From positions 1 through 64,000 of the IMG/VR virus record IMGVR_UViG_3300021197_001928: 64,000 nucleotides of DNA, one strand, 5' to 3'. Under the pieces are notes generated by a model. The model ran no database searches. It was not told the origin of the DNA and saw nothing but the letters and a program-made list of their open reading frames with translations. Source of the stretch: a virus. The position numbers were made by a program, and so were the translations under genes. Positions 1 through 64,000 of this stretch are shown here, in pieces. Within the stretch, counting starts at the first letter, position 1, and each line of letters begins with the position of its first letter.

Positions 1-384
1 GCCACCCGTGTGAAATTGTAATGAATTGATTGGCCCCTCGCCCGCAACTGAAGAGGTGACAATAATGTTACCACTAGCATCTAAGCCAAGATAACTGCCA
101 TCTCCGGCGAGAGCACCAGAAACAGGATTTTCCAGTTTGATACCAACAGACGATGTTAATCCCGGCACGGTTAGGGCGTTAGCGTTTACATTAAAACTGA
201 ACCCATCATTTGCATTTAGGCCTAACTCTCCGCCAATGGTTTTATAGAATGGTATTTTAGTAACACCAGCATTCTGTAAGGGAAACTGCTCGACGTTCTC
301 AAGACCGGACCCATCTCCGACAAATGATCCACTGGAGATTACACTTATTGCTGAGGTACTTCCACTGAGAACATTGTAACCCAT
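1..384 (-). CDS. Fibre-like virion protein, 3' end beyond the window (partial)
   Basis: The reading frame is open from an ATG at 384 to the left edge, giving 128 residues without a stop. The start is supported by a GGAGG eight bases upstream; a second ATG four bases earlier runs into a stop after about 30 codons. The protein is rich in Gly, Ser, Thr and Asn, with a GDGSGL motif near residue 24 and a V-A-G-E-G-P motif near the edge. Such low-charge beta-rich sequence is typical of phage tail-fibre or appendage proteins. The G-E-G-P motif recurs near the N-terminus of the protein encoded just upstream (397-1005), so the two probably share a domain. Fibre is a class inference; no specific family is recognised. 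Confidence 0.6.
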   Translation of the reverse strand, partial: MGYNVLSGSTSAISVISSGSFVGDGSGLENVEQFPLQNAGVTKIPFYKTIGGELGLNANDGFSFNVNANALTVPGLTSSVGIKLENPVSGALAGDGSYLGLDASGNIIVTSSVAGEGPINSLQFHTGG

Positions 385-396
385 ACATTAAACCTC

Positions 397-1005
397 CTAA
401 TATATAAACCAAGCGTCAACACCATTAGAATATAAAGTCAAAGCAGGATTATCACCAGATAAACTATAGGTCGTGTCTCGGTCAATCTTTTGACTACCAG
501 CACCAGAAACTGCTATCTTGTTTGAGTCTGATCTGGTTGATGTTGTTTCATCTTTAATGATTAAAAGTTTACCAAAACCAGCGACTGATGCGCTTGGTAA
601 TGTAATTGAAACATAGTTCGTATTTGAAATTCCTATGATACTATCATAAGCCTGAACTGTGTGTGAAGTTGTCGACAGGTGATAATAATGTTGTCTTAGT
701 CCACCAGAAACAATCGAGACAGACCCAGTAAAGACGTGTTGATCTCCACTGCCATCACCAAAATTGGTTCCACCCGAGGAGCTTAGTTCTATCTTGTTTG
801 TATGAATTACGTCAAATGTGTGGGCTTGCAGTGTGCCACTAATGACCATAGTACCAGTCAAAAACAAATGGTCAGTAGTCTGGTTGAAAGTAAAGTTGGT
901 GCTACCAGTTAACTCGCCATTCTCAGCCTTAAGATACTGTACTGCTTTTGCTGGTCCTTCACCAGTAACCGCCCCAGATAAATATGCCCATCCAAAATCT
1001 GCCAT
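397..1005 (-). CDS. Fibre-like virion structural protein
   Basis: A 202-residue protein, Gly/Ser/Thr-rich and beta-strand-like, with no catalytic motif. It contains a G-E-G-P segment at about residue 15, a G-T-M-V-I-S-G-T-L-Q-A stretch near 50, a GDGSGDQ motif near 84, and a C-terminus ending in Trp-Phe-Ile-Tyr. Repetitive S-G-T-L and G-D-G-S motifs are common in appendage proteins of marine myoviruses, and the partial gene at 1-384 shares the G-E-G-P element. It lies downstream of the capsid-maturation genes and bS21, so it is probably a late virion gene. The exact role (fibre, fibre tip or head decoration) cannot be told from sequence. Confidence 0.6.
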   Translation of the reverse strand: MADFGWAYLSGAVTGEGPAKAVQYLKAENGELTGSTNFTFNQTTDHLFLTGTMVISGTLQAHTFDVIHTNKIELSSSGGTNFGDGSGDQHVFTGSVSIVSGGLRQHYYHLSTTSHTVQAYDSIIGISNTNYVSITLPSASVAGFGKLLIIKDETTSTRSDSNKIAVSGAGSQKIDRDTTYSLSGDNPALTLYSNGVDAWFIY

Positions 1006-1017
1006 TATTCTATCCTA

Positions 1018-1479
1018 TTAAAATGTGCTACAAGCGGCAAAGACGTTTACTCTGGTGGGATTAGACCCAACAAAAGCCACCTTATCGACACCAACTATTT
1101 GATAAACCCTGTACTCTCTGGAAGCAGGTACATGATTAGCAGGCGTAGTGCTACTGTTAGACGGCTCAACAGACGAGACTGCAACCCCTGAGTTTGATCC
1201 ATCAGGCGCAAAGCTTTGAGGAATTTCAAACCACCTTTGAAAAGCGTGACAGTAACCATAAATAGAAACAGGATCTGCATCGGTGTTACTGCCGTCATTG
1301 GTCTCCTCGATAAGGACGTGAAGATATCTTTGGTTTTCAGTATTATATCCTGCCGAGGTAGCAGTTATACCTTCAAGGGTATCTGTGTTTGCTAGAACTA
1401 CAATTTCTGTTCCGTGTGGCCCTGCTATATTTTTTGGGCTTCTTGTTCTGCCCCAACTGTTATGCTTGTGTACTGCCAT
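1018..1479 (-). CDS. Putative small virion protein, unknown role
   Basis: A 153-residue protein with a basic N-terminus (H-K-H-N-S-W-G-R-T-R-S) followed by Ser/Thr/Asn/Val-rich beta-like sequence, with no recognised catalytic motif and no membrane segment. It starts with a GGAG site nine bases before ATG, after a short gap containing the sequence CTATTTATA on the coding strand. Its position between bS21 and two fibre-like genes, within a head/tail block, suggests a small structural protein such as a decoration or fibre-associated protein. I do not recognise the family. Confidence 0.5.
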   Translation of the reverse strand: MAVHKHNSWGRTRSPKNIAGPHGTEIVVLANTDTLEGITATSAGYNTENQRYLHVLIEETNDGSNTDADPVSIYGYCHAFQRWFEIPQSFAPDGSNSGVAVSSVEPSNSSTTPANHVPASREYRVYQIVGVDKVAFVGSNPTRVNVFAACSTF

Positions 1480-1507
1480 GATTATTTCTCCAATCTTTTA
1501 TAAATAG

Positions 1508-1714
1508 TCATTTGTTAGCTTTTGCTAACTCTTTTGCTCTTCTTCTATCAGAGCGTTTTTTCGCCCTCCGTCTTTTTTCAGACGGCTTCATATAACGTTG
1601 TCTTTCTTTAACTTCATTTATGATACCCAACTTTTTAATTTTTTTATTGAACCTTTTTATAGTTCTCTCAATATTTTCATTACGTCGAGGTCTGACGACT
1701 AGGTTTGTAGCCAT
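1508..1714 (-). CDS. rpsU: Phage-encoded small ribosomal subunit protein bS21
   Basis: A 68-residue, very basic protein whose layout matches bacterial bS21. A short beta-like N-terminus (L-V-V-R-P-R-R-N-E-N) leads into an R-F-N-K-K-I-K-K-L-G-I helix, then an E-V-K-E-R-Q-R-Y-M-K-P-S-E-K-R-R-R-A-K-K segment and a Lys/Arg/Ala-rich C-terminal helix. Cellular bS21 is about 70 residues and sits on the 30S platform near the anti-Shine-Dalgarno end of 16S rRNA, where it affects initiation. Phage bS21 homologues are known from marine and large phages. Here it is embedded in the capsid-maturation block, directly overlapping (1 base) the upstream 136-residue gene, so it is probably expressed late. Identity is strong from sequence; any role in favouring phage mRNA translation is inference. 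Confidence 0.9.
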   Translation of the reverse strand: MATNLVVRPRRNENIERTIKRFNKKIKKLGIINEVKERQRYMKPSEKRRRAKKRSDRRRAKELAKANK

Positions 1715-2124
1715 TATTTTTTCTCCATTAATCTTTGGCTCATTGCAAAGGCTTTATCACCAAAAAGACCAGAAATATCAACACCCGGGTCGCTTGGCGA
1801 AACATCAGACAATGGTCCCCTTGCTTGTCCTTCTGGAGAAGAAGCGGGAGCAGGACTTATGCCTTCAAAAATGTTAACACCGCCATAGGCGTCTCTACCG
1901 ATTGCATCAAGTAATTTCTTTTTTCTTTGCTTAAGTTGCTGGTTGTTTTTCTTTCTTTGTCTTGGAGGGTTGACTCTTACTTCATTAACTTGTTGCTTTC
2001 CAACCAAACCACCAGCTACTTCTTTAATAACATGAGAAAGAGCACCGTCTTCCTCAAATAGTACTTCCTTAATGCACTCCTTAATAAGGGGCTTTAGGAT
2101 TTTCTTTAATTCATTTTTATTCAT
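1714..2124 (-). CDS. Prohead-region protein, possible scaffold-like
   Basis: A 136-residue protein with a highly charged helical N-terminus (repeated L-K-K, I-K-E-C-I-K-E-V-L-F-E-E), a Lys/Gln/Arg-rich middle (about residues 55-72), and a flexible Pro/Ser/Gly-rich C-terminal half ending in a short charged helix. It lies directly after the prohead protease (1-base TAATG-type overlap) and before bS21. In T4-like phages the gene after the protease normally encodes the scaffold, and the charged helical N-terminus fits a scaffold or core protein, but 136 residues is short for T4 gp22. I-K-E elements that could be protease sites are present. The scaffold role is an inference from position and composition. 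Confidence 0.55.
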   Translation of the reverse strand: MNKNELKKILKPLIKECIKEVLFEEDGALSHVIKEVAGGLVGKQQVNEVRVNPPRQRKKNNQQLKQRKKKLLDAIGRDAYGGVNIFEGISPAPASSPEGQARGPLSDVSPSDPGVDISGLFGDKAFAMSQRLMEKK

Positions 2125-2750
2125 TAGTCTCTCAGGATTTTATCGAATAGATCATTGATAATTAGATCTTTCTTTTCATTTAGTTTGTTTTCATATACTT
2201 TAATCGACGACCTAAATTTGCTGGCCTCTGGTTGCATATATGCATTTGGTGTCGAAGGTTCTGATACTATGTCAAAACAAATTAGTTCAAAATCTTCTTG
2301 AACTATGGTATCTCCCATGCTTTCTTTTACGGAACCTAAGCCTCTAGAGGAGATTCCCAACTTAACACCATTATCAATTAGGTCTTTTAGAATGCGGCCC
2401 GATGGAGTATTAAGTACTTTTATTTTTCCCATAACATCTTTTCCATCCCACCACATATCAACAACAAGGTGAGAGGCATTTCTCAGATTAATAACAGAAT
2501 CATCCGGATGGTCTAATTCACCCAGAGCCCTGTTGTCTTTGATCAGTTTTTGATAGTTTTTAACTTCCCTTTCGAGAACCTTACAGGGATATACTCTCCC
2601 GTTTCCATTTCTCTTTTCACAGGTCTGCATTCTTCCAGACAAATAAAGAGCGCCATTTGCTACTTCTCTTTTCTCTCTTTCAGTTAAGAGATCTTGACAA
2701 ACGCCGTCCTTACATAATTCATAATATTCTGTTAATAATTTCTTAGCCAT
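2124..2750 (-). CDS. Prohead maturation protease (T4 gp21-type)
   Basis: A 208-residue serine protease of the phage prohead type (T4 gp21, peptidase S78/U9 group). The catalytic His is H81 in G-E-L-D-H-P-D-D; the nucleophile lies in L-G-I-S-S-R-G-L-G (S134/S135); an acidic partner is likely D160 in C-F-D-I-V-S-E-P-S. Family members cut scaffold and head proteins during capsid maturation, and T4 gp21 cleaves after Glu in (L/I)-x-E motifs. It sits between head genes and the possible scaffold gene, the canonical location. It is relevant to six proteins in this window that begin with a shared module ending in I-x-E, which would be candidate substrates. The N-terminal 30 residues may be removed by self-processing. 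Family assignment is confident. Confidence 0.9.
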   Translation of the reverse strand: MAKKLLTEYYELCKDGVCQDLLTEREKREVANGALYLSGRMQTCEKRNGNGRVYPCKVLEREVKNYQKLIKDNRALGELDHPDDSVINLRNASHLVVDMWWDGKDVMGKIKVLNTPSGRILKDLIDNGVKLGISSRGLGSVKESMGDTIVQEDFELICFDIVSEPSTPNAYMQPEASKFRSSIKVYENKLNEKKDLIINDLFDKILRD

Positions 2751-2770
2751 TTTTATTCCTTTTATAAAAA

Positions 2771-3049
2771 TTATTCACCATATTGCATTATATAGGCTAG
2801 AGCGTTAGGGTCGCCTTCCATTGCGGCTTGCTCTAGTGCAGCAAGTTTTCTCTTCATTGCTTCTTCTTTAGAAAACTGTGGCATGTGCTTATCTTTTTGT
2901 GTCTTCATATCATGTTCACCTTCATAAGCTTCTTCGTTCATATAACCTTCTTCGTTCATATAACCTTGCTCATTCATATGGTCCATCTCATACATAGAGT
3001 TCATCTCTTTGATAATCATCTTTTTTAATTTTTCTGTTGTTAGTTTCAT
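2771..3049 (-). CDS. Small acidic head-region protein with shared N-terminal targeting-like module
   Basis: A 92-residue protein starting with M-K-L-T-T-E-K-L-K-K-M-I-I-K-E-M, one of six copies in the window of a shared N-terminal module. The module is followed by Met/Glu/Tyr-rich tandem hexapeptides of the form G-Y-M-N-E-E (about residues 22-42; an 18-base DNA period near 2933-2980), then a Lys/Glu helix and a C-terminus with A-L-A-Y-I-M-Q. It is immediately upstream of the prohead protease gene. Position and N-terminus suggest a prohead core or internal protein processed at I-K-E. That role is inference; the protein matches no named family I recognise. Confidence 0.6.
   Translation of the reverse strand: MKLTTEKLKKMIIKEMNSMYEMDHMNEQGYMNEEGYMNEEAYEGEHDMKTQKDKHMPQFSKEEAMKRKLAALEQAAMEGDPNALAYIMQYGE
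2933..2980 (-). repeat. 18-base tandem repeat inside the small head-region gene
   Basis: Near-identical copies of a unit containing ttcgttcatataacc lie in tandem and encode repeated G-Y-M-N-E-E hexapeptides. This is a coding repeat, not an intergenic element. Confidence 0.7.
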
Positions 3050-3146
3050 TTTATTATATTCCTTTTTATTTTTTATTGATACCGGCGCTACCGGCTTGAG
3101 TCAGCTACCGCTGCAACAACGTCTAACAGGTTGTAACATCCATTTT

Positions 3147-3458
3147 TTAGTCATCTTTAGCTCCAAGTTGTATGCCGTCATCCTTAACAACCATCGAAAG
3201 CAGGTAAGATGTTCCAGCAGAAAGCCAACCGCATATAAAAAAGTTAGCGATTGTATAATCAAATGTAAATAGTTCGGTTCCAGCGTTTATGACAAAAAGC
3301 AAACAACCAACCCAAAATCCTATACAAAGAGGGCAATGGAATAGAGTATTCCACTTTTTTGTATAATCTTTTTCAGGTCTTAAGTCTTCGAAAATCTTGC
3401 CGTAGACCAAAATAAAGGTCAAGCCATAAGAGGCAAGTACAAAGTAAAGTAATTCCAT
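3147..3458 (-). CDS. Small membrane protein, DUF1360-like
   Basis: A 103-residue protein with hydrophobic segments at about residues 3-20, 46-60 and 70-90, and a conserved-looking F-H-C-P-L-C-I-G-F-W motif (C42, C45) at the entry to the second segment. That motif is characteristic of the DUF1360 family of small membrane proteins found in bacteria and phages, whose function is unknown. It lies between the head-associated 138-residue gene and the small protein before the protease. A 97-base gap follows it (3050-3146), in which I see no convincing gene and only a weak inverted repeat near 3083. Confidence 0.7.
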   Translation of the reverse strand: MELLYFVLASYGLTFILVYGKIFEDLRPEKDYTKKWNTLFHCPLCIGFWVGCLLFVINAGTELFTFDYTIANFFICGWLSAGTSYLLSMVVKDDGIQLGAKDD

Positions 3459-3510
3459 TAAATCTCCAATTTTCTTCGTTAAACTTAAACAGGTAAATCA
3501 TTTATACTGC

Positions 3511-3927
3511 TTATGCTTCTTTGAAACTTGACGGCATTAAATCTACACCAAATTTCTTTGCTAGCTTAACCAAAACAGCGACAGCAATACCTCCACCGGG
3601 CAAAGCGACGATTCCTAATAAGAAGCTGCCCAAAAAGATGTCTTTTATTTGTTCTTTTATAAAGCTAACCTCTTCAGCGCCTAACTTGACTCCTCTCATC
3701 ATTTTTGCAAGAAGTCTAACGCCTTCCTTTGTCTCGGACATTTCTTGTTTAAATTTTCGAAAAAACTCTTTCATGCCTTGAATTCCGGCTTTTCCTTTTT
3801 TCTTAGCCCAGCCCAAAGCATCTTGAATCATTCCCTCTTCAATCAGAATTCGTTCTTGTTCATTAAGCATTTCGTAATTAGCCTCTTTAATAAACCCACG
3901 CCAGTTTTCAAAAATTAGATCTTTCAT
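3511..3927 (-). CDS. Head-region protein with LETM1-like C-terminal segment
   Basis: A 138-residue protein. The N-terminus, F-E-N-W-R-G-F-I-K-E-A, resembles the x-F-I-x-E-A core of T4 capsid-targeting sequences and contains I-K-E. The middle is basic and helical. The C-terminal third has a Gly-rich hydrophobic stretch (F-L-L-G-I-V-A-L-P-G-G-G-I-A-V-A-V-L-V-K) followed by K-F-G-V-D-L-M-P-S-S-F, reminiscent of the hydrophobic segment and L-P-S-x-F ending of LETM1 domains. A short protein with these two elements next to portal and protease genes may be an internal head protein able to interact with membranes. The LETM1 resemblance is by eye only. Confidence 0.55.
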   Translation of the reverse strand: MKDLIFENWRGFIKEANYEMLNEQERILIEEGMIQDALGWAKKKGKAGIQGMKEFFRKFKQEMSETKEGVRLLAKMMRGVKLGAEEVSFIKEQIKDIFLGSFLLGIVALPGGGIAVAVLVKLAKKFGVDLMPSSFKEA

Positions 3928-4571
3928 TAGTAAGTATATCTCCCATAATAATAAGGAGAGAACATTCCATTTTGTTGTATACCGCCTTTTTCGTCTTCGT
4001 GCGGTATTTCTCCCAATTCTGTTGAATATTCGTCATCCGGATCCAGCAAGTGATCGTCCATCATCTCTTCGTGCGCTTCACTTGATTTAGAATAAGGCTG
4101 CTCGGTGGTTATCCATTCGCTAATTTGCAATAAAATATAGTCAATAGACTCTGGTTGCTTGTCTCCTTTCATTTCAAGCATCAATCCCTCCATTGAGCCA
4201 TACACGCTACCGCCTTGGATCGAGTCGTATGCAACAACCCCTTGTCTTCTAAGATGTGTAAAAAGTCTATTTTCGGCACCGTAAACAACGTCGGACATCA
4301 TGTCCTTTGCAAAGGCTACAATTTTCTTTTTTTCTGTCAAAACCATAATATCGATGTCGCTGTGGTCGAAAATCATAAGATCTCCGTTCAAAGCACGTCT
4401 AACTCTAAGTTTAAATTCAAATTTTTGTTTTGTTGGATCATGCACATGCACACGAAGAGGTGGCTCGGCCACTTTAACCTTCAGTGAGTTATCTACATAA
4501 ACAGGAATTTTATCCTCTGGTTTAATGTTAACTCCTAGTTCTTTTTCTCTATCAATATTAATTGTCGGCAT
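3927..4571 (-). CDS. Conserved head-module protein, unknown function
   Basis: A 214-residue protein with a mixed alpha/beta first half (D-G-D-L-M-I-F-D-H-S-D-I-D-I-M-V-L near residue 60 is a Gly/Asp turn-rich beta region) and a very acidic C-terminal third (D-D-H-L-L-D-P-D-D-E) ending in a Tyr/Gly-rich tail. No catalytic motif is recognised. It overlaps by one base the genes on both sides, in the interval between portal and protease. In T4 this interval holds small prohead core proteins (gp67, gp68); size and sequence do not match these clearly. A head-assembly role is inferred from position. Confidence 0.55.
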   Translation of the reverse strand: MPTINIDREKELGVNIKPEDKIPVYVDNSLKVKVAEPPLRVHVHDPTKQKFEFKLRVRRALNGDLMIFDHSDIDIMVLTEKKKIVAFAKDMMSDVVYGAENRLFTHLRRQGVVAYDSIQGGSVYGSMEGLMLEMKGDKQPESIDYILLQISEWITTEQPYSKSSEAHEEMMDDHLLDPDDEYSTELGEIPHEDEKGGIQQNGMFSPYYYGRYTY

Positions 4572-5389
4572 TACTTTTTGACCTCTTCAACTAAATCTTG
4601 TATATAAAAAACATCCTTGACTAGTTGTTCTGTTATTGGGTTATTTGAAAAAGACTCTAACTTATCACAAACACGCTCTAATTTAGACAATAAGGCACCA
4701 TTTTTAGAGTTTTTTTGTGTTTCGGTAAGTAGACCTATCTCATTTTTAAGTCTCGAAATTTCCTCGTTTAAGAACGATTTAAGGCCAAGCCCATTATCAG
4801 AAAATGACACGATATAATTAGTCAATAAATCTTTTTGCTCTTTTCTCAAGGACCTTTCATAAGTTTCATTGAATTTATTAACAAAAGTTCTGTACGTCAG
4901 GTTGTCAATGTGTTTCATTTCTTCCTTAATTAATTTTTGCCTTGTTAACAATTTAATTAATTTGGTTTCAATTATCAATCTAGATTTAGCTTTCAATTTA
5001 GAATCAAAAAATGTACCGATTGAAGCAATGTCTTTATAATTTGATAAGAAATTAGCAAAAGCCGATGGAGATAGTGTCTCGTTTATATTTTTTATTAAGA
5101 TCGTTTGTTGATTAAAGACTTCTTTTCGATCCAAATCATGAAAATCTTTACGAGTTTCAGTCAAAAACCTTTGTGCAAACTCTTTTGACATCTTTTTTGA
5201 TTCTAAAATCGACCGATACACTTCCAGATCCTGTCTAAGAGTGGACCCTTTGCAAAAAAACTCTTTCAAGATTAGCAATATTTTGCTTTTTTTCTGATGT
5301 TGTTCTCTTACTACTGATTTTGTGAGTTCTTTAATTAAAGACTCGTAAAGAAAAGCGGTATTTCTTTTCTTATTGTGTTTCATCTTCAT
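4571..5389 (-). CDS. Helical head-module protein, unknown function
   Basis: A 272-residue Lys/Glu/Leu-rich protein that looks entirely helical, with a basic N-terminus (M-K-M-K-H-N-K-K-R-N) and probable coiled-coil stretches around residues 150-170 and 205-240. It starts with GAGG six to seven bases upstream of ATG, inside the end of the portal gene (20-base overlap). Its position between portal and protease suggests a role in prohead assembly. I do not recognise a family. Confidence 0.55.
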   Translation of the reverse strand: MKMKHNKKRNTAFLYESLIKELTKSVVREQHQKKSKILLILKEFFCKGSTLRQDLEVYRSILESKKMSKEFAQRFLTETRKDFHDLDRKEVFNQQTILIKNINETLSPSAFANFLSNYKDIASIGTFFDSKLKAKSRLIIETKLIKLLTRQKLIKEEMKHIDNLTYRTFVNKFNETYERSLRKEQKDLLTNYIVSFSDNGLGLKSFLNEEISRLKNEIGLLTETQKNSKNGALLSKLERVCDKLESFSNNPITEQLVKDVFYIQDLVEEVKK

Positions 5390-7379
5390 TTTGCTTCCTC
5401 TTTATGTTTGTTTGTAACCCTTCTAATAAAACAGAAATTTCATCTTTCATATTAAATAGTTTGTCTTCTTCAATAACGTGTGACTCCATAATTCCTTTAC
5501 CCAATTGCCGAAATTCATGAGGGTATTGTGCACCCTTATTGACTCCATCTGAGTATCCTTTCCATCTTGAGCGAAATGTATTGCCATATTCGCCTGTGGC
5601 TTGATTCTTAAATTGTTTTTTTCTTCCACCTTTGTCATATGAAGACTTATGTCGCCTGTATTGGCCTCTCTTTCTAGACTTGGCTGCGTCTGGCTGTACC
5701 CAAACAGAATCATCACGCTTGGCTGGTGCGGCTAATAGGGTTTCGTCTTCTCCACCACCCGCTCCTGCGCCGGCCTCTTCGTCTCCGCCTAAATCAAGAT
5801 CTCCGCCGCCTGCATCATCATCGGTATCTCCAAGACCGCCCAGATCTCCGAGGTCTCCGCCACCAGCGTCACCGCCAAGGTCTAATCCACCACCGGCATC
5901 TCCACCTGCTGCCCCGCCGGCTGCTGCGGCCTCAAGGCTAGCCATGAATTTTTTATCAAAGTACATTTCTCTTTGCATTCTAAGAAACTCATCTTCTGAT
6001 ATTCCAAGCATGTTTTCCGCAACCCAACGCTTTGAGAAATAGTTTTCTGTTGCTGCGCCTGCTGCTTCAAATTTAACTTTCCAGTGCTCTAATTCTTGAA
6101 GCTCTGCTATTTTTGAAGGATTGTTAAGCCTTAATTTAAAAGATAATAAATCATCTCCACGATAGCCAAGAGTGAACAGGTGAATAATCCCAATCTTTTC
6201 TAGCTCTGATACAATAGAGCGTTGTAGTCTTTGTATTGTTCTTGCAAACCGTATATCTTTTTGTGCAAGAGTTGTTTTATCTTCCTGAGCGCCCTCTCCC
6301 ATTACAAGATATGATTGGGGGATCTTTATAGCGGCAAATAGCTTTTCACGAAGATATTTAACGTCTTCTATTTGCCCGGTAAACTGTCCGCCTGCCATAT
6401 TTTCTATTTTGGTATTAGAGGCCCCACCACGCACAGGTACGAAATAGTCCTCTTCAATTGACAAAGGATTATAGCGAAGATCAACTCGGCCTGTCTTGGG
6501 ATCGACCACTTGATGACGCTTCATTTGTGTCATTACTTTCTGCATATATTGTTCGACATCTTGTGGGGGAATTGCACCAACATCAATATAAAACACTCTA
6601 CGCTCTGGGGAGCGAACAATACGATAAGCCATCATGGCGTCTTCGAGTAAAGTGAGTTGTCTCCAAATACGACGAGCAGGTTCAAGCACTGAAGTACCGT
6701 ATGGGTAATGTTTATCATTGCCGAGGACTCTAAAGTGTGCGACTTGCCAGTTTTCTAGTGTTAGGCCGGCTGAGTTCCATTGGAATTGCACGTAGTTAGG
6801 ATTTGAATCGTCTTCACCTTCAAGTCTTTCAATTTCTTGCTGTGGGACTCCGATACATGACTTAACACCTAGATCATCATCGAGATCCAAATATAGGAAC
6901 AAATCACCATATTTGCACATTGTTCTAGCCCAGCCAAAGAGGTTGTGTTCTATGTTCAACACATTATAATACAATGAACTTAGCACTGCTTTAATTTCTT
7001 CATTTGGGCATTTTATATTAAGCATCGGCTGTATTGAAGAATGCGTCGTTATCTCATCCGCATAAATATCAATGCTCGATGCGATGATGGGTTCATATTC
7101 CATTTCATCAAAGTCAATATATCGCTCTGAGCGGTTTCTATTAGAAATCATACTGACCGTGATAGAATTCATTGCATTGTATTCTGTCTTTTTAAATTGC
7201 TTTCCGCTTGCTGATTTAAATCTAGAAGAAAATATATCTAAATGGCGGCGCCTTAGTTGCCTACCGGTTTGCGTTCTTCTGTTGACAATCGGTCCAGAAA
7301 ACAGTTTTGTTAGTGATCTAAACAATCCAGATGTTTCGTTATATGGGTTGTTACCTTTTCTTATTTTTTTATTAGCCAT
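5370..7379 (-). CDS. Portal vertex protein (T4 gp20-type)
   Basis: A 669-residue protein following the terminase by six bases. Its central region matches T4-type portals: I-A-S-S-I-D-I-Y-A-D-E near residue 100, the stretch R-I-V-R-S-P-E-R-R-V-F-Y-I-D-V-G near 260, and P-Q-S-Y-L-V-M-G-E-G then K-D-I-R-F-A-R-T-I-Q-R-L-Q near 365-390. Portals form the dodecameric ring through which DNA is packaged and ejected. Compared with T4 gp20 (about 520 residues) there is a C-terminal extension that starts with a Gly/Asp low-complexity tract (about residues 480-550) and ends in a basic region plus a helix. The tract is probably a flexible linker. Assignment is confident; the role of the extension is unknown. 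Confidence 0.88.
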   Translation of the reverse strand: MANKKIRKGNNPYNETSGLFRSLTKLFSGPIVNRRTQTGRQLRRRHLDIFSSRFKSASGKQFKKTEYNAMNSITVSMISNRNRSERYIDFDEMEYEPIIASSIDIYADEITTHSSIQPMLNIKCPNEEIKAVLSSLYYNVLNIEHNLFGWARTMCKYGDLFLYLDLDDDLGVKSCIGVPQQEIERLEGEDDSNPNYVQFQWNSAGLTLENWQVAHFRVLGNDKHYPYGTSVLEPARRIWRQLTLLEDAMMAYRIVRSPERRVFYIDVGAIPPQDVEQYMQKVMTQMKRHQVVDPKTGRVDLRYNPLSIEEDYFVPVRGGASNTKIENMAGGQFTGQIEDVKYLREKLFAAIKIPQSYLVMGEGAQEDKTTLAQKDIRFARTIQRLQRSIVSELEKIGIIHLFTLGYRGDDLLSFKLRLNNPSKIAELQELEHWKVKFEAAGAATENYFSKRWVAENMLGISEDEFLRMQREMYFDKKFMASLEAAAAGGAAGGDAGGGLDLGGDAGGGDLGDLGGLGDTDDDAGGGDLDLGGDEEAGAGAGGGEDETLLAAPAKRDDSVWVQPDAAKSRKRGQYRRHKSSYDKGGRKKQFKNQATGEYGNTFRSRWKGYSDGVNKGAQYPHEFRQLGKGIMESHVIEEDKLFNMKDEISVLLEGLQTNIKRKQNEDETQ
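5726..5941 (-). repeat. Low-complexity Gly/Asp-coding tract in the portal gene
   Basis: This stretch encodes repeated G-G-D, G-D-L-G and A-G-G-G units in the portal's C-terminal extension and is visibly more GC-rich than the surroundings. Because of the repeats, the opposite strand shows long open frames that are artefacts. Confidence 0.7.
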
Positions 7380-7385
7380 TTTTTA

Positions 7386-8969
7386 CTATCCTTTGTAAAT
7401 CCAAGAGTATTGCGTTAATTGTTCTTTAAAATCTTGTTGTTTTTCTTTTGTTGTCTCACTATAACCTTGCATACCTTTAATTGTTGTGTTCATGATACTA
7501 TCACTCTTATACATAGAATTTATCATTGCCTTTTTGTATTCTACCTCTCTCTTGTTTACCTGAAGAGCAGTATCCTTTACCCAACAACCGATAGCAATAG
7601 CCATAATTAAATCGTCATTGTACGACCTCATTGCTTGAGGTTTTCCGTTATTCCAGATAAAAGTTTTAAATTCGTGATATAATCTGGATGAATATGTTGT
7701 TAGCATTTTGTTTCTTACGAATTCTTCTAATTTCGCAACAACGAGGGGCCTTGTTTTTGTTGAGGTTGTAAATCCCGGGATTGCCCTTTCCATTGATTCT
7801 CCTTGGTGAGCCTCAACAAACTCATGCGTCGCCTTCATGGAATAATATAAGTTAGGATATCCAAGGTCTACAAGCTTCTCTAAAATAGAAATGCCAATGC
7901 CGTTGTTTTCGACAACCATTAAGCAGCCACCATATTCCATACCAGCATCAAATAAAATTCTAGAATACATATCTAACGTTGGCTTTCCTTGGTATTCTGC
8001 TACGATTTCCATCGTATTTAATTTTAAAATATGAAACACAGAATTATCAGCACCGTCACCACGTGCAACATCAGCAGTTAACAAATATTGATTATTGCCA
8101 TCAAATTTGCCCCATATCCAAAAGTTTCTATCATATCCTGTTCTGTATACGGGTTCTTTTATATTTCCATGAACCCACGTTAAATCATCTGGGTGTATTA
8201 CTGTATCACCGGAAGTATTAAAGTTGCACAATAACTCTTGTGCTATTTGTCTCTTTGACATATTCTTGGTCTCTTTTTCAAACCAAGCCTGATCTCTTTC
8301 GGGGTGTACGTCCCACATTAATTCAATTGGGTTAAATTCATTATCTCCGTCAACAGCACCGACATAAGTTTTATGAAACCAATTACCAGTTCCCTTTGGG
8401 GTAGATAACGCAATACAGCGACCACCGGTCGCCAATGTAGAATAAACAGCAGTCCATATGTCACTCATCTTCTCAATGTGTGCTGCCTCATCGACAACCA
8501 ATAACGACAGAGCTTCAGATCGACCGGCATCTTCCGATGTGGGTACGGCTTTAATAATCGATCCATTTGACAATTCAAAGGATGTCCTATTATCCACATC
8601 AATAGTCGCAATTTTCATCCAATCAGGTAGATTCTTCATCATGCTTTTTACTTTTTTAACTAAATTGGCCGCTGTGCTGAACTTTGTTGCTAATACAACG
8701 ATGCTCTTTTCTTTGTGAAAAAGCATAAACCAAACACAATAAGCAGCGGTAATCGTAGAGATTCCTAACTGCCTAGCTTTTAATATTACATTAAATCGAA
8801 AATCATTATAATCATTTAGCAAATCGTCTTGATAAGGGTAGGTTTTAAATTGAATTAGCCCCCTCATTGGGTGACTTATGCGACAATAATTATTAATAAA
8901 GTATGGAGCATCTTTCCCACACTTTAATATTTCTTTAACAATTTGTTTTTTTGTTAACCTGAAGGCCAT
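7386..8969 (-). CDS. Terminase large subunit (T4 gp17-type)
   Basis: A 527-residue DNA-packaging motor. The N-terminal ATPase domain shows a Walker A-like L-K-A-R-Q-L-G-I-S-T at about residues 63-72, Walker B L-L-V-V-D-E (D160, catalytic E161) and coupling motif A-L-S-T-P-K-G-T-G-N near 189. The C-terminal RNaseH-like nuclease domain begins with T-A-D-V-A-R-G-D-G near 298, where the first catalytic Asp lies. The protein uses ATP to drive DNA into the prohead through the portal and cuts the concatemer. Length is slightly under T4 gp17 (610). It is followed immediately by the portal gene, the usual order. Confident. Confidence 0.93.
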   Translation of the reverse strand: MAFRLTKKQIVKEILKCGKDAPYFINNYCRISHPMRGLIQFKTYPYQDDLLNDYNDFRFNVILKARQLGISTITAAYCVWFMLFHKEKSIVVLATKFSTAANLVKKVKSMMKNLPDWMKIATIDVDNRTSFELSNGSIIKAVPTSEDAGRSEALSLLVVDEAAHIEKMSDIWTAVYSTLATGGRCIALSTPKGTGNWFHKTYVGAVDGDNEFNPIELMWDVHPERDQAWFEKETKNMSKRQIAQELLCNFNTSGDTVIHPDDLTWVHGNIKEPVYRTGYDRNFWIWGKFDGNNQYLLTADVARGDGADNSVFHILKLNTMEIVAEYQGKPTLDMYSRILFDAGMEYGGCLMVVENNGIGISILEKLVDLGYPNLYYSMKATHEFVEAHQGESMERAIPGFTTSTKTRPLVVAKLEEFVRNKMLTTYSSRLYHEFKTFIWNNGKPQAMRSYNDDLIMAIAIGCWVKDTALQVNKREVEYKKAMINSMYKSDSIMNTTIKGMQGYSETTKEKQQDFKEQLTQYSWIYKG

Positions 8970-8975
8970 TATACA

Positions 8976-9527
8976 TTAGCCCTTTTTCCTTGTATCGTTC
9001 TGTGGTCTCTTGTTATTATTGCTCAATTCAAGAAATTTACGAACAACGCTATCTACTTCTCTACCTTCCGACCCTTTCCAGCCTTCATCTTCTTTAAGGC
9101 CGGATATATTATAATGCCGATAGGCTTGAACGAAAGACCTTACACGAGAAACTGATGTGGCCATAATGTGAATATCATCGACCTTAGTTAAGGTAATGCC
9201 TTTTCCTGTTATAGCTTTATATTCTTTTTGCAAGAATTTCTTAATTTCATTTAGTCTACGTTCCATTTCGTTTTCGAATCCGCCGCCATGAATTTCTTTT
9301 AGTTGAATATCCGACTGGTATTTAATGCAGATTTTGTTGCCGTAAAACTTAACTCCAAAGCCGTCCATGACCCTTTTGTCCATGATTGGGCACCCTTCTT
9401 CTCTTTGAAGTCCAACTTTTTTAGCTTCGCCATCACGAACATATCTTTCGTCATGAGAACCATCATAAGCGCTCGCAGCAGCTTGCGCCAGCCCTTGGAT
9501 AATTTCTAAAATATTTGATTCTGCCAT
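8976..9527 (-). CDS. Conserved protein upstream of terminase, unknown function
   Basis: A 183-residue protein with an Ala-rich N-terminal helix (I-L-E-I-I-Q-G-L-A-Q-A-A-A-S-A-Y-D-G), a central region containing C-P-I-M-D-K-R and G-G-G-F-E-N-E-M, and a basic C-terminus (R-P-Q-N-D-T-R-K-K-G). It lies six bases before terL. In T4-like phages the small terminase often occupies this spot, and the size fits, but I see no clear helix-turn-helix or coiled-coil signature. A virion or packaging accessory role is equally possible. Confidence 0.5.
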   Translation of the reverse strand: MAESNILEIIQGLAQAAASAYDGSHDERYVRDGEAKKVGLQREEGCPIMDKRVMDGFGVKFYGNKICIKYQSDIQLKEIHGGGFENEMERRLNEIKKFLQKEYKAITGKGITLTKVDDIHIMATSVSRVRSFVQAYRHYNISGLKEDEGWKGSEGREVDSVVRKFLELSNNNKRPQNDTRKKG

Positions 9528-9545
9528 TGTTTATTTCCTTTTAAT

Positions 9546-9806
9546 TTATTTCTTTTTAGATTCTTGCATTGCGTTTCTATTCATCGCCATTTTTTTCGCT
9601 CGCTCTACATTGCCTTCGAAATTCATAGGGTCTGCGCCGTACATCTCTCTCATCAACTCTACTAGTTCTTGTTGTTTTCTTTCGTGATATCCGCCTGCAA
9701 ACCTATCTGTTTCGCCTTGATATGAAGTGGCCATCTGTGGCATTTCGCTTAGATTTTGCATTTCTTCTTTGATAATCTGCTTAAGTCTCTTATGTGTTAT
9801 TTTCAT
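9546..9806 (-). CDS. Small protein with shared N-terminal targeting-like module
   Basis: An 86-residue protein beginning M-K-I-T-H-K-R-L-K-Q-I-I-K-E-E-M, one of six carriers of the module in this window. The remainder is Met/Glu/Arg-rich and helical with a basic end (E-S-K-K-K). It overlaps by 17 bases the zinc-finger-like gene upstream and lies 18 bases before the next gene. The I-K-E at residues 12-14 is a fitting site for the gp21-type protease. A head-internal protein is inferred; no family beyond the module is recognised. Confidence 0.55.
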   Translation of the reverse strand: MKITHKRLKQIIKEEMQNLSEMPQMATSYQGETDRFAGGYHERKQQELVELMREMYGADPMNFEGNVERAKKMAMNRNAMQESKKK

Positions 9807-10170
9807 TTTTAGGTCTCCATCCTGTTAGCCATCTATCTTCTCGATCCTCGACCCACTTTATATAACATTTTTCACAACAATCAAACTTTGACATATAAAC
9901 ATCATCGCTAGATTTGAATGAATAAACATTACAAACTGGGCAGGAGCGCTCTGATTCTCTTGTAATTAGTTTCTTTGATATTAAAACACCTTCAATTTCA
10001 ACTTCGTCTGCTGTTTGCTCTGGTGGTTTATAAAATTCTTTTAATTGGGACAAGTATTCTTTTTCTTTATCTTCATCCCATTCTTTTTTTGGATGCTGTA
10101 CTGTGTCTTCTCCGTACTTCTTTGCAATCGCTTGCTCGATTTTAATTGAATAGTTTGGGTCTTTGCTCAT
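9790..10170 (-). CDS. Small zinc-finger-like protein
   Basis: A 126-residue protein. The start at 10170 is preferred because a GGAG lies directly upstream (AGGAGAAATA before ATG); the frame is open further but without a ribosome site. The N-terminal half is charged and helical. The C-terminal half carries C-P-V-C (C77, C80) and F-D-C-C-E-K-C (C98, C99, C102), a plausible single zinc-binding site, then a Trp/Arg-rich tail (V-E-D-R-E-D-R-W-L-T-G-W-R-P). This is a treble-clef or ribbon-like arrangement of unknown ligand. It lies in the promoter-driven operon leading into the terminase. Confidence 0.6.
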   Translation of the reverse strand: MSKDPNYSIKIEQAIAKKYGEDTVQHPKKEWDEDKEKEYLSQLKEFYKPPEQTADEVEIEGVLISKKLITRESERSCPVCNVYSFKSSDDVYMSKFDCCEKCYIKWVEDREDRWLTGWRPKNENNT

Positions 10171-10178
10171 TATTTCTC

Positions 10179-10589
10179 CTATTTTACCACATACATAATT
10201 CCGATTGCGGTTGCGACGCCGGTAATAAAACCACCAGCCAACCACAGTCCATTCCTATTAGGGTTGATTTGATCTCTGAGGTATTTGTTTTCTTCGTCTC
10301 GGATATCGATTAATTCATTAAGGCGCATATCATCTGCTTCGCAAGTGGCTGTCAAAATATCAAATTTGTAATTTTCTTGAATTCTCATCAAATTAACTTC
10401 ATAATCAACTCGAAGCTCGCACTGTTTCCCTTCAAACTGCTTGTCAACGAGCAGTCTGGCAACTGCTGCGTCATTAAATAATCTGCCGTCAAAGGGAACA
10501 ACATCGCCCTCTTGAACGGGTGTAAAAACAGGTTCCTCTGCGTGTGCAACAGGGCATGCTATTAATAGAAATAATAAAAAACTAGTCAT
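10179..10589 (-). CDS. Exported, membrane-anchored small protein
   Basis: A 136-residue protein. The start at 10589 follows a strong GGAGG (spacing six) and lies 15 bases downstream of the expected transcription start of the promoter at 10611-10639. Residues 1-17 form a signal peptide (F-L-L-F-L-L-I-A-C-P-V-A-H-A, cleavage likely after A-H-A). A C-terminal hydrophobic stretch (L-W-L-A-G-G-F-I-T-G-V-A-T-A-I-G-I-M-Y-V-V) is a probable membrane anchor, leaving a periplasmic domain with two Cys and a helical region. It is the first gene after a sigma70-like promoter, so probably expressed early. Superinfection exclusion or a lysis-related role are possible; function is unknown. Confidence 0.65.
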   Translation of the reverse strand: MTSFLLFLLIACPVAHAEEPVFTPVQEGDVVPFDGRLFNDAAVARLLVDKQFEGKQCELRVDYEVNLMRIQENYKFDILTATCEADDMRLNELIDIRDEENKYLRDQINPNRNGLWLAGGFITGVATAIGIMYVVK

Positions 10590-10610
10590 AAGACCTCCAT
10601 GTAAAGATAT

Positions 10611-10639
10611 ATTATAACATAGTTTTAGGGGCTTGTCAA
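10611..10639 (-). promoter_or_regulatory. Sigma70-type promoter (P1)
   Basis: On the minus strand TTGACA (10639-10634) and TATAAT (10616-10611) are separated by exactly 17 bases, a perfect housekeeping consensus. The -35 starts nine bases after the stop codon of the upstream gene. The expected start near 10604 gives a short leader carrying GGAGG before the ATG at 10589. Confidence 0.9.
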
Positions 10640-10647
10640 GTTTTTTC

Positions 10648-11019
10648 TTAAACTTTTTTACCGTCAATATAGATGTCAATGCTGTCTAGATCGGGCTTAC
10701 CAATGTTAAACGACTCACCTTCATCAGAACCCGGACCACCAAAGTGCCCAAGCAGTTCTCTTGCCATCTTAAAGCGAGGTGCATTGTCCCAATCCCTTAT
10801 GCTAGCATTGTATCTCATTCGACTTGAATCAAAATCAACATTTCGCCCCTTATAAGTTCCTTTTATCGCCCAACCAGCTTCAGATGGAGTTACTCGAAGT
10901 TCATCTCTTTCTTCCGGATAATATCTTTGAGCCATCTCTCCATGGTCCATAGCTTCGCCTTGAAGCATGCCGAGTTCTTCTTTTATCATCTGTTTTAATT
11001 GTTTTGTTGTTAATTTCAC
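10648..11019 (-). CDS. Small protein with shared N-terminal targeting-like module
   Basis: A 123-residue protein beginning M-K-L-T-T-K-Q-L-K-Q-M-I-K-E-E-L, the most consensus-like copy of the shared module. After it comes a compact-looking domain of mixed strands (W-A-I-K-G-T-Y-K-G-R-N-V-D-F-D; F-K-M-A-R-E-L-L-G-H-F-G-G-P-G-S) ending in D-S-I-D-I-Y-I-D-G-K-K. It overlaps the upstream secreted-protein gene by ATGA. Module plus folded domain suggests cargo delivered to the capsid, with cleavage at I-K-E; this is inference. The folded domain is not recognised. Confidence 0.6.
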   Translation of the reverse strand: MKLTTKQLKQMIKEELGMLQGEAMDHGEMAQRYYPEERDELRVTPSEAGWAIKGTYKGRNVDFDSSRMRYNASIRDWDNAPRFKMARELLGHFGGPGSDEGESFNIGKPDLDSIDIYIDGKKV

Positions 11020-11270
11020 TGTATGTCTCCTACTGATTGGTTTATTTCTTGCGTAAAATCTTTTCTTAGTTTAATTAGTGGATTAAAGTTTGCTTTCTTT
11101 CGCTCCAGAATTAAATTACCTTGTGGTTTAACTAGTTCACCTTCAAGCTCTAATGCCTCAAAGTCTATCTCTGTTTTCTTTTTGTAAATTACAATTGGAT
11201 CATCATCGTCATCATCAGCCATAACTGGTGTTGTTATTAACAACAATCCGATTATCATAAATTTTTTCAT
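11016..11270 (-). CDS. Small secreted protein with acidic mature N-terminus
   Basis: An 84-residue protein with a clear signal peptide: M-K-K-F, a hydrophobic core (M-I-I-G-L-L-L-I-T-T-P-V) and a cleavage site after V-M-A. The mature chain opens with six consecutive Asp, which could bind divalent cations. The rest is Glu/Lys/Leu-rich and probably helical, ending D-F-T-Q-E-I-N-Q-S-V-G-D-I-Q. It is coupled by ATGA or longer overlaps to genes on both sides in a cassette of membrane and secreted small proteins. A lysis-associated or periplasmic metal-binding role is possible; unknown. Confidence 0.6.
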   Translation of the reverse strand: MKKFMIIGLLLITTPVMADDDDDDPIVIYKKKTEIDFEALELEGELVKPQGNLILERKKANFNPLIKLRKDFTQEINQSVGDIQ

Positions 11271-11419
11271 TTCTTTTTCCTCTTCGCTAGTTTCTCTATT
11301 CTTTCCAATTCGCTCTCGATGTGATCAAGGCGGTGTTGCGTTGTATAATAGAATCCACCGAGAATAGCAATTATGCCCCCGATGGTTAGTATAGTGGTTA
11401 GGTTCATTTCTAATTTCAT
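11267..11419 (-). CDS. 50-residue single-span membrane protein
   Basis: A short frame from ATG at 11419 to TGA at 11267. It is supported by ATGA overlaps with the preceding gene (stop 11416-11418) and by overlap with the following gene's start (11270). The product has one hydrophobic segment (I-L-T-I-G-G-I-I-A-I-L-G-G-F-Y-Y) after a short N-terminus, then a charged amphipathic helix (H-I-E-S-E-L-E-R-I-E-K-L) and a Lys-rich end. This layout is common for small phage inner-membrane proteins. An alternative start five codons in (M-N-L-T) is possible. Confidence 0.65.
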   Translation of the reverse strand: MKLEMNLTTILTIGGIIAILGGFYYTTQHRLDHIESELERIEKLAKRKKK

Positions 11420-11805
11420 TGTTTCTTTATGCCTAGCTCTTCTTCTAAGATGCGATCAATCTCTTCTGGGTTGGTCTTCGCCTTTTTCACCATTTTTTTG
11501 ATGGCTTCTTTTTTAGCGTGAGTTAGATTAAATTGATCTTCTTCATGCTTTTTCTCAATTTTTGCAACAGCCTCTGAGTACCGCTTGTGTGCTTCCTCTT
11601 TCTTTTGCAACTCTAGCCTGTGTGTTCTTTCGATTATTTCTCTTTCTTTGATATACATTTCTTTGGCTAGTCTTGCTTGCTCTTCAAGCTTGCCCTTGCC
11701 TTTCTTTCCAAAAAAATAAGACGCCAACACTGCGATAGCAAATATAAGCCATCTCCAATATTGGCGACACCATGCGGCAGCTAATTTCAACTTAACCCAA
11801 AACAT
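11416..11805 (-). CDS. Membrane-anchored coiled-coil protein, spanin-like
   Basis: A 129-residue protein starting at ATG 11805, which overlaps the upstream stop as TAATG. A transmembrane segment at about residues 17-34 (W-L-I-F-A-I-A-V-L-A-S-Y-F-F-G) is followed by a long charged coiled coil (about 40-110) rich in Glu, Lys and Arg. A short N-terminal anchor plus long periplasmic coiled coil is the layout of inner-membrane spanins (Rz-type), which fuse inner and outer membranes at lysis in Gram-negative hosts. No lipoprotein (Rz1) partner was identified: the secreted gene at 11016-11270 has no visible lipobox Cys. Spanin is therefore a moderate-confidence inference. Confidence 0.55.
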   Translation of the reverse strand: MFWVKLKLAAAWCRQYWRWLIFAIAVLASYFFGKKGKGKLEEQARLAKEMYIKEREIIERTHRLELQKKEEAHKRYSEAVAKIEKKHEEDQFNLTHAKKEAIKKMVKKAKTNPEEIDRILEEELGIKKQ

Positions 11806-12071
11806 TAACCATGCTTCCAAACTTTAACTGTGTCGATGACTGATTGGCCACCAACATAAATCATTGCAATTAATCCCCAAGTGTCGGGATCAAGCCCGTA
11901 CCACATAAACATGCCTGTTGCTGTTGCAAAAACCAACAGCTTTCTAGACACAGCTTTACCAAGAATAATATCTACCACTCCAAGTTTGTTCATTGCTTCC
12001 ATTGACTCGCAGTCACCTGATAATTGAGTGCCCTCTTGTTCGGCACCATGATCGTGATCGTGACAAGACAT
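11805..12071 (-). CDS. Two-span membrane protein with His/Asp/Cys N-terminus, holin-like
   Basis: An 88-residue protein starting at ATG 12071, chosen because it overlaps the stop of the 26-residue Cys-rich gene as TAATG. The first residues, M-S-C-H-D-H-D-H-G, and a further Cys at 21 form a plausible metal-binding head. Two hydrophobic segments follow (L-L-V-F-A-T-A-T-G-M-F-M-W-Y-G; W-G-L-I-A-M-I-Y-V-G-G-Q-S-V-I) with a short basic tail. The membrane part resembles small phage two-span proteins often suspected to be holins. Translational coupling to a metallothionein-like peptide makes a metal-related role equally worth considering. Function is not established. Confidence 0.6.
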   Translation of the reverse strand: MSCHDHDHGAEQEGTQLSGDCESMEAMNKLGVVDIILGKAVSRKLLVFATATGMFMWYGLDPDTWGLIAMIYVGGQSVIDTVKVWKHG

Positions 12072-12151
12072 TAGCAACAGCCTCCCTTACAAGTGCAACC
12101 TTCACAGCATGGTGTTGTGCATTTGCATTTTTTTTCTTCTGTTTTACTCAT
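12071..12151 (-). CDS. 26-residue metallothionein-like Cys-rich peptide
   Basis: A tiny frame from ATG 12151 to TAA 12071. AGAGG lies eight bases upstream, an ATGA overlap couples it to the preceding gene (stop 12148-12150), and a TAATG overlap couples it to the next. After a Lys/Glu-rich start, eight of the last 18 residues are Cys: positions 9, 11, 15, 16, 19, 21, 25 and 26, in a C-K-C ... C-C-E-G-C-T-C ... C-C pattern. Clustered C-x-C and C-C with no aromatic residues is the hallmark of metallothioneins. The usual families are longer (about 50-60 residues), so this is at most a one-cluster mini version binding Zn, Cu or Cd thiolates. That the frame is real is well supported by its precise coupling; metal binding is inferred. 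Confidence 0.7.
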   Translation of the reverse strand: MSKTEEKKCKCTTPCCEGCTCKGGCC

Positions 12152-12498
12152 TTTTTGTTCCTCTTTTTGTTTTCCATATATTTTTGGTAATGGTCTGGCC
12201 CTTTAGTAAAGTCTGGCTTTCTACCATAAAATGGCTCTGATTTGCGTGTTTCGTATTCCTTTTCATGTCCACCTTGAGCCATACCATCTTGCATGCCTCT
12301 CTGGTATTCAGGGTCTTCCAAGATGCCTCGATCTTGCTCTCCGCTTTCTTTACCGAACCTTACCTTACTGAATCCTGCGACCCAGCCCTTGCGGTACATC
12401 GGTGTACCTTCGGGTACTTCCTGTAAAAGTTCCATTTCGGTTAGAGCCTGAAGCTCTTCTTTGATCATTTGTCTTAATCTTTCTGATGTTAGTTTCAT
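12148..12498 (-). CDS. Small protein with shared N-terminal targeting-like module
   Basis: A 116-residue protein beginning M-K-L-T-S-E-R-L-R-Q-M-I-K-E-E-L, one of six module carriers. The rest contains Y-R-K-G-W-V-A-G-F and two Gly/Arg/Glu-rich stretches (E-Y-Q-R-G-M-Q-D-G-M-A-Q-G-G), ending in a Lys/Asn-rich tail. It is two bases after the Mre11-Rad50 fusion and heads the small-protein cassette, overlapping the metallothionein-like gene by ATGA. Capsid-internal cargo is inferred from the module; the C-terminal part is unrecognised. Confidence 0.55.
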   Translation of the reverse strand: MKLTSERLRQMIKEELQALTEMELLQEVPEGTPMYRKGWVAGFSKVRFGKESGEQDRGILEDPEYQRGMQDGMAQGGHEKEYETRKSEPFYGRKPDFTKGPDHYQKYMENKKRNKK

Positions 12499-12500
12499 TT

Positions 12501-15500
12501 TTATATCCTCACGTTAGCATAGCCATCAATTTTATTTATATCAATTGTCGTGTCAACAACATCTTTTAAGGAATCAAGATGAGAGATTAAAATTACAGTC
12601 TTGAATTGATTCTTAATCAACCTAAGCAATCTTGTAAAACCTTCCATGTGCTCTTGATCTAAAGCGGTTGCTGGCTCATCAAGTATAAATAGTTCACTCT
12701 TTGGCAAATTCGTTATTGATATTAACGCTAGGCGAATAGCCATTGAAGCAAGAGTCTTCTCTGCGCCTGAGCCCATCGAAAGTGGGCGAGGATCGTAATA
12801 TGGATGCTTTATCAAGATGTCGAGTTTGGCATCATTGGACTCAAAAAACACTTCAAAATCCACAATATTGCTCAGTATCTTGGATATTTCCTCGTTAACA
12901 AGGGGCAGCTTTTGTTTAATGATTTGATATGGTATACCGTTTGCATGCATACATTGCAAAAATAAATCGTAAGCTACCCACTCCTTTTCAACTTCTTCTA
13001 GCTCCTTGCGGCTTTCTTTCAAGTTATTTAAATTTGCTTGAGTCGAGCCCTCCTCAACAAGTATCTTAGTAATCCTATCTTGGCACTTTATAAAACTATT
13101 ATCTTTGATCTGTATTGCTTTTTCCAAATCTGACTTTTCCTTGGTTAATGCGCTTAGATTTTCAATTGCTTCACGATTTTCTTCATAAACTTGCTTTTTG
13201 TAACACAACTCTTCGTACTCTTTTTGTAGAAGATTAATTTTTGACTTATTGCCTTCAATCGATAGTTTATTCATTTCGACTGTTCTTTTGATTTTATGAA
13301 TCCCCTCTTGTAGGCTGACATGTAAATCGATATTTTGGTCAACTTCCTCGACATTTAAAGAATTTAGGCTGTCTGATAAATCTCTTTGGTGCTGCTGTAG
13401 GTGTGCAATCCTATCTGTTGTTGTTAATAAGGACTCCTTGGCTTTGTGGGCATCTTTTACAAACTTATTTTCACAACAAAAGCTACAATCCGGATCATAT
13501 TCATGATTGTCAAGCATCTTAATTTTGTTTCTCTCAACTTTTTCTTGAGATATCCAATTATCTAATGCCTGCCGGGTCTTTTTAATCTTGTGCTCAATAG
13601 CATCAGCCGAGGCCTTTTTCAGTCTTAGCTCGCCAATGTTAATTATATCAAAATCTTTAGATTTCAACTCTAGACTTTCTTCTAATTCCCAAACCTTAAA
13701 GTTAAATTCTTGAGTTTTATCTTTCAGATGTTGTTTTCTTTTTTGTATCTGTTTGATTTCGTTCGTGACCTTATCAATGTCTATTGACTCAGCAGGTATA
13801 CTGTTTATTTTGCCATCTATCAAGTCCAATTCCGACTGCAACTTCGCACGTTTAGACGTTATGTCGCCGCATCTTGCCCTTTGAGCGACCAACTCTTCTT
13901 GAATTTCCTCTAAAATTTCAATATTTTTTTGAATATCCTTATCCCATTTCTTATCTTGAAGTCTCTTGACAACTCCTTTTAGTTCTGCTGCGTCTTTCTT
14001 TGCTAGTTTAAATTTTTTATCAAATATTTCTAAATCAAGAAACTTTGCAAGAATTTCCTTACGTTTTGTCGACCCCTCTTTAACAAATGACAAAGAATCC
14101 AACTGTGATGACATAGAGGTGAGAAGAAAGTCTTCCATTGTTCCAAAGCGCTTTCTTATATTGGCGTCAGTCTCATTGCGAGTTGTACCATTCATGCTTT
14201 CGTCCTCGGAGGTCAAATGGAAATCCAAGTCAACTTTTGCTTCTTGCGTCTCTCTACCTTTATACCTTTTGGTATATTTTTCAAGATTGCGGCAAATTTT
14301 GTACCTCTTATCCCCAATGTCAATTTCAATCTTACCAATCGCCTTGGTTTTATTTTGATTTATGACGTGTACGTTTTTGCGCTCACCTTTCGAGGTTGTA
14401 TTAAACAGCGTGAATAAAATGCTGTCGATAATACTAGATTTTCCGGAATAGTTACGACCAAAGATCCCAACAAGGCCGTTGAGTTTTGAAAAGTCGATTT
14501 GATTCTTTTCACCGTAGTTGAAGAGGTTCCCCCACTCCGCTTTCCTAATTTTCCAAATAACATTTCTACTAACTTCCTCCCCTTGTTCTGCTAAAGTATT
14601 GTATTTTTTATTGTGCTCTAAAACCTTTTCGATTACATCAGATTCAAGCTCCATCCCGGCTAAATAGTTGTTAATATACTTTTCTTGCACACTAATATCA
14701 CGAAGGTTCTCTGTTAGTATGGAATTTCCGTAATTTCCTTCGTCATGCATATTCGAAGACTCTTTTCCATTTAACATAACAACAGAGTATGGGCTCCACC
14801 TCATTTCTGCGATTGCCTTTGCTTTTCTGACTTTATCAGATGGCAGGTTAGTCTTGGAAACAATTCTAAGTCTAGAATTTCTGGGTACATGGGTATCGGG
14901 CAGTTTGCCTTCTTTTGACAACCTTACAGTAATAAATGGCCTTGGATTAATTAAGTGACGTTTTAAAACGTTAAAGTTATTCTTATCTTTAATCTCCCAC
15001 AGGAGATAGCCTTTCATGGCAGATTCACTAAACTTTTGTTGAGTGGTTGAACCACAATACCACACACGACCATCGTCATCTAATTTTTGTTGCCTGTGTA
15101 TGTCGCCAAGCATTGCAAAGTCATGGTCGTTAAATATTGTTACTTCGTCATCACCCTGATCCATTGTCCAGTTAGAACCAGTTAGACAGCCGGCAATGGC
15201 TCCATGGTATAGCGCAACGTTGATTTTATTTTTATCGGTTGGCTTAATCCAGTTATCTCTATCAAAGACCGATAGTACATTAAGCACTAGGTCGCCCTCT
15301 ACCCTTGTTTCTCCGCTGTTTTTCAACAAATGGAGGTTAGGGTGCTTTAAAGCGTTTACGATTGGCGTAACAGCGTCCTGTCGGCTGTCATTCTTAAGAT
15401 TCCCATCATGGTTCCCAAGGATAATATATGTCGGTGCAATGTTTGCCAAAGATGATAAAAACTCAGCACATAATTGAAAGTATTCAGGGCTGAGTTGTGT

Positions 15501-15650
15501 TTTGGTGTGTGCAAGGTCTCCACAGTGGACAATACAGTCCGGAGAGTCGTTTGCCAGTTTCTCATAGAGATCACGAAACGCAATGCGATATTCATCGTGA
15601 TACTTTAAATTTCTTATATGTGTGTCTGCTATATGTGCTATCTTATACAT
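12501..15650 (-). CDS. Single-chain Mre11-Rad50 recombination nuclease (gp47-gp46 fusion)
   Basis: A 1049-residue protein joining two normally separate subunits. Residues 1 to about 340 are a calcineurin-type nuclease (SbcD/Mre11, T4 gp47) with D9-x-H11, G-D-L-A-H (D45) and G-N-H-D (N80, H81). From about 365 follows a Rad50/SbcC-type ATPase (T4 gp46): Walker A G-R-N-Y-S-G-K-S-S near 397, long coiled coils, a zinc-hook C-S-F-C near 725, signature-like L-S-M-G-S-G-A-E-K-T, and Walker B L-F-I-L-D-E-P-A near 990 with an I-S-H switch His. The complex resects DNA ends for recombination-dependent replication and can degrade host DNA. T4 encodes two genes; the uninterrupted frame here is direct evidence of a fusion. 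It starts at ATG 15650 overlapping the upstream stop. Confidence 0.9.
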   Translation of the reverse strand: MYKIAHIADTHIRNLKYHDEYRIAFRDLYEKLANDSPDCIVHCGDLAHTKTQLSPEYFQLCAEFLSSLANIAPTYIILGNHDGNLKNDSRQDAVTPIVNALKHPNLHLLKNSGETRVEGDLVLNVLSVFDRDNWIKPTDKNKINVALYHGAIAGCLTGSNWTMDQGDDEVTIFNDHDFAMLGDIHRQQKLDDDGRVWYCGSTTQQKFSESAMKGYLLWEIKDKNNFNVLKRHLINPRPFITVRLSKEGKLPDTHVPRNSRLRIVSKTNLPSDKVRKAKAIAEMRWSPYSVVMLNGKESSNMHDEGNYGNSILTENLRDISVQEKYINNYLAGMELESDVIEKVLEHNKKYNTLAEQGEEVSRNVIWKIRKAEWGNLFNYGEKNQIDFSKLNGLVGIFGRNYSGKSSIIDSILFTLFNTTSKGERKNVHVINQNKTKAIGKIEIDIGDKRYKICRNLEKYTKRYKGRETQEAKVDLDFHLTSEDESMNGTTRNETDANIRKRFGTMEDFLLTSMSSQLDSLSFVKEGSTKRKEILAKFLDLEIFDKKFKLAKKDAAELKGVVKRLQDKKWDKDIQKNIEILEEIQEELVAQRARCGDITSKRAKLQSELDLIDGKINSIPAESIDIDKVTNEIKQIQKRKQHLKDKTQEFNFKVWELEESLELKSKDFDIINIGELRLKKASADAIEHKIKKTRQALDNWISQEKVERNKIKMLDNHEYDPDCSFCCENKFVKDAHKAKESLLTTTDRIAHLQQHQRDLSDSLNSLNVEEVDQNIDLHVSLQEGIHKIKRTVEMNKLSIEGNKSKINLLQKEYEELCYKKQVYEENREAIENLSALTKEKSDLEKAIQIKDNSFIKCQDRITKILVEEGSTQANLNNLKESRKELEEVEKEWVAYDLFLQCMHANGIPYQIIKQKLPLVNEEISKILSNIVDFEVFFESNDAKLDILIKHPYYDPRPLSMGSGAEKTLASMAIRLALISITNLPKSELFILDEPATALDQEHMEGFTRLLRLIKNQFKTVILISHLDSLKDVVDTTIDINKIDGYANVRI

Positions 15651-15874
15651 TAGTCCTCCTTGATAAGTTTTTCCATAATAGTTAATGCTCTATCGATTGG
15701 ATAGAGCGCTTCTTTTAATATCTCATAATGGTCTTCGCCCTTTAATGGTGCCAGAGTCATTATTACAATCTCTCTCTTAAGTTTCTTCAATTTCATCCAG
15801 TTTCTTTCTAGATACTCTTTGTCTTTTGGGTTCATTCTTTCTCCTAATTGTTTTATTTGTGATTTGAAATTCAC
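15650..15874 (-). CDS. Small helical protein, unknown function
   Basis: A 74-residue Lys/Glu/Leu-rich protein predicted helical, with a basic middle (W-M-K-L-K-K-L-K-R-E-I) and no recognisable motif. It overlaps its neighbours by one to four bases, between the Smr-domain gene and the Mre11-Rad50 fusion, so is probably a DNA-metabolism accessory gene by context only. Confidence 0.5.
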   Translation of the reverse strand: MNFKSQIKQLGERMNPKDKEYLERNWMKLKKLKREIVIMTLAPLKGEDHYEILKEALYPIDRALTIMEKLIKED

Positions 15875-16095
15875 AAGTTCTCCTTCTGAATTGTTACGTA
15901 GGGCAAGGTGCCCGTTATTCCGCCAACACGATGAGGCAGATCATAATTCTTCGCAACTCTAACAACAATCTTTTTCATTATTGGTGAGTTGCCGGTGATG
16001 ATCTTCATCTCTTTGCCCCAGTTTTCGTTAATAAACTTGTGGCATTGGTATGGAGCATTTTCATAATCCACTCCGTGTAAATCTAGTTCATTCAC
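15871..16095 (-). CDS. Small Smr-domain protein
   Basis: A 74-residue stand-alone Smr (small MutS-related) domain. The GTG start at 16095 is preferred: GGAGG lies five bases upstream and it immediately follows the stop of the GIY-YIG gene. Diagnostic elements are L-D-L-H-G near the N-terminus and the I-I-T-G-N-S loop near residue 33, replacing the more usual H-G-x-G. Smr domains bind or nick nucleic acid (branched DNA, or ribosome-associated mRNA in some family members). The context of primase and Mre11-Rad50 favours a DNA role, but an RNA cleavage role cannot be excluded. Confidence 0.75.
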   Translation of the reverse strand: MNELDLHGVDYENAPYQCHKFINENWGKEMKIITGNSPIMKKIVVRVAKNYDLPHRVGGITGTLPYVTIQKENL

Positions 16096-16096
16096 A

Positions 16097-16711
16097 TTAT
16101 CCTCCTTCTTTGTTGTAAAGTCTCTTGCCTTCATTCAAATACTTCTTAATTTGCTCGCTCTCTTTCTTTAGTAACACATCTCGTGATATGTCGCAAGGTA
16201 ATTTTTCGATTACTTCATAAATAAATGCTTCCTCTCCGTACTTGTCCCAGTCTTCTTGAAGTTGTTTGTTGCCGTGTCTGTTGTGTCGCAAATTCCATTT
16301 GTGATTGGCCCATCGATTTCGATATGCGGTTGATTGGCCAATATAAGTTGTTCCTGTTTTTATGTTTGTTATTTTATAGACCGCAGCAGGTTGTTGTGTA
16401 CGGCATTCTTTCTTGCGTTCATTAATTCGTTCTTTGTTTTTTTCATAGTGTTTTTTATCGTACTCTTTCTTTCGTTCTTTGTTTTTTTCATAGTATTCTT
16501 TGAGCCGTTCTTTGTTTTTTTCATAGTATTCTTTTTGTTGTTTTGAAATTCGTTCTTTGTTTTTTTCATAGTATTCTTTCACGTATCCTTTTTGTTGTTT
16601 TAAAATTCGTTCTTTGTTTTTTTCATAGTATTCTTTTTGTTGTTTTGAAATTCGTTCTTTGTTTTTTTCATACCATTTTTTATGGTATTCTCTTCTGTCT
16701 CTTTTCGTCAC
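16097..16711 (-). CDS. GIY-YIG endonuclease with N-terminal repeat arm
   Basis: A 204-residue protein. Residues 1 to about 105 are tandem copies of Y-Y-E-K-N-K-E-R-I units, strongly charged and helical. The C-terminal half is a GIY-YIG nuclease: A-V-Y-K-I-T-N, then T-Y-I-G-Q-S with the catalytic Tyr, an Arg at R-N-R-W, an H-N-R-H-G-N-K-Q-L-Q-E-D-W segment, and a catalytic Glu plausibly in E-A-F-I-Y-E-V-I-E. Such proteins are typical homing endonucleases of phages. It overlaps the primase gene by four bases, and a second (HNH) endonuclease lies on the primase's other side. The helical arm probably contacts DNA or self-associates. Confidence 0.88.
   Translation of the reverse strand: MTKRDRREYHKKWYEKNKERISKQQKEYYEKNKERILKQQKGYVKEYYEKNKERISKQQKEYYEKNKERLKEYYEKNKERKKEYDKKHYEKNKERINERKKECRTQQPAAVYKITNIKTGTTYIGQSTAYRNRWANHKWNLRHNRHGNKQLQEDWDKYGEEAFIYEVIEKLPCDISRDVLLKKESEQIKKYLNEGKRLYNKEGG
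16428..16673 (-). repeat. In-frame DNA repeats encoding the charged helical arm
   Basis: Six copies of cgttctttgttttttt (plus-strand reading) begin at 16428, 16473, 16506, 16551, 16608 and 16653. Spacings are 45, 33, 45, 57 and 45 bases, all multiples of three, that is 15, 11, 15, 19 and 15 residues. They encode the Y-E-K-N-K-E-R units of the GIY-YIG protein. Confidence 0.85.
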
Positions 16712-17646
16712 ATTATCCTCCTTAGTTCGTCCATTAAAAAATAATCATCATGGTCAATGGCTTGCGCCATCTCCCTTCGAGTTTCCAAAACCCTTCGTGG
16801 CATTTCAGCGATGTCCTCAAATCCACTTACATCGATCTTGTAAAGTTCGATGTCATAGTATAACATATTTTTGATGATTTGTCCAGTCTTTTTCTCTGCA
16901 TCATGATCAAAAGCTAAGTAAACCGGCGTGTCATTCAGGGCAATCGCTTGAAATAATTTTGTTTTGTCTCGTAAAGTGGAGCCAAGCACAGGAATAGCGT
17001 TTTCCCCAGCCGCTATGGCATCAAAAACGCCTTCTACTAACGTGATCGGTTCATCCCAGTCTACAAACAGTTCGTTGAAAATAACGTCCTTCTTGGCCGG
17101 GGGATTGAGATAGCGCCATGAGTGACCCACATAGGATCTTGCAATAAAATAATTAATGTCTCCGTTGTTGTTAAACGAAGGTATAACAACTCTGCCTCCA
17201 TAATGACCTTCGGGACAATAGCCTATCTTCCACCTCAATATCTTTTCTTTGCTAATTCCTCTACTCTCCAAATATTCTAGTGGCTTCTGTGATGACCGTG
17301 GCAGGCGCTTATTGCAAAGCGAAATAAATTCTTCAGGGAGGTCAATTGTGATCTCCTCTTCAACATTGTTAATTTCATTAAAGATTTGATCAAACTCTGA
17401 TAGATCGAGTCTGCCTTCCAACTCAAGCCACTTCTGTCTTTGCTGGTATGTTCCGAACTTACGAACGATACGATAAGCATTCTTGCCTCTTTTGTCGCAA
17501 ACCCAGCAATGCCAGCCTTTCTTAAGGTTGATTGCTAGTTTCTTCTTGTGATGATTGCAATAAGGACAATGGTAGTATAGTTCACCGCCCGATGGGGTGT
17601 TTGGCCTCCCAAGCATCTCCGATAAAATTCTAACTTTCTCTTCCAT
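16708..17646 (-). CDS. DNA primase (DnaG/gp61-type)
   Basis: A 312-residue primase. The start at 17646 is preferred because GGAGG lies just upstream; it overlaps the HNH gene by 17 bases. A zinc-binding domain at the N-terminus has C27-x2-C30 and C47-x2-C50 with H-C-W-V-C-D-K-R-G. The TOPRIM catalytic core shows L-V-E-G-V-F-D-A-I near 205 and L-A-F-D-H-D-A-E near 245. It makes RNA primers for lagging-strand synthesis with a separate helicase, since no helicase domain is attached. Length is close to T4 gp61 (342). Confidence 0.88.
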   Translation of the reverse strand: MEEKVRILSEMLGRPNTPSGGELYYHCPYCNHHKKKLAINLKKGWHCWVCDKRGKNAYRIVRKFGTYQQRQKWLELEGRLDLSEFDQIFNEINNVEEEITIDLPEEFISLCNKRLPRSSQKPLEYLESRGISKEKILRWKIGYCPEGHYGGRVVIPSFNNNGDINYFIARSYVGHSWRYLNPPAKKDVIFNELFVDWDEPITLVEGVFDAIAAGENAIPVLGSTLRDKTKLFQAIALNDTPVYLAFDHDAEKKTGQIIKNMLYYDIELYKIDVSGFEDIAEMPRRVLETRREMAQAIDHDDYFLMDELRRIM

Positions 17647-18070
17647 TGTTCCTCCTGTTTTCCAATATTTTATACAAGTTGTGGTAGCTCCATTTTCTAC
17701 CACTACGATTATTGTGGTCATTTTCATTTAAATACGCAACAATCTTCGTTAATTTTGCACCACCCTTAGTCATGCTATCAACAATTCCCAATACATTTTG
17801 CTCTTCTCTAGACTCTAATAATTCTGTTCTACATTTGGATATGACATATCCATACTTTGGGTTACCTTGTATCTGACCGGCGAGACGCTTTTTTCTTAAT
17901 CCATCAATTATTAATTTTTTTGAATTTGACGCATTGCCATCTCTTCCGTGCGCTTTCATATGACATGAATGACATAGTGCGACTGTCTTTGTGCCACCTC
18001 GACTTCTTGGAACAACATGGTGCTGGTGGAGGTCTTCTGTTGTCTCGCACTCAAAACATTTATCTTCCAT
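17630..18070 (-). CDS. HNH endonuclease with recombinase-like C-terminal region
   Basis: A 146-residue protein. The N-terminal part is an HNH nuclease: C5-x2-C8, H17-H18 in H-Q-H-H-V-V-P-R-S-R-G-G, and C33-x2-C36 with H41 (C-H-S-C-H-M-K-A-H). From about residue 55 the sequence resembles the DNA-binding region of large serine recombinases: G-L-R-K-K-R-L-A-G, P-K-Y-G-Y, a G-G-A-K-L-T-K-I-V-A-Y-L-N-E segment, then R-S-G-R-K-W-S-Y-H-N-L-Y-K-I-L. This suggests a homing endonuclease using a borrowed specificity module. It begins at ATG 18070, overlapping the last gene of the tandem mini-gene array by one base, and abuts the primase. Confidence 0.82.
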   Translation of the reverse strand: MEDKCFECETTEDLHQHHVVPRSRGGTKTVALCHSCHMKAHGRDGNASNSKKLIIDGLRKKRLAGQIQGNPKYGYVISKCRTELLESREEQNVLGIVDSMTKGGAKLTKIVAYLNENDHNNRSGRKWSYHNLYKILENRRNNGRES

Positions 18071-18246
18071 TATCCCCTCCTTTTAACTGGCTTGTCCTTG
18101 ATGAACTTTGGGTGGAACGGTTGGACTATCCCGTTAGCAAAGCCAACAATGTAATGTTTACCTTTTAGTCCCACTACTATTCCCATCTCTGGGTATCTCA
18201 TTTCGAGCATTGATTTGCTCATGTACGCTAAATCACCTATTTTCAT
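18070..18246 (-). CDS. Tandem GDL(V/A) mini-protein, copy 7
   Basis: A 58-residue product from ATG 18246 to TAA 18070, with GGAGG upstream inside the end of the previous copy. It begins M-K-I-G-D-L-A-Y and has the shared central G-I-V-V-G-L strand, but lacks the L-E-V-I ending, terminating instead in a Lys/Arg-rich tail. Being last in the array, it no longer needs to encode the ribosome site of a further copy; its end instead carries AGGAGGGG before the HNH start. Likely small beta-barrel (SH3-like) fold; function unknown. Confidence 0.7.
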   Translation of the reverse strand: MKIGDLAYMSKSMLEMRYPEMGIVVGLKGKHYIVGFANGIVQPFHPKFIKDKPVKRRG

Positions 18247-18446
18247 ACTTCCTCCAAAAAAAACCTATTTAAAATTATTGTGTCGGTTCCGAATGCAACA
18301 TAATAATTGTCTCCATGTACTGATAAGATAACACCTGCTCTATTATCTGTCAACTTTTTAATTCTTTCATAATACTTTACTGCCGTTAAAGCTCCGGGGC
18401 AGTCGGTAGATGTCATTTTAAAATAAACCAAATCACCTATTTTCAC
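18243..18446 (-). CDS. Tandem GDLV mini-protein, copy 6
   Basis: A 67-residue product beginning at GTG 18446 (M-K-I-G-D-L-V-Y-F). It has an insertion relative to its siblings before the central G-V-I-L-S-V strand, and ends L-E-E-V. GGAGG in the preceding copy lies five to six bases before the GTG. It overlaps copy 7 by ATGA. Confidence 0.75.
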   Translation of the reverse strand: MKIGDLVYFKMTSTDCPGALTAVKYYERIKKLTDNRAGVILSVHGDNYYVAFGTDTIILNRFFLEEV

Positions 18447-18612
18447 TTATTACCTCCAATTCATATTTATAAAAAGGCCACGCTGTTATATCTCCATTTA
18501 ACATTACAGATACCATGCCAGTGTCTCCACTCCAATGCATAGCAATCACTATACCATACCCATTATCTCTCATGGTTTTCTTTTTAATCTTTACTAAATC
18601 TCCTATTTTCAC
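18433..18612 (-). CDS. Tandem GDLV mini-protein, copy 5
   Basis: A 59-residue product from GTG 18612 to TGA 18433. It starts M-K-I-G-D-L-V-K-I, has a central Y-G-I-V-I-A strand and an A-W-P-F-Y segment, and ends L-E-V-I-S-E-N-R. The bases encoding this ending (TTGGAGGTAATAAGTGAA) contain the ribosome site and GTG start of copy 6, which it overlaps by 14 bases. Confidence 0.78.
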   Translation of the reverse strand: MKIGDLVKIKKKTMRDNGYGIVIAMHWSGDTGMVSVMLNGDITAWPFYKYELEVISENR

Positions 18613-18781
18613 TTATTACCTCCAATTCGTCTGCGTGAAACCATGCCGCTTCGTTATCCTCCCAAGCAACTTTTAACAGCTTCCCGTCTGGTGTTTCCAT
18701 TATTTCAATTATGATTCCTATGTGTTCATCAAACTCATAAAACTGTCTCCTGTCGAGCCAGACTAAATCACCCACTTCCAT
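18584..18781 (-). CDS. Tandem GDLV mini-protein, copy 4
   Basis: A 65-residue product from ATG 18781 (M-E-V-G-D-L-V-W-L). It has the central G-I-I-I-E-I strand, V-A-W-E-D-N and the L-E-V-I-S-E-N-R ending, then runs six residues further than copy 5. Overlap with the next copy is 29 bases. The same ending peptide as copy 5 with near-identical DNA at the junction shows a recent duplication of the boundary. Confidence 0.78.
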   Translation of the reverse strand: MEVGDLVWLDRRQFYEFDEHIGIIIEIMETPDGKLLKVAWEDNEAAWFHADELEVISENRRFSKD

Positions 18782-18935
18782 TGATCACCTCTAGGTCCTC
18801 TGCGAAGAATGAATATGAGTGCCCACTAGCAATCCAATAAACCTCTGCCCATTTAAACCTGCCGTTTATTTCTAAAATGATGCCATAGTCTTGCCATGAC
18901 GTGTTCCTAACTTTTACTAAGTCTCCAACCTTCAC
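18768..18935 (-). CDS. Tandem GDLV mini-protein, copy 3
   Basis: A 55-residue product starting at GTG 18935 (M-K-V-G-D-L-V-K-V), preceded by GGAGG; an upstream in-frame extension exists but aligns with no sibling. It shows the G-I-I-L-E-I strand and ends L-E-V-I-N-G-S-G, overlapping copy 4 by 14 bases. Confidence 0.75.
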   Translation of the reverse strand: MKVGDLVKVRNTSWQDYGIILEINGRFKWAEVYWIASGHSYSFFAEDLEVINGSG

Positions 18936-19135
18936 TTTACCACCTCCAACATAGTGACTTTGTATAATTCGTGCTCTCCATTGTCCCACAAGACCCAAAC
19001 ATATTCAATACACTGGTCAATGTTACGTGGGGAATGATATTCAATTCTTGAAGTTGTAACTCCGTATGTAACCTCTAATGAGTACTTGTTTCTAACCAGA
19101 GCACCTTCTTTAATAAAACTAACTGGTCTTTTCAC
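18932..19135 (-). CDS. Tandem GDLV-family mini-protein, copy 2 (diverged)
   Basis: A 67-residue product from GTG 19135. The N-terminus has diverged (K-R-P-V-S-F-I-K-E-G-A-L-V-R) but keeps the G-x-L-V core, a V-W-V-L-W-D-N strand and the M-L-E-V-V-K ending, whose codons (TTGGAGGTGGTAAAGTGA) hold the ribosome site and start of copy 3. Overlap with copy 3 is ATGA-like, four bases. Confidence 0.7.
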   Translation of the reverse strand: MKRPVSFIKEGALVRNKYSLEVTYGVTTSRIEYHSPRNIDQCIEYVWVLWDNGEHELYKVTMLEVVK

Positions 19136-19298
19136 GTATAACCTCCAAGTGGTTAACTGGTTCTAAATAGATGTGCTCTGACCCAAACCAGAGTACACCT
19201 ACAAGATATTCGCTGACCACCTCTATAATTATACCATATTCTTTGGAGAAATACAATGGCAAGTCTGGTTTCCACGTGACAAGATCACCTATGCACAT
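19119..19298 (-). CDS. Tandem GDLV mini-protein, copy 1
   Basis: A 59-residue product from ATG 19298 to TAG 19119: M-C-I-G-D-L-V-T-W, central G-I-I-I-E-V-V, then V-L-W-F-G and H-L-E-V-I-R. It starts inside the end of the UvdE-like gene (10-base overlap) and overlaps copy 2 by 17 bases. It is the first of seven tandem members. The G-D-L-V ... G-I-I-x-E-x ... V-x-W ... L-E-V-I pattern suggests a five-stranded SH3/KOW-like barrel; no function is known to me. Confidence 0.75.
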   Translation of the reverse strand: MCIGDLVTWKPDLPLYFSKEYGIIIEVVSEYLVGVLWFGSEHIYLEPVNHLEVIREKTS

Positions 19299-20206
19299 AC
19301 AAAATCTTTCCTGTATTTGAGCAGGGCTTGTTCTTTCATCTTACACTCCAACACAACGTCAACAGGTTGTGCATAGTTCTCGAATGGAGTATAATACCAA
19401 TCTGAATGTGCACTGGCTCGTACCGAACTATCTTCATAGTTTTTCTTAGAGTTGGAGTGATGACACTGCTGCTTGACATTGACCGCATTCCATGTGTCAC
19501 GTGCAAGATAGAATGCATCATGATATGAAGAATCTTGTGGACCAAGCTCGTGATGATGCGAGTCAAACACAATTGGTATGCCAATGTGCTTGGACACGCC
19601 GTTGTAAAGCATCTTGGTGGAGAACATTGATGGTTTGTCGTCGTTCTCAACAGTTAGTCTGGCACGTGTTGTGGCGCCAAGTCTAGCAAAGTTTTTGCAG
19701 AATCTAGCCATGGCTTTGTCATGCTCGCCATACGCACCACCAACATGTATATTGATCTTGGCACGATGTGACACAGGAAGGCCCATGAGGTCCATCTGTA
19801 GGGCATGAGCATCAAGCTCGGCAATGGTTTTGTCAACAGTTGCTTTGTTTGGTGATGCAAGACAGTTGAATGGGCCGGGATGAAATGATAGACGCTGACC
19901 AGCATCCATAGCAATCTTGCCGGCAGCAGACATCGTATCTACAATGGCGTCGATGTCAGGCAAGTCGAAGATGTCATACTCGGACATCCAAGGGAACAGG
20001 TTTGAGGTCATGCGATATACTGAAATATCGTTGACGATATTCCACTCGATGATCTTCTTGAGTGCTGTAACGTTGATAAGAGCTAGCTCTGATGCGTATA
20101 CAATACCTTTTTGTTGAAATGTGCGCTTGATCATACCACGATTGGAACTGACCTTTTGCTTTTGTAATGCTGAGTTGATACATGCGTATCCTAAGTTTAT
20201 TGTCAT
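19289..20206 (-). CDS. UV-damage endonuclease, UvdE/UvsE family
   Basis: A 305-residue TIM-barrel endonuclease. The start at 20206 is chosen for its GGAGG six bases upstream. Conserved family elements are visible in order: L-G-Y-A-C at 5-9, Y-R-M-T-S-N-L-F-P-W at 64-73, L-S-F-H-P-G (H109), N-I-H-V-G-G-A-Y-G (H154), V-E-N-D-D (E187), F-D-S-H-H-H (D215, H217-219) and A-H-S-D-W (H267). These are the metal ligands. The enzyme nicks DNA 5' of UV photoproducts and other lesions, starting excision repair. It is the first gene after promoter P2, suggesting early expression. In a marine virus it would complement light-damage repair. Confidence 0.9.
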   Translation of the reverse strand: MTINLGYACINSALQKQKVSSNRGMIKRTFQQKGIVYASELALINVTALKKIIEWNIVNDISVYRMTSNLFPWMSEYDIFDLPDIDAIVDTMSAAGKIAMDAGQRLSFHPGPFNCLASPNKATVDKTIAELDAHALQMDLMGLPVSHRAKINIHVGGAYGEHDKAMARFCKNFARLGATTRARLTVENDDKPSMFSTKMLYNGVSKHIGIPIVFDSHHHELGPQDSSYHDAFYLARDTWNAVNVKQQCHHSNSKKNYEDSSVRASAHSDWYYTPFENYAQPVDVVLECKMKEQALLKYRKDFVCA

Positions 20207-20228
20207 ATTGACCTCCGATGTTAATATC

Positions 20229-20256
20229 AATATAACCTATTAGAAAAATTTGTCAA
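20229..20256 (-). promoter_or_regulatory. Sigma70-type promoter (P2)
   Basis: On the minus strand TTGACA (20256-20251) and TATATT (20234-20229) are separated by 16 bases. The -35 begins one base after the stop codon of the upstream gene. The UvdE-like gene with its GGAGG follows, and probably the mini-gene array behind it. Confidence 0.82.
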
Positions 20257-20257
20257 G

Positions 20258-21415
20258 TTATTTCATTGACTTTGAGCCACGACATTTCCACTTCTTTCTT
20301 GAAAGGGCGTTAGCGCAGGGAGGGTTCTTGCATTTTTTTATTTTTGCTGATCTTGCACAATAGGCATCGCCCTTCTTTGTTCCGGGACGAATTCTATCTC
20401 CGCCTCCTTTGGCTTGCCCTTTCTGCCCAAATGACCGACACTTACCGTCAACTCTTTTAGCGAAACGCTTTCCCTTTGATGGCTTACATGCTTTCTTTTT
20501 TCGTTGGCGCTTTGAGCCTTTCTTTTCTTCAAGTTCGTCTTCTTTAATAATATCGATTTCTCCCTTATCATCAAGGATATAATCTTTGTCTTTGTGTTGT
20601 CCCACGTCGGGCATAGCATCTAAAGTCTTTTTGATCTCATCTTCCATCCCCTTGCCAATGGCTTTTACAAATGGATCCATACCAGATGCCCCACCTTCGT
20701 CTTTTAAAACCTTTCGCAACGCAGCAGGATCAACATGTGTGTATCCTTTCTTGGCTAGTCCTTCATGATCTTCAACCTTATTAGCTTTAACCTTCTTGTT
20801 GCTTTTGGGGTCATACATCATGTGTGGCTTAAAATTACTTTCTTTTAACCGATTTATACGAACCTCAACAACTCTTTTTCGGGATTCATTTTGTTTTGGT
20901 TCTGTTTTACATGCAGAAGGAGTAGGCCTACAATACGGCTTTGGATCACTAGGCTTTTCTCTAGCACATTCTTTATATCCGCCGTCGCCATCTGGGCGAT
21001 TACAATTAACCCATCCGCCTTTGGAGCCTTTTTCACCCTTGCGTTTGAACCACTTGTCTAAACGACCAGCATCTTCACTACTTTGTTTACCTTCTTTCTT
21101 GGGTTCACCTTCTTTCCAATTAGCAGCACCAACTTTACGACACTGAACAAGGCGCCCTGAAGCATATGCTGAAGGCCATGTCCCGCCTTTTCTTTTTACT
21201 GCCCCTTTGATTTTTTTGTAGCATGCGTCTTTTTTAACTTTGTCGTCTTCGTTCAATCCTTCGTCTGCTTTGACGCAATTTCGATATGTTTTGCCATACA
21301 TTTCTTTGGTTTTACGAGTTGGGTGTGTCTTATATCCCTTTTCACAACGCTCATCAAGAATCACTTCAAGTTCCTCTTGAATAATTTGCTGTAGTTGTTC
21401 TATTGTAAAATTCAT
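20258..21415 (-). CDS. Modular Cys-rich basic protein with shared N-terminal module
   Basis: A 385-residue protein beginning M-N-F-T-I-E-Q-L-Q-Q-I-I-Q-E-E-L, one of six module carriers. After it come several small Cys/Trp/basic units: G-Y-K-T-H-P-T-R and Y-R-N-C-V-K near 30-45; C-Y-K-K-I-K ... W-P-S-A-Y-A-S-G-R-L-V-Q-C-R-K (about 65-95), which matches the DUF5872-type motif of phages and giant viruses; G-G-W-V-N-C-N-R-P and C-R-P-T-P-S-A-C-K (about 133-168); and a C-terminal G-D-A-Y-C-A-R-S ... W-K-C-R-G unit. The overall charge is strongly basic. Module plus basic units suggests a DNA-binding protein packaged with the genome; this is inference. It overlaps the kinase-like gene by ATGA. Confidence 0.6.
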   Translation of the reverse strand: MNFTIEQLQQIIQEELEVILDERCEKGYKTHPTRKTKEMYGKTYRNCVKADEGLNEDDKVKKDACYKKIKGAVKRKGGTWPSAYASGRLVQCRKVGAANWKEGEPKKEGKQSSEDAGRLDKWFKRKGEKGSKGGWVNCNRPDGDGGYKECAREKPSDPKPYCRPTPSACKTEPKQNESRKRVVEVRINRLKESNFKPHMMYDPKSNKKVKANKVEDHEGLAKKGYTHVDPAALRKVLKDEGGASGMDPFVKAIGKGMEDEIKKTLDAMPDVGQHKDKDYILDDKGEIDIIKEDELEEKKGSKRQRKKKACKPSKGKRFAKRVDGKCRSFGQKGQAKGGGDRIRPGTKKGDAYCARSAKIKKCKNPPCANALSRKKWKCRGSKSMK

Positions 21416-22569
21416 TTGTTTCTCCTCTTTGATGCTTTTTCTTGAATATTGGTTACGTCTGTTCCGTATTTGGTTGGCTTAGTGTGATCTTCACGAAACA
21501 AACCCACATCAACAATAACAATGTCTTTTGTTCCCGGCCTTACAAGGACATTTCTATCGTGCATATCATACGCATCGATGCCTACTTTATTTTTAACTTC
21601 TTCAATAGCTGCCAATAGACTCTTGGCACCGGGATAGCTAAGACCTTCAGTTTCTTTGGGGGCTCCGGGATAGTTTGGGCCACCCATACCAATTGGTGTG
21701 TAATTCCTATATGACTCAATAAAGTGCTCAACAGAAAACTCTAACTCGCTCAAAATATCATTTAGAGTAATTTTTTGTGGGTATTCTTGTAGCAACTTAA
21801 TCGAATAAGCTAAAAAGTAAAACAAAAAAGACATAGCAGCTACACCAGATTTTGCTAAATCTTCCTCAGCAACATCCATATAATCCCACAATGCAGGGCT
21901 CTTCTGTGACATTCTTGCTTTCAGTTTGTTAAACTTTTCTTGTGGGTAGATCATATTATCAAAGTTCATTGCTAAAACAACCTTCCGCAGTTCATCTCGA
22001 ACCTCATTAGGAAAACTATAGGCCATGTGATTAATAAGAATTAGCCTGCTCTTTGGCTCAACCACCATCATATTTGCTCTATAACCAATGTCCTTAAAGA
22101 CATCTAAATCTTGCAATGACACGTCAGGTCTAAACGCTCCAACTTCCCTATATCCAAACAGATCCTCAATGACTGCCTTTACATTGGGATCACTTTCTAG
22201 CAATTCCATAACAATGATTACATGTTTCCCATCCGAGGTCTTACGAATCATATCAACTCTAGGAAAGTGCTTGGCAATTAGTGGAGAATCTCTTCTGGCG
22301 TCAGAGATCATTCTGTAGATTCGTGCTTCTTTTTGTGCATGCACATCATTAGAAAGCACTTTTATAGCCCTTTCTAGGCCATCATAGCGCCAACTTCCCT
22401 TGAAAACACTCCCATATTGTCCCGAAGAAATAAATTCAACGTTTGTAAAGCCTATTTCATCAGTGGCCTTTATCATTTCATCGGGGTTCGGTGTTATTCT
22501 CGACTCATTAAATAATTTTTGCAGTTCTTCATTGATTATATGTTTTAACTGGTATTGTGTAAGATTCAT
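21412..22569 (-). CDS. Protein-kinase-like protein with shared N-terminal module
   Basis: A 385-residue protein. The ATG at 22569 is preferred over an in-frame GTG two codons earlier: GGAG lies eight bases upstream, and it gives M-N-L-T-Q-Y-Q-L-K-H-I-I-N-E-E-L, the module shared with five other proteins. A kinase fold follows: glycine loop I-S-S-G-Q-Y-G-S-V (48-56), A-I-K lysine (K70), helix-C Glu (E81), hinge M-E-L-L (121-124), a large middle insertion, catalytic D-M-H-D-R-N (D335, N340) and metal-binding D-V-G (D354). All core catalytic residues are present, so activity on protein or a small molecule is plausible. T4 packages the ADP-ribosyltransferase Alt in the head with a cleavable targeting peptide, and this may be an analogous injected kinase. 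Kinase fold: good confidence; packaging: inference. Confidence 0.75.
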   Translation of the reverse strand: MNLTQYQLKHIINEELQKLFNESRITPNPDEMIKATDEIGFTNVEFISSGQYGSVFKGSWRYDGLERAIKVLSNDVHAQKEARIYRMISDARRDSPLIAKHFPRVDMIRKTSDGKHVIIVMELLESDPNVKAVIEDLFGYREVGAFRPDVSLQDLDVFKDIGYRANMMVVEPKSRLILINHMAYSFPNEVRDELRKVVLAMNFDNMIYPQEKFNKLKARMSQKSPALWDYMDVAEEDLAKSGVAAMSFLFYFLAYSIKLLQEYPQKITLNDILSELEFSVEHFIESYRNYTPIGMGGPNYPGAPKETEGLSYPGAKSLLAAIEEVKNKVGIDAYDMHDRNVLVRPGTKDIVIVDVGLFREDHTKPTKYGTDVTNIQEKASKRRNK

Positions 22570-22594
22570 ACTCACAACTCCTATCAGTTACTAA

Positions 22595-23125
22595 TTAGCT
22601 CTTTCTTTGATTTAAACCCGCCCATGCAATCACAATGGCGTCTGCCCTGTCGTCTGTTCCGGGTTTTGGATTTCCATACCTTGTTAATTCATATTTAAAA
22701 TCATTCGGAAATGCTTTCTCAACATGTTCAATGACTCTGAGTTTCGTATTTTCTCCACGCTTAATTTTAAGATGGACAAGTCCTCTTGCTTTAGCTGGTG
22801 ATATTGCCAGAGCGTTATATCCGAACACCTTTCTAAGCATATAGCAGACCATGCCATTAAACCTTTGTAGTTTACTCATTGTAACGGCAGATGTTTTTCC
22901 TCCAGAAAATGCAATAAAGGCTGACTCAATATAAACATTTTTGATAAAATAATTATTTTTATTTATTTTATTAATATATTCCTCAATTTGGAAACATCTG
23001 TCTTCTAATTCATCTTTCGTATTTAATTTTAATAATACGGTCTCTAATAGATTAAACTCATAATCCATTATACATATACCTATTTTACTGGTACTAATAT
23101 CTAATCCTAAAACAACTTCTTTCAT
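22595..23125 (-). CDS. RuvC-like Holliday-junction endonuclease
   Basis: A 176-residue RNaseH-fold nuclease. Catalytic acids fit the RuvC pattern: D9 in G-L-D-I-S-T, E67 in V-Y-I-E-S-A-F, and D158/D159/D162 in G-T-D-D-R-A-D-A-I. A basic segment (A-K-A-R-G-L-V-H-L-K-I-K-R-G) could bind branched DNA. RuvC-type enzymes resolve Holliday junctions and debranch DNA before packaging, a role filled in T4 by the unrelated gp49. The ATG lies only six bases after the -10 element of promoter P3, so the transcript should begin at or next to the start codon. It would be leaderless, without a ribosome site. Confidence 0.85.
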   Translation of the reverse strand: MKEVVLGLDISTSKIGICIMDYEFNLLETVLLKLNTKDELEDRCFQIEEYINKINKNNYFIKNVYIESAFIAFSGGKTSAVTMSKLQRFNGMVCYMLRKVFGYNALAISPAKARGLVHLKIKRGENTKLRVIEHVEKAFPNDFKYELTRYGNPKPGTDDRADAIVIAWAGLNQRKS

Positions 23126-23131
23126 AATACT

Positions 23132-23160
23132 ATTATAACACGTTTTGTTAACCTTGTCAA
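23132..23160 (-). promoter_or_regulatory. Sigma70-type promoter (P3), leaderless output
   Basis: On the minus strand TTGACA (23160-23155) and TATAAT (23137-23132) are separated by exactly 17 bases. The -35 begins one base after the stop codon of the last tail gene. Six bases after the -10 comes the ATG of the RuvC-like gene (23125), so the normal start point coincides with the initiation codon. Confidence 0.9.
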
Positions 23161-23161
23161 G

Positions 23162-24319
23162 CTAAATATCTAATTTTAATTTAAAAGTATACGCAAGGTC
23201 CTCAGTTTTCCTTACCGGGGTTGCTACTTTTGCCACACCAATTAGGTTTCTATCTTTATCATAGATTCCAACCTTTGATATGTATGTAACCTTTTTAAAC
23301 TCTGGTGTTTCGTCTGTGAACTGCGAATATACAATGTTCTTTATCTCTTTGGGCTGCTCACTGTATTGGTAGGACCCGGTGTTAATTTGGTTGATGTCAG
23401 AAGACGTTACAAAGGTTGGATTGTTTGAGTGGTTTAGTTCTCCGTATGGAGCATGAGCCATCATTGTCACAACCTGCGTATGTGTCGTACCAGAATACTC
23501 CATCAAAAAACTAGCAGATAATGTCGTATTAGCAACAGAAGGAACAACGCCTAAACTGTTCTTGACTCCATATCCGAAGTGTAGCCACTTGGAACTGGTG
23601 GTGGCGTCATAAGCAATTGAATGAGAATCTAGAGCCCAGCTACCCGTCAAAACCACAAAGCCCTCATTGTATAGCACAACTCCTGCGACGGACCCAGAGC
23701 CTGTTGATCCTACCGGTCCTACTTGCACCAGTTCTCCGTTACGCCTATAATCGGATAACTCGCCTATTAAGCTACCAGTTATATAATATTTTAATGACAA
23801 TGAACCTTGCTTAATCGAAGATCCGTACATAATTGATGGTATTGATATTAAATTTACAGTTTGTGTGCTTTTGTCTCCGAAATCAGAAGTATATTGATAA
23901 TGCTGGGACAAGTATGAGTAATGATTGATTGTGTTTTTTAAAGAGTTTAGCCTTGTTCTTGAGACAGAATTAAAATAATCTCTGGATATGCTTGCAGATA
24001 ACCTGTATGATCCTGTTATGTTTTCCCCAGAAAAGCCAAACTGTGTGTTGAATTCCTTTTGTGTTTGAGTTCTAAAGCCCATTCTGTTTCCGCTTTTAAT
24101 GATAAACGGATATATGTAGGTATTAGCCCTGTCTATGTTATATTCATACAAAGATACATGGCCATCGGGCACATTTAAAATATTATCAGAATTTACACCA
24201 GTTATATTTTGGATGTTATCCAGATACACTGAGCCACTCTGAATATATACCGAATACTTTGGATACATTTCCAAAGTATTAATAAATAAATCATCATCGG
24301 TAAATTTATAAAATGTCAT
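23162..24319 (-). CDS. Virion structural protein, paralogue of the upstream gene
   Basis: A 385-residue Ser/Thr/Asn/Tyr-rich beta-type protein. Its C-terminal 110 residues align by eye with those of the preceding gene (24335-25456): N-x-S-N-N-P-T near 290, then V-T-Y-I-S-K-V-G-I-Y, an A-K-V-A-T-P-V-R-K segment and a matching K-L-D-I ending. The paired genes at the end of the 30-kb tail block suggest duplicated neck, baseplate or fibre-associated proteins. No catalytic motif. It is the last late-type gene before promoter P3. Confidence 0.65.
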   Translation of the reverse strand: MTFYKFTDDDLFINTLEMYPKYSVYIQSGSVYLDNIQNITGVNSDNILNVPDGHVSLYEYNIDRANTYIYPFIIKSGNRMGFRTQTQKEFNTQFGFSGENITGSYRLSASISRDYFNSVSRTRLNSLKNTINHYSYLSQHYQYTSDFGDKSTQTVNLISIPSIMYGSSIKQGSLSLKYYITGSLIGELSDYRRNGELVQVGPVGSTGSGSVAGVVLYNEGFVVLTGSWALDSHSIAYDATTSSKWLHFGYGVKNSLGVVPSVANTTLSASFLMEYSGTTHTQVVTMMAHAPYGELNHSNNPTFVTSSDINQINTGSYQYSEQPKEIKNIVYSQFTDETPEFKKVTYISKVGIYDKDRNLIGVAKVATPVRKTEDLAYTFKLKLDI

Positions 24320-24334
24320 TCTAAACCTCCCTTA

Positions 24335-25456
24335 TTAGAAGTCTAGGCGGCATCTAACTGTGTACTCTTGGCTTGGATCTTTACGAAGAGGTTCTGATAG
24401 TTTAGCAGTTGCCATTAACTCATTATTGCTATTATACAGGCCAATTGATGTTACATAAGCAATTGGCACATCAGATGATTTTGTTTTAACTCTTACTTTC
24501 CCGTTATTCAAATATGTCGGGTTTGTTGAATAATTGAACTCGTTGTGGTTCATGCGGCAGAAATAAATTGTTGAGTTCAGTTCCACTGTATTATTGAACT
24601 GAACGTTGTAAATCCTATTACGAATATTGTCTGCTGCTCCGGATATTTCAGAACCGGTCAGTACGGCAATAAAACTCTCGGCATTGCTTGACGGGCCTAA
24701 CATCGGCGTATACCCGAAGGTGGCGTTTGGGTCGTCTTTCTTAATTCCTCCTTTACCCGCATTAGTAAAAATAGAGCCACTAATGACAGCTACACCTGCT
24801 TGATAAAACAAAAGGCCGCATGGGTGTCTTACATTTGTCTTTAATACTTGAGATGGAGAAACAGATGCTGTTGCATAAAGAACGCCGTATTCACCAACAG
24901 GTGAGTTAACCAAATAGCCATCAGAGCCACTAAAGTCTGTGATTTTAATCCTGTTAGCGTCAATGAATTGTTGACCAGCGTAATTAACTGCTCCATGAAT
25001 TGACATTTCCAACTCAAATGTTCCTTTTTTAATCTCGTCTTTTACCAATAAACGAGAAAAGTTCATAAAGAAAACATTGTCAAGTTTTGTACCACCATCA
25101 GTAATATTTCCGTCTTCGTCAAATCTTTGCACTGATCCTGTGTGGTCGTATCCCATTAAGACTTGCGCCATTTGATTATAGATGTTTTTCTTCTTCGCTG
25201 CTTGGTTATGTGACGTATTGTAATGTGTCGACTGGGTGCCGAGTCCAATACTAATATCAAATACATGATTCGCAGATGAACTCAAGAAAGGATAATCATA
25301 TACAGACTGAAACATGCCGTGTGCATAATTTTTTATGTTGTCCATTCCGTATGTTCCTGATACTATTGTACCAGTTAAAGGTATTGCTTCATGCAATAGG
25401 GTTCTCGTACTTACAACGTCTTTTTCGTTGTCTAATGTTTTATAAAAACTAGCCAT
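24335..25456 (-). CDS. Virion structural protein, first of a paralogous pair
   Basis: A 373-residue protein, beta-rich. The N-terminus M-A-S-F-Y-K-T-L-D-N-E-K-D parallels the paralogue's M-T-F-Y-K-F-T-D-D-D. The C-terminal part carries F-N-Y-S-T-N-P-T-Y, V-T-S-I-G-L-Y-N-S-N-N-E-L-M-A-T-A-K-L-S-E-P-L-R-K and C-R-L-D-F. It sits in the tail gene block. Sequences with this F-N-Y-S-x-N-P-T signature are recurrent virion proteins of marine T4-like phages to my knowledge; the precise position in the particle is unknown. Confidence 0.65.
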   Translation of the reverse strand: MASFYKTLDNEKDVVSTRTLLHEAIPLTGTIVSGTYGMDNIKNYAHGMFQSVYDYPFLSSSANHVFDISIGLGTQSTHYNTSHNQAAKKKNIYNQMAQVLMGYDHTGSVQRFDEDGNITDGGTKLDNVFFMNFSRLLVKDEIKKGTFELEMSIHGAVNYAGQQFIDANRIKITDFSGSDGYLVNSPVGEYGVLYATASVSPSQVLKTNVRHPCGLLFYQAGVAVISGSIFTNAGKGGIKKDDPNATFGYTPMLGPSSNAESFIAVLTGSEISGAADNIRNRIYNVQFNNTVELNSTIYFCRMNHNEFNYSTNPTYLNNGKVRVKTKSSDVPIAYVTSIGLYNSNNELMATAKLSEPLRKDPSQEYTVRCRLDF

Positions 25457-25469
25457 ATTTTTCTCTCTA

Positions 25470-26435
25470 TTAAATAATTGTTTTGATGAATCTCACAGGT
25501 ACGTCAACTGAGTATCCTGTTTTCATTCCAGTAACTTTTACTGTGCTGTCAATGAATCGTACACTTTGTGATGCACTTCCTGCTTTATTGGTCATCGTGA
25601 TCTGGCCACCTAGCTTAGTAAACAAAAATGTGCTTGTTTGTAATTCTAAGGATGATCCTACTTTAAATTCTAAAATTGTCCCTCTCGGTCCTTTGATAGT
25701 TTGATTGTCAGAGGTTGTGTCATTGGTATTAATTGATACAACCGCACCAGCGTTTTGAATTCCGGCACCAACAGATGCGTCGACTGTGTAGTAAGCAATA
25801 TCGTCATCATCAATATAATCACTACCAATCAAGTTTCCTTGCAAATCTGTTAAATTCCCCAAACGATTGTCCATCTGGATGATGTACACGTCTTCGATTA
25901 AGTTTGTCATGAGGCTTGTCTTCTTTGGAGACAACTCTGTTGAGTCAATACCCTGATCTATTCGAATAGTTTGTGAGGACTCAAACGAGGCACCAAACAA
26001 GATACCAGAAACGTTTCCGCCGCTACTGTTTACACCAACAGATGCATTAACGCTTGTATCGCCAGTACCTTCAGTCTCTCTGTCGACTGCAACATAGAAC
26101 GAGCCATCTGAGTGTCGGGGAGAACCAAAGTTTTCATTTATTTTAAGAACCGGCAAATACAACAAGTTCAGGTCCTCAAACGAAGCCAATTTGGTTTTCA
26201 TCGCAGACCCGTTGTTTGTGAAGGCCTCCAAGACTGGTGTTTGCAATATTTCCAAGTCATAGTAAGCGGACCCACTAGCATGTGACGAATTGAATAAACT
26301 ATAATCAATTTCCTCATCACAAACAGCAAATTTTGTTATTTGGAATGAACCATCCCCCTTTGCCATTACTTTTCTACCGTGGTCTGTCAGTACAACATCT
26401 AATATGATATCACCACTATTGTCTAAAAATGCCAT
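25470..26435 (-). CDS. Virion structural protein with LTxxGRK N-terminal module
   Basis: A 321-residue protein beginning with a short leader, then L-D-V-V-L-T-D-H-G-R-K-V-M-A-K-G and F-A-V-C-D-E-E-I-D-Y. The same layout (L-T-x-x-G-R-K-(L/V)-x-x-x-G, then an acidic D/E patch with Tyr) opens the protein at 30690-31601, so the two share a domain, probably a docking piece for the baseplate or fibre. The rest is Ser/Thr/Gly-rich. GGAG lies before the ATG, in a 35-base gap that also contains CTATTTATT on the coding strand. Confidence 0.65.
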   Translation of the reverse strand: MAFLDNSGDIILDVVLTDHGRKVMAKGDGSFQITKFAVCDEEIDYSLFNSSHASGSAYYDLEILQTPVLEAFTNNGSAMKTKLASFEDLNLLYLPVLKINENFGSPRHSDGSFYVAVDRETEGTGDTSVNASVGVNSSGGNVSGILFGASFESSQTIRIDQGIDSTELSPKKTSLMTNLIEDVYIIQMDNRLGNLTDLQGNLIGSDYIDDDDIAYYTVDASVGAGIQNAGAVVSINTNDTTSDNQTIKGPRGTILEFKVGSSLELQTSTFLFTKLGGQITMTNKAGSASQSVRFIDSTVKVTGMKTGYSVDVPVRFIKTII

Positions 26436-26470
26436 TAATATTCTCCTTATTCACAATAAATAGAAACTTT

Positions 26471-28327
26471 CTAGAAATCTGCTTCTGAATCTTCCTTCTT
26501 AAGGTTAAAATCAACATTGATATCTAAAATTTTCCCAGTGTTTTTTGATTTGATTCTAAATTTAAACTTTTTACCCCAAATTGGATCCTCAGTGTCGCCA
26601 ACATAATATTGTTTATTATTAAAAGTTATCGTATCTTTGGTGGTGTTTTCATTTGGGTTAAATTCTGTTAAAAGCAACTGATCAAACGCTGGAAATATTC
26701 TTAAAAACCTGCCGAACTCTCTATGTCTATCATCTTCTTGTTCTTCAAAATTAATAATCTTCGATATTATTTTACTTTCATCAGAATCTTGTATAAGTTC
26801 TACTTCATAAATAGGTGTTGGATTTGAAAAAAGATTAAAATTGTTTCTAGCCCTAAAAGTAAAATAATGTTTCATGTTTGGTGTCAGAAACATTTCAAAA
26901 ATTTCTGAGGAACCTCTGTCTGTCCCTGCGACGATTGCAAACAAGGAATTTTCAAAGTCTCTGTACGATGTTGGCCTCTTAGTAGACTTGAAAATTTGGA
27001 AATCTAAAAAATCCTTGCCCAATTTATATTTTGTTCTTCCTAAATTATCTTTCATTGCTTTTAGTTGGTTTTCAAAATCAGATTCTAAAATTTCAATAAA
27101 ATTTTCTGCTGTTTCATGAAAGTTTGGTTCAAAATAAATTCTGATTCTTTTTTCAGCATTAGATGAATTAAGAAAAGAAATTTCTGGTGTTGTCGGCGCT
27201 ACGCCCTCAACAGTATGATTGTGATTTGCAATTTTGATTTTTAGAAATTTAATAACCTTTGAATCAGTAACACCTACACTAACACCATTACTAGATTCCG
27301 TAACCTCATATTCATAATTGTTGGAAAACAAAACATTGATTGCAAATATTTCATATCTATAACTCGATCCAAAATTAATTTGATTATCAATATAATATCG
27401 ATTAGAGTCCGACGCTGGTACATAAAAAGTTTGTAAAAGAGTCATTGAACTCGCTGAATATTTTTTAATTTCATAACATATCGTTTCTACGTATGGAACC
27501 TTGTCACCAGTTATTGATTGAAAATAGTTCGGGCAATTTTCATTTACGTATCTATCGATTGCAGACTTAAGTAAAATTGTGTCCAACTCATCTAAATTAG
27601 AGCCCCACACTTCGCTAAACTCAAAAGAAGGCGAATGAAGGATTTTAAAATTTTCCGGGTTTGGGTTTAAGCTTGAAAGTATGCTTAATAAACTAGCGGT
27701 TTCTATTGCAACTAATCCGTTTATTGTTGGATAGCCTTGCTCTGTGAATTCAGAATCCATAAAAGCTTCTAGCATTAATTCATAAGCGTCTTGACTTTTA
27801 AGAAAGTTATAAAAATTATTTGGTGTGTCTGGGAATGTAAAATTAACATAAAACGGGAAGTATTGTTTATTAGTGTGGATCATAGAGTTGTCCAATCTTT
27901 CATTGACTGCTATTCTGCTAAAATCTTTTTGGATTTCTAAATCTTGCATCATAGTAGGACTAAATGAGCCATTTATTGAATTCTCGGATATCTCCTGAAA
28001 TTCGGCAGCAGTTGTATCGTAAATTGTTCTAATGCTTGTTTCAGATAGTGTTTGCTGCGGGCTGTATGATTCAGCAGAATTATAATTGAATATTTGGGAT
28101 ATATTAACTTTCATATCTGTGTTATATGTAAAAGTGTTATCGGCGATTACCGCCCCATTGTTATTCAATATCAGTTCTCTAATTTCTCCATCATCACAAT
28201 AAACCTTAAACTTAAAAGAGAAACCCTCGGTGGTGTTTATCTGCATGTTTGCAACTGCACCCTGCTGCACTTTACTCTTGATTATGTGCGCTAATTCATC
28301 CTCAGATCTAACGTCTATAACAGTCAT
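26471..28327 (-). CDS. Virion structural protein, baseplate/fibre block
   Basis: A 618-residue mainly beta-strand protein with scattered aromatic residues and no catalytic motif. Around residues 470-520 a region with Y-F-T-F-R-A-R-N-N-F-N-L-F-S-N-P-T-P-I-Y-E looks like the end of a fibronectin-III-like domain. It overlaps the upstream gene by one base and lies among tail genes. Role in the virion is inferred from context; I do not recognise a specific T4 counterpart. Confidence 0.6.
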   Translation of the reverse strand: MTVIDVRSEDELAHIIKSKVQQGAVANMQINTTEGFSFKFKVYCDDGEIRELILNNNGAVIADNTFTYNTDMKVNISQIFNYNSAESYSPQQTLSETSIRTIYDTTAAEFQEISENSINGSFSPTMMQDLEIQKDFSRIAVNERLDNSMIHTNKQYFPFYVNFTFPDTPNNFYNFLKSQDAYELMLEAFMDSEFTEQGYPTINGLVAIETASLLSILSSLNPNPENFKILHSPSFEFSEVWGSNLDELDTILLKSAIDRYVNENCPNYFQSITGDKVPYVETICYEIKKYSASSMTLLQTFYVPASDSNRYYIDNQINFGSSYRYEIFAINVLFSNNYEYEVTESSNGVSVGVTDSKVIKFLKIKIANHNHTVEGVAPTTPEISFLNSSNAEKRIRIYFEPNFHETAENFIEILESDFENQLKAMKDNLGRTKYKLGKDFLDFQIFKSTKRPTSYRDFENSLFAIVAGTDRGSSEIFEMFLTPNMKHYFTFRARNNFNLFSNPTPIYEVELIQDSDESKIISKIINFEEQEDDRHREFGRFLRIFPAFDQLLLTEFNPNENTTKDTITFNNKQYYVGDTEDPIWGKKFKFRIKSKNTGKILDINVDFNLKKEDSEADF

Positions 28328-30693
28328 CAGTAACCTCCTATATTAGTCTGTGTGGACGCCATTGCCGGGGATGGCTGTGGCGTCGACGGTGTTGCTTGTG
28401 CTGCTGATGGCGTTGCTTGTGCTGCTGATTGTGTTGCTTGTGCACTCACAACTCCCATTGTGGTGTCATGGCTTAATACAATGTTCCCCTGAGCAAACAT
28501 GGGGTCCGCTACGGCATAAAGCTGTGATGCCTCTACTAGACTCTTGTCTTCTGTTTGTAGGCTCAAGTCTGTAAATTTGTATGCATCGGAGTTATTAATC
28601 AATTTATATTTATTAGGATAAGGATAGTTTATATTTGTAGTCAAGTCACCAACAGGGATCTGCTTGACTATTGTCGAATCACTCATAATCTCTCCGCCAT
28701 ATGGTGACCAAATGGGCTGGGTTACGGCTAACATACCTTCCTTGTTGAGGTTGAACCCAGATAAGATTTCCAATTTTGTAGTAAAGTTTTTCATTTCATC
28801 TTTTACATCCTGCGATTCGCTAATGATTTTTAATTCAATCTCTTCTGCCACGATTGGCTTAGACTTTGGGTTTTCGCACTTTTCTTCGTCTGTGAACGAG
28901 TTTAGGCTTGTTTCACTCCCTAGTAATTCAGTAACCTCTATGAATTTTTCTGGCTCTGGCTGTTCTATTTTAATAGAGAGTGGTACAATTGTTATGGAAC
29001 GGTTGCGTTTATTAAATTTATTTTTTATTACCCTGTTGATCATTGGGTTTGTTTGGCCTTTTTCAAAATTAAAACGATTTCCCAATCTTCCAAACTTTAT
29101 TGGATTTCGGGGAACCATTTTTAAATTTGTACCCGTTACTTCCTCTTTCTCAAAAACATAGTGCAATTTTGAATCAGAGGGTTTTATAATTTTTTTGAAT
29201 TTGTGTTTCATAAAAATCTTATTAGTCATATTATTTGACTTAGTTCCAACTAAGTTTGTATAATTCGACCCTACCTTCGAGGTTTCAAATCCATATATCT
29301 TCACCAATTCGTTATATAATTTTTTCATATTGCTTGTAAAGATAGCAACAGATTCAATTGTACAAGAATTAGGACTTATAAGATTAAAATTGTTCATTAA
29401 AAGGTTGCTTTTTTCAAATTCCGGAATCATATAGATAAACGATTTTATCTTGCTATATAAATAACAAAAGTTTTGAGCAAGCTGGTTGTTGCTAAAAAAC
29501 CCTGCTTTTGTTTCATCTTTTATCTTTCTTGTGTTTTTATCATATTTCCTTGGCAATGATAACATTTGAGAAAAATCTTCCAATTTGTTTATGGCATCAG
29601 ATAAGCGAGCCAAAAGAGTCTTGAAATATAAGACTGTCTGGTCGCTAAAATATATTTCTAGCTCATACCGATATCTACCATATGAATTTTGATTTATTGT
29701 TTTATCATGAAATTTAATTGCTCTAATCGAGGGCCCCATCTTATGAGATATAAATTCCAATTCTTGTCCAAATGTTGATTGAAATCCGTCGGTACTCAGT
29801 TCAAACCCACTTAAAATATCTTTAATCTCAAAACTGGCTGTTGAGTTGTTCTCGATAGAATGTCTCTTGACTCTGATCGATGAAAAAACTGTGTTATTGA
29901 GAATTGTTTCTCTTTCATTTAATTGTAGTCTTTTGTAAAGATGTCCGAATTTGGTTTTGGAAATTATCAATTGCTCGATATTAATAAAAAACATATAGTT
30001 AAACTCAGTTTCACTATTAAAGGACGCTAACAGGTTACCAAAGATGGGCGTCATTGAATTTCTTGAGAGCTTCTTTTTTGTATATATTTTACCTCTTAGG
30101 TCTTTTATTTTTAAGTTTAGTCCCGAATTGACTTCAATTTTTGAATGTGGGGTTGTTTTGTGAATCTTTCCTTCCATGTAGCCCCCTTCATGGTAGTGCA
30201 CTGGTCCGTAGTATTGCTCTTTGCTTTTATATAAAATATTAGTTATTGTTTTTAGTCTGCCTTTGGTGAATATTGTTTCTGATGCAACTGGGCCTTGCAT
30301 ATTAGCGTCATCAATAAATACATTTGCAAAAATTGTTATATTTTCAGGTTGTTCGTTGAAAGCATACGTGCACGTTTTCATATAAATGATCCGATTGTCT
30401 AAATTGGATATACCTGTTGTGGTTACTTTTTTCATTTTTGAAACCAATTCCATTTTAATTTGACCCTGATGGGCATTAAAATTAGATGCTCCGCTTTTAA
30501 TATTTTCAATTTCGGACTCATCAGTGAATATGCCATGTTTTATTTTTAATTTGTGGTCAAGTGATTTTTTATTCGACCACGCTGGGTTTTCAATGTCGTC
30601 TAAAATAACAATATCATACCTTAATGAATTTTGGTATATCTCTATATTATTAATAAAAACATTTGGAAGAATATCATGTCCAATAATCATCAA
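28327..30693 (-). CDS. Large virion structural protein with C-terminal Ala/Gln/Ser/Pro repeats
   Basis: A 788-residue protein of mixed character, Lys/Asn/Ile-rich for most of its length, with no recognised enzyme motif. The C-terminus has tandem A-Q-A-T-P-S-A heptads and a Pro/Gln/Ser-rich tail (21-base DNA unit near 28385-28450). Its start overlaps the end of the LTxxGRK-type gene at 30690. As part of the contiguous tail block it is likely a baseplate or fibre component; unplaced. Confidence 0.6.
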   Translation of the reverse strand: MMIIGHDILPNVFINNIEIYQNSLRYDIVILDDIENPAWSNKKSLDHKLKIKHGIFTDESEIENIKSGASNFNAHQGQIKMELVSKMKKVTTTGISNLDNRIIYMKTCTYAFNEQPENITIFANVFIDDANMQGPVASETIFTKGRLKTITNILYKSKEQYYGPVHYHEGGYMEGKIHKTTPHSKIEVNSGLNLKIKDLRGKIYTKKKLSRNSMTPIFGNLLASFNSETEFNYMFFINIEQLIISKTKFGHLYKRLQLNERETILNNTVFSSIRVKRHSIENNSTASFEIKDILSGFELSTDGFQSTFGQELEFISHKMGPSIRAIKFHDKTINQNSYGRYRYELEIYFSDQTVLYFKTLLARLSDAINKLEDFSQMLSLPRKYDKNTRKIKDETKAGFFSNNQLAQNFCYLYSKIKSFIYMIPEFEKSNLLMNNFNLISPNSCTIESVAIFTSNMKKLYNELVKIYGFETSKVGSNYTNLVGTKSNNMTNKIFMKHKFKKIIKPSDSKLHYVFEKEEVTGTNLKMVPRNPIKFGRLGNRFNFEKGQTNPMINRVIKNKFNKRNRSITIVPLSIKIEQPEPEKFIEVTELLGSETSLNSFTDEEKCENPKSKPIVAEEIELKIISESQDVKDEMKNFTTKLEILSGFNLNKEGMLAVTQPIWSPYGGEIMSDSTIVKQIPVGDLTTNINYPYPNKYKLINNSDAYKFTDLSLQTEDKSLVEASQLYAVADPMFAQGNIVLSHDTTMGVVSAQATQSAAQATPSAAQATPSTPQPSPAMASTQTNIGGY
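28385..28450 (-). repeat. 21-base coding repeat in a structural gene
   Basis: Near-perfect copies of gttgcttgtgctgctgat (plus-strand reading, unit 21 bases) encode A-Q-A-T-(P/Q)-S-A heptads at the C-terminus of the 788-residue protein. Confidence 0.7.
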
Positions 30694-31601
30694 TCACACT
30701 CCTCAACATCGCCAATTGTAGAATTATATATACTAACGTTAGACAACGTCTTGTCTGGGCATTTTAGGTCTAATTCTAAATAGATATTACTTTCTTTTAA
30801 TTTTTCTATACCTTTACATATTTCTTTATCCGGTATCTCTGAGTCTATCAAAAAGTCTATATAAAATTCTACATTTTTACTCGTCGCTTCTTTATTTGTT
30901 TGCTCAGTTTCATAAAACATATCGTTCCTCACATGTTTTGCTCTTTTTTGAAAATCAATTTTCTTTAAGTTGTTATTGTCTTCTTCATACATAAAGACTT
31001 CGACTTCATAGGCATCATTATTAACAAAGCCATTTTTTTCTGTGAGGTGAAGAACGAGGGTTTCTTTCTGTATTTTTACAAAGTTATTGTTATCATCAGT
31101 TTCAAAATCAAACTCATTAACAAGATCATCAAAATCTCCGTTAAAGGTGCTCAAGTTGTCAACAGACATTGTAAAATTTAAAGTGCAATTTATTTGCGGT
31201 ATGTTTTGTATTGAAGAATTCAAAGACGAAGACAATTCAAAAGTGTTAAACTCCTTGTCCAAAGCAACCACATTCCATCCTGCTGTTTTTTTCTCGATTG
31301 GCGAACTTGTCCCTATAGGGTTCGGCATGTAATTATCAATTACTTGCTCATACATCGTATCAACGTTTGTCTCGACTCCAAAGTTTGTTGATTGTGGTCT
31401 CAAGGAAGGTGTCTCGGTTAAAATTCTGGTCTTGCTTTGAGCATTGGTCTCCGTAAAACCGGCCTTTCCTGTGTCGTAAAGAACATCATCGTCAAAGAAA
31501 GCGTAAAATTCTGGTTTTAGTTTTCCCTGTGACAGCAACTTCCTACCGTATGGTGTCAGTTGCAGTTCTAATATATTTTCTTTTTTATTAAAAAATGTCA
31601 T
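30690..31601 (-). CDS. Virion structural protein with LTxxGRK N-terminal module
   Basis: A 303-residue acidic protein opening F-N-K-K-E-N-I-L-E-L, then L-T-P-Y-G-R-K-L-L-S-Q-G-K and Y-A-F-F-D-D-D-V-L-Y-D. This N-terminal unit is also present, diverged, in the protein at 25470-26435. The remainder is Asn/Asp/Glu-rich beta-type sequence. ATGA-type overlap with the downstream gene and a two-base gap upstream place it in the tail operon. Probably a baseplate/fibre adaptor; role inferred. Confidence 0.65.
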   Translation of the reverse strand: MTFFNKKENILELQLTPYGRKLLSQGKLKPEFYAFFDDDVLYDTGKAGFTETNAQSKTRILTETPSLRPQSTNFGVETNVDTMYEQVIDNYMPNPIGTSSPIEKKTAGWNVVALDKEFNTFELSSSLNSSIQNIPQINCTLNFTMSVDNLSTFNGDFDDLVNEFDFETDDNNNFVKIQKETLVLHLTEKNGFVNNDAYEVEVFMYEEDNNNLKKIDFQKRAKHVRNDMFYETEQTNKEATSKNVEFYIDFLIDSEIPDKEICKGIEKLKESNIYLELDLKCPDKTLSNVSIYNSTIGDVEECD

Positions 31602-31603
31602 TG

Positions 31604-34600
31604 TTAAACCTCCTCTACACTATCAATGAGATCTGGGCCGACGCCAACATCATTTAATAAAAATCGCTTGACATCATTCCTCGAAGCAGCCTTACGCTCC
31701 CCCTCAATGACCGACATTGTGACATTTTGGTATCCATCTCCCATGGGAATTGACTCGATGTATTCATCAACAACTTCTATATCATTAGGAAAGTTATAGT
31801 TTCCATCAGTGTATGCCCTTTTCCTTACAATTACACGCCAACGCCACATTGCCATTTCTTCTTCTGGGATAGTAACTAGCCCGACCAGAGAACTGGGTGT
31901 CCAATCTTCTGCTGGTAGATTTTGCTGCCCGAACATTGGTGCTACTTGATCTAGTTTAGGATTCTGAACTGGTTTTATCTCGTCTTCGAATTTGATATCG
32001 TTTCCTGCTAGCACAACTTCGGCATCGATCTGAGCTAATTCAACTAAGGAAAAGAAGTCATACGGCCAGTTGTACGATATATCGACGTTGACACCTTCTG
32101 GTCTTAGTATACTGGCTGCTTGGAACGCTTGTTGCACTGAATTATCCAACTCGCCGACAACTTTATTGTAATAATTGGTTTGCGCTCTCTGTTTGGCCTT
32201 AAATACCATCCATCTGATTTTCTCTGGTAATGGTTCTCCTTTTTCTATCTTGCCTTCTTTAATCACCTTTCCACCACCTAATAGTTCGTGGGCCAAAAGG
32301 GGATGCGACAACGACACCTCGGATTCTTCAAATTCAGTTCCAATCGATGGAGGCAAGTTCTGCCAAATATCGGCTAGATCTTGTTGTGATAGCTTGTGTG
32401 TAAATTCGAAAATGTACATTGCAAACGGCTCGACCTCTTTGACATTCACGAAATCGAGCGAAGGGGGTATAACAAATCTTTGCATCTTGTCTACCATATC
32501 CAAAATTGCACTACTCACTACACCCTCTGCCACTGATCTGGCTTCGATGGCCATTCTAATTGAATTAGAATCTATTTTAAAAAATTTGCGCTGATTATTT
32601 TCTTCAATAAAGGGTATGGCAACAACTGCCTCTCTGATTATTTTAGCTGAAGCAACGTGCCCTAAGCGCTTTGGCTCGTCTTTAAAACCACAAAGGTCTT
32701 TTAAGGAGAATTCAGTAATAGACCCGCTCACATGTTCTTGAAAACTTGATGGTATGTCTGTTACTTGCAAAAAGATCCCCTTTTCTGGTGAGTCTTCGAT
32801 TCTACCATATTGGTGCCACATACCTCTTGGTACAGATCTAGCGCCTTTTGTTGGCTGGTATACAGTGTCTGATCCGGAATAGTGATTAAAGTTTAACATC
32901 GGAGTTTCAAACTTTGTTTGGATTACCCATCTAGATTTTTCTCCGCTTGATACATCAACAGCAATGTTAACTTTCTCAGATGTTGAATCGTCTAAGAGAT
33001 CAACCGACTTTAATTCTCCTTGTGTGAAAAGGTTAACAGAGGCTGACAGTTGCATCGCATCTCTATTGTAAAGCTCATTGATAATTTGTGATTCTAAATA
33101 CGGAAACGAATCCGCTATGGCTGTTTTACCACCAGAAGTTTTATCAACATATCTCCAGTACGTTACACTTGATTCTCTAATTATTTCTCCAATTGTGTAT
33201 TTTTTTGTCTCGTCTGGTGTAAACTTAATATCAGCCCACCCTTGTCCATAGTAGTATGGCGGCGTGAATGGGTAGTTTTCACCATTACGAGAATCATTTC
33301 CATATCCGGGATGGCCGGGCCACACCGAAGAGGTAATAAAACTTGGGGGACCAAATGCTGTTGGTCTAGAATACATTGTGAAGTTTTCATGAATACCATT
33401 AGCATATTGTGGCACCATAAAAAAGTCAACACCAGAGGACCCAGACCTTACAGGTTGGAGAGGGGTCTGGGCAGTTTTATACATCTTAACCCTCATTGAG
33501 TAAGTCGCATCCTTGACTGCGTTGCCAACGTTTTCATGATCTGAGGGTAATGAATATATAGTAGAAAATTGTGATCCCTGTAGGAAGAAGTTTGGGACTT
33601 CCGCTAAAAAATTGTGTGCCATCATTTTGTATAAATTATCGCCAGAGCCATCCCAAAAAGCGCTGATTTTTGTATTTGATTCAGCGTGAGGCTCCTGACA
33701 GAAAAACTTTCTATTTGAAAGGAATCTTTCGGGCTCCACTAGGGCCTTAAACGGAATTCTTCTTGGAAACAGCACATCAGCATGACCAAAATGAGCAACG
33801 GCGCCCGAAGTAGGCTGCAATAGATAATTATTAGAATTTAAGTAATTGATAAAATGGGAATCATTTGAACTCGTTACCACAGGATAATCACAAGCCACTC
33901 CAGATTTTATTGCATTAAACAGCACACCCGGAGCAAATAAAGGATTTAGGATGTTTTGTTTGGCATGTTCTACGTTACTTGCGAATGGGTTGAACGATCC
34001 ACCGGCATTGTGGCCGGTAATTGATCCGCTATAAGAGGCGTAAAATTGTTCTGCTAGGTCTACAGTTCTTTGGCATGGATAAAATCCATTGTATGGTAAA
34101 AATTTCTTGATTGCTTTACATTTTAATGTAATCTTCATTGGATCCACAAATTCTTTATGGTCGTCTTTAATCAAATCGAAATGCTTCAAAAATTCACTAG
34201 TTGAGTAGATTTTATAAAAGTTGTCTTCATCGCTGCCATTGGCGCTCGACAGACCACCAACCATCTCGAACATATTGGAAAACTTTTTTTCAACTCCTTC
34301 AGCAACTATTGTTGGGATGTGATTACTAATTCTGAATTCGGGTATGATTGTATAACCTTTGCCTTTTTGTCTAACACCTTGGGCAAAGGCATCGTAAGAA
34401 TCATAAAAAGGAGTTTTACCAGATTGCTCTGCTGCTTGCCACAAAGCCTCACCTGACGGTATGTCTTGTGTTTGGTGCAGGTTTGCCTTTGTGCCATAGG
34501 TTATGTCCTCAATTTGCATTCCGTTCGGGGATACACAAGATTCTGACGGAGTCAAAGTGTGTTTTCTTGCGTATATAGGGGCTGGCTTATAGATATCATT

Positions 34601-35713
34601 CAGGTCGCTTTTCGAAAAAGTACCGGGCATATCACCACATTGATTATAATTATTTTGCAAAATTCCATGATGTTTACGATGATCATAGCCATAATGAGCA
34701 GTGAACCTGTTATCGGTGCCAGTTTCGCCTTGAGTCTTGTCGTAATCAAGTGGCCATATACTATCTTTGACCGTGTTTCCAAAGCCATTATCTGCACTGT
34801 CACGTTTCCTGTCCGGATAATTATGTCTCCAATTGAAAGAGAAGGTTGTTCTTTGCCTTGTGTAGCTTTTATTAGTATACACTTGGGTAGGATAAATAGT
34901 CTCCGCATACTCAACCATACTGAATGAGTTGATTGGAGAATTAGAATCCTCTAGGGCGCCTTTCAAATACATCTTTGTGATTTGTTTGTATTCTGGGTTT
35001 GCACAATTGTCAAAGTTGTAATATTTGTCCAAATCTATGTTATTAAAGTGACAAACACTGTTACCCATTGATGTTCTGATTTCTAGTTCCATCTTGCCAT
35101 CTGCGGATGCCAGAACTTTTAAAGGCTTATAGCGAGATATGACGGGTGCCTCAATAAACAGTTTGAGATCTCCGTACCTTTGATTTATTTGTGATCCTTC
35201 GATCTGGATTGATGGCCCGGGCTCTTCGACATGTGTGAAAATGTTGTGCTTCACTTGTTTTCTTATGAGAGGACTTTGTCCTACTCTTATTTGTTTCCAT
35301 GTTGGGTGGCCATAGGGACCATTACGATGTAACATAAGGGCCGGGAAAAAAGAAGCCGTGGCTCTATGTTCAAAACCAGCAGCCGGAGTAACACCGGTTC
35401 TAGGGTCGGGAAGCCAATGAGGAAAAATAACGTTTTTATAATTCTGTAGTCCTGCGTGGAATGTTCCTATTGTTGGCTGATCGGGGCACAGTTTAGAGTT
35501 TACTATCGCAGCAATAGAACCACCGGCGCCAGTATAAGAGGTATCATTCCAGCCAATATTGTTTATTCCGGGTTCTAAAGGGTATCCAGTTCCCGCTTCC
35601 GAGTGTTTTTCAACTAAAACTCCGGTGCCATTGTCCAGTCTACAAAATTCGTACCCAACAGGTTCATAAATAAAAGTGTTCAATCCAACAAAGTCTAAAT
35701 AATAATTCGCCAT
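31604..35713 (-). CDS. Very large virion structural protein (about 1369 aa)
   Basis: The start at 35713 follows GGAG with seven-base spacing; an upstream TTG would overlap the previous gene. The sequence is Tyr/Phe/Asn/Gly/Pro-rich throughout, with many beta-turn-rich stretches and no catalytic motif. The last 250 residues are more helical and charged (K-A-K-Q-R-A-Q-T-N-Y-Y-N-K-V-V-G-E). Its place right after the LamG-containing giant suggests a baseplate wedge or long appendage protein of the same structure. No T4 homologue is recognised. Confidence 0.65.
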   Translation of the reverse strand: MANYYLDFVGLNTFIYEPVGYEFCRLDNGTGVLVEKHSEAGTGYPLEPGINNIGWNDTSYTGAGGSIAAIVNSKLCPDQPTIGTFHAGLQNYKNVIFPHWLPDPRTGVTPAAGFEHRATASFFPALMLHRNGPYGHPTWKQIRVGQSPLIRKQVKHNIFTHVEEPGPSIQIEGSQINQRYGDLKLFIEAPVISRYKPLKVLASADGKMELEIRTSMGNSVCHFNNIDLDKYYNFDNCANPEYKQITKMYLKGALEDSNSPINSFSMVEYAETIYPTQVYTNKSYTRQRTTFSFNWRHNYPDRKRDSADNGFGNTVKDSIWPLDYDKTQGETGTDNRFTAHYGYDHRKHHGILQNNYNQCGDMPGTFSKSDLNDIYKPAPIYARKHTLTPSESCVSPNGMQIEDITYGTKANLHQTQDIPSGEALWQAAEQSGKTPFYDSYDAFAQGVRQKGKGYTIIPEFRISNHIPTIVAEGVEKKFSNMFEMVGGLSSANGSDEDNFYKIYSTSEFLKHFDLIKDDHKEFVDPMKITLKCKAIKKFLPYNGFYPCQRTVDLAEQFYASYSGSITGHNAGGSFNPFASNVEHAKQNILNPLFAPGVLFNAIKSGVACDYPVVTSSNDSHFINYLNSNNYLLQPTSGAVAHFGHADVLFPRRIPFKALVEPERFLSNRKFFCQEPHAESNTKISAFWDGSGDNLYKMMAHNFLAEVPNFFLQGSQFSTIYSLPSDHENVGNAVKDATYSMRVKMYKTAQTPLQPVRSGSSGVDFFMVPQYANGIHENFTMYSRPTAFGPPSFITSSVWPGHPGYGNDSRNGENYPFTPPYYYGQGWADIKFTPDETKKYTIGEIIRESSVTYWRYVDKTSGGKTAIADSFPYLESQIINELYNRDAMQLSASVNLFTQGELKSVDLLDDSTSEKVNIAVDVSSGEKSRWVIQTKFETPMLNFNHYSGSDTVYQPTKGARSVPRGMWHQYGRIEDSPEKGIFLQVTDIPSSFQEHVSGSITEFSLKDLCGFKDEPKRLGHVASAKIIREAVVAIPFIEENNQRKFFKIDSNSIRMAIEARSVAEGVVSSAILDMVDKMQRFVIPPSLDFVNVKEVEPFAMYIFEFTHKLSQQDLADIWQNLPPSIGTEFEESEVSLSHPLLAHELLGGGKVIKEGKIEKGEPLPEKIRWMVFKAKQRAQTNYYNKVVGELDNSVQQAFQAASILRPEGVNVDISYNWPYDFFSLVELAQIDAEVVLAGNDIKFEDEIKPVQNPKLDQVAPMFGQQNLPAEDWTPSSLVGLVTIPEEEMAMWRWRVIVRKRAYTDGNYNFPNDIEVVDEYIESIPMGDGYQNVTMSVIEGERKAASRNDVKRFLLNDVGVGPDLIDSVEEV

Positions 35714-35714
35714 T

Positions 35715-38700
35715 CTATACTCCAAAAATCTCTGATGCGGTTGGAAAGTTTATCGCTGCAACATGGCCACTTTCACCACCTATATCTACCGAAGAACTCA
35801 ACATGCCATCTGCGTCTGCGTATCCATAAATTCTTTGCTTTCCGCTCTTATATGAATAATTACTTCCCAACGAAGAAGTTACCCAAGAATATTGAAAGTC
35901 AGAGCGTGGCAACAAGGAACTCATGTGTGCGTTGTTATGATCTTCGTTGAACACAGGAGCAGGTATTGTTGATGTGTCAGTTGGTTTTCTTCCAACATTA
36001 CGGTGCATCTTGTTTGTTGACGCTTCCGCTTCGTATCCGGATGATATAACCACACCAAACTGTGAGTCAACTCCAAATTTGCCACTATGTCTAGATAATA
36101 AAGTTCTTTGGCCCTCTCTTCGCCCTGCGTCGCTATTGAGACGAATTGTTGAGCTTTCTCCCGATCCAGAACTTCTGACCGTTAAGTTACGATAGTTCAG
36201 AGAGTTGTAGACCGAGTATTCTCTTGAATACACATCTAAATAGGCTGGGGATGTTTCAATCCCGCCGGGAGCAGAAAATCGAGAAGAAATAATTGTTCTT
36301 GTTGCTGAGGATGTCACATTGGCATTCACGACATCGTGTGCTCTTCTTACATCGCCGGGATCATCATCAATGCCACCGCTCACATCATCACTATTCAATA
36401 CAAAAGAACATTTGCTTGAAACAAAATTAATATTATAAGCAGACCCATTTTGGCTAGCCGTTATCGCAAACTCTGCTTGGCTTGCTGTCAAGGGAATACT
36501 GCTGGTCACAAAAGTAAATCTAGAGGCATCGTCCTCGTGAACATTTAGTGAATTTACAGCACCGTCGCCGGCTATATTGGTTATTCTATTTCCGTAGTTG
36601 GCTCCATCACCGCCGAAGTCTCCAAAAGTATAAAAGAACCCTAGTGCACTAGGATCTAACAAGAACGAGTCATTTTTAGATGTTGGCGCAATGCCACAAT
36701 TGTATATTGATTCAACTTGAGATGTTGTTGCCGCAGCATTCCACCATAGAAATTCACTGATGGCTCCTCTAAAGTATCTGTTTGACGTTAATGTTTCATT
36801 CAACACAAATGCCCCTTCTGGGTCCACTAGTGTAAAAGCCTCAGAAGTTGGAGATATCGGAAAACTACCTACGGTATTCCACGATGTCGCTACCCCATTA
36901 ATAAACAAATTCACAGTACCAGCGGCTGAGGATGAGTTATATGTTAATATAATATTTGTCCATTTGTTATGATAAGTTGCCGGAAAACCATTATATTCCC
37001 ACTTTCGTGCTCTAGATGTACCAGAGCCCCCTTTAAATTTCATTTCAAATATTAACCTATCTGTTCCTGATATGTAAAGCTGATGGGTGCAATCTGTTGG
37101 GCTTGATGAGATTGACTGTGATGAAGTAAGATTAAAAATAGTATATTGTTGTCCGACCGAAGCAGTAGTTGGTTTTATGCTAACATATGCCGTGAAGTCA
37201 TCTGCGTTGACGCTTTGCAAGGAACCACTTAACACTCTTTGCCCAGCGGCGGGGTGATTTGCTTGAAGACCCATGCTGTATGTTGCAGATGAGGTTGCGT
37301 AAGTGATTGAATATTGCGATGGAAAAGCGGATAAGAAAGAGGCAGTAAATTCATTGAACAACCCGGTATCAGTTGATCCTGTAAAGTAGAATTTGGAAGA
37401 GGTATCTGAGGAGTTGCCAACAATTAATTCTCTGTTGGTACTACCAGTTGCTTGCAATACGTGTCCTGAAATGATGTTTTCAAAACCAATTATTTTTAAG
37501 CTACCGCTAGCACGTACTCCCGGTGCGGGCTCTTTAACTGTTAAGTTGCCATCCGGCTGTCTGTTGTTGTAGTGCGTCCCAAAAACGTTACCAGAGACAA
37601 ACGGCGCCTGACCGAATAATGACATCGGGTGTGTAGTCTCCGGCAGTATAGCGGCAATTGGAGACGGAAGGTAATTTGATTGTTCAGGGTTTTTTCTAAA
37701 ATGAAGGTTATTCTGCTGTTTACCGCCGGCAGTAATTACTTCGTAATTTTCTTTGAAGTTACCAAGATTTTTACTCCCTGTTGTATACTGAATATTTTTT
37801 ATGTTAACGGGGCGTTTAGCTCGCTCTTCACGATAGAAAACAGCAGCCTTACGTGCAGGATCAGGGTATGGACCACCATAATCGGGACCAACAATGCCTA
37901 GAGCGCCATCCAAAGGAGTGTATTTGTCTCCCAGTTTCAACATCCAACCTTCTGCTCTGGTGTATTTGTTATCTAAATTATTAAGAGGGGCTGTTCCTGT
38001 ATCGTCATCAACCAGAGTCGTGTCATACCTGTTGATTGGGGCATGTCGATGTTGATGCCCGCCAACCCAAGTTTCAGCAAAAGGGCCCTGCATCGGTATA
38101 TGGTTTGTAGGTGACGTTGTATCGGAATGTATATTTGTAATAACAGAAGCAGAATCAAATTGATTCACAACATCCGTGTTGTATCCGCTATTAAGCGATT
38201 GTGACATTATTGTAACTGGTAGGCCAAGCTCGGTCACCCTATAGGAATATGTACTATCGGTGTTTTTAGGGCCGGGTACTTCGCCTTCATCCGAATATCT
38301 TCCCGCAAACACATCTAACCTGACTCTTTTCTTGAGGTTTGGGTCTATTGTATCGGTCACTTGTTGCGAGTTAATACCATTGCCGGTTCCCGGACCAGCA
38401 ACTACAACGTTCAGTGGTTGGCCGTAGTTACCTTTTGGGCCGTGTCTCTGGACTAGGTGGTAAATGTTATCTCGGTCCTTTTTAGGCGGATAATTAATAC
38501 CGCCACGCAGGGGAGGCTCAAGTTCTTGAGAAATCCTATAAGGTCTGGATAGTCGACGCAAAGCAAAGGTAGATCCCTGATACGTTGTCAAGTCTGATTT
38601 AGCAAGATCTATATGGCTACCCGTGTTTTCTGTTATTATGACCTTTCTTAATTCTTCTCTTTCAGTTATATCAGATCTTTCTTTCCGTAACTTTTGCCAA

Positions 38701-41700
38701 ACTTGATTGTTATTTGCATCCCCGTCAACAGGGGCATGTCCGAATTTCCAATTATATCGTATTTCTGAACTACCTTTAATTGGAGATTCAGTGGCTGTGA
38801 ATGTTTTCAATGTTGGAAATTTATTTTTATATTTACTTCTCTCAAAGATGTGACTCTCGACAACATCGTATATCTGACCTGAGTGTCTTGCTGAGATTGG
38901 AAATAGTTGTGATGTCATACTGGAGACGGAAGAGTCAATCCATTTGTAATATCTTGTGAATTTATCGAAATCAGGGTCTTCTTCTACTTTTTCATAAAAC
39001 AATCTCCTAAGTAAGTCTAAATTTTTATAACCTTCTCTATATCTGTATACTGCCTTACCGATTAAATCGTTAAATTCTACAATTGAAGAAATCATCTTTA
39101 ACATTTCATCAGATACAATTTGTGACATACTCTTCTCTAAGGAATAGAAATTGTCACTTATATCTTCGTCTTTAACAAAATTACGAGTCTCTTCATTTTC
39201 AATTTTGACTTTATCTGCATTGAAGCTTATTTCTGGTTGTTGTTTCTTGTTTGAATAGATGACCTCGTTTCTTAGAACCGCAGTGCTTGAGACGGGGAAG
39301 CCAAAACCCTCTCCTCTGTTTTCAACCATTGATACATTATCAATCCATCCATATCTAGTTGAAACAGAACCGCTTGAAATATCATCAACAATAAATTCCC
39401 CGCTAGCATCTGATGTGGTGACTGTTTCAAAATCCCAATTTATTGCCACTAGGTCTGCGGCTGGTATGGATTTATTGCCCATGTCAACATTAAACATGGT
39501 TGAGGACTTATGTATGCTGTCCATTCCAAAACTAGTTGGGTCCATGTTGTGTTTTCTAATTGTAGAGTCTGATAGGTAATCTATATAATATTTAAAACCT
39601 CCCACCTTGATATCACTTTGAGCTACGACAGTGCCGGTAAAGTTTGTTCTATGTGCTCCAACATAAAATCTTTTTGATTTTGTCAAGAATGCAGAACCAC
39701 TAGCGTTATCGAGACTAGCCGACAGAGAAAACTCACTCTGTACGGTTCCAAATGCGTGATTTACACCATAAAACTCTATTTTGTAAGTCGGGCTTACTGT
39801 TTGAACGACATTCCCTTGGAAAGGATATTTTTCTGGTTTTACTCTTACTGCAAAATTCCAAGACTGATTTGAGTACACTTCTGGGTAGTAGCTCGACGTT
39901 AGAATTGTTCTTCCATCATACGTCTCCAAAATAAATTTGGCCCTACTTGAATCTAACTTATCTCTTTCGGCTGATACTTGAAAATTAGCTACATCAGTTG
40001 CCTCCCAAGTATAATCTCCGGGGACTGCGGATGCCTCATGCATACCAAAAATAGATGACTTCTTAAATGGAATTTTAAAGCTATTTTTTTCAAATACACT
40101 AAGACTTTGTGGAAAAATTGTTGCCACTTCGGCTGTGAATGCAGAATTTATTTCTTTTTGAGATGCATCCGACCCTGTTATGAATGTCAGTGAATTATTA
40201 ACAGACGCAGTTTGATATATTGTCGCATTAAACCGATTAACATCAAAAAAGTTAACATATTTTTTCATCAAAGAAGTTTGTCTGTATTTGTCAGAAAAAT
40301 AATGCATTCCACCATCAGTGTATACATTCATTTTTATTAGCTCATCATCAATACCAAAGCACCTCAAGGTGTTCCTGATTGACTTTTCATTTCCTTTAGA
40401 TTTAAATATCGAAGCTAGATTATTATAAAGATTGGTATATATGAGATTTTTTACCTCTGCTATATCTTTCTCAAAATGAACTTTCTGGTTGTCTATGCCT
40501 TCGATCTTTTCCAAAAGATCTGAATTTAGCAGTATATCATTAGTAATAAACCCTTTGTTTTCTAGCAGTTTCTTTGCAAACGGAATAGCTTTTCCCTGCT
40601 TAAGTGGGTACACTGTGTCTCTCAAAGAAGTTAGAGAAGTTGTCTGGGTATATAGCGTATCAAAGTAGCTTGACATAATTTGATATATGTATCTTAAATT
40701 GCTACCTCCTTCGTCCATATCCTCATCCTTGATCCATTCCGGCACAGTTTTAAAATATAGATTTGTTGTATTTTTTGTGTCCCAACTCGAACCGCTTGTT
40801 TTTAGCTCTGCTAGCAAGGACACAACTTCTGGATGGTTACTTCTAATAATTGGATCTGCTGCTTCCACTATCGTATGTGATGAAGAATGAAAGGCGGACC
40901 CTGTGTTTCTAGATCCTGCTTGGTATCCATACCAAGTTCCGTTTGCAATCCTTCCTGAATAGTCAAGAACAACCGAATCATATGAAGCATCTCCGATTAT
41001 ACCCTCGTTAAATTTAAAATAAAGGCCCAAATTAACATTAGCATCATCGGTGTTTGTACCTCCGCCCACATTACGATGCCAGTTATTATAAATTTGTTTG
41101 TCTGTTCTCCGTGTATTCCAGAATCTGAATTCATCCAAACTAGCACTTAGCTTGCCGGCATATTGTGCAGCAGAGGATGCGGAAGGAGAAGTCTGTAATG
41201 CTCCCAGATAACCATTAAATAATCCAGTGATTGACCCAAGGCCTTTAGAGCCCAGAATTTTTTGATTATCAAGGGCACCATCGACATATAACCTAGACGT
41301 TACACCAGATGCCCCAGAAACGAACGATAAGGCATAATGCTTCCAGTTTCCGAGCGAAGAGGTGGTAACAGTGGTCGAACCAATAGCCTCGTTAAAAAAG
41401 CCATCTGTGCCCGATTGCAGAGAAAGCCTAAATGTGTCAGCGCCAGACTGGGCAACGCCCGTTCCTGATAGTTCTATTGTAAATCGTCCGTAATTTGCTG
41501 ATGAGGTAGCTTCTCCGTTCCACAAATCAAGAACTACTTCTTTTTCTGTTTTCGAGATATCGAATGCGTCCTTCTTCAGCCAGAATTCAACTGTGATTCC
41601 TTTATCGAGGTTTACTTTAAAGGTTGTTGTGCGATTTTTATCTGAGTCGTACACCACCGAATCTGCGAATGTTTTCCATAAAGGTTTGTTTTTCATACCA

Positions 41701-42140
41701 GCCGAAGCAGTGTGCATACCACCACGTGCATATAAATACTCAACTGATGAAGGTAAACCATACCCATCGGCTGTTTTTGAACCGTTGAGGGCGCCCCAAC
41801 TGCCGTATGAAAAATTTGCATAACCAGTTGATTTGGGGTATTTGTTATTGAATATCCATCGATCCAAAAATGAAGATGATAATTCAAACAACAATTTTTC
41901 ATTACGAGAGCCATCATACGGATAATCATTGTATACTCTCTTAATTGAAGTTTCGTAGTATAACTCAGCGGAACCAAATTTGGCGAAATTAGAAGCAGAT
42001 GAAAAATCAATATTTGGGATATATTGATCATCCTTCTTGACTGTTGATAATATTAAGTCTTTTGATTCTACTTTTGCACTACCAGTGGCAGCATTCTCAA
42101 AACTGCTTATTTTGTTTTTAAATAAATTTTTAATACTCAT
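35715..42140 (-). CDS. Giant baseplate/fibre protein with two LamG-like domains
   Basis: A 2141-residue protein, overlapping the upstream gene by 11 bases. The N-terminal region has Y-N-D-Y-P-Y-D-G-S-R-N-E-K, an element recurrent in marine myovirus baseplate proteins. A concanavalin/LamG-like domain occupies about residues 180-350 (G-I-T-V-E-F-W-L-K; N-W-K-H-Y-A-L-S-F; L-Y-V-D-G-A-L; L-D-E-F-R-F-W-N-T). A second lies around 1640-1810 (F-T-A-Y-V-S-I-K-P; K-W-T-N-I-I-L-T-Y; L-F-I-N-G; I-S-E-F-L-W-W-N). Such domains bind glycans or act as structural modules. It follows the gp6-like and DNRLRE-like genes, the slot where T4 has gp7, so a baseplate wedge with glycan-binding function is plausible. 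Confidence 0.75.
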   Translation of the reverse strand: MSIKNLFKNKISSFENAATGSAKVESKDLILSTVKKDDQYIPNIDFSSASNFAKFGSAELYYETSIKRVYNDYPYDGSRNEKLLFELSSSFLDRWIFNNKYPKSTGYANFSYGSWGALNGSKTADGYGLPSSVEYLYARGGMHTASAGMKNKPLWKTFADSVVYDSDKNRTTTFKVNLDKGITVEFWLKKDAFDISKTEKEVVLDLWNGEATSSANYGRFTIELSGTGVAQSGADTFRLSLQSGTDGFFNEAIGSTTVTTSSLGNWKHYALSFVSGASGVTSRLYVDGALDNQKILGSKGLGSITGLFNGYLGALQTSPSASSAAQYAGKLSASLDEFRFWNTRRTDKQIYNNWHRNVGGGTNTDDANVNLGLYFKFNEGIIGDASYDSVVLDYSGRIANGTWYGYQAGSRNTGSAFHSSSHTIVEAADPIIRSNHPEVVSLLAELKTSGSSWDTKNTTNLYFKTVPEWIKDEDMDEGGSNLRYIYQIMSSYFDTLYTQTTSLTSLRDTVYPLKQGKAIPFAKKLLENKGFITNDILLNSDLLEKIEGIDNQKVHFEKDIAEVKNLIYTNLYNNLASIFKSKGNEKSIRNTLRCFGIDDELIKMNVYTDGGMHYFSDKYRQTSLMKKYVNFFDVNRFNATIYQTASVNNSLTFITGSDASQKEINSAFTAEVATIFPQSLSVFEKNSFKIPFKKSSIFGMHEASAVPGDYTWEATDVANFQVSAERDKLDSSRAKFILETYDGRTILTSSYYPEVYSNQSWNFAVRVKPEKYPFQGNVVQTVSPTYKIEFYGVNHAFGTVQSEFSLSASLDNASGSAFLTKSKRFYVGAHRTNFTGTVVAQSDIKVGGFKYYIDYLSDSTIRKHNMDPTSFGMDSIHKSSTMFNVDMGNKSIPAADLVAINWDFETVTTSDASGEFIVDDISSGSVSTRYGWIDNVSMVENRGEGFGFPVSSTAVLRNEVIYSNKKQQPEISFNADKVKIENEETRNFVKDEDISDNFYSLEKSMSQIVSDEMLKMISSIVEFNDLIGKAVYRYREGYKNLDLLRRLFYEKVEEDPDFDKFTRYYKWIDSSVSSMTSQLFPISARHSGQIYDVVESHIFERSKYKNKFPTLKTFTATESPIKGSSEIRYNWKFGHAPVDGDANNNQVWQKLRKERSDITEREELRKVIITENTGSHIDLAKSDLTTYQGSTFALRRLSRPYRISQELEPPLRGGINYPPKKDRDNIYHLVQRHGPKGNYGQPLNVVVAGPGTGNGINSQQVTDTIDPNLKKRVRLDVFAGRYSDEGEVPGPKNTDSTYSYRVTELGLPVTIMSQSLNSGYNTDVVNQFDSASVITNIHSDTTSPTNHIPMQGPFAETWVGGHQHRHAPINRYDTTLVDDDTGTAPLNNLDNKYTRAEGWMLKLGDKYTPLDGALGIVGPDYGGPYPDPARKAAVFYREERAKRPVNIKNIQYTTGSKNLGNFKENYEVITAGGKQQNNLHFRKNPEQSNYLPSPIAAILPETTHPMSLFGQAPFVSGNVFGTHYNNRQPDGNLTVKEPAPGVRASGSLKIIGFENIISGHVLQATGSTNRELIVGNSSDTSSKFYFTGSTDTGLFNEFTASFLSAFPSQYSITYATSSATYSMGLQANHPAAGQRVLSGSLQSVNADDFTAYVSIKPTTASVGQQYTIFNLTSSQSISSSPTDCTHQLYISGTDRLIFEMKFKGGSGTSRARKWEYNGFPATYHNKWTNIILTYNSSSAAGTVNLFINGVATSWNTVGSFPISPTSEAFTLVDPEGAFVLNETLTSNRYFRGAISEFLWWNAAATTSQVESIYNCGIAPTSKNDSFLLDPSALGFFYTFGDFGGDGANYGNRITNIAGDGAVNSLNVHEDDASRFTFVTSSIPLTASQAEFAITASQNGSAYNINFVSSKCSFVLNSDDVSGGIDDDPGDVRRAHDVVNANVTSSATRTIISSRFSAPGGIETSPAYLDVYSREYSVYNSLNYRNLTVRSSGSGESSTIRLNSDAGRREGQRTLLSRHSGKFGVDSQFGVVISSGYEAEASTNKMHRNVGRKPTDTSTIPAPVFNEDHNNAHMSSLLPRSDFQYSWVTSSLGSNYSYKSGKQRIYGYADADGMLSSSVDIGGESGHVAAINFPTASEIFGV

Positions 42141-43662
42141 TCTTGTCTACTCTGATTTTAAAGATGTATGGTTGTTCAACATAGGACCCAATTGATTCTT
42201 CATAAAAAGAATATGAAATTCCATAGGTGTATCCCTGTTCTAGCATGGACATATCCAAATCAAAATAGTTTCCCGATACATCATATGATAGGACAGTGTG
42301 ATTGGTTGATGAAGTGCCATAAGAAACAACTACTTTATCGTCTATCAATCTTTTAATTTTATACGATGCGCTCTCTATCAACAAGGCGTCAGGAGTTGTT
42401 TGCGCCTTTGTATAAATACTAGGACTCCAGTTTTTGTATCTTGCATACAGCCTAAACCTTTCTGTTCCGCTGTCTGGGTATGAGGTTTTTAGATTTGGCA
42501 TTGTCACTACGTATTTAGGATTGGGGTTGAAATCCGAAAAGCTATGAGTTTTGGGAGTTATCATAGAACCTGTAAATATTTCTGCTCCAGAGTAACTCCA
42601 GACATCAAATAAATAAGGATACGTATCAACAACTGCACTACTAGCTGTCGAAAACTGAATTTTGTATATTCCTTTTGATACTCTTGAGGCATTCAATGAG
42701 GATACAGTGCTGTTGCTGGAGTTTTCAAAACTCCTAGAATTACCTTCTGGGACAGAACCTGATCCATAATAAAGTTTCATTGTTGGTACAGCGGAATCCG
42801 ATCCCGCTATATCTTTCAAAGCTCCTTTAAAATAATTGTATAAATATAGAGTGTTTAAGTTATCAGCAGTTGTCAGAGTTGAGCTTTTAAAGTGAAAGTT
42901 GCCCCTGTTGTCTCGTATCGAGGAGTCCCAACGTGCTTCAATTTTTGGCCTCTCAAAAAAGAATTCAGAAGACCTAGCAAAGAACTTTTTGGTATAATAT
43001 GATTTTGCTGCGCCTGTTAGGTTTATTGAACTTGAAGCTTCGTAACTAGCACTAAGTTTTATGATAAATCCATGGTCGTCTTTCTTTCCGATTGTATTAC
43101 CTTGCGTGTTGATCCATTGTTCAACCACAGTTGTCACATCTAATTCTAAATCCTCATCACCATTTTCGAATCTAGTTGTGTAATATGAAATGTTATCAGT
43201 ATACCAATCGCCACCTTCTGCTGCCCAGCCAGTTGACCCAGCTATGTTAACCCAGTTCGATCCTATTTTATCGTAAGTTAGGTCAGTATAATTTTCCATA
43301 TCCATACCGACTCCTTCTTCCCACGATGAAGAAATTGAACTAGAAACAGCAGCAACAGTCAAATAGAAATCCCTTGGCAAAGTCCTTGTATGCTCTGCAT
43401 TATACATTTTTAAGTAAAATGACACACTTCCCGATGCTGGTATTGTTCCCTCTTGTCTGCTAGATGATATATCCGTGATTGGGAACTTTAATAATACTCT
43501 GGAAAGTTCTGCTGAACCAGAGTCTCTTTGGGCGTATAGGGAAAACACTTCTAAAATGTCAGCCTGACCCATGTTGGACCCGGTACCTCTTGTATTGAAG
43601 TCTTCTTTGTAAGCATTTGTTATAGTGTTGTCAGCGTTTGCTATATATCTTTTGATTGCCAT
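42130..43662 (-). CDS. Virion protein, DNRLRE-like fibre/baseplate component
   Basis: A 510-residue beta-rich protein. The N-terminus (Y-I-A-N-A-D-N-T-I-T-N-A and G-S-N-M-G-Q-A-D-I-L-E-V-F) and the segment S-S-S-W-E-E-G-V-G-M-D-M-E followed by S-N-W-V-N-I resemble the DNRLRE/carbohydrate-binding fold found in secreted and phage appendage proteins. It overlaps the gp6-like gene by one base and the giant LamG protein by 11 bases, implying the three are made in proportion. Function in adsorption or wedge assembly is inferred. Confidence 0.65.
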   Translation of the reverse strand: MAIKRYIANADNTITNAYKEDFNTRGTGSNMGQADILEVFSLYAQRDSGSAELSRVLLKFPITDISSSRQEGTIPASGSVSFYLKMYNAEHTRTLPRDFYLTVAAVSSSISSSWEEGVGMDMENYTDLTYDKIGSNWVNIAGSTGWAAEGGDWYTDNISYYTTRFENGDEDLELDVTTVVEQWINTQGNTIGKKDDHGFIIKLSASYEASSSINLTGAAKSYYTKKFFARSSEFFFERPKIEARWDSSIRDNRGNFHFKSSTLTTADNLNTLYLYNYFKGALKDIAGSDSAVPTMKLYYGSGSVPEGNSRSFENSSNSTVSSLNASRVSKGIYKIQFSTASSAVVDTYPYLFDVWSYSGAEIFTGSMITPKTHSFSDFNPNPKYVVTMPNLKTSYPDSGTERFRLYARYKNWSPSIYTKAQTTPDALLIESASYKIKRLIDDKVVVSYGTSSTNHTVLSYDVSGNYFDLDMSMLEQGYTYGISYSFYEESIGSYVEQPYIFKIRVDKNEY

Positions 43663-45461
43663 TATTTTACCGCTCCTTTTATGTCTAGGTTGGGATATTT
43701 TATCTCAAGGATTATATTCTTAGGAACTTTGTAATAAGATCCATCCCGGCTGAGGCCTACTTGTACATTATAATTAATAGCGCTGTATTGGTTTCCTGTT
43801 TTATTAAAAATGTGAACCCTTTTAACGTCTTGCACACCCTCTACGTTGTTTAGCACTTCGTAAATCCTTGTTAAATATAGTGGCTCCCCAATATACATTA
43901 TGTCACCAAAATAATTCTTAACAGCATCTTGGCAATCGAATAGCACACTTTGGGAATCGTAATTTTTGTCATTGACAACAGTAAATTCTATTCCGATATT
44001 GACTATAAAAACATCTTTTATTGTAACAGAGTCATTAATAGGTATATAATGGGTCAAATAGTTCTTAATATTGTTTTTTGTAATCTGATGGGTCTTTGCT
44101 AGCTTTCCATCGTTATCCACAGAAACCACATACATACTTATCTCTCGGTTGGTACTGGATGGGTCGTTAACAATATTAGCCCTTGATACACCGCCAAACT
44201 TAGTTGGCATTTGATAAACCAGTGATTCATAATCTTGTTTTGTCACTGCCCTGTTCTGTGCAGCATAATATGCCTTGGCTCTCTCTTTCAACTCTTGATT
44301 CGAAACGTCTTGAGAGTTTGACACAATTGGTTCTTCGTTTATACATTCGAGAGAATTAACTACTGATCCTCTTAAATTTGATGTAAGGACCGTTTCATCT
44401 TTAAATTCAATTAAGGAGTTGGTAACAACCTGAACAGAGTTTGATGCTGCGGCTGTTTTACCTCCCTCATTCATTCTTATAACAACTCTTAATTTTGTAT
44501 TATAAGGGGAGATTCCCAATTTGTTCGTAGAAATTAATTTTGTTGGATCAAAAGATAGATCACTTATAGTATTTTTACCATGCATTTTTAGAGCAACTTT
44601 TGAAGGGTCTATAATCCCACTTGAATCATCGTCTTGAGACCCAAACCCAAACTGTAAGTAGGTTCCGGAATCATCTTGATAGATTGTGAATTTTCTTGTT
44701 GTTACAAAGGGCTTTAGAATGGATCTGACTCCATCTGCAACAGCGTCTTTATTTGTCGTCTCTACAAAAACAACCTCTTGAGATAGATTGTCGACCTCAT
44801 AATATTTATTGCCTTCAGAATCAGTAACAGAAAAAACCTCTGTGATATTATCATCTCCCACTCTTACTCTTCTAAATCTCTCAAAGACCTCATCTTTAAG
44901 ATCCATTTCAACTACTGCGTAGACACCAGATTGTACTTGGCCATATGCCTTACAAGCAAAATATGTTGTGGCACCTGTCGTTGAATCGAATCTAGCTGCT
45001 ACGAATTGAGTATTCGCATTATCAAAGACAACGTCCTCGGTTAAAATATAATTACCACCAGAATTGCTGCTAACAGTTGTCCCCCTCTTGAGAGTTGGCA
45101 AGTAGTCCAAATCTGGTGCTGTTCCGGCTGCATTTGATGGACATAATATAAAGAATGCTATAACCCCATATGAAGACGGTATGCCTCTAAATTTATACCC
45201 CAAGGCACGGGCATGTTTTCTAATATTATTAAACTCTACAGCAGTATCTAGGAACGATTCATTAACAGCATAGTCTAAATAATATGATAATATATCTCCA
45301 ACATATGAGACACTATCCAGCACCATCGAACCGAAAGAAGGAGTTGTAAAGTCTCTATAATTTTCCGGATAAAACCTTTTGGCGTGTTCAACCAGATCAT
45401 CCTTAATCGTTTCGAATTCTCTGCTAGTGTATTTTATTGTTATGTTTTTACTTTTTGGCAT
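43662..45461 (-). CDS. Baseplate wedge protein (T4 gp6 / baseplate J-type)
   Basis: A 599-residue protein; the ATG at 45461 is preferred to a TTG seven codons earlier, because the GGAG would lie inside the longer frame. The N-terminus F-E-T-I-K-D-D-L-V-E-H-A-K-R-F-Y-P and D-F-T-T-P-S-F-G-S-M-V-L-D-S-V-S-Y-V-G-D near 35-55 are characteristic of gp6/J-like wedge proteins. A-V-T-K-Q-D-Y-E-S-L-V-Y near 410 matches the family's central domain. In T4, gp6 forms the wedge core and dimerises around the hub. It lies directly after the gp25-like gene, the usual neighbour. Confidence 0.85.
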   Translation of the reverse strand: MPKSKNITIKYTSREFETIKDDLVEHAKRFYPENYRDFTTPSFGSMVLDSVSYVGDILSYYLDYAVNESFLDTAVEFNNIRKHARALGYKFRGIPSSYGVIAFFILCPSNAAGTAPDLDYLPTLKRGTTVSSNSGGNYILTEDVVFDNANTQFVAARFDSTTGATTYFACKAYGQVQSGVYAVVEMDLKDEVFERFRRVRVGDDNITEVFSVTDSEGNKYYEVDNLSQEVVFVETTNKDAVADGVRSILKPFVTTRKFTIYQDDSGTYLQFGFGSQDDDSSGIIDPSKVALKMHGKNTISDLSFDPTKLISTNKLGISPYNTKLRVVIRMNEGGKTAAASNSVQVVTNSLIEFKDETVLTSNLRGSVVNSLECINEEPIVSNSQDVSNQELKERAKAYYAAQNRAVTKQDYESLVYQMPTKFGGVSRANIVNDPSSTNREISMYVVSVDNDGKLAKTHQITKNNIKNYLTHYIPINDSVTIKDVFIVNIGIEFTVVNDKNYDSQSVLFDCQDAVKNYFGDIMYIGEPLYLTRIYEVLNNVEGVQDVKRVHIFNKTGNQYSAINYNVQVGLSRDGSYYKVPKNIILEIKYPNLDIKGAVK

Positions 45462-45514
45462 TTCTTTTTTAATCTCCAACAATCAAATATAAATAGATTT
45501 AGAAGAGATTTTAA

Positions 45515-45916
45515 CTATTCGCTAATAATCAAATCGAATCTAGCATGCTTTTTAATATTAGGTATTGTATATTGTATTACGATTTTTATGGCATTTGGGC
45601 TGTCTTCTGTGGTGGTGACCAGTGTATTATCAATAATAATATACGGAACATATTCGTTAATGCCATTTATTATATTGCTTTCTAATTGTTCAAAATCTTG
45701 TAGTTGCCCGGAATTGTATGAAAATAAGAATGTTTTTGCTGCACAGCCAAAATCTGGGTCACTGCGTCTTTCTCCCGGGTGTGTTAAGATAGTACTTTTA
45801 ATGTTAAAATTTATAACATCTACAATTTCATCTTCCCCTAGGGTTTCAAAAGTTTCAGTTTTCGCCCCGCCCTGTTCCAAAGGAAATTTTACGGTATAGT
45901 TTACATTAGACATCAT
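45515..45916 (-). CDS. Baseplate wedge protein, gp25/GPW-like
   Basis: A 133-residue protein with the family signature T-H-P-G-E-R-R-S-D-P-D-F-G-C near residue 48, followed by L-F-S-Y-N and an I-N-E-Y-V-P-Y-I helix/strand pair and a C-terminal strand I-V-I-Q-Y-T-I-P. The gp25/GPW family helps nucleate tail-sheath polymerisation at the baseplate, in phages and type VI secretion. It starts within the stop of the 2228-residue gene and precedes the gp6-like gene. Its presence is the strongest evidence for a contractile tail. Confidence 0.88.
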   Translation of the reverse strand: MMSNVNYTVKFPLEQGGAKTETFETLGEDEIVDVINFNIKSTILTHPGERRSDPDFGCAAKTFLFSYNSGQLQDFEQLESNIINGINEYVPYIIIDNTLVTTTEDSPNAIKIVIQYTIPNIKKHARFDLIISE

Positions 45917-48900
45917 TATTCTCCTGCTATGTTAACTAGTCCGCTGAACTGATTCCCACAGGGCTTTCCGTCTTCATCAGTTTCTTTTCTTTTGAATTTT
46001 GATTTCATCCACCATGGCACATCAGCGCCTATAAATATGTTATTAACTGTTTTTGATAAGATATCTTTTGTTAAGTTCTCGACAAAGCCTCCACTTTTCT
46101 CTTCTTCGTTGTCTGGGTCGAAGTCTTTTCTTTTGTAATTTGATACAAATAACTTTCTCAACTCATCCTTCGTATCATTAAAAAGATTTTCTAATCTTAC
46201 AGGCTTGTTATCATCTTCGTCTTCTCTTTCATCGGGATCTCTACCCAGCGAAGAATAAAAATTTAAATAAGAATAGATACACGCAATGGATGGTATCCTT
46301 TTTGCACTAGTGATATGATCAAACAATAGTTTAAATTCTGGAGTTTCACACATCAAATCAACATAACACTTTAGATCTTGATTAAAATTACTATCCGAAT
46401 CAATATATGAGGCCAATTTGTTATCTGGTATGTCTCGCTCGAATGAACAAATAGGAAAAACATACTTTGATGATACTGTTGGGGGATATTTAAATACATA
46501 GCTCTTTTCTTGATTTGCTTTTTGCATAATTTCTTGAGTAATTGATTTAAGAGGTTCAAAATTGCGAGGCATTACCATACAAAGCCTAACTCCAAATTTA
46601 ACACCTATGCTTCCATCATACCCATCCTCTAATAACTTCAATTTTGCATTTCCAAAAAAATCAGAAACATTAGCATCCACTGGGATGTTAGATGCATTTG
46701 TGGATAAAAATTCTTTAAATTTAGCAATGTTTACCACACCTTTAAGATTATTATCTCGGTTGTCCAAAAAAGACCTATTTAATTGTATTCTTTGTGCTGC
46801 TATGGTCTGCGGTGATACTTTTTTGTCTTCTATTCTTAGATATTTTTCTAAAAAGAGACCCCCATTTTCGTTTAATTCATTAGCGTCAATTTCAATTCCA
46901 TCTAGAGGGTGCTGACTGTTTACACTGTTTACACAATCTGGTATTGATCCGTAGTCAAAATTTGATTTTCCTCCCGTAGGTGCCTCTACTTCTACTTCAC
47001 CGGCCCTTATATTGCCCTTCATCATTATGTTAGATGATCCAATTAAGAATTTTGATATGTCATATATATAAGGCCTTGGCTGAATGACTTCTGATAGCAT
47101 ATCTGAATAGAAATTTAGTTGTTCTTCTACCAAATATGATAATCCTTCCATGCATTCTCCCATTACATCATGAATAGCTCCTAGCTTTGCTGCAAACCTT
47201 AACTGATTTAATGTAAATGCTGAGGATAGGGCGATTGCTGTGGCACCAATTCCCACAAAAGCTGGGGCCGCTAATAATCCACCAGCAGCTATTAATCCGC
47301 CAATTGATACCCTGTCTACAACACCATCATTTTTAAAATCACCAAAGACATCCGCATAGGTTGGGCTAACATAAGTTTTCTGTATTTCGTTTAATGCATT
47401 CATTATGTCATCGAGTTGGCTATCAGATTCTATTTCTCCGCTGTCCATTTTTCTCTTTAATAGTTGCATGGCCTGTTCTACAAACAAATACCAATATACT
47501 CCGCCTTCATATGTCGAGGCAAATAAAGAAAACTGGTTTGACAAACTCTCTTCTAGCTTTCTAACAATTAATCTAGAGATCATTTTACTATGATTTCTTT
47601 TAAAATTCATGTCGACATTAGCATTGATTGGAAAGGTCCTTAACATATAATCAACAACGTGCATTCGGATTATCGCTGTTACAACGCCGCCTATAGTGGA
47701 TAGCGTTGACGGATTAGCTATTTTGTCAAAAGGTTTTTCAATAACACAATCAGGTGCTAGTTGTAGTCTTTCGTCTGGTTTTATTGAAGACTCATCTTCG
47801 CCCATCTTATCCATGATGTCTTGAAAAAACATAAAATTACTTTGGACATCCTTACACCCTTTAATGTTGGATACAATGACTTTTGCAAATTGGGACCATC
47901 CTTGCTTTTCCTCTGCTAATATATTATAAAACGGAGCAGAATAGGATCCCCCGTGTTGAGCAGGGTCTAAAAACATCACTCTGGGGTTGTTGGTTAAACT
48001 TCTACCTAAGACTTTTGCTGATTCTTCATAAGTGTATTCCGTAGCTCCTGACTCAGGGTTTACATAAGTAAGATCGGCTGCTGATATCTCGACAGCGTTG
48101 TAGCCATAAAGAAAGCCTTGGGAAGGCTGTCCGCTTGAATCTGATACTAACAACTTTAGTACCTTATCAAACATTATTTTATTTATAATTGATATTGCAT
48201 CTTCGGCATCATCTAGGGTCATTTTACTTTCTCCAAATAACGACCAAGACTTTTCCAACATTGCTCTCATTATCTTTGCTCTATATCTACCGCCCGCTTC
48301 AATATACGGATCCAGATCGTTGAGCATTTTCATGTGCACTTCTTCAACACTTTCCATTACTTCAATATTATAATCAGGAAATTCTGGCGTTACTATTCTG
48401 ATTTTATGTGCAAAGGAGTCCTCACCCCCATCATATACCTTTATTTTGGTTTCAAAAAGTCCATCTTCGTAATCTCCAGTAAAAGTTAAATTCATCTTTG
48501 GGGTTTTATCTTTGTCCCACTCTTCTGTCTGGGCCAGAAACTGGTTTCTCATTTCTATAGCAACAGTATTTGGCAGATCTGCACTTTCTGGGAATATGAA
48601 TGCAAGAGGGCCCAGAGATGACCGAACATTTCTATACCAATTATAATAGTTTAAGGAACCTCCTTTTTTATCTGCTAATATCTGTCCTAAAATTCCGGGA
48701 CCATCAAATGGCTCCCAAAGATTCCAATCAACCATGTCATCCATAAACGCTTTCTGTACTCTCTTGAATATTCCTGCCTTTACATTCTTAAAAGATTCAG
48801 TCTCTCTTGCTTTTTTCAATACAGCACCAACACTATTAATATTGTCTACACAATCCGGATCGGTGGTTGGTGATAACGCCTGATCTATAATATCACCTAA

Positions 48901-51900
48901 AACGGAATCGGGGCCATTCAACACCATATCCAGAACTTGCTCTACATTATCCTCTGATCGGTCTTTCTCTTGCTGCTTATAGTCGTCTAAAACGTCCTGA
49001 GGCAAAGAAGATAATGCTTCATCTGTCGCTTCATTTAGTGCTATCATTTCTGAATTTTCCAAACATTTGCTCGTTGGTGATTCTATGTATACAACTGAAT
49101 CGACTTGATTGTCCATTGCATCTAGCTGATCGGCAGTTAATAGCCCAGATGCCATTTGAAAAAATTCCCCAACAGCATCTGCATTTGATAGTAAATCAGC
49201 AAATGCTGGCGAATTGGCGCTAACCGACTCTGCTATACTTTTCAAATATTCGCTGTCCGGGTTGCCTGTTAGGGCACGTTTCATTTGTACATCAGTTCCT
49301 GCGTTTGAAATTGTCTTGGCTAATTTGCCATATTCCTCTTCAGGCAAGGGGGGTCGACCTTCAGGGGCCATACCGGCTGCTCTTAGAATATCTGACTCTT
49401 TGCAATCTTCCCTTCCAAGAAGGTCCATTAGACTAACGGTTGTAGGTAATTGGCCACCTAATAATTTACACAAAGATGCATCAATCAGTTGAGCTAGTTT
49501 GGCAAACAAAGCAGCCATTGCCTGCTTAAATGTTATTTTTAAAGCTGCTATGAACGCCTTGACAAGGTTATCGAGCATATTGCTCCAGCTAAACTTTGGA
49601 AACTGTTTTAGCGCTGGTAGTGCTAGATCTGGCTTTTCCCAATTGCAAGGGTCTAAAGTTAGTGTGCTCAAGAAGCTGTCAATTGGTGGAAATATAAAAT
49701 GAGTTCTTGGGCATTTAAATTTTGATACAATACTGGTTAGAATTTTAATTCCGGGCAAGTTGTCTATGGCGCTCATTATCTCTTGAATTTCTGCTGTTTC
49801 CATTATTGCATCTTTATATGCTTTCATAATTGCCTGTTGAGTATTACCAAGAGCCTTTCCCATTGTGCCCTGTTCGTAATTGTCTCCGGGATTCAGGCTG
49901 GCAAAATTGTTTTTGTTGGCTTCGGCCGATATTAAGGCTTGCCTTTCCTGTTCAGATAAGTTACTCCAATTCTCAAATTGTCTAGTTTCTTCCAAATCCT
50001 TCTGTAGATTTAGTGCCTCTCCACGCATCTGTTCTATTTTAGTTAGGGAAGCAATTGCCACTTTAGATAAATCTTGCATAACGCCAATAATATCTGGAGA
50101 CTCTCCGGATCTTAAATCTGAAATTTCTTGATTTACCTCTCTCATTTGATCTTCTTTCTCTTCTTGGCGAAAGCCTAGGTTGAATATCCGATCTTTGATC
50201 TCTTGTATTGCTGCGGGGTTCTCATCGAGAGCCACTTGTTCAAGTTCATTATCAGCTAATATTTCTCTTAGTTCTCTTATTTCTGCTTTTATGTCTGTTA
50301 TTTCTTTTGATACTTCTAATAATTTTTTTTCTTTTTCATATATTTTAGAAAGTATTATTTCATCGATAGCTGGGCTGTCTTCTACTGGTATATAATTTTT
50401 TATATTTGTGATATACTCACCGATTTGGGCGGGTGTTTCTCTTATTATAAATTTTAAAACATCGACTTTAGCGTTAAGGTCTCCAACTCTTTCGTCTGAG
50501 TTTGAGCCTTTTGTTTCCGACCAACCTTTTTTTTCGTTTGGGCTATAATCTAATATATAACTAATAAAAGATTCGGAAGCAAATGATATTTGTATATTTG
50601 CCTTAAAGTTTGCTTTTTTCAATTCTGAAAATATTTGTTTAATTCTATCCTGTAGTTTTGATAGCCCACTCTCAGCATTCAGTCTTTTATCCTTCGCTTC
50701 TGTTGCCCTGTTGGTTCGAGGTTCTGCTAATGAACCGGCTTTCCATCCGGGTTCCCATGGTGCCGGCATGTTTCCAAATTCTTTTTCGACAACTTTTCTA
50801 ATTTGCTCCTGTTTGTCTGCCGGTAGGGACATCACGATTACCTCTAGACCTTCTCCAGCAACATTTTTCATAACTGATTTGATAATAGATAAATAAGCAG
50901 AGCTTAAGTCCATGCCTCGAAACAAGCATTTTAATAGTGTCAAAGCAAAATCTTTAAATGAACAGGGGTTAAACATTCTTGCTAATGTCAACAGGTGTTC
51001 TCCGACACCCTCATCCCCCTCAAAAGATAATTTAAAATCGGACAAGGCCTTAAATATTGGGGATTTTTCTTTCATTTTTCTATTTTCTTTTCTATATTTG
51101 TCATGAACGTATGATTTCATATAATCTATTCGACCATTAAAAGTTTCCCTCTTAAATTTATCAGTGTCAAAACCAAAATTAGGTATAGTTTTAAATACTT
51201 TTGTCTTATCTGGGTCGAAATCAGAGGGAGTCTGGTCGAAAATATAACCATTTCCATACATGGAGATGCAGTTTGCTTGATTAAACTGGTATGCAAAAGC
51301 ATTAGAAAAACTCAATGCAGTTTTCAATACCGCACCATTAATTGCATTTATATCAGACAGGCATGTATCTGGTCTTTGATCTTTAAATTTTTCAGCGCTC
51401 CCAAAATCAATGCTTAGTTGCGGAAAGGTATATTCTACAACAAAATCTAACCAATTTGGAGTTTGTCTGGCTGTAAGCTTTGGGTGTATTTTATCAAGCA
51501 CGGCAACATAGCCCATCGTTGTTTGGTCCATATTATATTTTCTTATGAAACGTCCGATACCGCCCTTTTTCATCTTTTTCCAGCGGCAATTTTTCTTTTT
51601 AACTCTAATTCTCTTAATCTTAAATGGCTTTTCTTCATCAGATTTATCAAAAGTTATCTCTATTTGGTGTGCCCTTGGCCCAAAGGAGGGAGCATTTCCA
51701 TATTTAAAGTTATTATTTTCTATAAGAGTTTCAAGTGCACTTCTAAATCTTTTCATCCTTCCTATTACAAAGGACAAATAAAATTGTTTGTTTGATTCCG
51801 CAAAGAATAAGCTGCCGTTCTCCATTTGGAAAAAATGTGACTGGTATTTAGAGAAAACCTCCAAGGCAGAAGTCGTTTCTTTCAACGCTGTGTCGAATTC

Positions 51901-52602
51901 TTCAACATTCATAACTAACTTCTTGACACTAGTATCAACCTCTGGTATATCGGGCATGTCTGGTACCCTGTCTAAGACAAATGCTGGTACGGTTATTAAT
52001 ACTTGTAATATACCATTGTCACTCAAGGTAGTAAATCTAAATTCTGGGGTTCTTGCATACACCTCTAGGGCGTCCATATTTGTTGCCTTGCCACCAACAA
52101 CCGGCGGACTGTCTCCTTTAGTTGTAGGCACAGTGTGGTATGTGAGCGTAGTTGTTCCTAAATCAACAGGGCGCTCTTCTAAATTTATATAGTCATCAAA
52201 GTTTACATCAAAAGTTGTACCACATTGACCTCCGGGATTTTCAGGTGGTAATGCACAAATTATTTCGTCAGAAATCATTTTACCATAATAAGCCAACATC
52301 ATACGAATACCGGGCTTTACGTAAGTTCTCTTTAATGCTTGAAATCCGTTGCTTTCCGATGCCACTCCAATAGTACCAACAGTAAATGTATCTCCATTTT
52401 CATTTATCGTAACTGATATGGAGTATTCGCAAGTTTTCTTGTTTAAAAAGGGCTTATCCAGCGTCCACCAGTCAGGGGGCACAAAATTCTCGTCTGGTAT
52501 GCATGTTGGGCAGACCTTATCGGGCTCTTTTTCTTGTTTGGGTCCTATTTCACAAATGTCTTGCTGAGAAACAAGAAATTCTGATTTGTTTTCTATTGCC
52601 AT
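45916..52602 (-). CDS. Giant virion protein (2228 aa), tail/baseplate hub or tape-measure candidate
   Basis: The largest product here. The N-terminal 60 residues contain clustered Cys (C-E-I-G, V-C-P-T-C-I-P); residues to about 420 are beta-rich. Then come long charged helical segments (about 640-680 and 765-880) that look like coiled coil. An amphipathic, moderately hydrophobic region lies around 1035, and a strongly hydrophobic Gly/Ala-rich segment around 1770-1800 (L-I-A-A-G-G-L-L-A-A-P-A-F-V-G-I-G). Coiled coil plus internal hydrophobic segments are features of tape-measure and hub proteins that enter membranes. Its location between a hub-peptidase-like gene and gp25 favours a baseplate hub complex. 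Neither role is proven. Confidence 0.65.
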   Translation of the reverse strand: MAIENKSEFLVSQQDICEIGPKQEKEPDKVCPTCIPDENFVPPDWWTLDKPFLNKKTCEYSISVTINENGDTFTVGTIGVASESNGFQALKRTYVKPGIRMMLAYYGKMISDEIICALPPENPGGQCGTTFDVNFDDYINLEERPVDLGTTTLTYHTVPTTKGDSPPVVGGKATNMDALEVYARTPEFRFTTLSDNGILQVLITVPAFVLDRVPDMPDIPEVDTSVKKLVMNVEEFDTALKETTSALEVFSKYQSHFFQMENGSLFFAESNKQFYLSFVIGRMKRFRSALETLIENNNFKYGNAPSFGPRAHQIEITFDKSDEEKPFKIKRIRVKKKNCRWKKMKKGGIGRFIRKYNMDQTTMGYVAVLDKIHPKLTARQTPNWLDFVVEYTFPQLSIDFGSAEKFKDQRPDTCLSDINAINGAVLKTALSFSNAFAYQFNQANCISMYGNGYIFDQTPSDFDPDKTKVFKTIPNFGFDTDKFKRETFNGRIDYMKSYVHDKYRKENRKMKEKSPIFKALSDFKLSFEGDEGVGEHLLTLARMFNPCSFKDFALTLLKCLFRGMDLSSAYLSIIKSVMKNVAGEGLEVIVMSLPADKQEQIRKVVEKEFGNMPAPWEPGWKAGSLAEPRTNRATEAKDKRLNAESGLSKLQDRIKQIFSELKKANFKANIQISFASESFISYILDYSPNEKKGWSETKGSNSDERVGDLNAKVDVLKFIIRETPAQIGEYITNIKNYIPVEDSPAIDEIILSKIYEKEKKLLEVSKEITDIKAEIRELREILADNELEQVALDENPAAIQEIKDRIFNLGFRQEEKEDQMREVNQEISDLRSGESPDIIGVMQDLSKVAIASLTKIEQMRGEALNLQKDLEETRQFENWSNLSEQERQALISAEANKNNFASLNPGDNYEQGTMGKALGNTQQAIMKAYKDAIMETAEIQEIMSAIDNLPGIKILTSIVSKFKCPRTHFIFPPIDSFLSTLTLDPCNWEKPDLALPALKQFPKFSWSNMLDNLVKAFIAALKITFKQAMAALFAKLAQLIDASLCKLLGGQLPTTVSLMDLLGREDCKESDILRAAGMAPEGRPPLPEEEYGKLAKTISNAGTDVQMKRALTGNPDSEYLKSIAESVSANSPAFADLLSNADAVGEFFQMASGLLTADQLDAMDNQVDSVVYIESPTSKCLENSEMIALNEATDEALSSLPQDVLDDYKQQEKDRSEDNVEQVLDMVLNGPDSVLGDIIDQALSPTTDPDCVDNINSVGAVLKKARETESFKNVKAGIFKRVQKAFMDDMVDWNLWEPFDGPGILGQILADKKGGSLNYYNWYRNVRSSLGPLAFIFPESADLPNTVAIEMRNQFLAQTEEWDKDKTPKMNLTFTGDYEDGLFETKIKVYDGGEDSFAHKIRIVTPEFPDYNIEVMESVEEVHMKMLNDLDPYIEAGGRYRAKIMRAMLEKSWSLFGESKMTLDDAEDAISIINKIMFDKVLKLLVSDSSGQPSQGFLYGYNAVEISAADLTYVNPESGATEYTYEESAKVLGRSLTNNPRVMFLDPAQHGGSYSAPFYNILAEEKQGWSQFAKVIVSNIKGCKDVQSNFMFFQDIMDKMGEDESSIKPDERLQLAPDCVIEKPFDKIANPSTLSTIGGVVTAIIRMHVVDYMLRTFPINANVDMNFKRNHSKMISRLIVRKLEESLSNQFSLFASTYEGGVYWYLFVEQAMQLLKRKMDSGEIESDSQLDDIMNALNEIQKTYVSPTYADVFGDFKNDGVVDRVSIGGLIAAGGLLAAPAFVGIGATAIALSSAFTLNQLRFAAKLGAIHDVMGECMEGLSYLVEEQLNFYSDMLSEVIQPRPYIYDISKFLIGSSNIMMKGNIRAGEVEVEAPTGGKSNFDYGSIPDCVNSVNSQHPLDGIEIDANELNENGGLFLEKYLRIEDKKVSPQTIAAQRIQLNRSFLDNRDNNLKGVVNIAKFKEFLSTNASNIPVDANVSDFFGNAKLKLLEDGYDGSIGVKFGVRLCMVMPRNFEPLKSITQEIMQKANQEKSYVFKYPPTVSSKYVFPICSFERDIPDNKLASYIDSDSNFNQDLKCYVDLMCETPEFKLLFDHITSAKRIPSIACIYSYLNFYSSLGRDPDEREDEDDNKPVRLENLFNDTKDELRKLFVSNYKRKDFDPDNEEEKSGGFVENLTKDILSKTVNNIFIGADVPWWMKSKFKRKETDEDGKPCGNQFSGLVNIAGE

Positions 52603-52609
52603 AATTACC

Positions 52610-53566
52610 TCAAGTTATAAATACTGAATTGCTTACGATTGACTTGGCTCCCTTAAGTATCTCCAAATCATCTAAATAATTCATTTTTCTTAATTCAGAG
52701 TTTATGGAACCAAATATTTGTTCTGTCCATTGTCCAATATTTCCAGCGAAATTGGTTGAAAATGGAGGGGATCCGAATGTTAGCACCGACATCATGCCAT
52801 TAAGAGCCATTAAATTTTCTGCTATGGTTTGTACGCTTTGATTAAAGTTCTTTAGTTGCTCTTCGACGGTATCCAAGTATTCTATCAAATTATCACCTAA
52901 AACTGCGGGCTGTAATAGGTTTTCTGACCCTGCTACAAGGTCAATCCGTGGTCTAGATAGCTTTCCACCTAGCGTGTTTGTTTCTCCATCTTTCCCTAAA
53001 CCCTCAACATTTGAGGCGCCGCCACAATAAATTCTAAACGTTTCCCTTCCAATAATTCTAACATTGTCTGCTTTTATTCCAACGGCAGATTTATTGCTAA
53101 TTACACCAGATGGTGTCTTGGTGTTTTTCATTCCAAAATATTGGTCTATGTTCAGGGATTTTTGTGTTATGTAGATCCTTGCGGCGTCTGTTATGAAATT
53201 TGGATTAACGGTTTCTTCTTCTCCGATTGGCTTTTTACCTTTTGCCATCTCATGAGCAGAATTCAAAGCGCATCTTCCAACTACTAAATCAATCATTCCA
53301 CATGATGTGTACCCTTGGCCACCACAACCAGAAACAAGAGAATCGGGCCTATCTCTCCCTAAGACTATAAAGCAGTTATTGTTTGGTTCTCCCGGCTTGG
53401 TATACTGTGTTATCACCTTTTCGCACTGGGCTCTTCTAAAATTGGGAACAGGTTCTCTGACTGTTGTGCAAAAGAGTCCTTCTTCTACACCTAGGTCAAT
53501 CATTTCCTCAATGTTGTCATCATATTTTATCCTTTTAAAAGGAGTAAACTTTGGTATTGTTGGCAT
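52610..53566 (-). CDS. Tail/baseplate-associated protein, unknown exact role
   Basis: A 318-residue protein. The first half includes a Cys/Gly-rich stretch (G-C-G-G-Q-G-Y-T-S-C-G-M-I-D-L-V-V-G-R-C) and a metal- or disulfide-capable R-I-Y-C-G-G. The C-terminal 100 residues look helical (Y-L-D-T-V-E-E-Q-L-K-N-F) followed by a Phe/Gly-rich part. It is placed between the M23 peptidase and the giant 2228-residue gene, separated by 12 and 7 bases. In this order it probably belongs to the baseplate hub. No named family is recognised. Confidence 0.6.
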   Translation of the reverse strand: MPTIPKFTPFKRIKYDDNIEEMIDLGVEEGLFCTTVREPVPNFRRAQCEKVITQYTKPGEPNNNCFIVLGRDRPDSLVSGCGGQGYTSCGMIDLVVGRCALNSAHEMAKGKKPIGEEETVNPNFITDAARIYITQKSLNIDQYFGMKNTKTPSGVISNKSAVGIKADNVRIIGRETFRIYCGGASNVEGLGKDGETNTLGGKLSRPRIDLVAGSENLLQPAVLGDNLIEYLDTVEEQLKNFNQSVQTIAENLMALNGMMSVLTFGSPPFSTNFAGNIGQWTEQIFGSINSELRKMNYLDDLEILKGAKSIVSNSVFIT

Positions 53567-53578
53567 ATTTTCCTCTTA

Positions 53579-54904
53579 TTATGGGTCGGTAGATGTTGAA
53601 GATGTTGATAATGATGCTGAATTTGGATCAATTTTCCATCCATGCTTTTCTTTTATTGACCCTCTTTTGTTTGGCCACCCTAAGCTTAACATTGGATTAA
53701 GTTTAACGTATTTTCCCTTTGCAAGAATTTTTAAATTTAAATGCAGGTGACTCCCTGTACTGCCGCCTTCATTTCCTTGGGCGGCGATTGCTTGACCTTG
53801 TCTTACAGTCTCTCCAACTTTAACATATGAACCTCCAACATGTCCATATTCAGCAATAATTGTTTGAGATGAGCCATCTAGAGCCGTCACTTTACTCCTT
53901 ATACGAACCCATGCACCAAATCCACCAACCTTTGATCCATCAATTGATGTGCCTCTAGAATCTATAACGTCTCCCGCAAAAAGACTATATAATGGGCCTA
54001 GGTGAGGACCAACATCAAAATCAACTCCACCATGTCCCGATAAAGCTGCGCCGCCAAATGGATCAGGTCGTGACCCCATTACAGAAGTTACATAAGTCTC
54101 TTTAGGGTTGCCTATAAAAGAAGAGTTAGGAAACATTGTGCTTTTATTCAAACTATTATCCCAGAGAGGTAAGATTCTGATGTCTTGGTCCGGAGGCACT
54201 GGAGGGTTTGGTGGTAGCCTATACACTGGCTTTCCTGCATCGTTAAGAATGCCGGGCACAGGTTTTGGATCTGGTCCTGAATTATAGGCTGTCCAGAGTG
54301 ACATATCATAACCCGGTGTTCCAAATGCGCCGGCACCTGAAAATCCCGGCACAAGTCCGTCTTGTAACCCAAGGCCTCCTCCGGCTTCGTAACACCCCTT
54401 ACCTTTTCTAGATAGTTGGTTTGACTTCACATCTGGTAATAAAGTAAATTCGGCACCTCTTGTTTTGCCACCTTGCTTTGGTGCTCCCCCCGGAAAGCTA
54501 ACTAAAACCTGTATATTGGTGAGAGTGCTTGGTACATTTATATCCATCCCTGCCTGTTGTAATTCACTGCTGAAAAAAGTAGAAATAGCAGTTGTGTGGC
54601 TAAATGCTAATATTGCATCTTGTTTTTTTGAAAACTTTCTCGCATTACCTGTGTCATCTGAACACCTGTTTGCGGGGATATGATGACCATGAAGCTCTGG
54701 TATTCTTATTGTTGCTATGATTTTGTCTCCCTTATCCGTCTTTACAGCCTGCCAAGATATTATAGATCCAAGATACGGACCCTCTTTTAAGTCTGAACTG
54801 TCTTCGATAACCAAATCATTTAACTCTTCATTTTGCATTTGAAGTCTTGTTTTATAATCCGACAAATCATAAGCGTTTGCTGTTTTATTATATTTATAAC
54901 TCAC
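53579..54904 (-). CDS. Baseplate hub-like protein with M23 peptidase domain
   Basis: A 441-residue protein. Residues 40-160 look like a beta-rich OB-like region (G-S-I-I-S-W-Q-A-V, A-T-I-R-I-P-E-L-H-G-H). A Pro/Gly-rich linker follows (about 160-260). The C-terminal domain is a LytM/M23 zinc peptidase: G-H-G-G-V-D-F near 290 supplies His and Asp ligands, and G-S-H-L-H-L-N near 386 supplies the H-x-H pair, with Y-G-H-V-G-G between. M23 enzymes cut peptide cross-links of peptidoglycan. In a tail block this replaces the lysozyme domain of T4 gp5 for local wall digestion during entry. ATGA overlap with the downstream-named 96-residue gene upstream. Confidence 0.83.
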   Translation of the reverse strand: MSYKYNKTANAYDLSDYKTRLQMQNEELNDLVIEDSSDLKEGPYLGSIISWQAVKTDKGDKIIATIRIPELHGHHIPANRCSDDTGNARKFSKKQDAILAFSHTTAISTFFSSELQQAGMDINVPSTLTNIQVLVSFPGGAPKQGGKTRGAEFTLLPDVKSNQLSRKGKGCYEAGGGLGLQDGLVPGFSGAGAFGTPGYDMSLWTAYNSGPDPKPVPGILNDAGKPVYRLPPNPPVPPDQDIRILPLWDNSLNKSTMFPNSSFIGNPKETYVTSVMGSRPDPFGGAALSGHGGVDFDVGPHLGPLYSLFAGDVIDSRGTSIDGSKVGGFGAWVRIRSKVTALDGSSQTIIAEYGHVGGSYVKVGETVRQGQAIAAQGNEGGSTGSHLHLNLKILAKGKYVKLNPMLSLGWPNKRGSIKEKHGWKIDPNSASLSTSSTSTDP

Positions 54905-55191
54905 TCATCACTCTCCGATGAAATTGCATTGTAAATGTCTTCCATATCTTTCTTACTAAGACCTTCGCTGTTTTTATCTTTTGAAACCATTCCAGCAATC
55001 TTAACCAATTGTTCATTGGAACGCTGTAAGGTTTCAACGTATTTAGACATAACCAAGCCAACCTCTTTGTGTCTGGATTCATCTTTGGATAGCCACTTAA
55101 TTGCATCATCTAGCAATTCACGTGTTATTTTACGATCATTGCGAATGTTATCAAGAACCTCATCAATATATTTATCTAACTTTTTACTCAT
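54901..55191 (-). CDS. Small helical protein after the late sigma factor
   Basis: A 96-residue, mostly helical, acidic/basic mixed protein (N-terminus K-L-D-K-Y-I-D-E-V-L-D-N-I; C-terminus S-E-G-L-S-K-K-D-M-E-D-I). It lies 21 bases after the gp55-like gene and overlaps the M23 gene. Its position next to a late sigma raises the option of a co-activator like T4 gp33 (112 aa, which has a hydrophobic clamp-binding C-terminus), but the C-terminus here is acidic (S-S-E-S-D-E) and no such motif is obvious. Unknown. Confidence 0.5.
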   Translation of the reverse strand: MSKKLDKYIDEVLDNIRNDRKITRELLDDAIKWLSKDESRHKEVGLVMSKYVETLQRSNEQLVKIAGMVSKDKNSEGLSKKDMEDIYNAISSESDE

Positions 55192-55212
55192 ATCACCCTA
55201 AATAGAAATTAA

Positions 55213-55899
55213 TCAAATTTTACCCTTATCCCAGTCGTCCTTAAAGAGCCTATATTTTTTTCTGAATTTGTTTAGCTGGCATACAATCTGCTTTGTATTC
55301 ATTCCTGTTATTTCACGAAGGTAAAGATATATAGCCTTTTTGTTGAAAATCTCAATCTTTTCAACAGATCCTAGGATCTCCCTGATTGCAAAATAAACTT
55401 TCTTTTCATTATCTTTCATATCATCAGTGCCCCAGCCATCCATCTCAAGCCACAATTTAAGCCAAAAGTCTTCTTTTTCCTTGTCTTCATGATAAGGATT
55501 AAAACAAACAATCTTAGAAGGATCAACTTCATTGAGAGCCTTTTCATAGTCGACTTCTCTTTGGTTTCTTTTTGTGGTCTTCTTTACTTGATGAATAAAC
55601 CAGTTCTTGGTTATAACGCTAAAATAAGAAAAGGCCTTTGAACCTTTCTTTGGGTCGTATTTCTCTAGTATTGTTGTCAACCAGACTTTACACTCACACC
55701 TTAGCTCATCAACATTTGGCAGTGTAGTAAATTTATAGGTAAAGACAATTTTATCAACCATCTGGTCAAAGGCTGGTTGTATCCATCTAACATATAAATC
55801 TGTTCTTATTTTGTTGCAATCTGTTTGCGTGTAATCAATTATTGCTTGTTCGTGTTCCTGCGTAAAATACATTTTCTTGGTCGATTTTCTTCGTGGCAT
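55213..55899 (-). CDS. Late-transcription sigma factor, T4 gp55-like
   Basis: A 228-residue protein. F-T-Y-K-F-T-T-L-P-N-V-D-E-L-R-C-E-C-K-V-W-L-T-T-I-L-E-K-Y-D opens a sigma region 2-like domain, followed by K-G-S-K-A-F-S-Y-F-S-V-I-T-K-N-W-F-I (about residues 85-105), the core-binding and -10 recognition part. The C-terminal third (Y-L-R-E-I-T-G-M-N-T-K-Q-I) looks like a helix-turn-helix segment. T4 gp55 is 185 residues and directs host RNA polymerase to TATAAATA-type late promoters with the sliding clamp. It overlaps the upstream membrane gene by 65 bases; a GAGG twelve bases before the ATG is a weak ribosome site. Confidence 0.78.
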   Translation of the reverse strand: MPRRKSTKKMYFTQEHEQAIIDYTQTDCNKIRTDLYVRWIQPAFDQMVDKIVFTYKFTTLPNVDELRCECKVWLTTILEKYDPKKGSKAFSYFSVITKNWFIHQVKKTTKRNQREVDYEKALNEVDPSKIVCFNPYHEDKEKEDFWLKLWLEMDGWGTDDMKDNEKKVYFAIREILGSVEKIEIFNKKAIYLYLREITGMNTKQIVCQLNKFRKKYRLFKDDWDKGKI

Positions 55900-56251
55900 C
55901 TTTTATATTTTCCTCTTGGTTTTCTTCTAATTCTTCTACTTTGTCTTCCGGATTTTCATCTGGTGGTACTGCTATCTCATAAATGTCTTCGTACTCTTCT
56001 AAAACTTCATGAAGGCTAGTTGTGTGCTTCATAAGGTGCTCCAGAGTCTCGTCTCCATAAAACATTTCCATACTGTATATTGTTTTTATGTGGTTTCTAT
56101 AACTTGCTATCATTTGGGCTAAATCGCTCAGATTTTCGCCTACAAAAAATAGCTTACCCAATAGTGAACGAATGTAATAAAGAGCTAATAAATTAGCACT
56201 CACGGACGTTAAAAGGGCTAATATAAGCCAGAATGTTAAATCAATCTTCAT
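55835..56251 (-). CDS. Small N-terminally anchored membrane protein
   Basis: A 138-residue protein with an N-terminal transmembrane segment (L-T-F-W-L-I-L-A-L-L-T-S-V-S-A-N-L-L-A-L), a helical body with the element M-E-M-F-Y-G-D-E-T-L, and an acidic Glu-rich C-terminus. Proteins with this L-T-F-W-L-x-L-A and M-F-Y-G-D-E-T-L pairing recur in marine T4-like phages to my knowledge, always next to the late sigma gene region. Function is unknown. The C-terminal part is coded in an overlap with the sigma gene. Confidence 0.65.
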   Translation of the reverse strand: MKIDLTFWLILALLTSVSANLLALYYIRSLLGKLFFVGENLSDLAQMIASYRNHIKTIYSMEMFYGDETLEHLMKHTTSLHEVLEEYEDIYEIAVPPDENPEDKVEELEENQEENIKDATKKIDQENVFYAGTRTSNN

Positions 56252-56498
56252 AAATTTGGCTCCTTGCTTCTTTTTTCATATTTTTAAGAAGCTCTTGATT
56301 TTGTTTGATATAATCGTTCGTAATATCTCCAGTTGCCTGCTTGTCAGTTGCAACTTCCTTTATGGATGGAATTTGTGGTACCCTAATTAAGTGATCTTCT
56401 ATATTACAAAGATCACACTTGAGTTGGCTATCTCTCATTCCATGCCACACTTGAAAGTGCCCCTCACAAGACAGGCAACGATATACATACCTTGGCAT
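56241..56498 (-). CDS. FmdB-type zinc ribbon protein
   Basis: An 85-residue protein whose first 40 residues form a putative zinc ribbon: P-R-Y-V-Y-R-C-L-S-C (C8, C11) and L-K-C-D-L-C (C28, C31), the FmdB family pattern. The rest is charged and helical. Such ribbons are widespread small regulators of uncertain function. It is overlapped by 11 bases by the next gene and abuts the preceding one, close to the late sigma, so a transcription-related role is plausible but unproven. Confidence 0.75.
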   Translation of the reverse strand: MPRYVYRCLSCEGHFQVWHGMRDSQLKCDLCNIEDHLIRVPQIPSIKEVATDKQATGDITNDYIKQNQELLKNMKKEARSQIYED

Positions 56499-56713
56499 TA
56501 ACTTGTAACAACTCGGCTTGTTTCAGTGGTAGTGGTTACTGGTGATCCCTCTCCTTTGACTAAAGGCGGATTCATTACAACCAACTGTCCGGCGTCGTCG
56601 ATTTGTACATTGAAGCCCTGAAGAACGGGAACAATATCGGCCTGTTCCATCAGGGATTTTTGCAGAGCCATCATTACGGCTCCAATTGCTTGATTTGATA
56701 ATTTATAATTCAT
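56498..56713 (-). CDS. Small conserved phage protein, unknown function
   Basis: A 71-residue protein with a helical N-terminus (N-Q-A-I-G-A-V-M-M-A-L-Q-K-S-L-M), a strand I-V-P-V-L-Q-G-F, then D-D-A-G-Q-L-V-V-M-N-P-P and a Thr/Ser-rich tail. This small protein with the N-P-P motif recurs in T4-like marine phages, without known function. It lies nine bases after the sugar epimerase and begins the regulatory block. Confidence 0.6.
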   Translation of the reverse strand: MNYKLSNQAIGAVMMALQKSLMEQADIVPVLQGFNVQIDDAGQLVVMNPPLVKGEGSPVTTTTETSRVVTS

Positions 56714-56722
56714 TTTTAGCTC

Positions 56723-57673
56723 CTACCATTTAAAATTATTCTTATAATATTCAACGATTTTTATAAGTTCTTCGTCAAATTTCTTTTTTGGGCTCCAACC
56801 TAAACGTCTTAATTTATTATCATTAAGAGCGTATCTTACGTCTTGCCCTTCTCTTTTGTATTCGAGATTTAAATTGTTTATGTAATCCTTGTCTGTTCCT
56901 TTAAAACACTTTATTATTTTTCTAGCTGTTTCTATATTTTTCTGCTCGAATCCGCCTGCAACATTATAAATTTCATTAACTGTTCCGGATTCAATTATCT
57001 TGACCACTGCTGATGCTGTATCATCTGCGTGGAGCCAATTGCGTATTGGGTCTCCTTTATCGTGTAACCTTATTTTTTTCCCTCTCATTAGGTGTTTTAC
57101 ACAAATGGGAATAAGTTTTTCAGGATATTGCCCTATACCATAATTGTTTGTCGGTCTCAATATGACATATTTTATATTGTAAGTACGGGCCCAAGCAAAA
57201 ATTAACATATCAGAAGATGCCTTTGAAGCAGAATACGGGTTAGAGGGTTTGAGAATGTCAGTCTCAACGTGCTCACCATTAGCTATATCACCATACACCT
57301 CATCTGTACTGAAGTGAAAAAAGACTGGTTGATCGTCTACGTTTTTTGGCTTTTTTCTGATTAGATCCAATATATTTTTAACTCCAACGACATTTGAATG
57401 TATGAAATCTTCTGATTCAATTATGCTGTTTCCTACGTGTGATTCTGCCGCTATATTGATTATGTAGTCACAATCAGGTATATACTTTATCTTGGCGATA
57501 TCTTTTTTGACAAAGGTAAAGTTTTTATGTTTCACAAATTCATCTAAAAAATTTAGATTCGCAGCATAAGTGCATTTGTCGATGCCATAAACTTTCCAAC
57601 CTTTCTCTAAGCACTGTCTGGTTACATAAGAACCAATAAGGCCCAAGCAGCCAGTTATTACAACTAATTTCAT
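56723..57673 (-). CDS. NAD-dependent nucleotide-sugar epimerase/dehydratase (RfbB-like)
   Basis: A 316-residue extended short-chain dehydrogenase. The NAD-binding G-x-x-G-x-x-G is G8-C-L-G11-L-I-G14. The active site has F-S-T-D-E-V-Y-G (122-128) and Y147-S-A-S-K151. Substrate-loop elements R-P-T-N-N-Y-G and R-N-W-L-H-A-D-D match the dTDP-glucose 4,6-dehydratase branch. The D-E pair after S-T suggests dehydratase chemistry, but epimerases of this group share much of it. It converts a nucleotide-activated sugar in the cytoplasm. It ends the glycan island; earlier genes encode steps that could produce its substrate. Confidence 0.85.
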   Translation of the reverse strand: MKLVVITGCLGLIGSYVTRQCLEKGWKVYGIDKCTYAANLNFLDEFVKHKNFTFVKKDIAKIKYIPDCDYIINIAAESHVGNSIIESEDFIHSNVVGVKNILDLIRKKPKNVDDQPVFFHFSTDEVYGDIANGEHVETDILKPSNPYSASKASSDMLIFAWARTYNIKYVILRPTNNYGIGQYPEKLIPICVKHLMRGKKIRLHDKGDPIRNWLHADDTASAVVKIIESGTVNEIYNVAGGFEQKNIETARKIIKCFKGTDKDYINNLNLEYKREGQDVRYALNDNKLRRLGWSPKKKFDEELIKIVEYYKNNFKW

Positions 57674-58104
57674 TATAATTCTCCAACAAAGTCACTACAT
57701 ATTCCGGCGATATCCATATTGTAGTAATATTCAGTCTCTTCTTTGGTATGACAAACAATAACACTATTTTTGGTAACAGGTTTTTTTGGAAAAGTCCAAA
57801 TAAAACCCTCGCTAGTTATTGTAAAGTCATCTGTTTGGTGCCAGAAACAGTGCACGTTGTTATCTAACATGTATTGTAGGGCGTCTAGGTTTTTAGCGTG
57901 GCACCAGAAATTTTCATTTTTTAAGAACTCTAAGGATACCTTATATTTTGGCTCGTCATGTCCAAGAAACAATTCATTATTTATCAGCCAAACATCAATT
58001 TCCACATGAAATCCAGAGTTTGATAAATTAGTCAATACATCTGGTTTGTTTTCTATGTATGGATCTGTCCCGGTTGTGTTTCCCCGGTGTGATATTAAAA
58101 ACAT
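57673..58104 (-). CDS. Small glycerophosphodiester-phosphodiesterase-like protein
   Basis: A 143-residue protein with GDPD hallmarks: I-S-H-R-G-N at the start (catalytic His), V-E-I-D-V-W-L near 33 and F-L-G-H-D-E-P near 47 (second His and metal ligands), then H-A-K-N. Full-length GDPD enzymes are about 240 residues, so this is a compact version. Substrate could be a glycerophosphodiester or a phosphodiester-linked surface glycan. It sits in the glycan island, overlapped at both ends by one base. Confidence 0.75.
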   Translation of the reverse strand: MFLISHRGNTTGTDPYIENKPDVLTNLSNSGFHVEIDVWLINNELFLGHDEPKYKVSLEFLKNENFWCHAKNLDALQYMLDNNVHCFWHQTDDFTITSEGFIWTFPKKPVTKNSVIVCHTKEETEYYYNMDIAGICSDFVGEL

Positions 58105-58790
58105 TAAAATCCTCCATAATACGGATAACCATTTGCTTTACCCCATAAGTGTTTCAGGCTGAATGGTCCTGCTTTAGTTTTACTTTGGAAGTCCCAATTA
58201 TTTTCAAGAGTATACCATTCAATAGCAGAAGGGCTTATATAATGAGCATTTTTATTTAAATATTCTTTGGCACTGTTGTCTAATTGTGCTGCGTTATCAA
58301 ACAAATTATACAATCCACTTTTATTGTGGTCCCAAGGTTTGCAAGACCATAGATCAAGCATCAGCTTTGTATTCCCAAACATCAGAAGGTCTCCAATCAT
58401 ATTTTTTTGCATACAGGTCTGTTCTGTTAGGATTAGTTTGTGGTGATTTAATAAATTATACAATAACTTCTCATTACCTATGATATCACAGTATCTTAAC
58501 TTTACAGATTTATTTATATTATTCTTCAATAATATTTCATATGACTTTATGCACATTCTTGGGTGTCCACGTCCTATTTGTTGGTTGTCAATGTCCTTTT
58601 CCCAATATAAATCATCAATCTTATCTAAAATTCTTTTTGGCGGGGACGTGCCATGACCAGACAGTACAATAAAGAAATCTTCATAAAAATTATCAAAATG
58701 TTTAATAGCGTATTCGAGCATATTAAATTTATACATTTCATTTGATCTTGTGTGTATGTGGCTGAATATAAGCCCTGTTTTATTTTTCAT
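58104..58790 (-). CDS. Glycan-island protein, probable glycosyltransferase-related
   Basis: A 228-residue protein; ATG 58790 follows GAAAGG and is preferred over a TTG five codons earlier. Elements such as I-F-S-H-I-H-T-R-S-N-E-M, V-L-S-G-H-G-T and E-Q-T-C-M-Q-K-N-M-I-G-D-L-L-M-F-G-N-T-K-L-M suggest a relative of the WavE-like family at 59352-60089 (compare its G-D-H-L-F-V-A-K), but it lacks a full set of recognisable donor motifs. It starts inside the end of the sulfotransferase gene. A role in modifying a surface polysaccharide is inferred. Confidence 0.5.
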   Translation of the reverse strand: MKNKTGLIFSHIHTRSNEMYKFNMLEYAIKHFDNFYEDFFIVLSGHGTSPPKRILDKIDDLYWEKDIDNQQIGRGHPRMCIKSYEILLKNNINKSVKLRYCDIIGNEKLLYNLLNHHKLILTEQTCMQKNMIGDLLMFGNTKLMLDLWSCKPWDHNKSGLYNLFDNAAQLDNSAKEYLNKNAHYISPSAIEWYTLENNWDFQSKTKAGPFSLKHLWGKANGYPYYGGF

Positions 58791-59352
58791 ATTTAAACCT
58801 TTCAAAATCCTCTTTGTAGAAGTTGATTATTATCTGCTTCATCTCGTGATCGAAAAATCTTGGATCATCTGGTCTTCTGCTTGACCACCTCTCTTTCTTA
58901 AGAGGTTTATTTTCAATACCAATGATGCCTTCTATTTTGGCAAAATCTGCTTGTAGCGATTCAAATCTTCCAACAAAATCAACACCGATATCATCATTTA
59001 TTTTAATATATTCTGACTGGGGTCGTAAATGAATATATTGCGAGTATTCGCTGTTTTTTAAATCTAATATAAACTCTCTAAAATTTCTTTTCTTCTTCAA
59101 TTCGGTGGCCCAATCGTGCCCATCGTATTTTAGATTTATATATGTACTGTATACCCGATCATATGGGTTTCTAACAAAAGCAAACTTAAAATATTCTTTA
59201 GCAACTGGATGCTTATATACAATGTCTTTTAAGAACATATGGTATTTATGAGGAGGCGGGTCTATGTGGTAACCGAACCTTCGACTGATTGAGGTCGAGG
59301 CGCACTTTGCAATACACACAAAGATAAATTTATTATCATGATCAACAATCAT
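58780..59352 (-). CDS. Carbohydrate sulfotransferase
   Basis: A 190-residue protein. ATG 59352 overlaps the upstream stop as TAATG and has AGAGGA six bases before, so it is chosen over an ATG ten codons earlier. The PAPS 5'-phosphosulfate loop is K16-C-A-S-T-S21 and the 3'-phosphate motif F-V-R61-N-P-Y-D-R-V-Y-S69, both diagnostic of the sulfotransferase-2 family; V-G-R-F-E-S-L follows. It would transfer sulfate from PAPS to a sugar hydroxyl. The gene sits between WavE-like and other glycan genes. Viral carbohydrate sulfotransferases are unusual; substrate unknown. Confidence 0.82.
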   Translation of the reverse strand: MIVDHDNKFIFVCIAKCASTSISRRFGYHIDPPPHKYHMFLKDIVYKHPVAKEYFKFAFVRNPYDRVYSTYINLKYDGHDWATELKKKRNFREFILDLKNSEYSQYIHLRPQSEYIKINDDIGVDFVGRFESLQADFAKIEGIIGIENKPLKKERWSSRRPDDPRFFDHEMKQIIINFYKEDFERFKYEK

Positions 59353-60089
59353 TAGAGATCCTCTTTTCTTTTTGTGGGCCAATTAAATCTATTGTCTGAT
59401 GAATATGTTCTTCCGCCATGCACCCAACGTGCTTGATAATCGCCCAATTCATTAATATCTACAATATCAAAATTATCAATAAAGGTGCTTTTTAGTTCCC
59501 AGTTGTTAGTAATTTTTTTTGCATTTAGAAAACTTTTAGCCAATATATTCTCCGCTGTCTGTCTTGGTGGAAACCCTTGTATTAGCCATGGATTTTTAAA
59601 CAAGTTTGCGCCGGTTGTATAAGAATCATATAAAAAATCATAACCTTTACGCAAATATTCTGTCTTTGCAACAAAGAGGTGATCCCCAATATGATATGGA
59701 GAGTGGGACCATGGTTTTGCGAATATATTACCAAAAACAAATTTCTCATCATCTTGCCGGAATACTTCTTTTAATTCGGAAAAATCGGAATAAAATTCGT
59801 CACTTCTCATTTTTATAGTATATTTTGATTTGCTATTTTTTATCCCCATCAGGGTTGAGCAAATTGAATAATAAAATGTACTGTCTTTCATAACGCCAAA
59901 AGTTTTTTCTCTGTTTGGTGTTTCCTGAGATACCAGAAGGGTGTTTTTTGACCTGATTCGTTTCCTTAAATCGCTATCGTCCTCATTCCAATGTGAAACA
60001 ATCACATTTTCAAACTGATTTGATATTGCATCAATAGAATTTATTGAAGCTTCATTTAAAGGGCCCTGAATTACTAAATTAAATTCCAT
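59352..60089 (-). CDS. WavE-like lipopolysaccharide synthesis protein
   Basis: A 245-residue protein matching the WavE family: L-V-I-Q-G-P-L at the N-terminus, Y-T-I-K-M-R-S-D-E (donor-site acidic pair) near 92-100, H-I-G-D-H-L-F-V-A near 133, and T-A-E-N-I-L-A near 183. WavE is a putative glycosyltransferase of Vibrio LPS core synthesis. In a phage it could alter host surface glycans or decorate virions. It lies after the split TPP enzyme and overlaps the sulfotransferase start. Confidence 0.78.
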   Translation of the reverse strand: MEFNLVIQGPLNEASINSIDAISNQFENVIVSHWNEDDSDLRKRIRSKNTLLVSQETPNREKTFGVMKDSTFYYSICSTLMGIKNSKSKYTIKMRSDEFYSDFSELKEVFRQDDEKFVFGNIFAKPWSHSPYHIGDHLFVAKTEYLRKGYDFLYDSYTTGANLFKNPWLIQGFPPRQTAENILAKSFLNAKKITNNWELKSTFIDNFDIVDINELGDYQARWVHGGRTYSSDNRFNWPTKRKEDL

Positions 60090-60091
60090 AA

Positions 60092-60571
60092 CTACCTCTT
60101 TAAATTAACATAATATGGCACCTTTGTATTTATTATGTTTTGAAACTCTACTTCGAGTTCTTGTTCATTTGGCCACATCTTTTTCATATTATGAAAGCCA
60201 GAAAGGTGCTCTCTGTCATCAGTGGCCCAGTGTGAAAACCCGGCTGCTCCATAATCCTTATCTCTACCGGCTGCTGCTAGTATTACTGGGATTTTTTCAT
60301 GGTCTATAAATGTTCTTATGACCTCAAAAGGCCGATATAACAGAAACGGGGTCATTGAGTAACACACAGGAATCTTTCCTTCCATCGCCATTCCGCAGGC
60401 CATTCCTAAAAGAAGCATCTCTGCTGCTCCGGGATTAAACACACGATCGGGAAATTCTTCTCTAATTGCGTCAAAGTGGCCATAGCCTAGGTCACCTATC
60501 ACAAACATAATATCTTCGTTTTTCCTCATCTCTCCATGAAGAAGTTTTACAAATGTCTTTCTAACGCTCAT
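60092..60571 (-). CDS. Split TPP enzyme, pyrimidine-binding half (transketolase C-half-like)
   Basis: A 159-residue protein corresponding to the pyrimidine-binding domain of transketolase/DXS-like enzymes. The catalytic Glu that activates the thiamine ring is E51 in F-N-P-G-A-A-E-M-L-L-L-G-M-A-C-G. F-L-L-Y-R-P-F-E-V-I-R and A-G-R-D-K-D-Y-G-A-A-G-F-S-H are further family elements. The usual C-terminal third domain is absent. It overlaps by 11 bases the gene for the other half, with which it must pair to form an active site. Such split pairs occur in bacterial surface-sugar clusters. Confidence 0.82.
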   Translation of the reverse strand: MSVRKTFVKLLHGEMRKNEDIMFVIGDLGYGHFDAIREEFPDRVFNPGAAEMLLLGMACGMAMEGKIPVCYSMTPFLLYRPFEVIRTFIDHEKIPVILAAAGRDKDYGAAGFSHWATDDREHLSGFHNMKKMWPNEQELEVEFQNIINTKVPYYVNLKR

Positions 60572-61208
60572 TGTTCAATACCTCCAATGCTTCTTTATAT
60601 TGTTCATCGTTAATCTTAATATAGTGAGCATCAAGCCCCCAAAGGAAAGAGAAAGGAAAAGTTTGAGCCTCTGTTCTGTGGAAGTGAATCCTTGGTAAAA
60701 AAGCCTTGCATCTTCTTTCTAAGTAATCAACGTCCATTTCATCGTAACACGCATACCCATTAGCATTAACATGAACTTCAATATTCTCAACGTTCATCTC
60801 TTCTATATATCGCAAAGCTTCCCATACAGAACCCTCAGTCGACTCACCATCACTAATCATAGTGTGAACAGTGATTTTTGGATTTGCAACCGCTCTACCT
60901 ACTGCCATCATAATTCCCATTCCTAAACTACCAGCAGAGCAATAAATATGATTATGTTCGTCTCTATTGGGGTGACCACCGTGCTTATTGACTAATTCAT
61001 CTGCGTCAACGTGAGTGTGGTATTTTTCTAAAACACTGTATAGGGCATATGCGGCATGGCCGTTGGATAGCACAAATATGTCGTCTTTGGCTTTACTAGC
61101 AAATATATTGTCAATTATGTCAATACAAGAAAAGCAGCTTCCAACATGTTCTTCATTGTGCTCATATAGCAGTTTCAATAATCTTTTATGTAAATTTATA
61201 TCTTTCAT
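60561..61208 (-). CDS. Split TPP enzyme, diphosphate-binding half (transketolase N-half-like)
   Basis: A 215-residue protein with the thiamine-diphosphate motif S-D120-G-E-S-T-E-G ... V-N148-A-N150-G, binding the diphosphate through Mg. The start-side S-N-G-H51-A-A-Y-A-L-Y and the C-S-A-G-S-L-G-M-G loop match transketolase N-halves. It is shorter than the usual 270 residues. Transketolase moves two-carbon ketol units between sugar phosphates; related split enzymes act in deoxy- and branched-sugar synthesis. Next to RpiB-like and kinase genes it could make a seven-carbon or other ketose phosphate. Confidence 0.83.
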   Translation of the reverse strand: MKDINLHKRLLKLLYEHNEEHVGSCFSCIDIIDNIFASKAKDDIFVLSNGHAAYALYSVLEKYHTHVDADELVNKHGGHPNRDEHNHIYCSAGSLGMGIMMAVGRAVANPKITVHTMISDGESTEGSVWEALRYIEEMNVENIEVHVNANGYACYDEMDVDYLERRCKAFLPRIHFHRTEAQTFPFSFLWGLDAHYIKINDEQYKEALEVLNNER

Positions 61209-61211
61209 ACA

Positions 61212-62372
61212 TTATCCTATAGTTTTCTTCATTCTGGTCATGTGCCTGCCGCCATCGAAAGTTGATTTCTTCCAGATTTTTATCATCTGGTCTAGTTCCT
61301 CTTCAGAGACATATTTTTCTGGTATTGTGAAGAAATTTGCACAGTTATGCCTAATTGCATATTCAGCCATATATTCATCTATGACTAAAGCAGACCTGAT
61401 TCCTTCTAGATGATTTGCTAAAATATTAACTCCCTGACCAGTTCGACAAAAGCCCATTGCGAAATCACAGACCTTGTTTTTTATAGAGTCAACTGCTGCG
61501 ACTACATACTCGTTATAATCACAATCTTTCTTAACATATGTACCAAAGTCTATATAAGGTATATTATTAGACTCCAATAATTTTTTTGCTGTTTCTTTCA
61601 TTTGAAAGCCAGAATGATCACAACAAAGCGCTACAGGTTTCTCTCCGAATTTGGCTGTTACGTTATCAACAAAAAACTCCAACTCTGCTGGTGTCCCAAG
61701 GACGTGCATTTTTTCTACCATGTTAATACCAACTTTTAAATTATCTCTAATCATCAAGTTATACATTGGGCAAATATAAAACTCATTCTTTGTGCGAATG
61801 TTTTTCGATATCATCTCTTCCGCATACTCTACGAACATCTTCCCAGTTTTGTAGTAATATACTCCGACGGCTGCGTTTTGACTTATAACTTCTTTTTCTG
61901 CTGTTCTTGTTGCTAACCCGGCGGCATCTAATTCAACATAACTGTGAGCGGGGCTATTTGCCTTAAATGTCAATAAGAAACCATCTAGGTCTTTTGAGAC
62001 AGAAGCCGGATCAAATTGATTTTCGAAATAAACGTCTGGTGTGTAGATAATCAGTGGCAAGTCATTGTTTATATGGTCTTTGGCTAATAAGCAAGTAGAC
62101 ACCGATCCATCAGTGACTCTGTCGATTATAACAATCTCTATATCATCTCCAAACTTTTTTCTTAAAATATCATCAATAGAAAAATTGTTTATATGCTCAA
62201 GCCTAACTGCGAAGATTACTTTGCACTCATCCATATTGATTGAATCCATGGACCAGTCAATAATGTGTTTATCTTTGGACATAATTAATGGCTTGGGCAT
62301 CGTGTACCCTTCATTTATGAATCTTTGGGCTCTACCAGCTATCGGTAGAAGTAGGTTATATTTTTTACTCAT
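61212..62372 (-). CDS. Bifunctional sugar nucleotidyltransferase-RpiB-type isomerase fusion
   Basis: A 386-residue two-domain protein. Residues 1 to about 240 are a GT-A-type nucleotidyltransferase (L-P-I-A-G-R-A-Q-R-F-I at 9-19, P-K-P-L-I at 26-30, T-P-D-V at 111-114 supplying a metal ligand). Residues 246-386 are an RpiB/LacAB-type isomerase: C-D252-H253-S-G-F, D-F-G-T-Y, the catalytic Cys C309 in G-F-C-R-T-G-Q-G, R-H-N-C-A-N near 341, and F-D-G-G-R-H at 372-377. The Arg after the Cys replaces the usual Gly. RpiB enzymes interconvert aldose and ketose phosphates. The fusion links the first and last chemical steps of a nucleotide-sugar route and is unusual. Confidence 0.85.
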   Translation of the reverse strand: MSKKYNLLLPIAGRAQRFINEGYTMPKPLIMSKDKHIIDWSMDSINMDECKVIFAVRLEHINNFSIDDILRKKFGDDIEIVIIDRVTDGSVSTCLLAKDHINNDLPLIIYTPDVYFENQFDPASVSKDLDGFLLTFKANSPAHSYVELDAAGLATRTAEKEVISQNAAVGVYYYKTGKMFVEYAEEMISKNIRTKNEFYICPMYNLMIRDNLKVGINMVEKMHVLGTPAELEFFVDNVTAKFGEKPVALCCDHSGFQMKETAKKLLESNNIPYIDFGTYVKKDCDYNEYVVAAVDSIKNKVCDFAMGFCRTGQGVNILANHLEGIRSALVIDEYMAEYAIRHNCANFFTIPEKYVSEEELDQMIKIWKKSTFDGGRHMTRMKKTIG

Positions 62373-63074
62373 TTATTCCTCCCTGTTTAATAACAAATCA
62401 GTAGTACTTTTGGCGGCATATCTTGCACATTCCGCAAGGTCACCAGTGGGTTTACAATCTAAAAAATGTGCAGCGTATATATCGCCAGCACCATTAACGT
62501 TTAAATTTTCATATTTAATTGTTTTTTCTTTATGAATAGGCTCCCCATTCACAATAATTTCAAAACCATCAGGTTCATGTAAAATTATAGGAGTTCGGGT
62601 TGATATGTTTGAATATAAATGTTTTCTTTCACGAGAGTCAAATATAATACTTGACCTTTCCATTAAATTTATATAATCGACCCTGTTTTTATCTGTGCAG
62701 AAATCTAAACTAAAGGGTATAGCAATGTGTTCTAATTTGGAAAAACACTCTATGTCATCAACATAACTAACATGCAGCCAGTCAAAATTGTCATTTATTT
62801 TATTTATTTGGTTTTTTGTTAGGAGTGACTCTTCATTATTTAACACGATGGAAGTTCGAGTGCTCCTGCTCTTGTCGCTAATTATAAATGCTTTCTTGGT
62901 ACCTATAGTGATTGGGCTCATTATCCAATTAACCATCTTAGTTTCAAAAAAGTTATATATACCACCACGTTTTTGTCTTATGGCTGAACAATCGTTTGTT
63001 TCGCCTTCTCTTAGTTGCTGTACAAACATAATTGTATCGGAATATTCTTTACCAATCAAACAAAGAGACTTCAC
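62373..63074 (-). CDS. PfkB-family sugar kinase (compact)
   Basis: A 233-residue kinase starting at GTG 63074, which overlaps the upstream stop as TAGTG with GGAG eight bases before. The anion-hole and catalytic base motif is N-G195-A-G-D198-I-Y-A-A-H-F; K-R-G-G-I-Y-N-F near 35 is the substrate-side Gly-Gly region. Members of the family (ribokinase, HldE N-domain) phosphorylate sugars or sugar phosphates with ATP. Typical length is about 300, so part of the lid is reduced. Context with phosphatase, nucleotidyltransferase and isomerase suggests phosphorylation of a sugar intermediate. Confidence 0.8.
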   Translation of the reverse strand: MKSLCLIGKEYSDTIMFVQQLREGETNDCSAIRQKRGGIYNFFETKMVNWIMSPITIGTKKAFIISDKSRSTRTSIVLNNEESLLTKNQINKINDNFDWLHVSYVDDIECFSKLEHIAIPFSLDFCTDKNRVDYINLMERSSIIFDSRERKHLYSNISTRTPIILHEPDGFEIIVNGEPIHKEKTIKYENLNVNGAGDIYAAHFLDCKPTGDLAECARYAAKSTTDLLLNREE

Positions 63075-63598
63075 TAAAAACTCTCCTTTTTATCTAGGTT
63101 TTCTATATCCTGCATTGTGCAGTCATTTATTAATTTTCTTGCTTGTAATGTTTCTACCATCTCGCAAATAACATTATTACCACCATTGTTTGATAGGGTA
63201 TTATCAATACCACACACAGATTTAATATCAGTACATGCATCGTTAGGACAAAAAGCATATCCAACAATTTCCATTATACTTTTGTCAAACAAATCGTCAC
63301 CAATATAGAGCATGTTTTCTCTCTTAGTATTATATGTTTTCTCGAACAATTCAACAAAACTAGCTTTATCTTTTCCTCTAGCGGAATAAAAATCTATGTT
63401 TCTGTTCCATGCCATAGGTTTGTTGATACGATCGTCACCAGACAAAAAGCAAACTTTTACACCAGCACCACGCATTCTTTTGATCGCCGTGAAGTCCTTG
63501 TCGCAATAAGTTTTAGCGAAAGGTATACCGTTAAGACCATAATATTTTCTACCATCGGTCAGTACCCCATCAATATCCAATATTACTAATTCAATCAT
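63074..63598 (-). CDS. KdsC-type HAD phosphatase
   Basis: A 174-residue phosphatase of the C0-type HAD group. Nucleophile and acid are D8 and D10 in D-I-D-G-V-L-T-D-G; motif II is L-S53-G-D-D-R; the Lys is in A-R-G-K-D-K; motif III is Y-I-G-D101-D102-L-F-D. The N-G-G-N-N-V-I-C-E-M-V-E ending matches KdsC and related enzymes that act as tetramers. KdsC removes phosphate from Kdo-8-phosphate; relatives act on Neu5Ac-9-phosphate and other sugar phosphates. Substrate here is probably an intermediate of the same glycan island. Confidence 0.85.
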   Translation of the reverse strand: MIELVILDIDGVLTDGRKYYGLNGIPFAKTYCDKDFTAIKRMRGAGVKVCFLSGDDRINKPMAWNRNIDFYSARGKDKASFVELFEKTYNTKRENMLYIGDDLFDKSIMEIVGYAFCPNDACTDIKSVCGIDNTLSNNGGNNVICEMVETLQARKLINDCTMQDIENLDKKESF

Positions 63599-64000
63599 GT
63601 TTCACCTCTTATATTTTTATTAATATTATTCTCTTTTAAAATTCTGTTTAATTCATCTGGATACCCGGACAGATTCCACTTTCCTTTAACAATTGCTGTT
63701 GCAACATAAGGATAGGCGTTGGAGTCATAATGAAACATTCCCTTTTTCTCTTCATTATTATAATGGAACAGTCCTTTCATATTCATATAGCGGCAAACCT
63801 GCTGTACGTTAGGTTCAAAATCCCTAATATGGTTGATATTTGTATTATTATACATCTCCAACAATCTATCTGTTTTACATATTGAAGGTTGGACTGAAAA
63901 GATATATTGGGAATATGATGGAATAGGAAATAATGTTCTGGTTTTTTTATATGGAAAGACGGGCTTGTCAACCGATCTCAATAGTCTGATGAAATCTATG
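63595..64000 (-). CDS. Probable glycosyltransferase-like protein, 5' end beyond the window (partial)
   Basis: The frame is open to the right edge and ends at 63595, overlapping the phosphatase gene by ATGA; an internal TTG at 63981 is not needed as a start. At least 135 residues are visible. P-S-Y-S-Q-Y-I-F-S-V-Q-P-S-I-C-K-T-D-R-L-L followed by an F-E-P-N segment and A-I-V-K-G-K-W-N resembles the C-terminal part of phage and bacterial proteins of the glycosyltransferase-2-like group. Its place at the head of the glycan island supports this, but the catalytic half is outside the window. Confidence 0.5.
   Translation of the reverse strand, partial: IDFIRLLRSVDKPVFPYKKTRTLFPIPSYSQYIFSVQPSICKTDRLLEMYNNTNINHIRDFEPNVQQVCRYMNMKGLFHYNNEEKKGMFHYDSNAYPYVATAIVKGKWNLSGYPDELNRILKENNINKNIRGET

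Follow-up and report, generated by a model that had tools for sequence, protein, structure and literature searches.

Shared N-terminal tags on otherwise unrelated proteins

Why do proteins of a virus that have no family in common begin with the same short module, and could this module be a label for entry into the phage head? The question is raised by the window, i.e., bases 1-64000 of the 95,829-base virus record IMGVR_UViG_3300021197_001928 (95.8 kb). The initial annotation had claimed that six genes of the window share an N-terminal module on unrelated bodies, that each copy contains an I-x-E, and that the module is a cleavable head tag. The module, in the following called T1, was indeed present at the annotated start of all six genes, the I-x-E was found in each copy, and the bodies of the six tagged proteins matched no common family. 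T1 comprises 16 residues with the pattern MK(I/L)TxxxLKxIIKEEL, and a linker follows. The copies and two of the tagged proteins are as follows:

3002-3049, minus strand, T1 tag MKLTTEKLKKMIIKEM of the 92-aa acidic protein 2771-3049
2771-3049, minus strand, tagged acidic 92-aa protein, encoded between portal and protease, directly upstream of the S77 protease gene
9759-9806, minus strand, T1 tag MKITHKRLKQIIKEEM, followed by NLSE, of the 86-aa protein 9546-9806
10972-11019, minus strand, T1 tag KLTTKQLKQMIKEEL, with GTG start, of the 123-aa protein 10648-11019
12451-12498, minus strand, T1 tag MKLTSERLRQMIKEEL, followed by ALTE, of the 116-aa protein 12148-12498
21368-21415, minus strand, T1 tag MNFTIEQLQQIIQEEL, followed by ILDE, of the 385-aa protein 20258-21415
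22522-22569, minus strand, T1 tag MNLTQYQLKHIINEEL, followed by LFNE, of the protein kinase-like protein 21412-22569
21412-22569, minus strand, tagged protein kinase-like protein, with weak matches to Pfam PF07714 and PF00069 (E about 0.001-0.002, below the cut-off)
83022-83399, 85503-86285, 86282-86857, 93683-94327, and 94327-94785 (coordinates of the record, G000), genes with extra T1 copies past the window

In the 21412-22569 gene a GTG is located two codons upstream (22575), and thus T1 begins at an internal ATG (22569). No relatives of this kinase-like protein were found in viral contigs, and its single-sequence structure model was left out as evidence due to the poor pLDDT of 36.

The whole record was searched with a looser pattern, using the 106 non-overlapping genes of at least 60 aa. 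T1 was present at the N-terminus of 11 of these genes (six within the window, five past it), and there were no internal copies. In 300 residue shuffles of the proteins not a single match was obtained, i.e., the number expected from shuffling is zero.

A seventh protein of the window, 3511-3927, starts with a peptide containing F-I-K-E-A, which had been suggested as a possible variant of T1. This assignment had to be abandoned. The protein belongs instead to another tag family, T2, whose pattern is MKLL-x-ENWRK(F/Y)L-x-E, and the record contains three further copies, four altogether:

3883-3927, minus strand, T2 tag MKDLIFENWRGFIKE, followed by A, of the 138-aa protein 3511-3927
74822-79492, 89263-90012, and 91967-92743 (coordinates of the record, G000), genes with the other T2 copies, on proteins of 1556 aa (MKLILENWQSFVNE), 249 aa (MKLLMESWRKFVNE), and 258 aa (MKLIFENYRRGMLAE)

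Distribution of the tags in viruses and cells

In IMG/VR, degenerate DNA patterns of T1 and of T2 each matched at least 120 stretches. When the codons of the T1 pattern were shuffled at a similar stringency (17 vs. 18 fixed bases), no stretch was obtained from the same database, and no tag was found at 120 control loci of random contigs, which were drawn with a random 15-mer. Short Lys/Glu-rich helical N-termini have a simple and common composition, and therefore a chance convergence had to be considered. With 11 copies against none expected in the record, at least 120 stretches against none for the shuffled codons, and none at the control loci, it has already been refuted and retains practically no credence.

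The cellular genomes (one per species, 84,980 species) contained 10 stretches, two of which were spurious short frames. Most of the 10 were located on viral contigs inside MAGs. The match on a WOR-3 chromosome was not counted as a cellular gene, it adjoins an assembly gap and a phage-type gene. A tblastn search of isolate phages with the short tag gave one weak match, which belonged to an uncultured huge phage. Queries of this length lack sensitivity, and an absence from isolates has thus not been established. Direct inspection revealed no clear tags in most of the genome of immuto, in part of that of Microcystis phage Mel-JY01, and in nearly all of that of Pelagibacter phage HTVC008M; the S77 protease is present in immuto and HTVC008M. 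Judged from the sequences, the tags characterise a family of uncultured T4-like aquatic phages, in which they are attached to dozens of otherwise unrelated proteins.

A putative cleavage signal at the end of the tags

The window had also been said to encode a gp21-type protease, and a PF03420 match above the curated cut-off leaves this identification in place:

2124-2750, minus strand, gp21-type prohead protease (Peptidase_S77, in the following S77), PF03420 1.9e-35 and 122.6 bits vs. a cut-off of 27, phrog_207 1.6e-62

T4 gp21 cleaves after L/I-x-E (PMC9026906). According to the initial annotation the cut would occur at the I-x-E inside T1. This motif is real, but it is probably not the main site, and a second (L/I)-x-E at residues 17-26 is the likelier one. 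The statistics were based on 172 non-redundant T1 proteins, which are conserved at positions 1-16 and diverge beyond, and on all residue pairs at all gaps of 1 to 5 within residues 17-26. The most over-represented pair was (L/I)-x-E: the columns predicted 42.8 occurrences, and 99 were observed (z 8.9). In this region 54% of the T1 proteins had the pair, vs. 6-12% in later windows. The pairs that ranked next were L-N and E-A, giving L-N-E↓A (the arrow marks the putative cut), and the residue following the Glu was most frequently A, then G, then S. The motif was absent at residues 17-26 from 46% of the T1 proteins, among them three of the six of the window. When residue 16 was allowed as first position, 8 of the 11 T1 copies of the record had a second (L/I)-x-E; it was missing from those at 2771 (MYE), 10648 (none), and 21412 (FNE). 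Of 133 T2 proteins, nearly all have an (L/I)-x-E that ends the tag at residue 14, and the conservation stops after that.

The major capsid proteins of the tagged contigs contain, in all 12 cases examined, an (L/V)-x-E followed by A/S/T/Q at residues 58-61, which is aligned with the Glu65 processing site of T4 gp23. This capsid L-x-E↓A/S/T speaks only indirectly for the specificity of S77, and the cleavage after Glu is inferred, without biochemistry.

The tags can be separated from the bodies

The 453 tagged proteins formed 309 body clusters, including 262 singletons. In 7 of the 309 clusters both T1 and T2 were present on homologous bodies. Among the bodies that could be recognised were GNAT acetyltransferases and protein kinase-like proteins, and both kinds occurred with either tag. 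The GNAT family was the clearest example of an exchange, with T1 on L045 and T2 on six relatives, one of which is from this record. Also the 20258-21415 protein has body relatives elsewhere that carry T1, T2, or neither.

A module that is an integral part of a fold would have refuted the idea of a tag. This was checked with a model of the GNAT protein and was not the case: the core had a pLDDT of about 90, residues 1-20 formed a separate helix with a pLDDT of about 57, and the modelled tag was positioned outside the fold of the GNAT domain. A Foldseek comparison of the core with GNAT enzymes gave a probability of 1.00, an E-value of 7e-5, and low TM-scores. The exchange in seven clusters and the predicted position outside the modelled GNAT fold indicate that T1 and T2 are separable from the body.

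Tandem clusters of tagged genes are frequent, and together with the exchange of bodies this would also be in line with a feature of the DNA, e.g., a recombination hot spot or a translation-start signal, that is copied onto new genes and has no function in the protein. However, the codons vary freely at conserved residues (Ile/Leu codons at positions 3, 8, 11, and 12) and the residues are kept, and the L-x-E shifts its position, yet stays a residue pair. An origin at the DNA level is therefore very improbable.

Co-occurrence of the tags with the S77 protease

Among contigs of at least 100 kb, 12 of the 14 with tags encoded S77, compared with 2 of 8 controls (P 0.008). With the length limit lowered to about 35 kb, the figures were 26 of 44 for tagged contigs and 3 of 24 for controls (P 0.0002). 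All 12 S77-positive tagged contigs of at least 100 kb also encode Gp23. The S77-negative contigs were rechecked with phrog_207 and Gp23, and 17 of 18 were without both, which is consistent with fragments that lack the head module. The large tagged contig G017, which is without S77, has eight tags of type T1 and four of type T2 according to the patterns used. The part of it that was examined contained no terminase, portal, capsid, or protease, and because of this lack of head genes it was regarded as a fragment. The 154-kb contig G005 has portal, sheath, and tube, one T1 tag, and some variants; S77 and Gp23 were not detected by profile, and G005 stays an unexplained exception. A tag in a genome without the protease would have spoken against the initial inference, and such a case is not clearly given, as G017 has no head genes at all, with the reservation that G005 is not accounted for. 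Among the non-spurious cellular matches, S77 was encoded in three of the eight host assemblies. Judged by number and size of the contig, the protease contig and the tagged contig may be identical in the Halobacteriovorax and Methylococcaceae MAGs, which is not proved.

The association is in part due to shared lineage, and the contigs had been selected for carrying the tag; an association based on lineage and one based on function cannot be separated with these data. A tagged gene adjoins S77 in 13 of 31 loci, which is not strong evidence because some of these tags are those by which the contigs were found.

A helix at the N-terminus could also serve in the infected cell, independent of the head, by anchoring or sorting proteins at a membrane or some other structure inside the cell. 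An amphipathic helix would agree with the hydrophobic spacing of T1 (residues 3, 8, 11, 12, 16, and 19-20), and a helix is predicted for residues 5-17. A membrane role leaves unexplained, however, the positioned L-x-E↓A, the match with the capsid site, the association with S77, and that T2 ends exactly at the L-x-E, and it is thus quite unlikely.

Genes around the protease

Near S77 the typical gene order starts with the portal and two or three further genes. A variable tagged gene often comes next, then S77 and a conserved protein (about 140 aa), and in most cases a ribosomal protein S21-like gene follows. In the window, the following genes of this region are of importance:

1714-2124, minus strand, conserved protein directly after S77, putative prohead-core protein, N-terminus MNKNELKKILKPLIKECIKEVLFEE
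5370-7379, minus strand, gp20-type portal protein, inferred from synteny and BLAST relatives
7386-8969, minus strand, large terminase, nearest isolates are the Flavobacterium phages immuto (45% identity)

In a sister lineage the protein encoded directly after S77 starts with MKITKSELKSIVKECLVEILGEG, i.e., with the T1 tag including the L-x-E. The T1 profile matched 9 of 28 S77-neighbour proteins at the inclusion threshold (E 2.6e-8 to 0.0024), and none of the ORFs of the control loci had an E-value below 0.09. The neighbour protein of the window itself (1714-2124) matched T1 less clearly, and no match to it was found in PHROGs, Pfam, or the isolate collection. Its role as a core protein is inferred from its position, which corresponds to the T4 cluster 20-67-68-21-22-23.

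Proposed role of the tags

Taken together, T1 and T2 are best read as removable capsid-targeting propeptides, with a probability of roughly 80%. The inference of a cleavable head tag is thus supported by the sequence evidence; packaging into the virion, cleavage, and ejection into the host are only inferred, in the absence of virion proteomics. The observations that support it are the N-terminal placement on hundreds of unrelated bodies, the exchange of two tags on homologous bodies, the position of the tag outside the modelled fold, the positioned L-x-E↓A, which matches the gp21 specificity and the capsid protein's own site, and the co-occurrence with S77 together with the near-absence from cellular genomes. 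The short N-terminal helix, T1 or T2, would allow the cargo to be incorporated into the scaffolding core while the T4-like prohead is being formed. S77 would then cut after the Glu of the (L/I)-x-E at the end of the tag, and the freed body would remain inside the maturing head, from which it could be ejected with the DNA. Since T1 is the N-terminus of the protease-neighbour protein in the lineage with the clear match, the cargo probably would enter the head by imitating that protein.

The tags could also be removable head propeptides with a purpose other than targeting, i.e., they might recruit a chaperone or keep the protein inactive until cleavage. T4 propeptides have been credited with chaperonin recruitment as well as with targeting (PMC10052503), the L-x-E↓A evidence would fit any S77 substrate, and GroEL is encoded on the tagged contigs G017, G018, and G034. 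On the other hand, the bodies are varied and many of them are small (70-150 aa), without an evident common difficulty in folding, either of two different tags can be present on one body, and T1 is the start of the protease-neighbour protein in one lineage, which points to core binding. A purpose apart from targeting is therefore unlikely.

The targeting model can be extended to at least two parallel, interchangeable codes for head loading, with T1 copied from the N-terminus of the protease neighbour and T2 a relative of the T4 CTS; a third (MIKLKxLLxE, in a sister lineage) may exist. With these codes combined, each virion would receive at least ten proteins, among them kinases and acetyltransferases that are delivered to the host at infection. 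This extension is tentative, and we lean only slightly towards it.

The functions of most proteins of uncultured phages are not known. If the targeting model is true, a readable head label would sort hundreds of them into a candidate set of injected proteins, and one could predict from it which proteins may enter the host. The kinase-like and GNAT proteins would gain a role at the moment of infection, and new loading peptides beyond the T4 CTS would become available for packaging proteins into phage heads.

Comparison with known systems

The closest parallel is the capsid targeting sequence (CTS) of the T4 internal proteins IPI, IPII, and IPIII (Mullaney and Black 1996, reviewed in PMC9026906). 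In T4, an Asp at position 10 prevents processing and leaves the targeting intact (PMC9026906). Common to both systems are a short N-terminal peptide on otherwise unrelated proteins, an (L/I)-x-E followed by a small residue, and a gp21 (S77) in the genome. By sequence comparison T2, and not T1, resembles the T4 CTS MKTYQEFIAE in layout and end: IPII and IPIII start with MKTYQEFIAE↓A, and both have the MK start, aromatic residues, and then (F/Y)(L/I)xE. The helix of T1 is different and longer, and its cut site would be located beyond the helix. This record differs further in that two tags are found in one genome, and in that targeting and cleavage are inferred and not demonstrated. Also the scale is different, with 11 T1 and 4 T2 copies in the record vs. 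three internal proteins and Alt in T4.

The surroundings of S77 resemble those of T4 gene 21 with gp67, gp68, and the scaffold gp22, as tagged or tag-like proteins flank S77 between the portal and capsid genes. The 2771-3049 protein occupies the place of the T4 core proteins gp67 and gp68 (the T4 order was confirmed), but no sequence similarity to gp67 and gp68 was found. In the giant phages SPN3US and phiKZ, N-terminal propeptides of head proteins are likewise removed by a gp21 relative, two of them having 20 and 24 residues. In contrast, the SPN3US specificity is A-x-E, the propeptides are mostly long, and they are not described as one tag common to many cargo proteins (PMC10052503). Similarly, N-terminal residues of the P1 DarB capsid targeting signal suffice for loading a foreign protein into the head; there, however, the signal belongs to a single large protein, the sequence is unrelated, and there is no tie to an S77 protease (PMC9024508).

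In a limited check no literature match was obtained for the string IIKEEL with "phage" in the sense of a tag. The principle is already known from the T4 CTS, and new are the sequence of T1, the presence of two tags side by side, the correspondence of T1 to the protease neighbour, and the scale.

Additional tag-like N-termini

A further N-terminal sequence, MIKLKxLLxE, was observed at the start of several unrelated proteins of a sister lineage (loci L495, L497, L024, L044 and L107); the next residue is A, S or a different one. It had 12 matches in the tagged loci versus 3 in the control loci, the 12 including some that overlap the 16-residue module T1. Judged from sequence, MIKLKxLLxE is a possible third tag.

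The protein encoded at 3642-4010 of locus L003 (82641-83009 of the whole 95.8-kb record) begins with MKKIKVKIINESKLNE, and L-x-E-like motifs are also present within it. On present evidence this start was not counted as a tag, because it occurs in a single copy.

Locus L257 lies on the 154-kb contig G005, which is T4-like, with portal, sheath and tube all present; neither the prohead protease S77 nor the major capsid protein Gp23 was detected in it by profile. Several of its proteins have distant tag-like helices at their N-termini (MKVILTESQLNQLIQEEV, MGQKIRISETELRKLIREV).

Other genes

56723-63981, continuing at 64000-71300 of the whole record: long cluster of genes resembling those for sugar-nucleotide, glycosyltransferase, phosphatase and transketolase-like enzymes
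20258-21415, minus strand: Lys/Cys-rich protein with repeated segments
1508-1714, minus strand: small ribosomal protein S21-like gene, second after the protease gene

The apparent gene content of the cluster, judged from the sequence by eye, suggests surface glycan modification. The repeats of the Lys/Cys-rich protein, which include WPSAYASGxLVxCRKVGAANW and GWVxCNxPDGxGGYKxC, also occur in phage proteins whose function is unknown (phrog_727, 38880 and 3477). An S21-like gene is found at the equivalent position in most related contigs and also in Microcystis phage Mel-JY01, whose copy carries the annotation RpsU.
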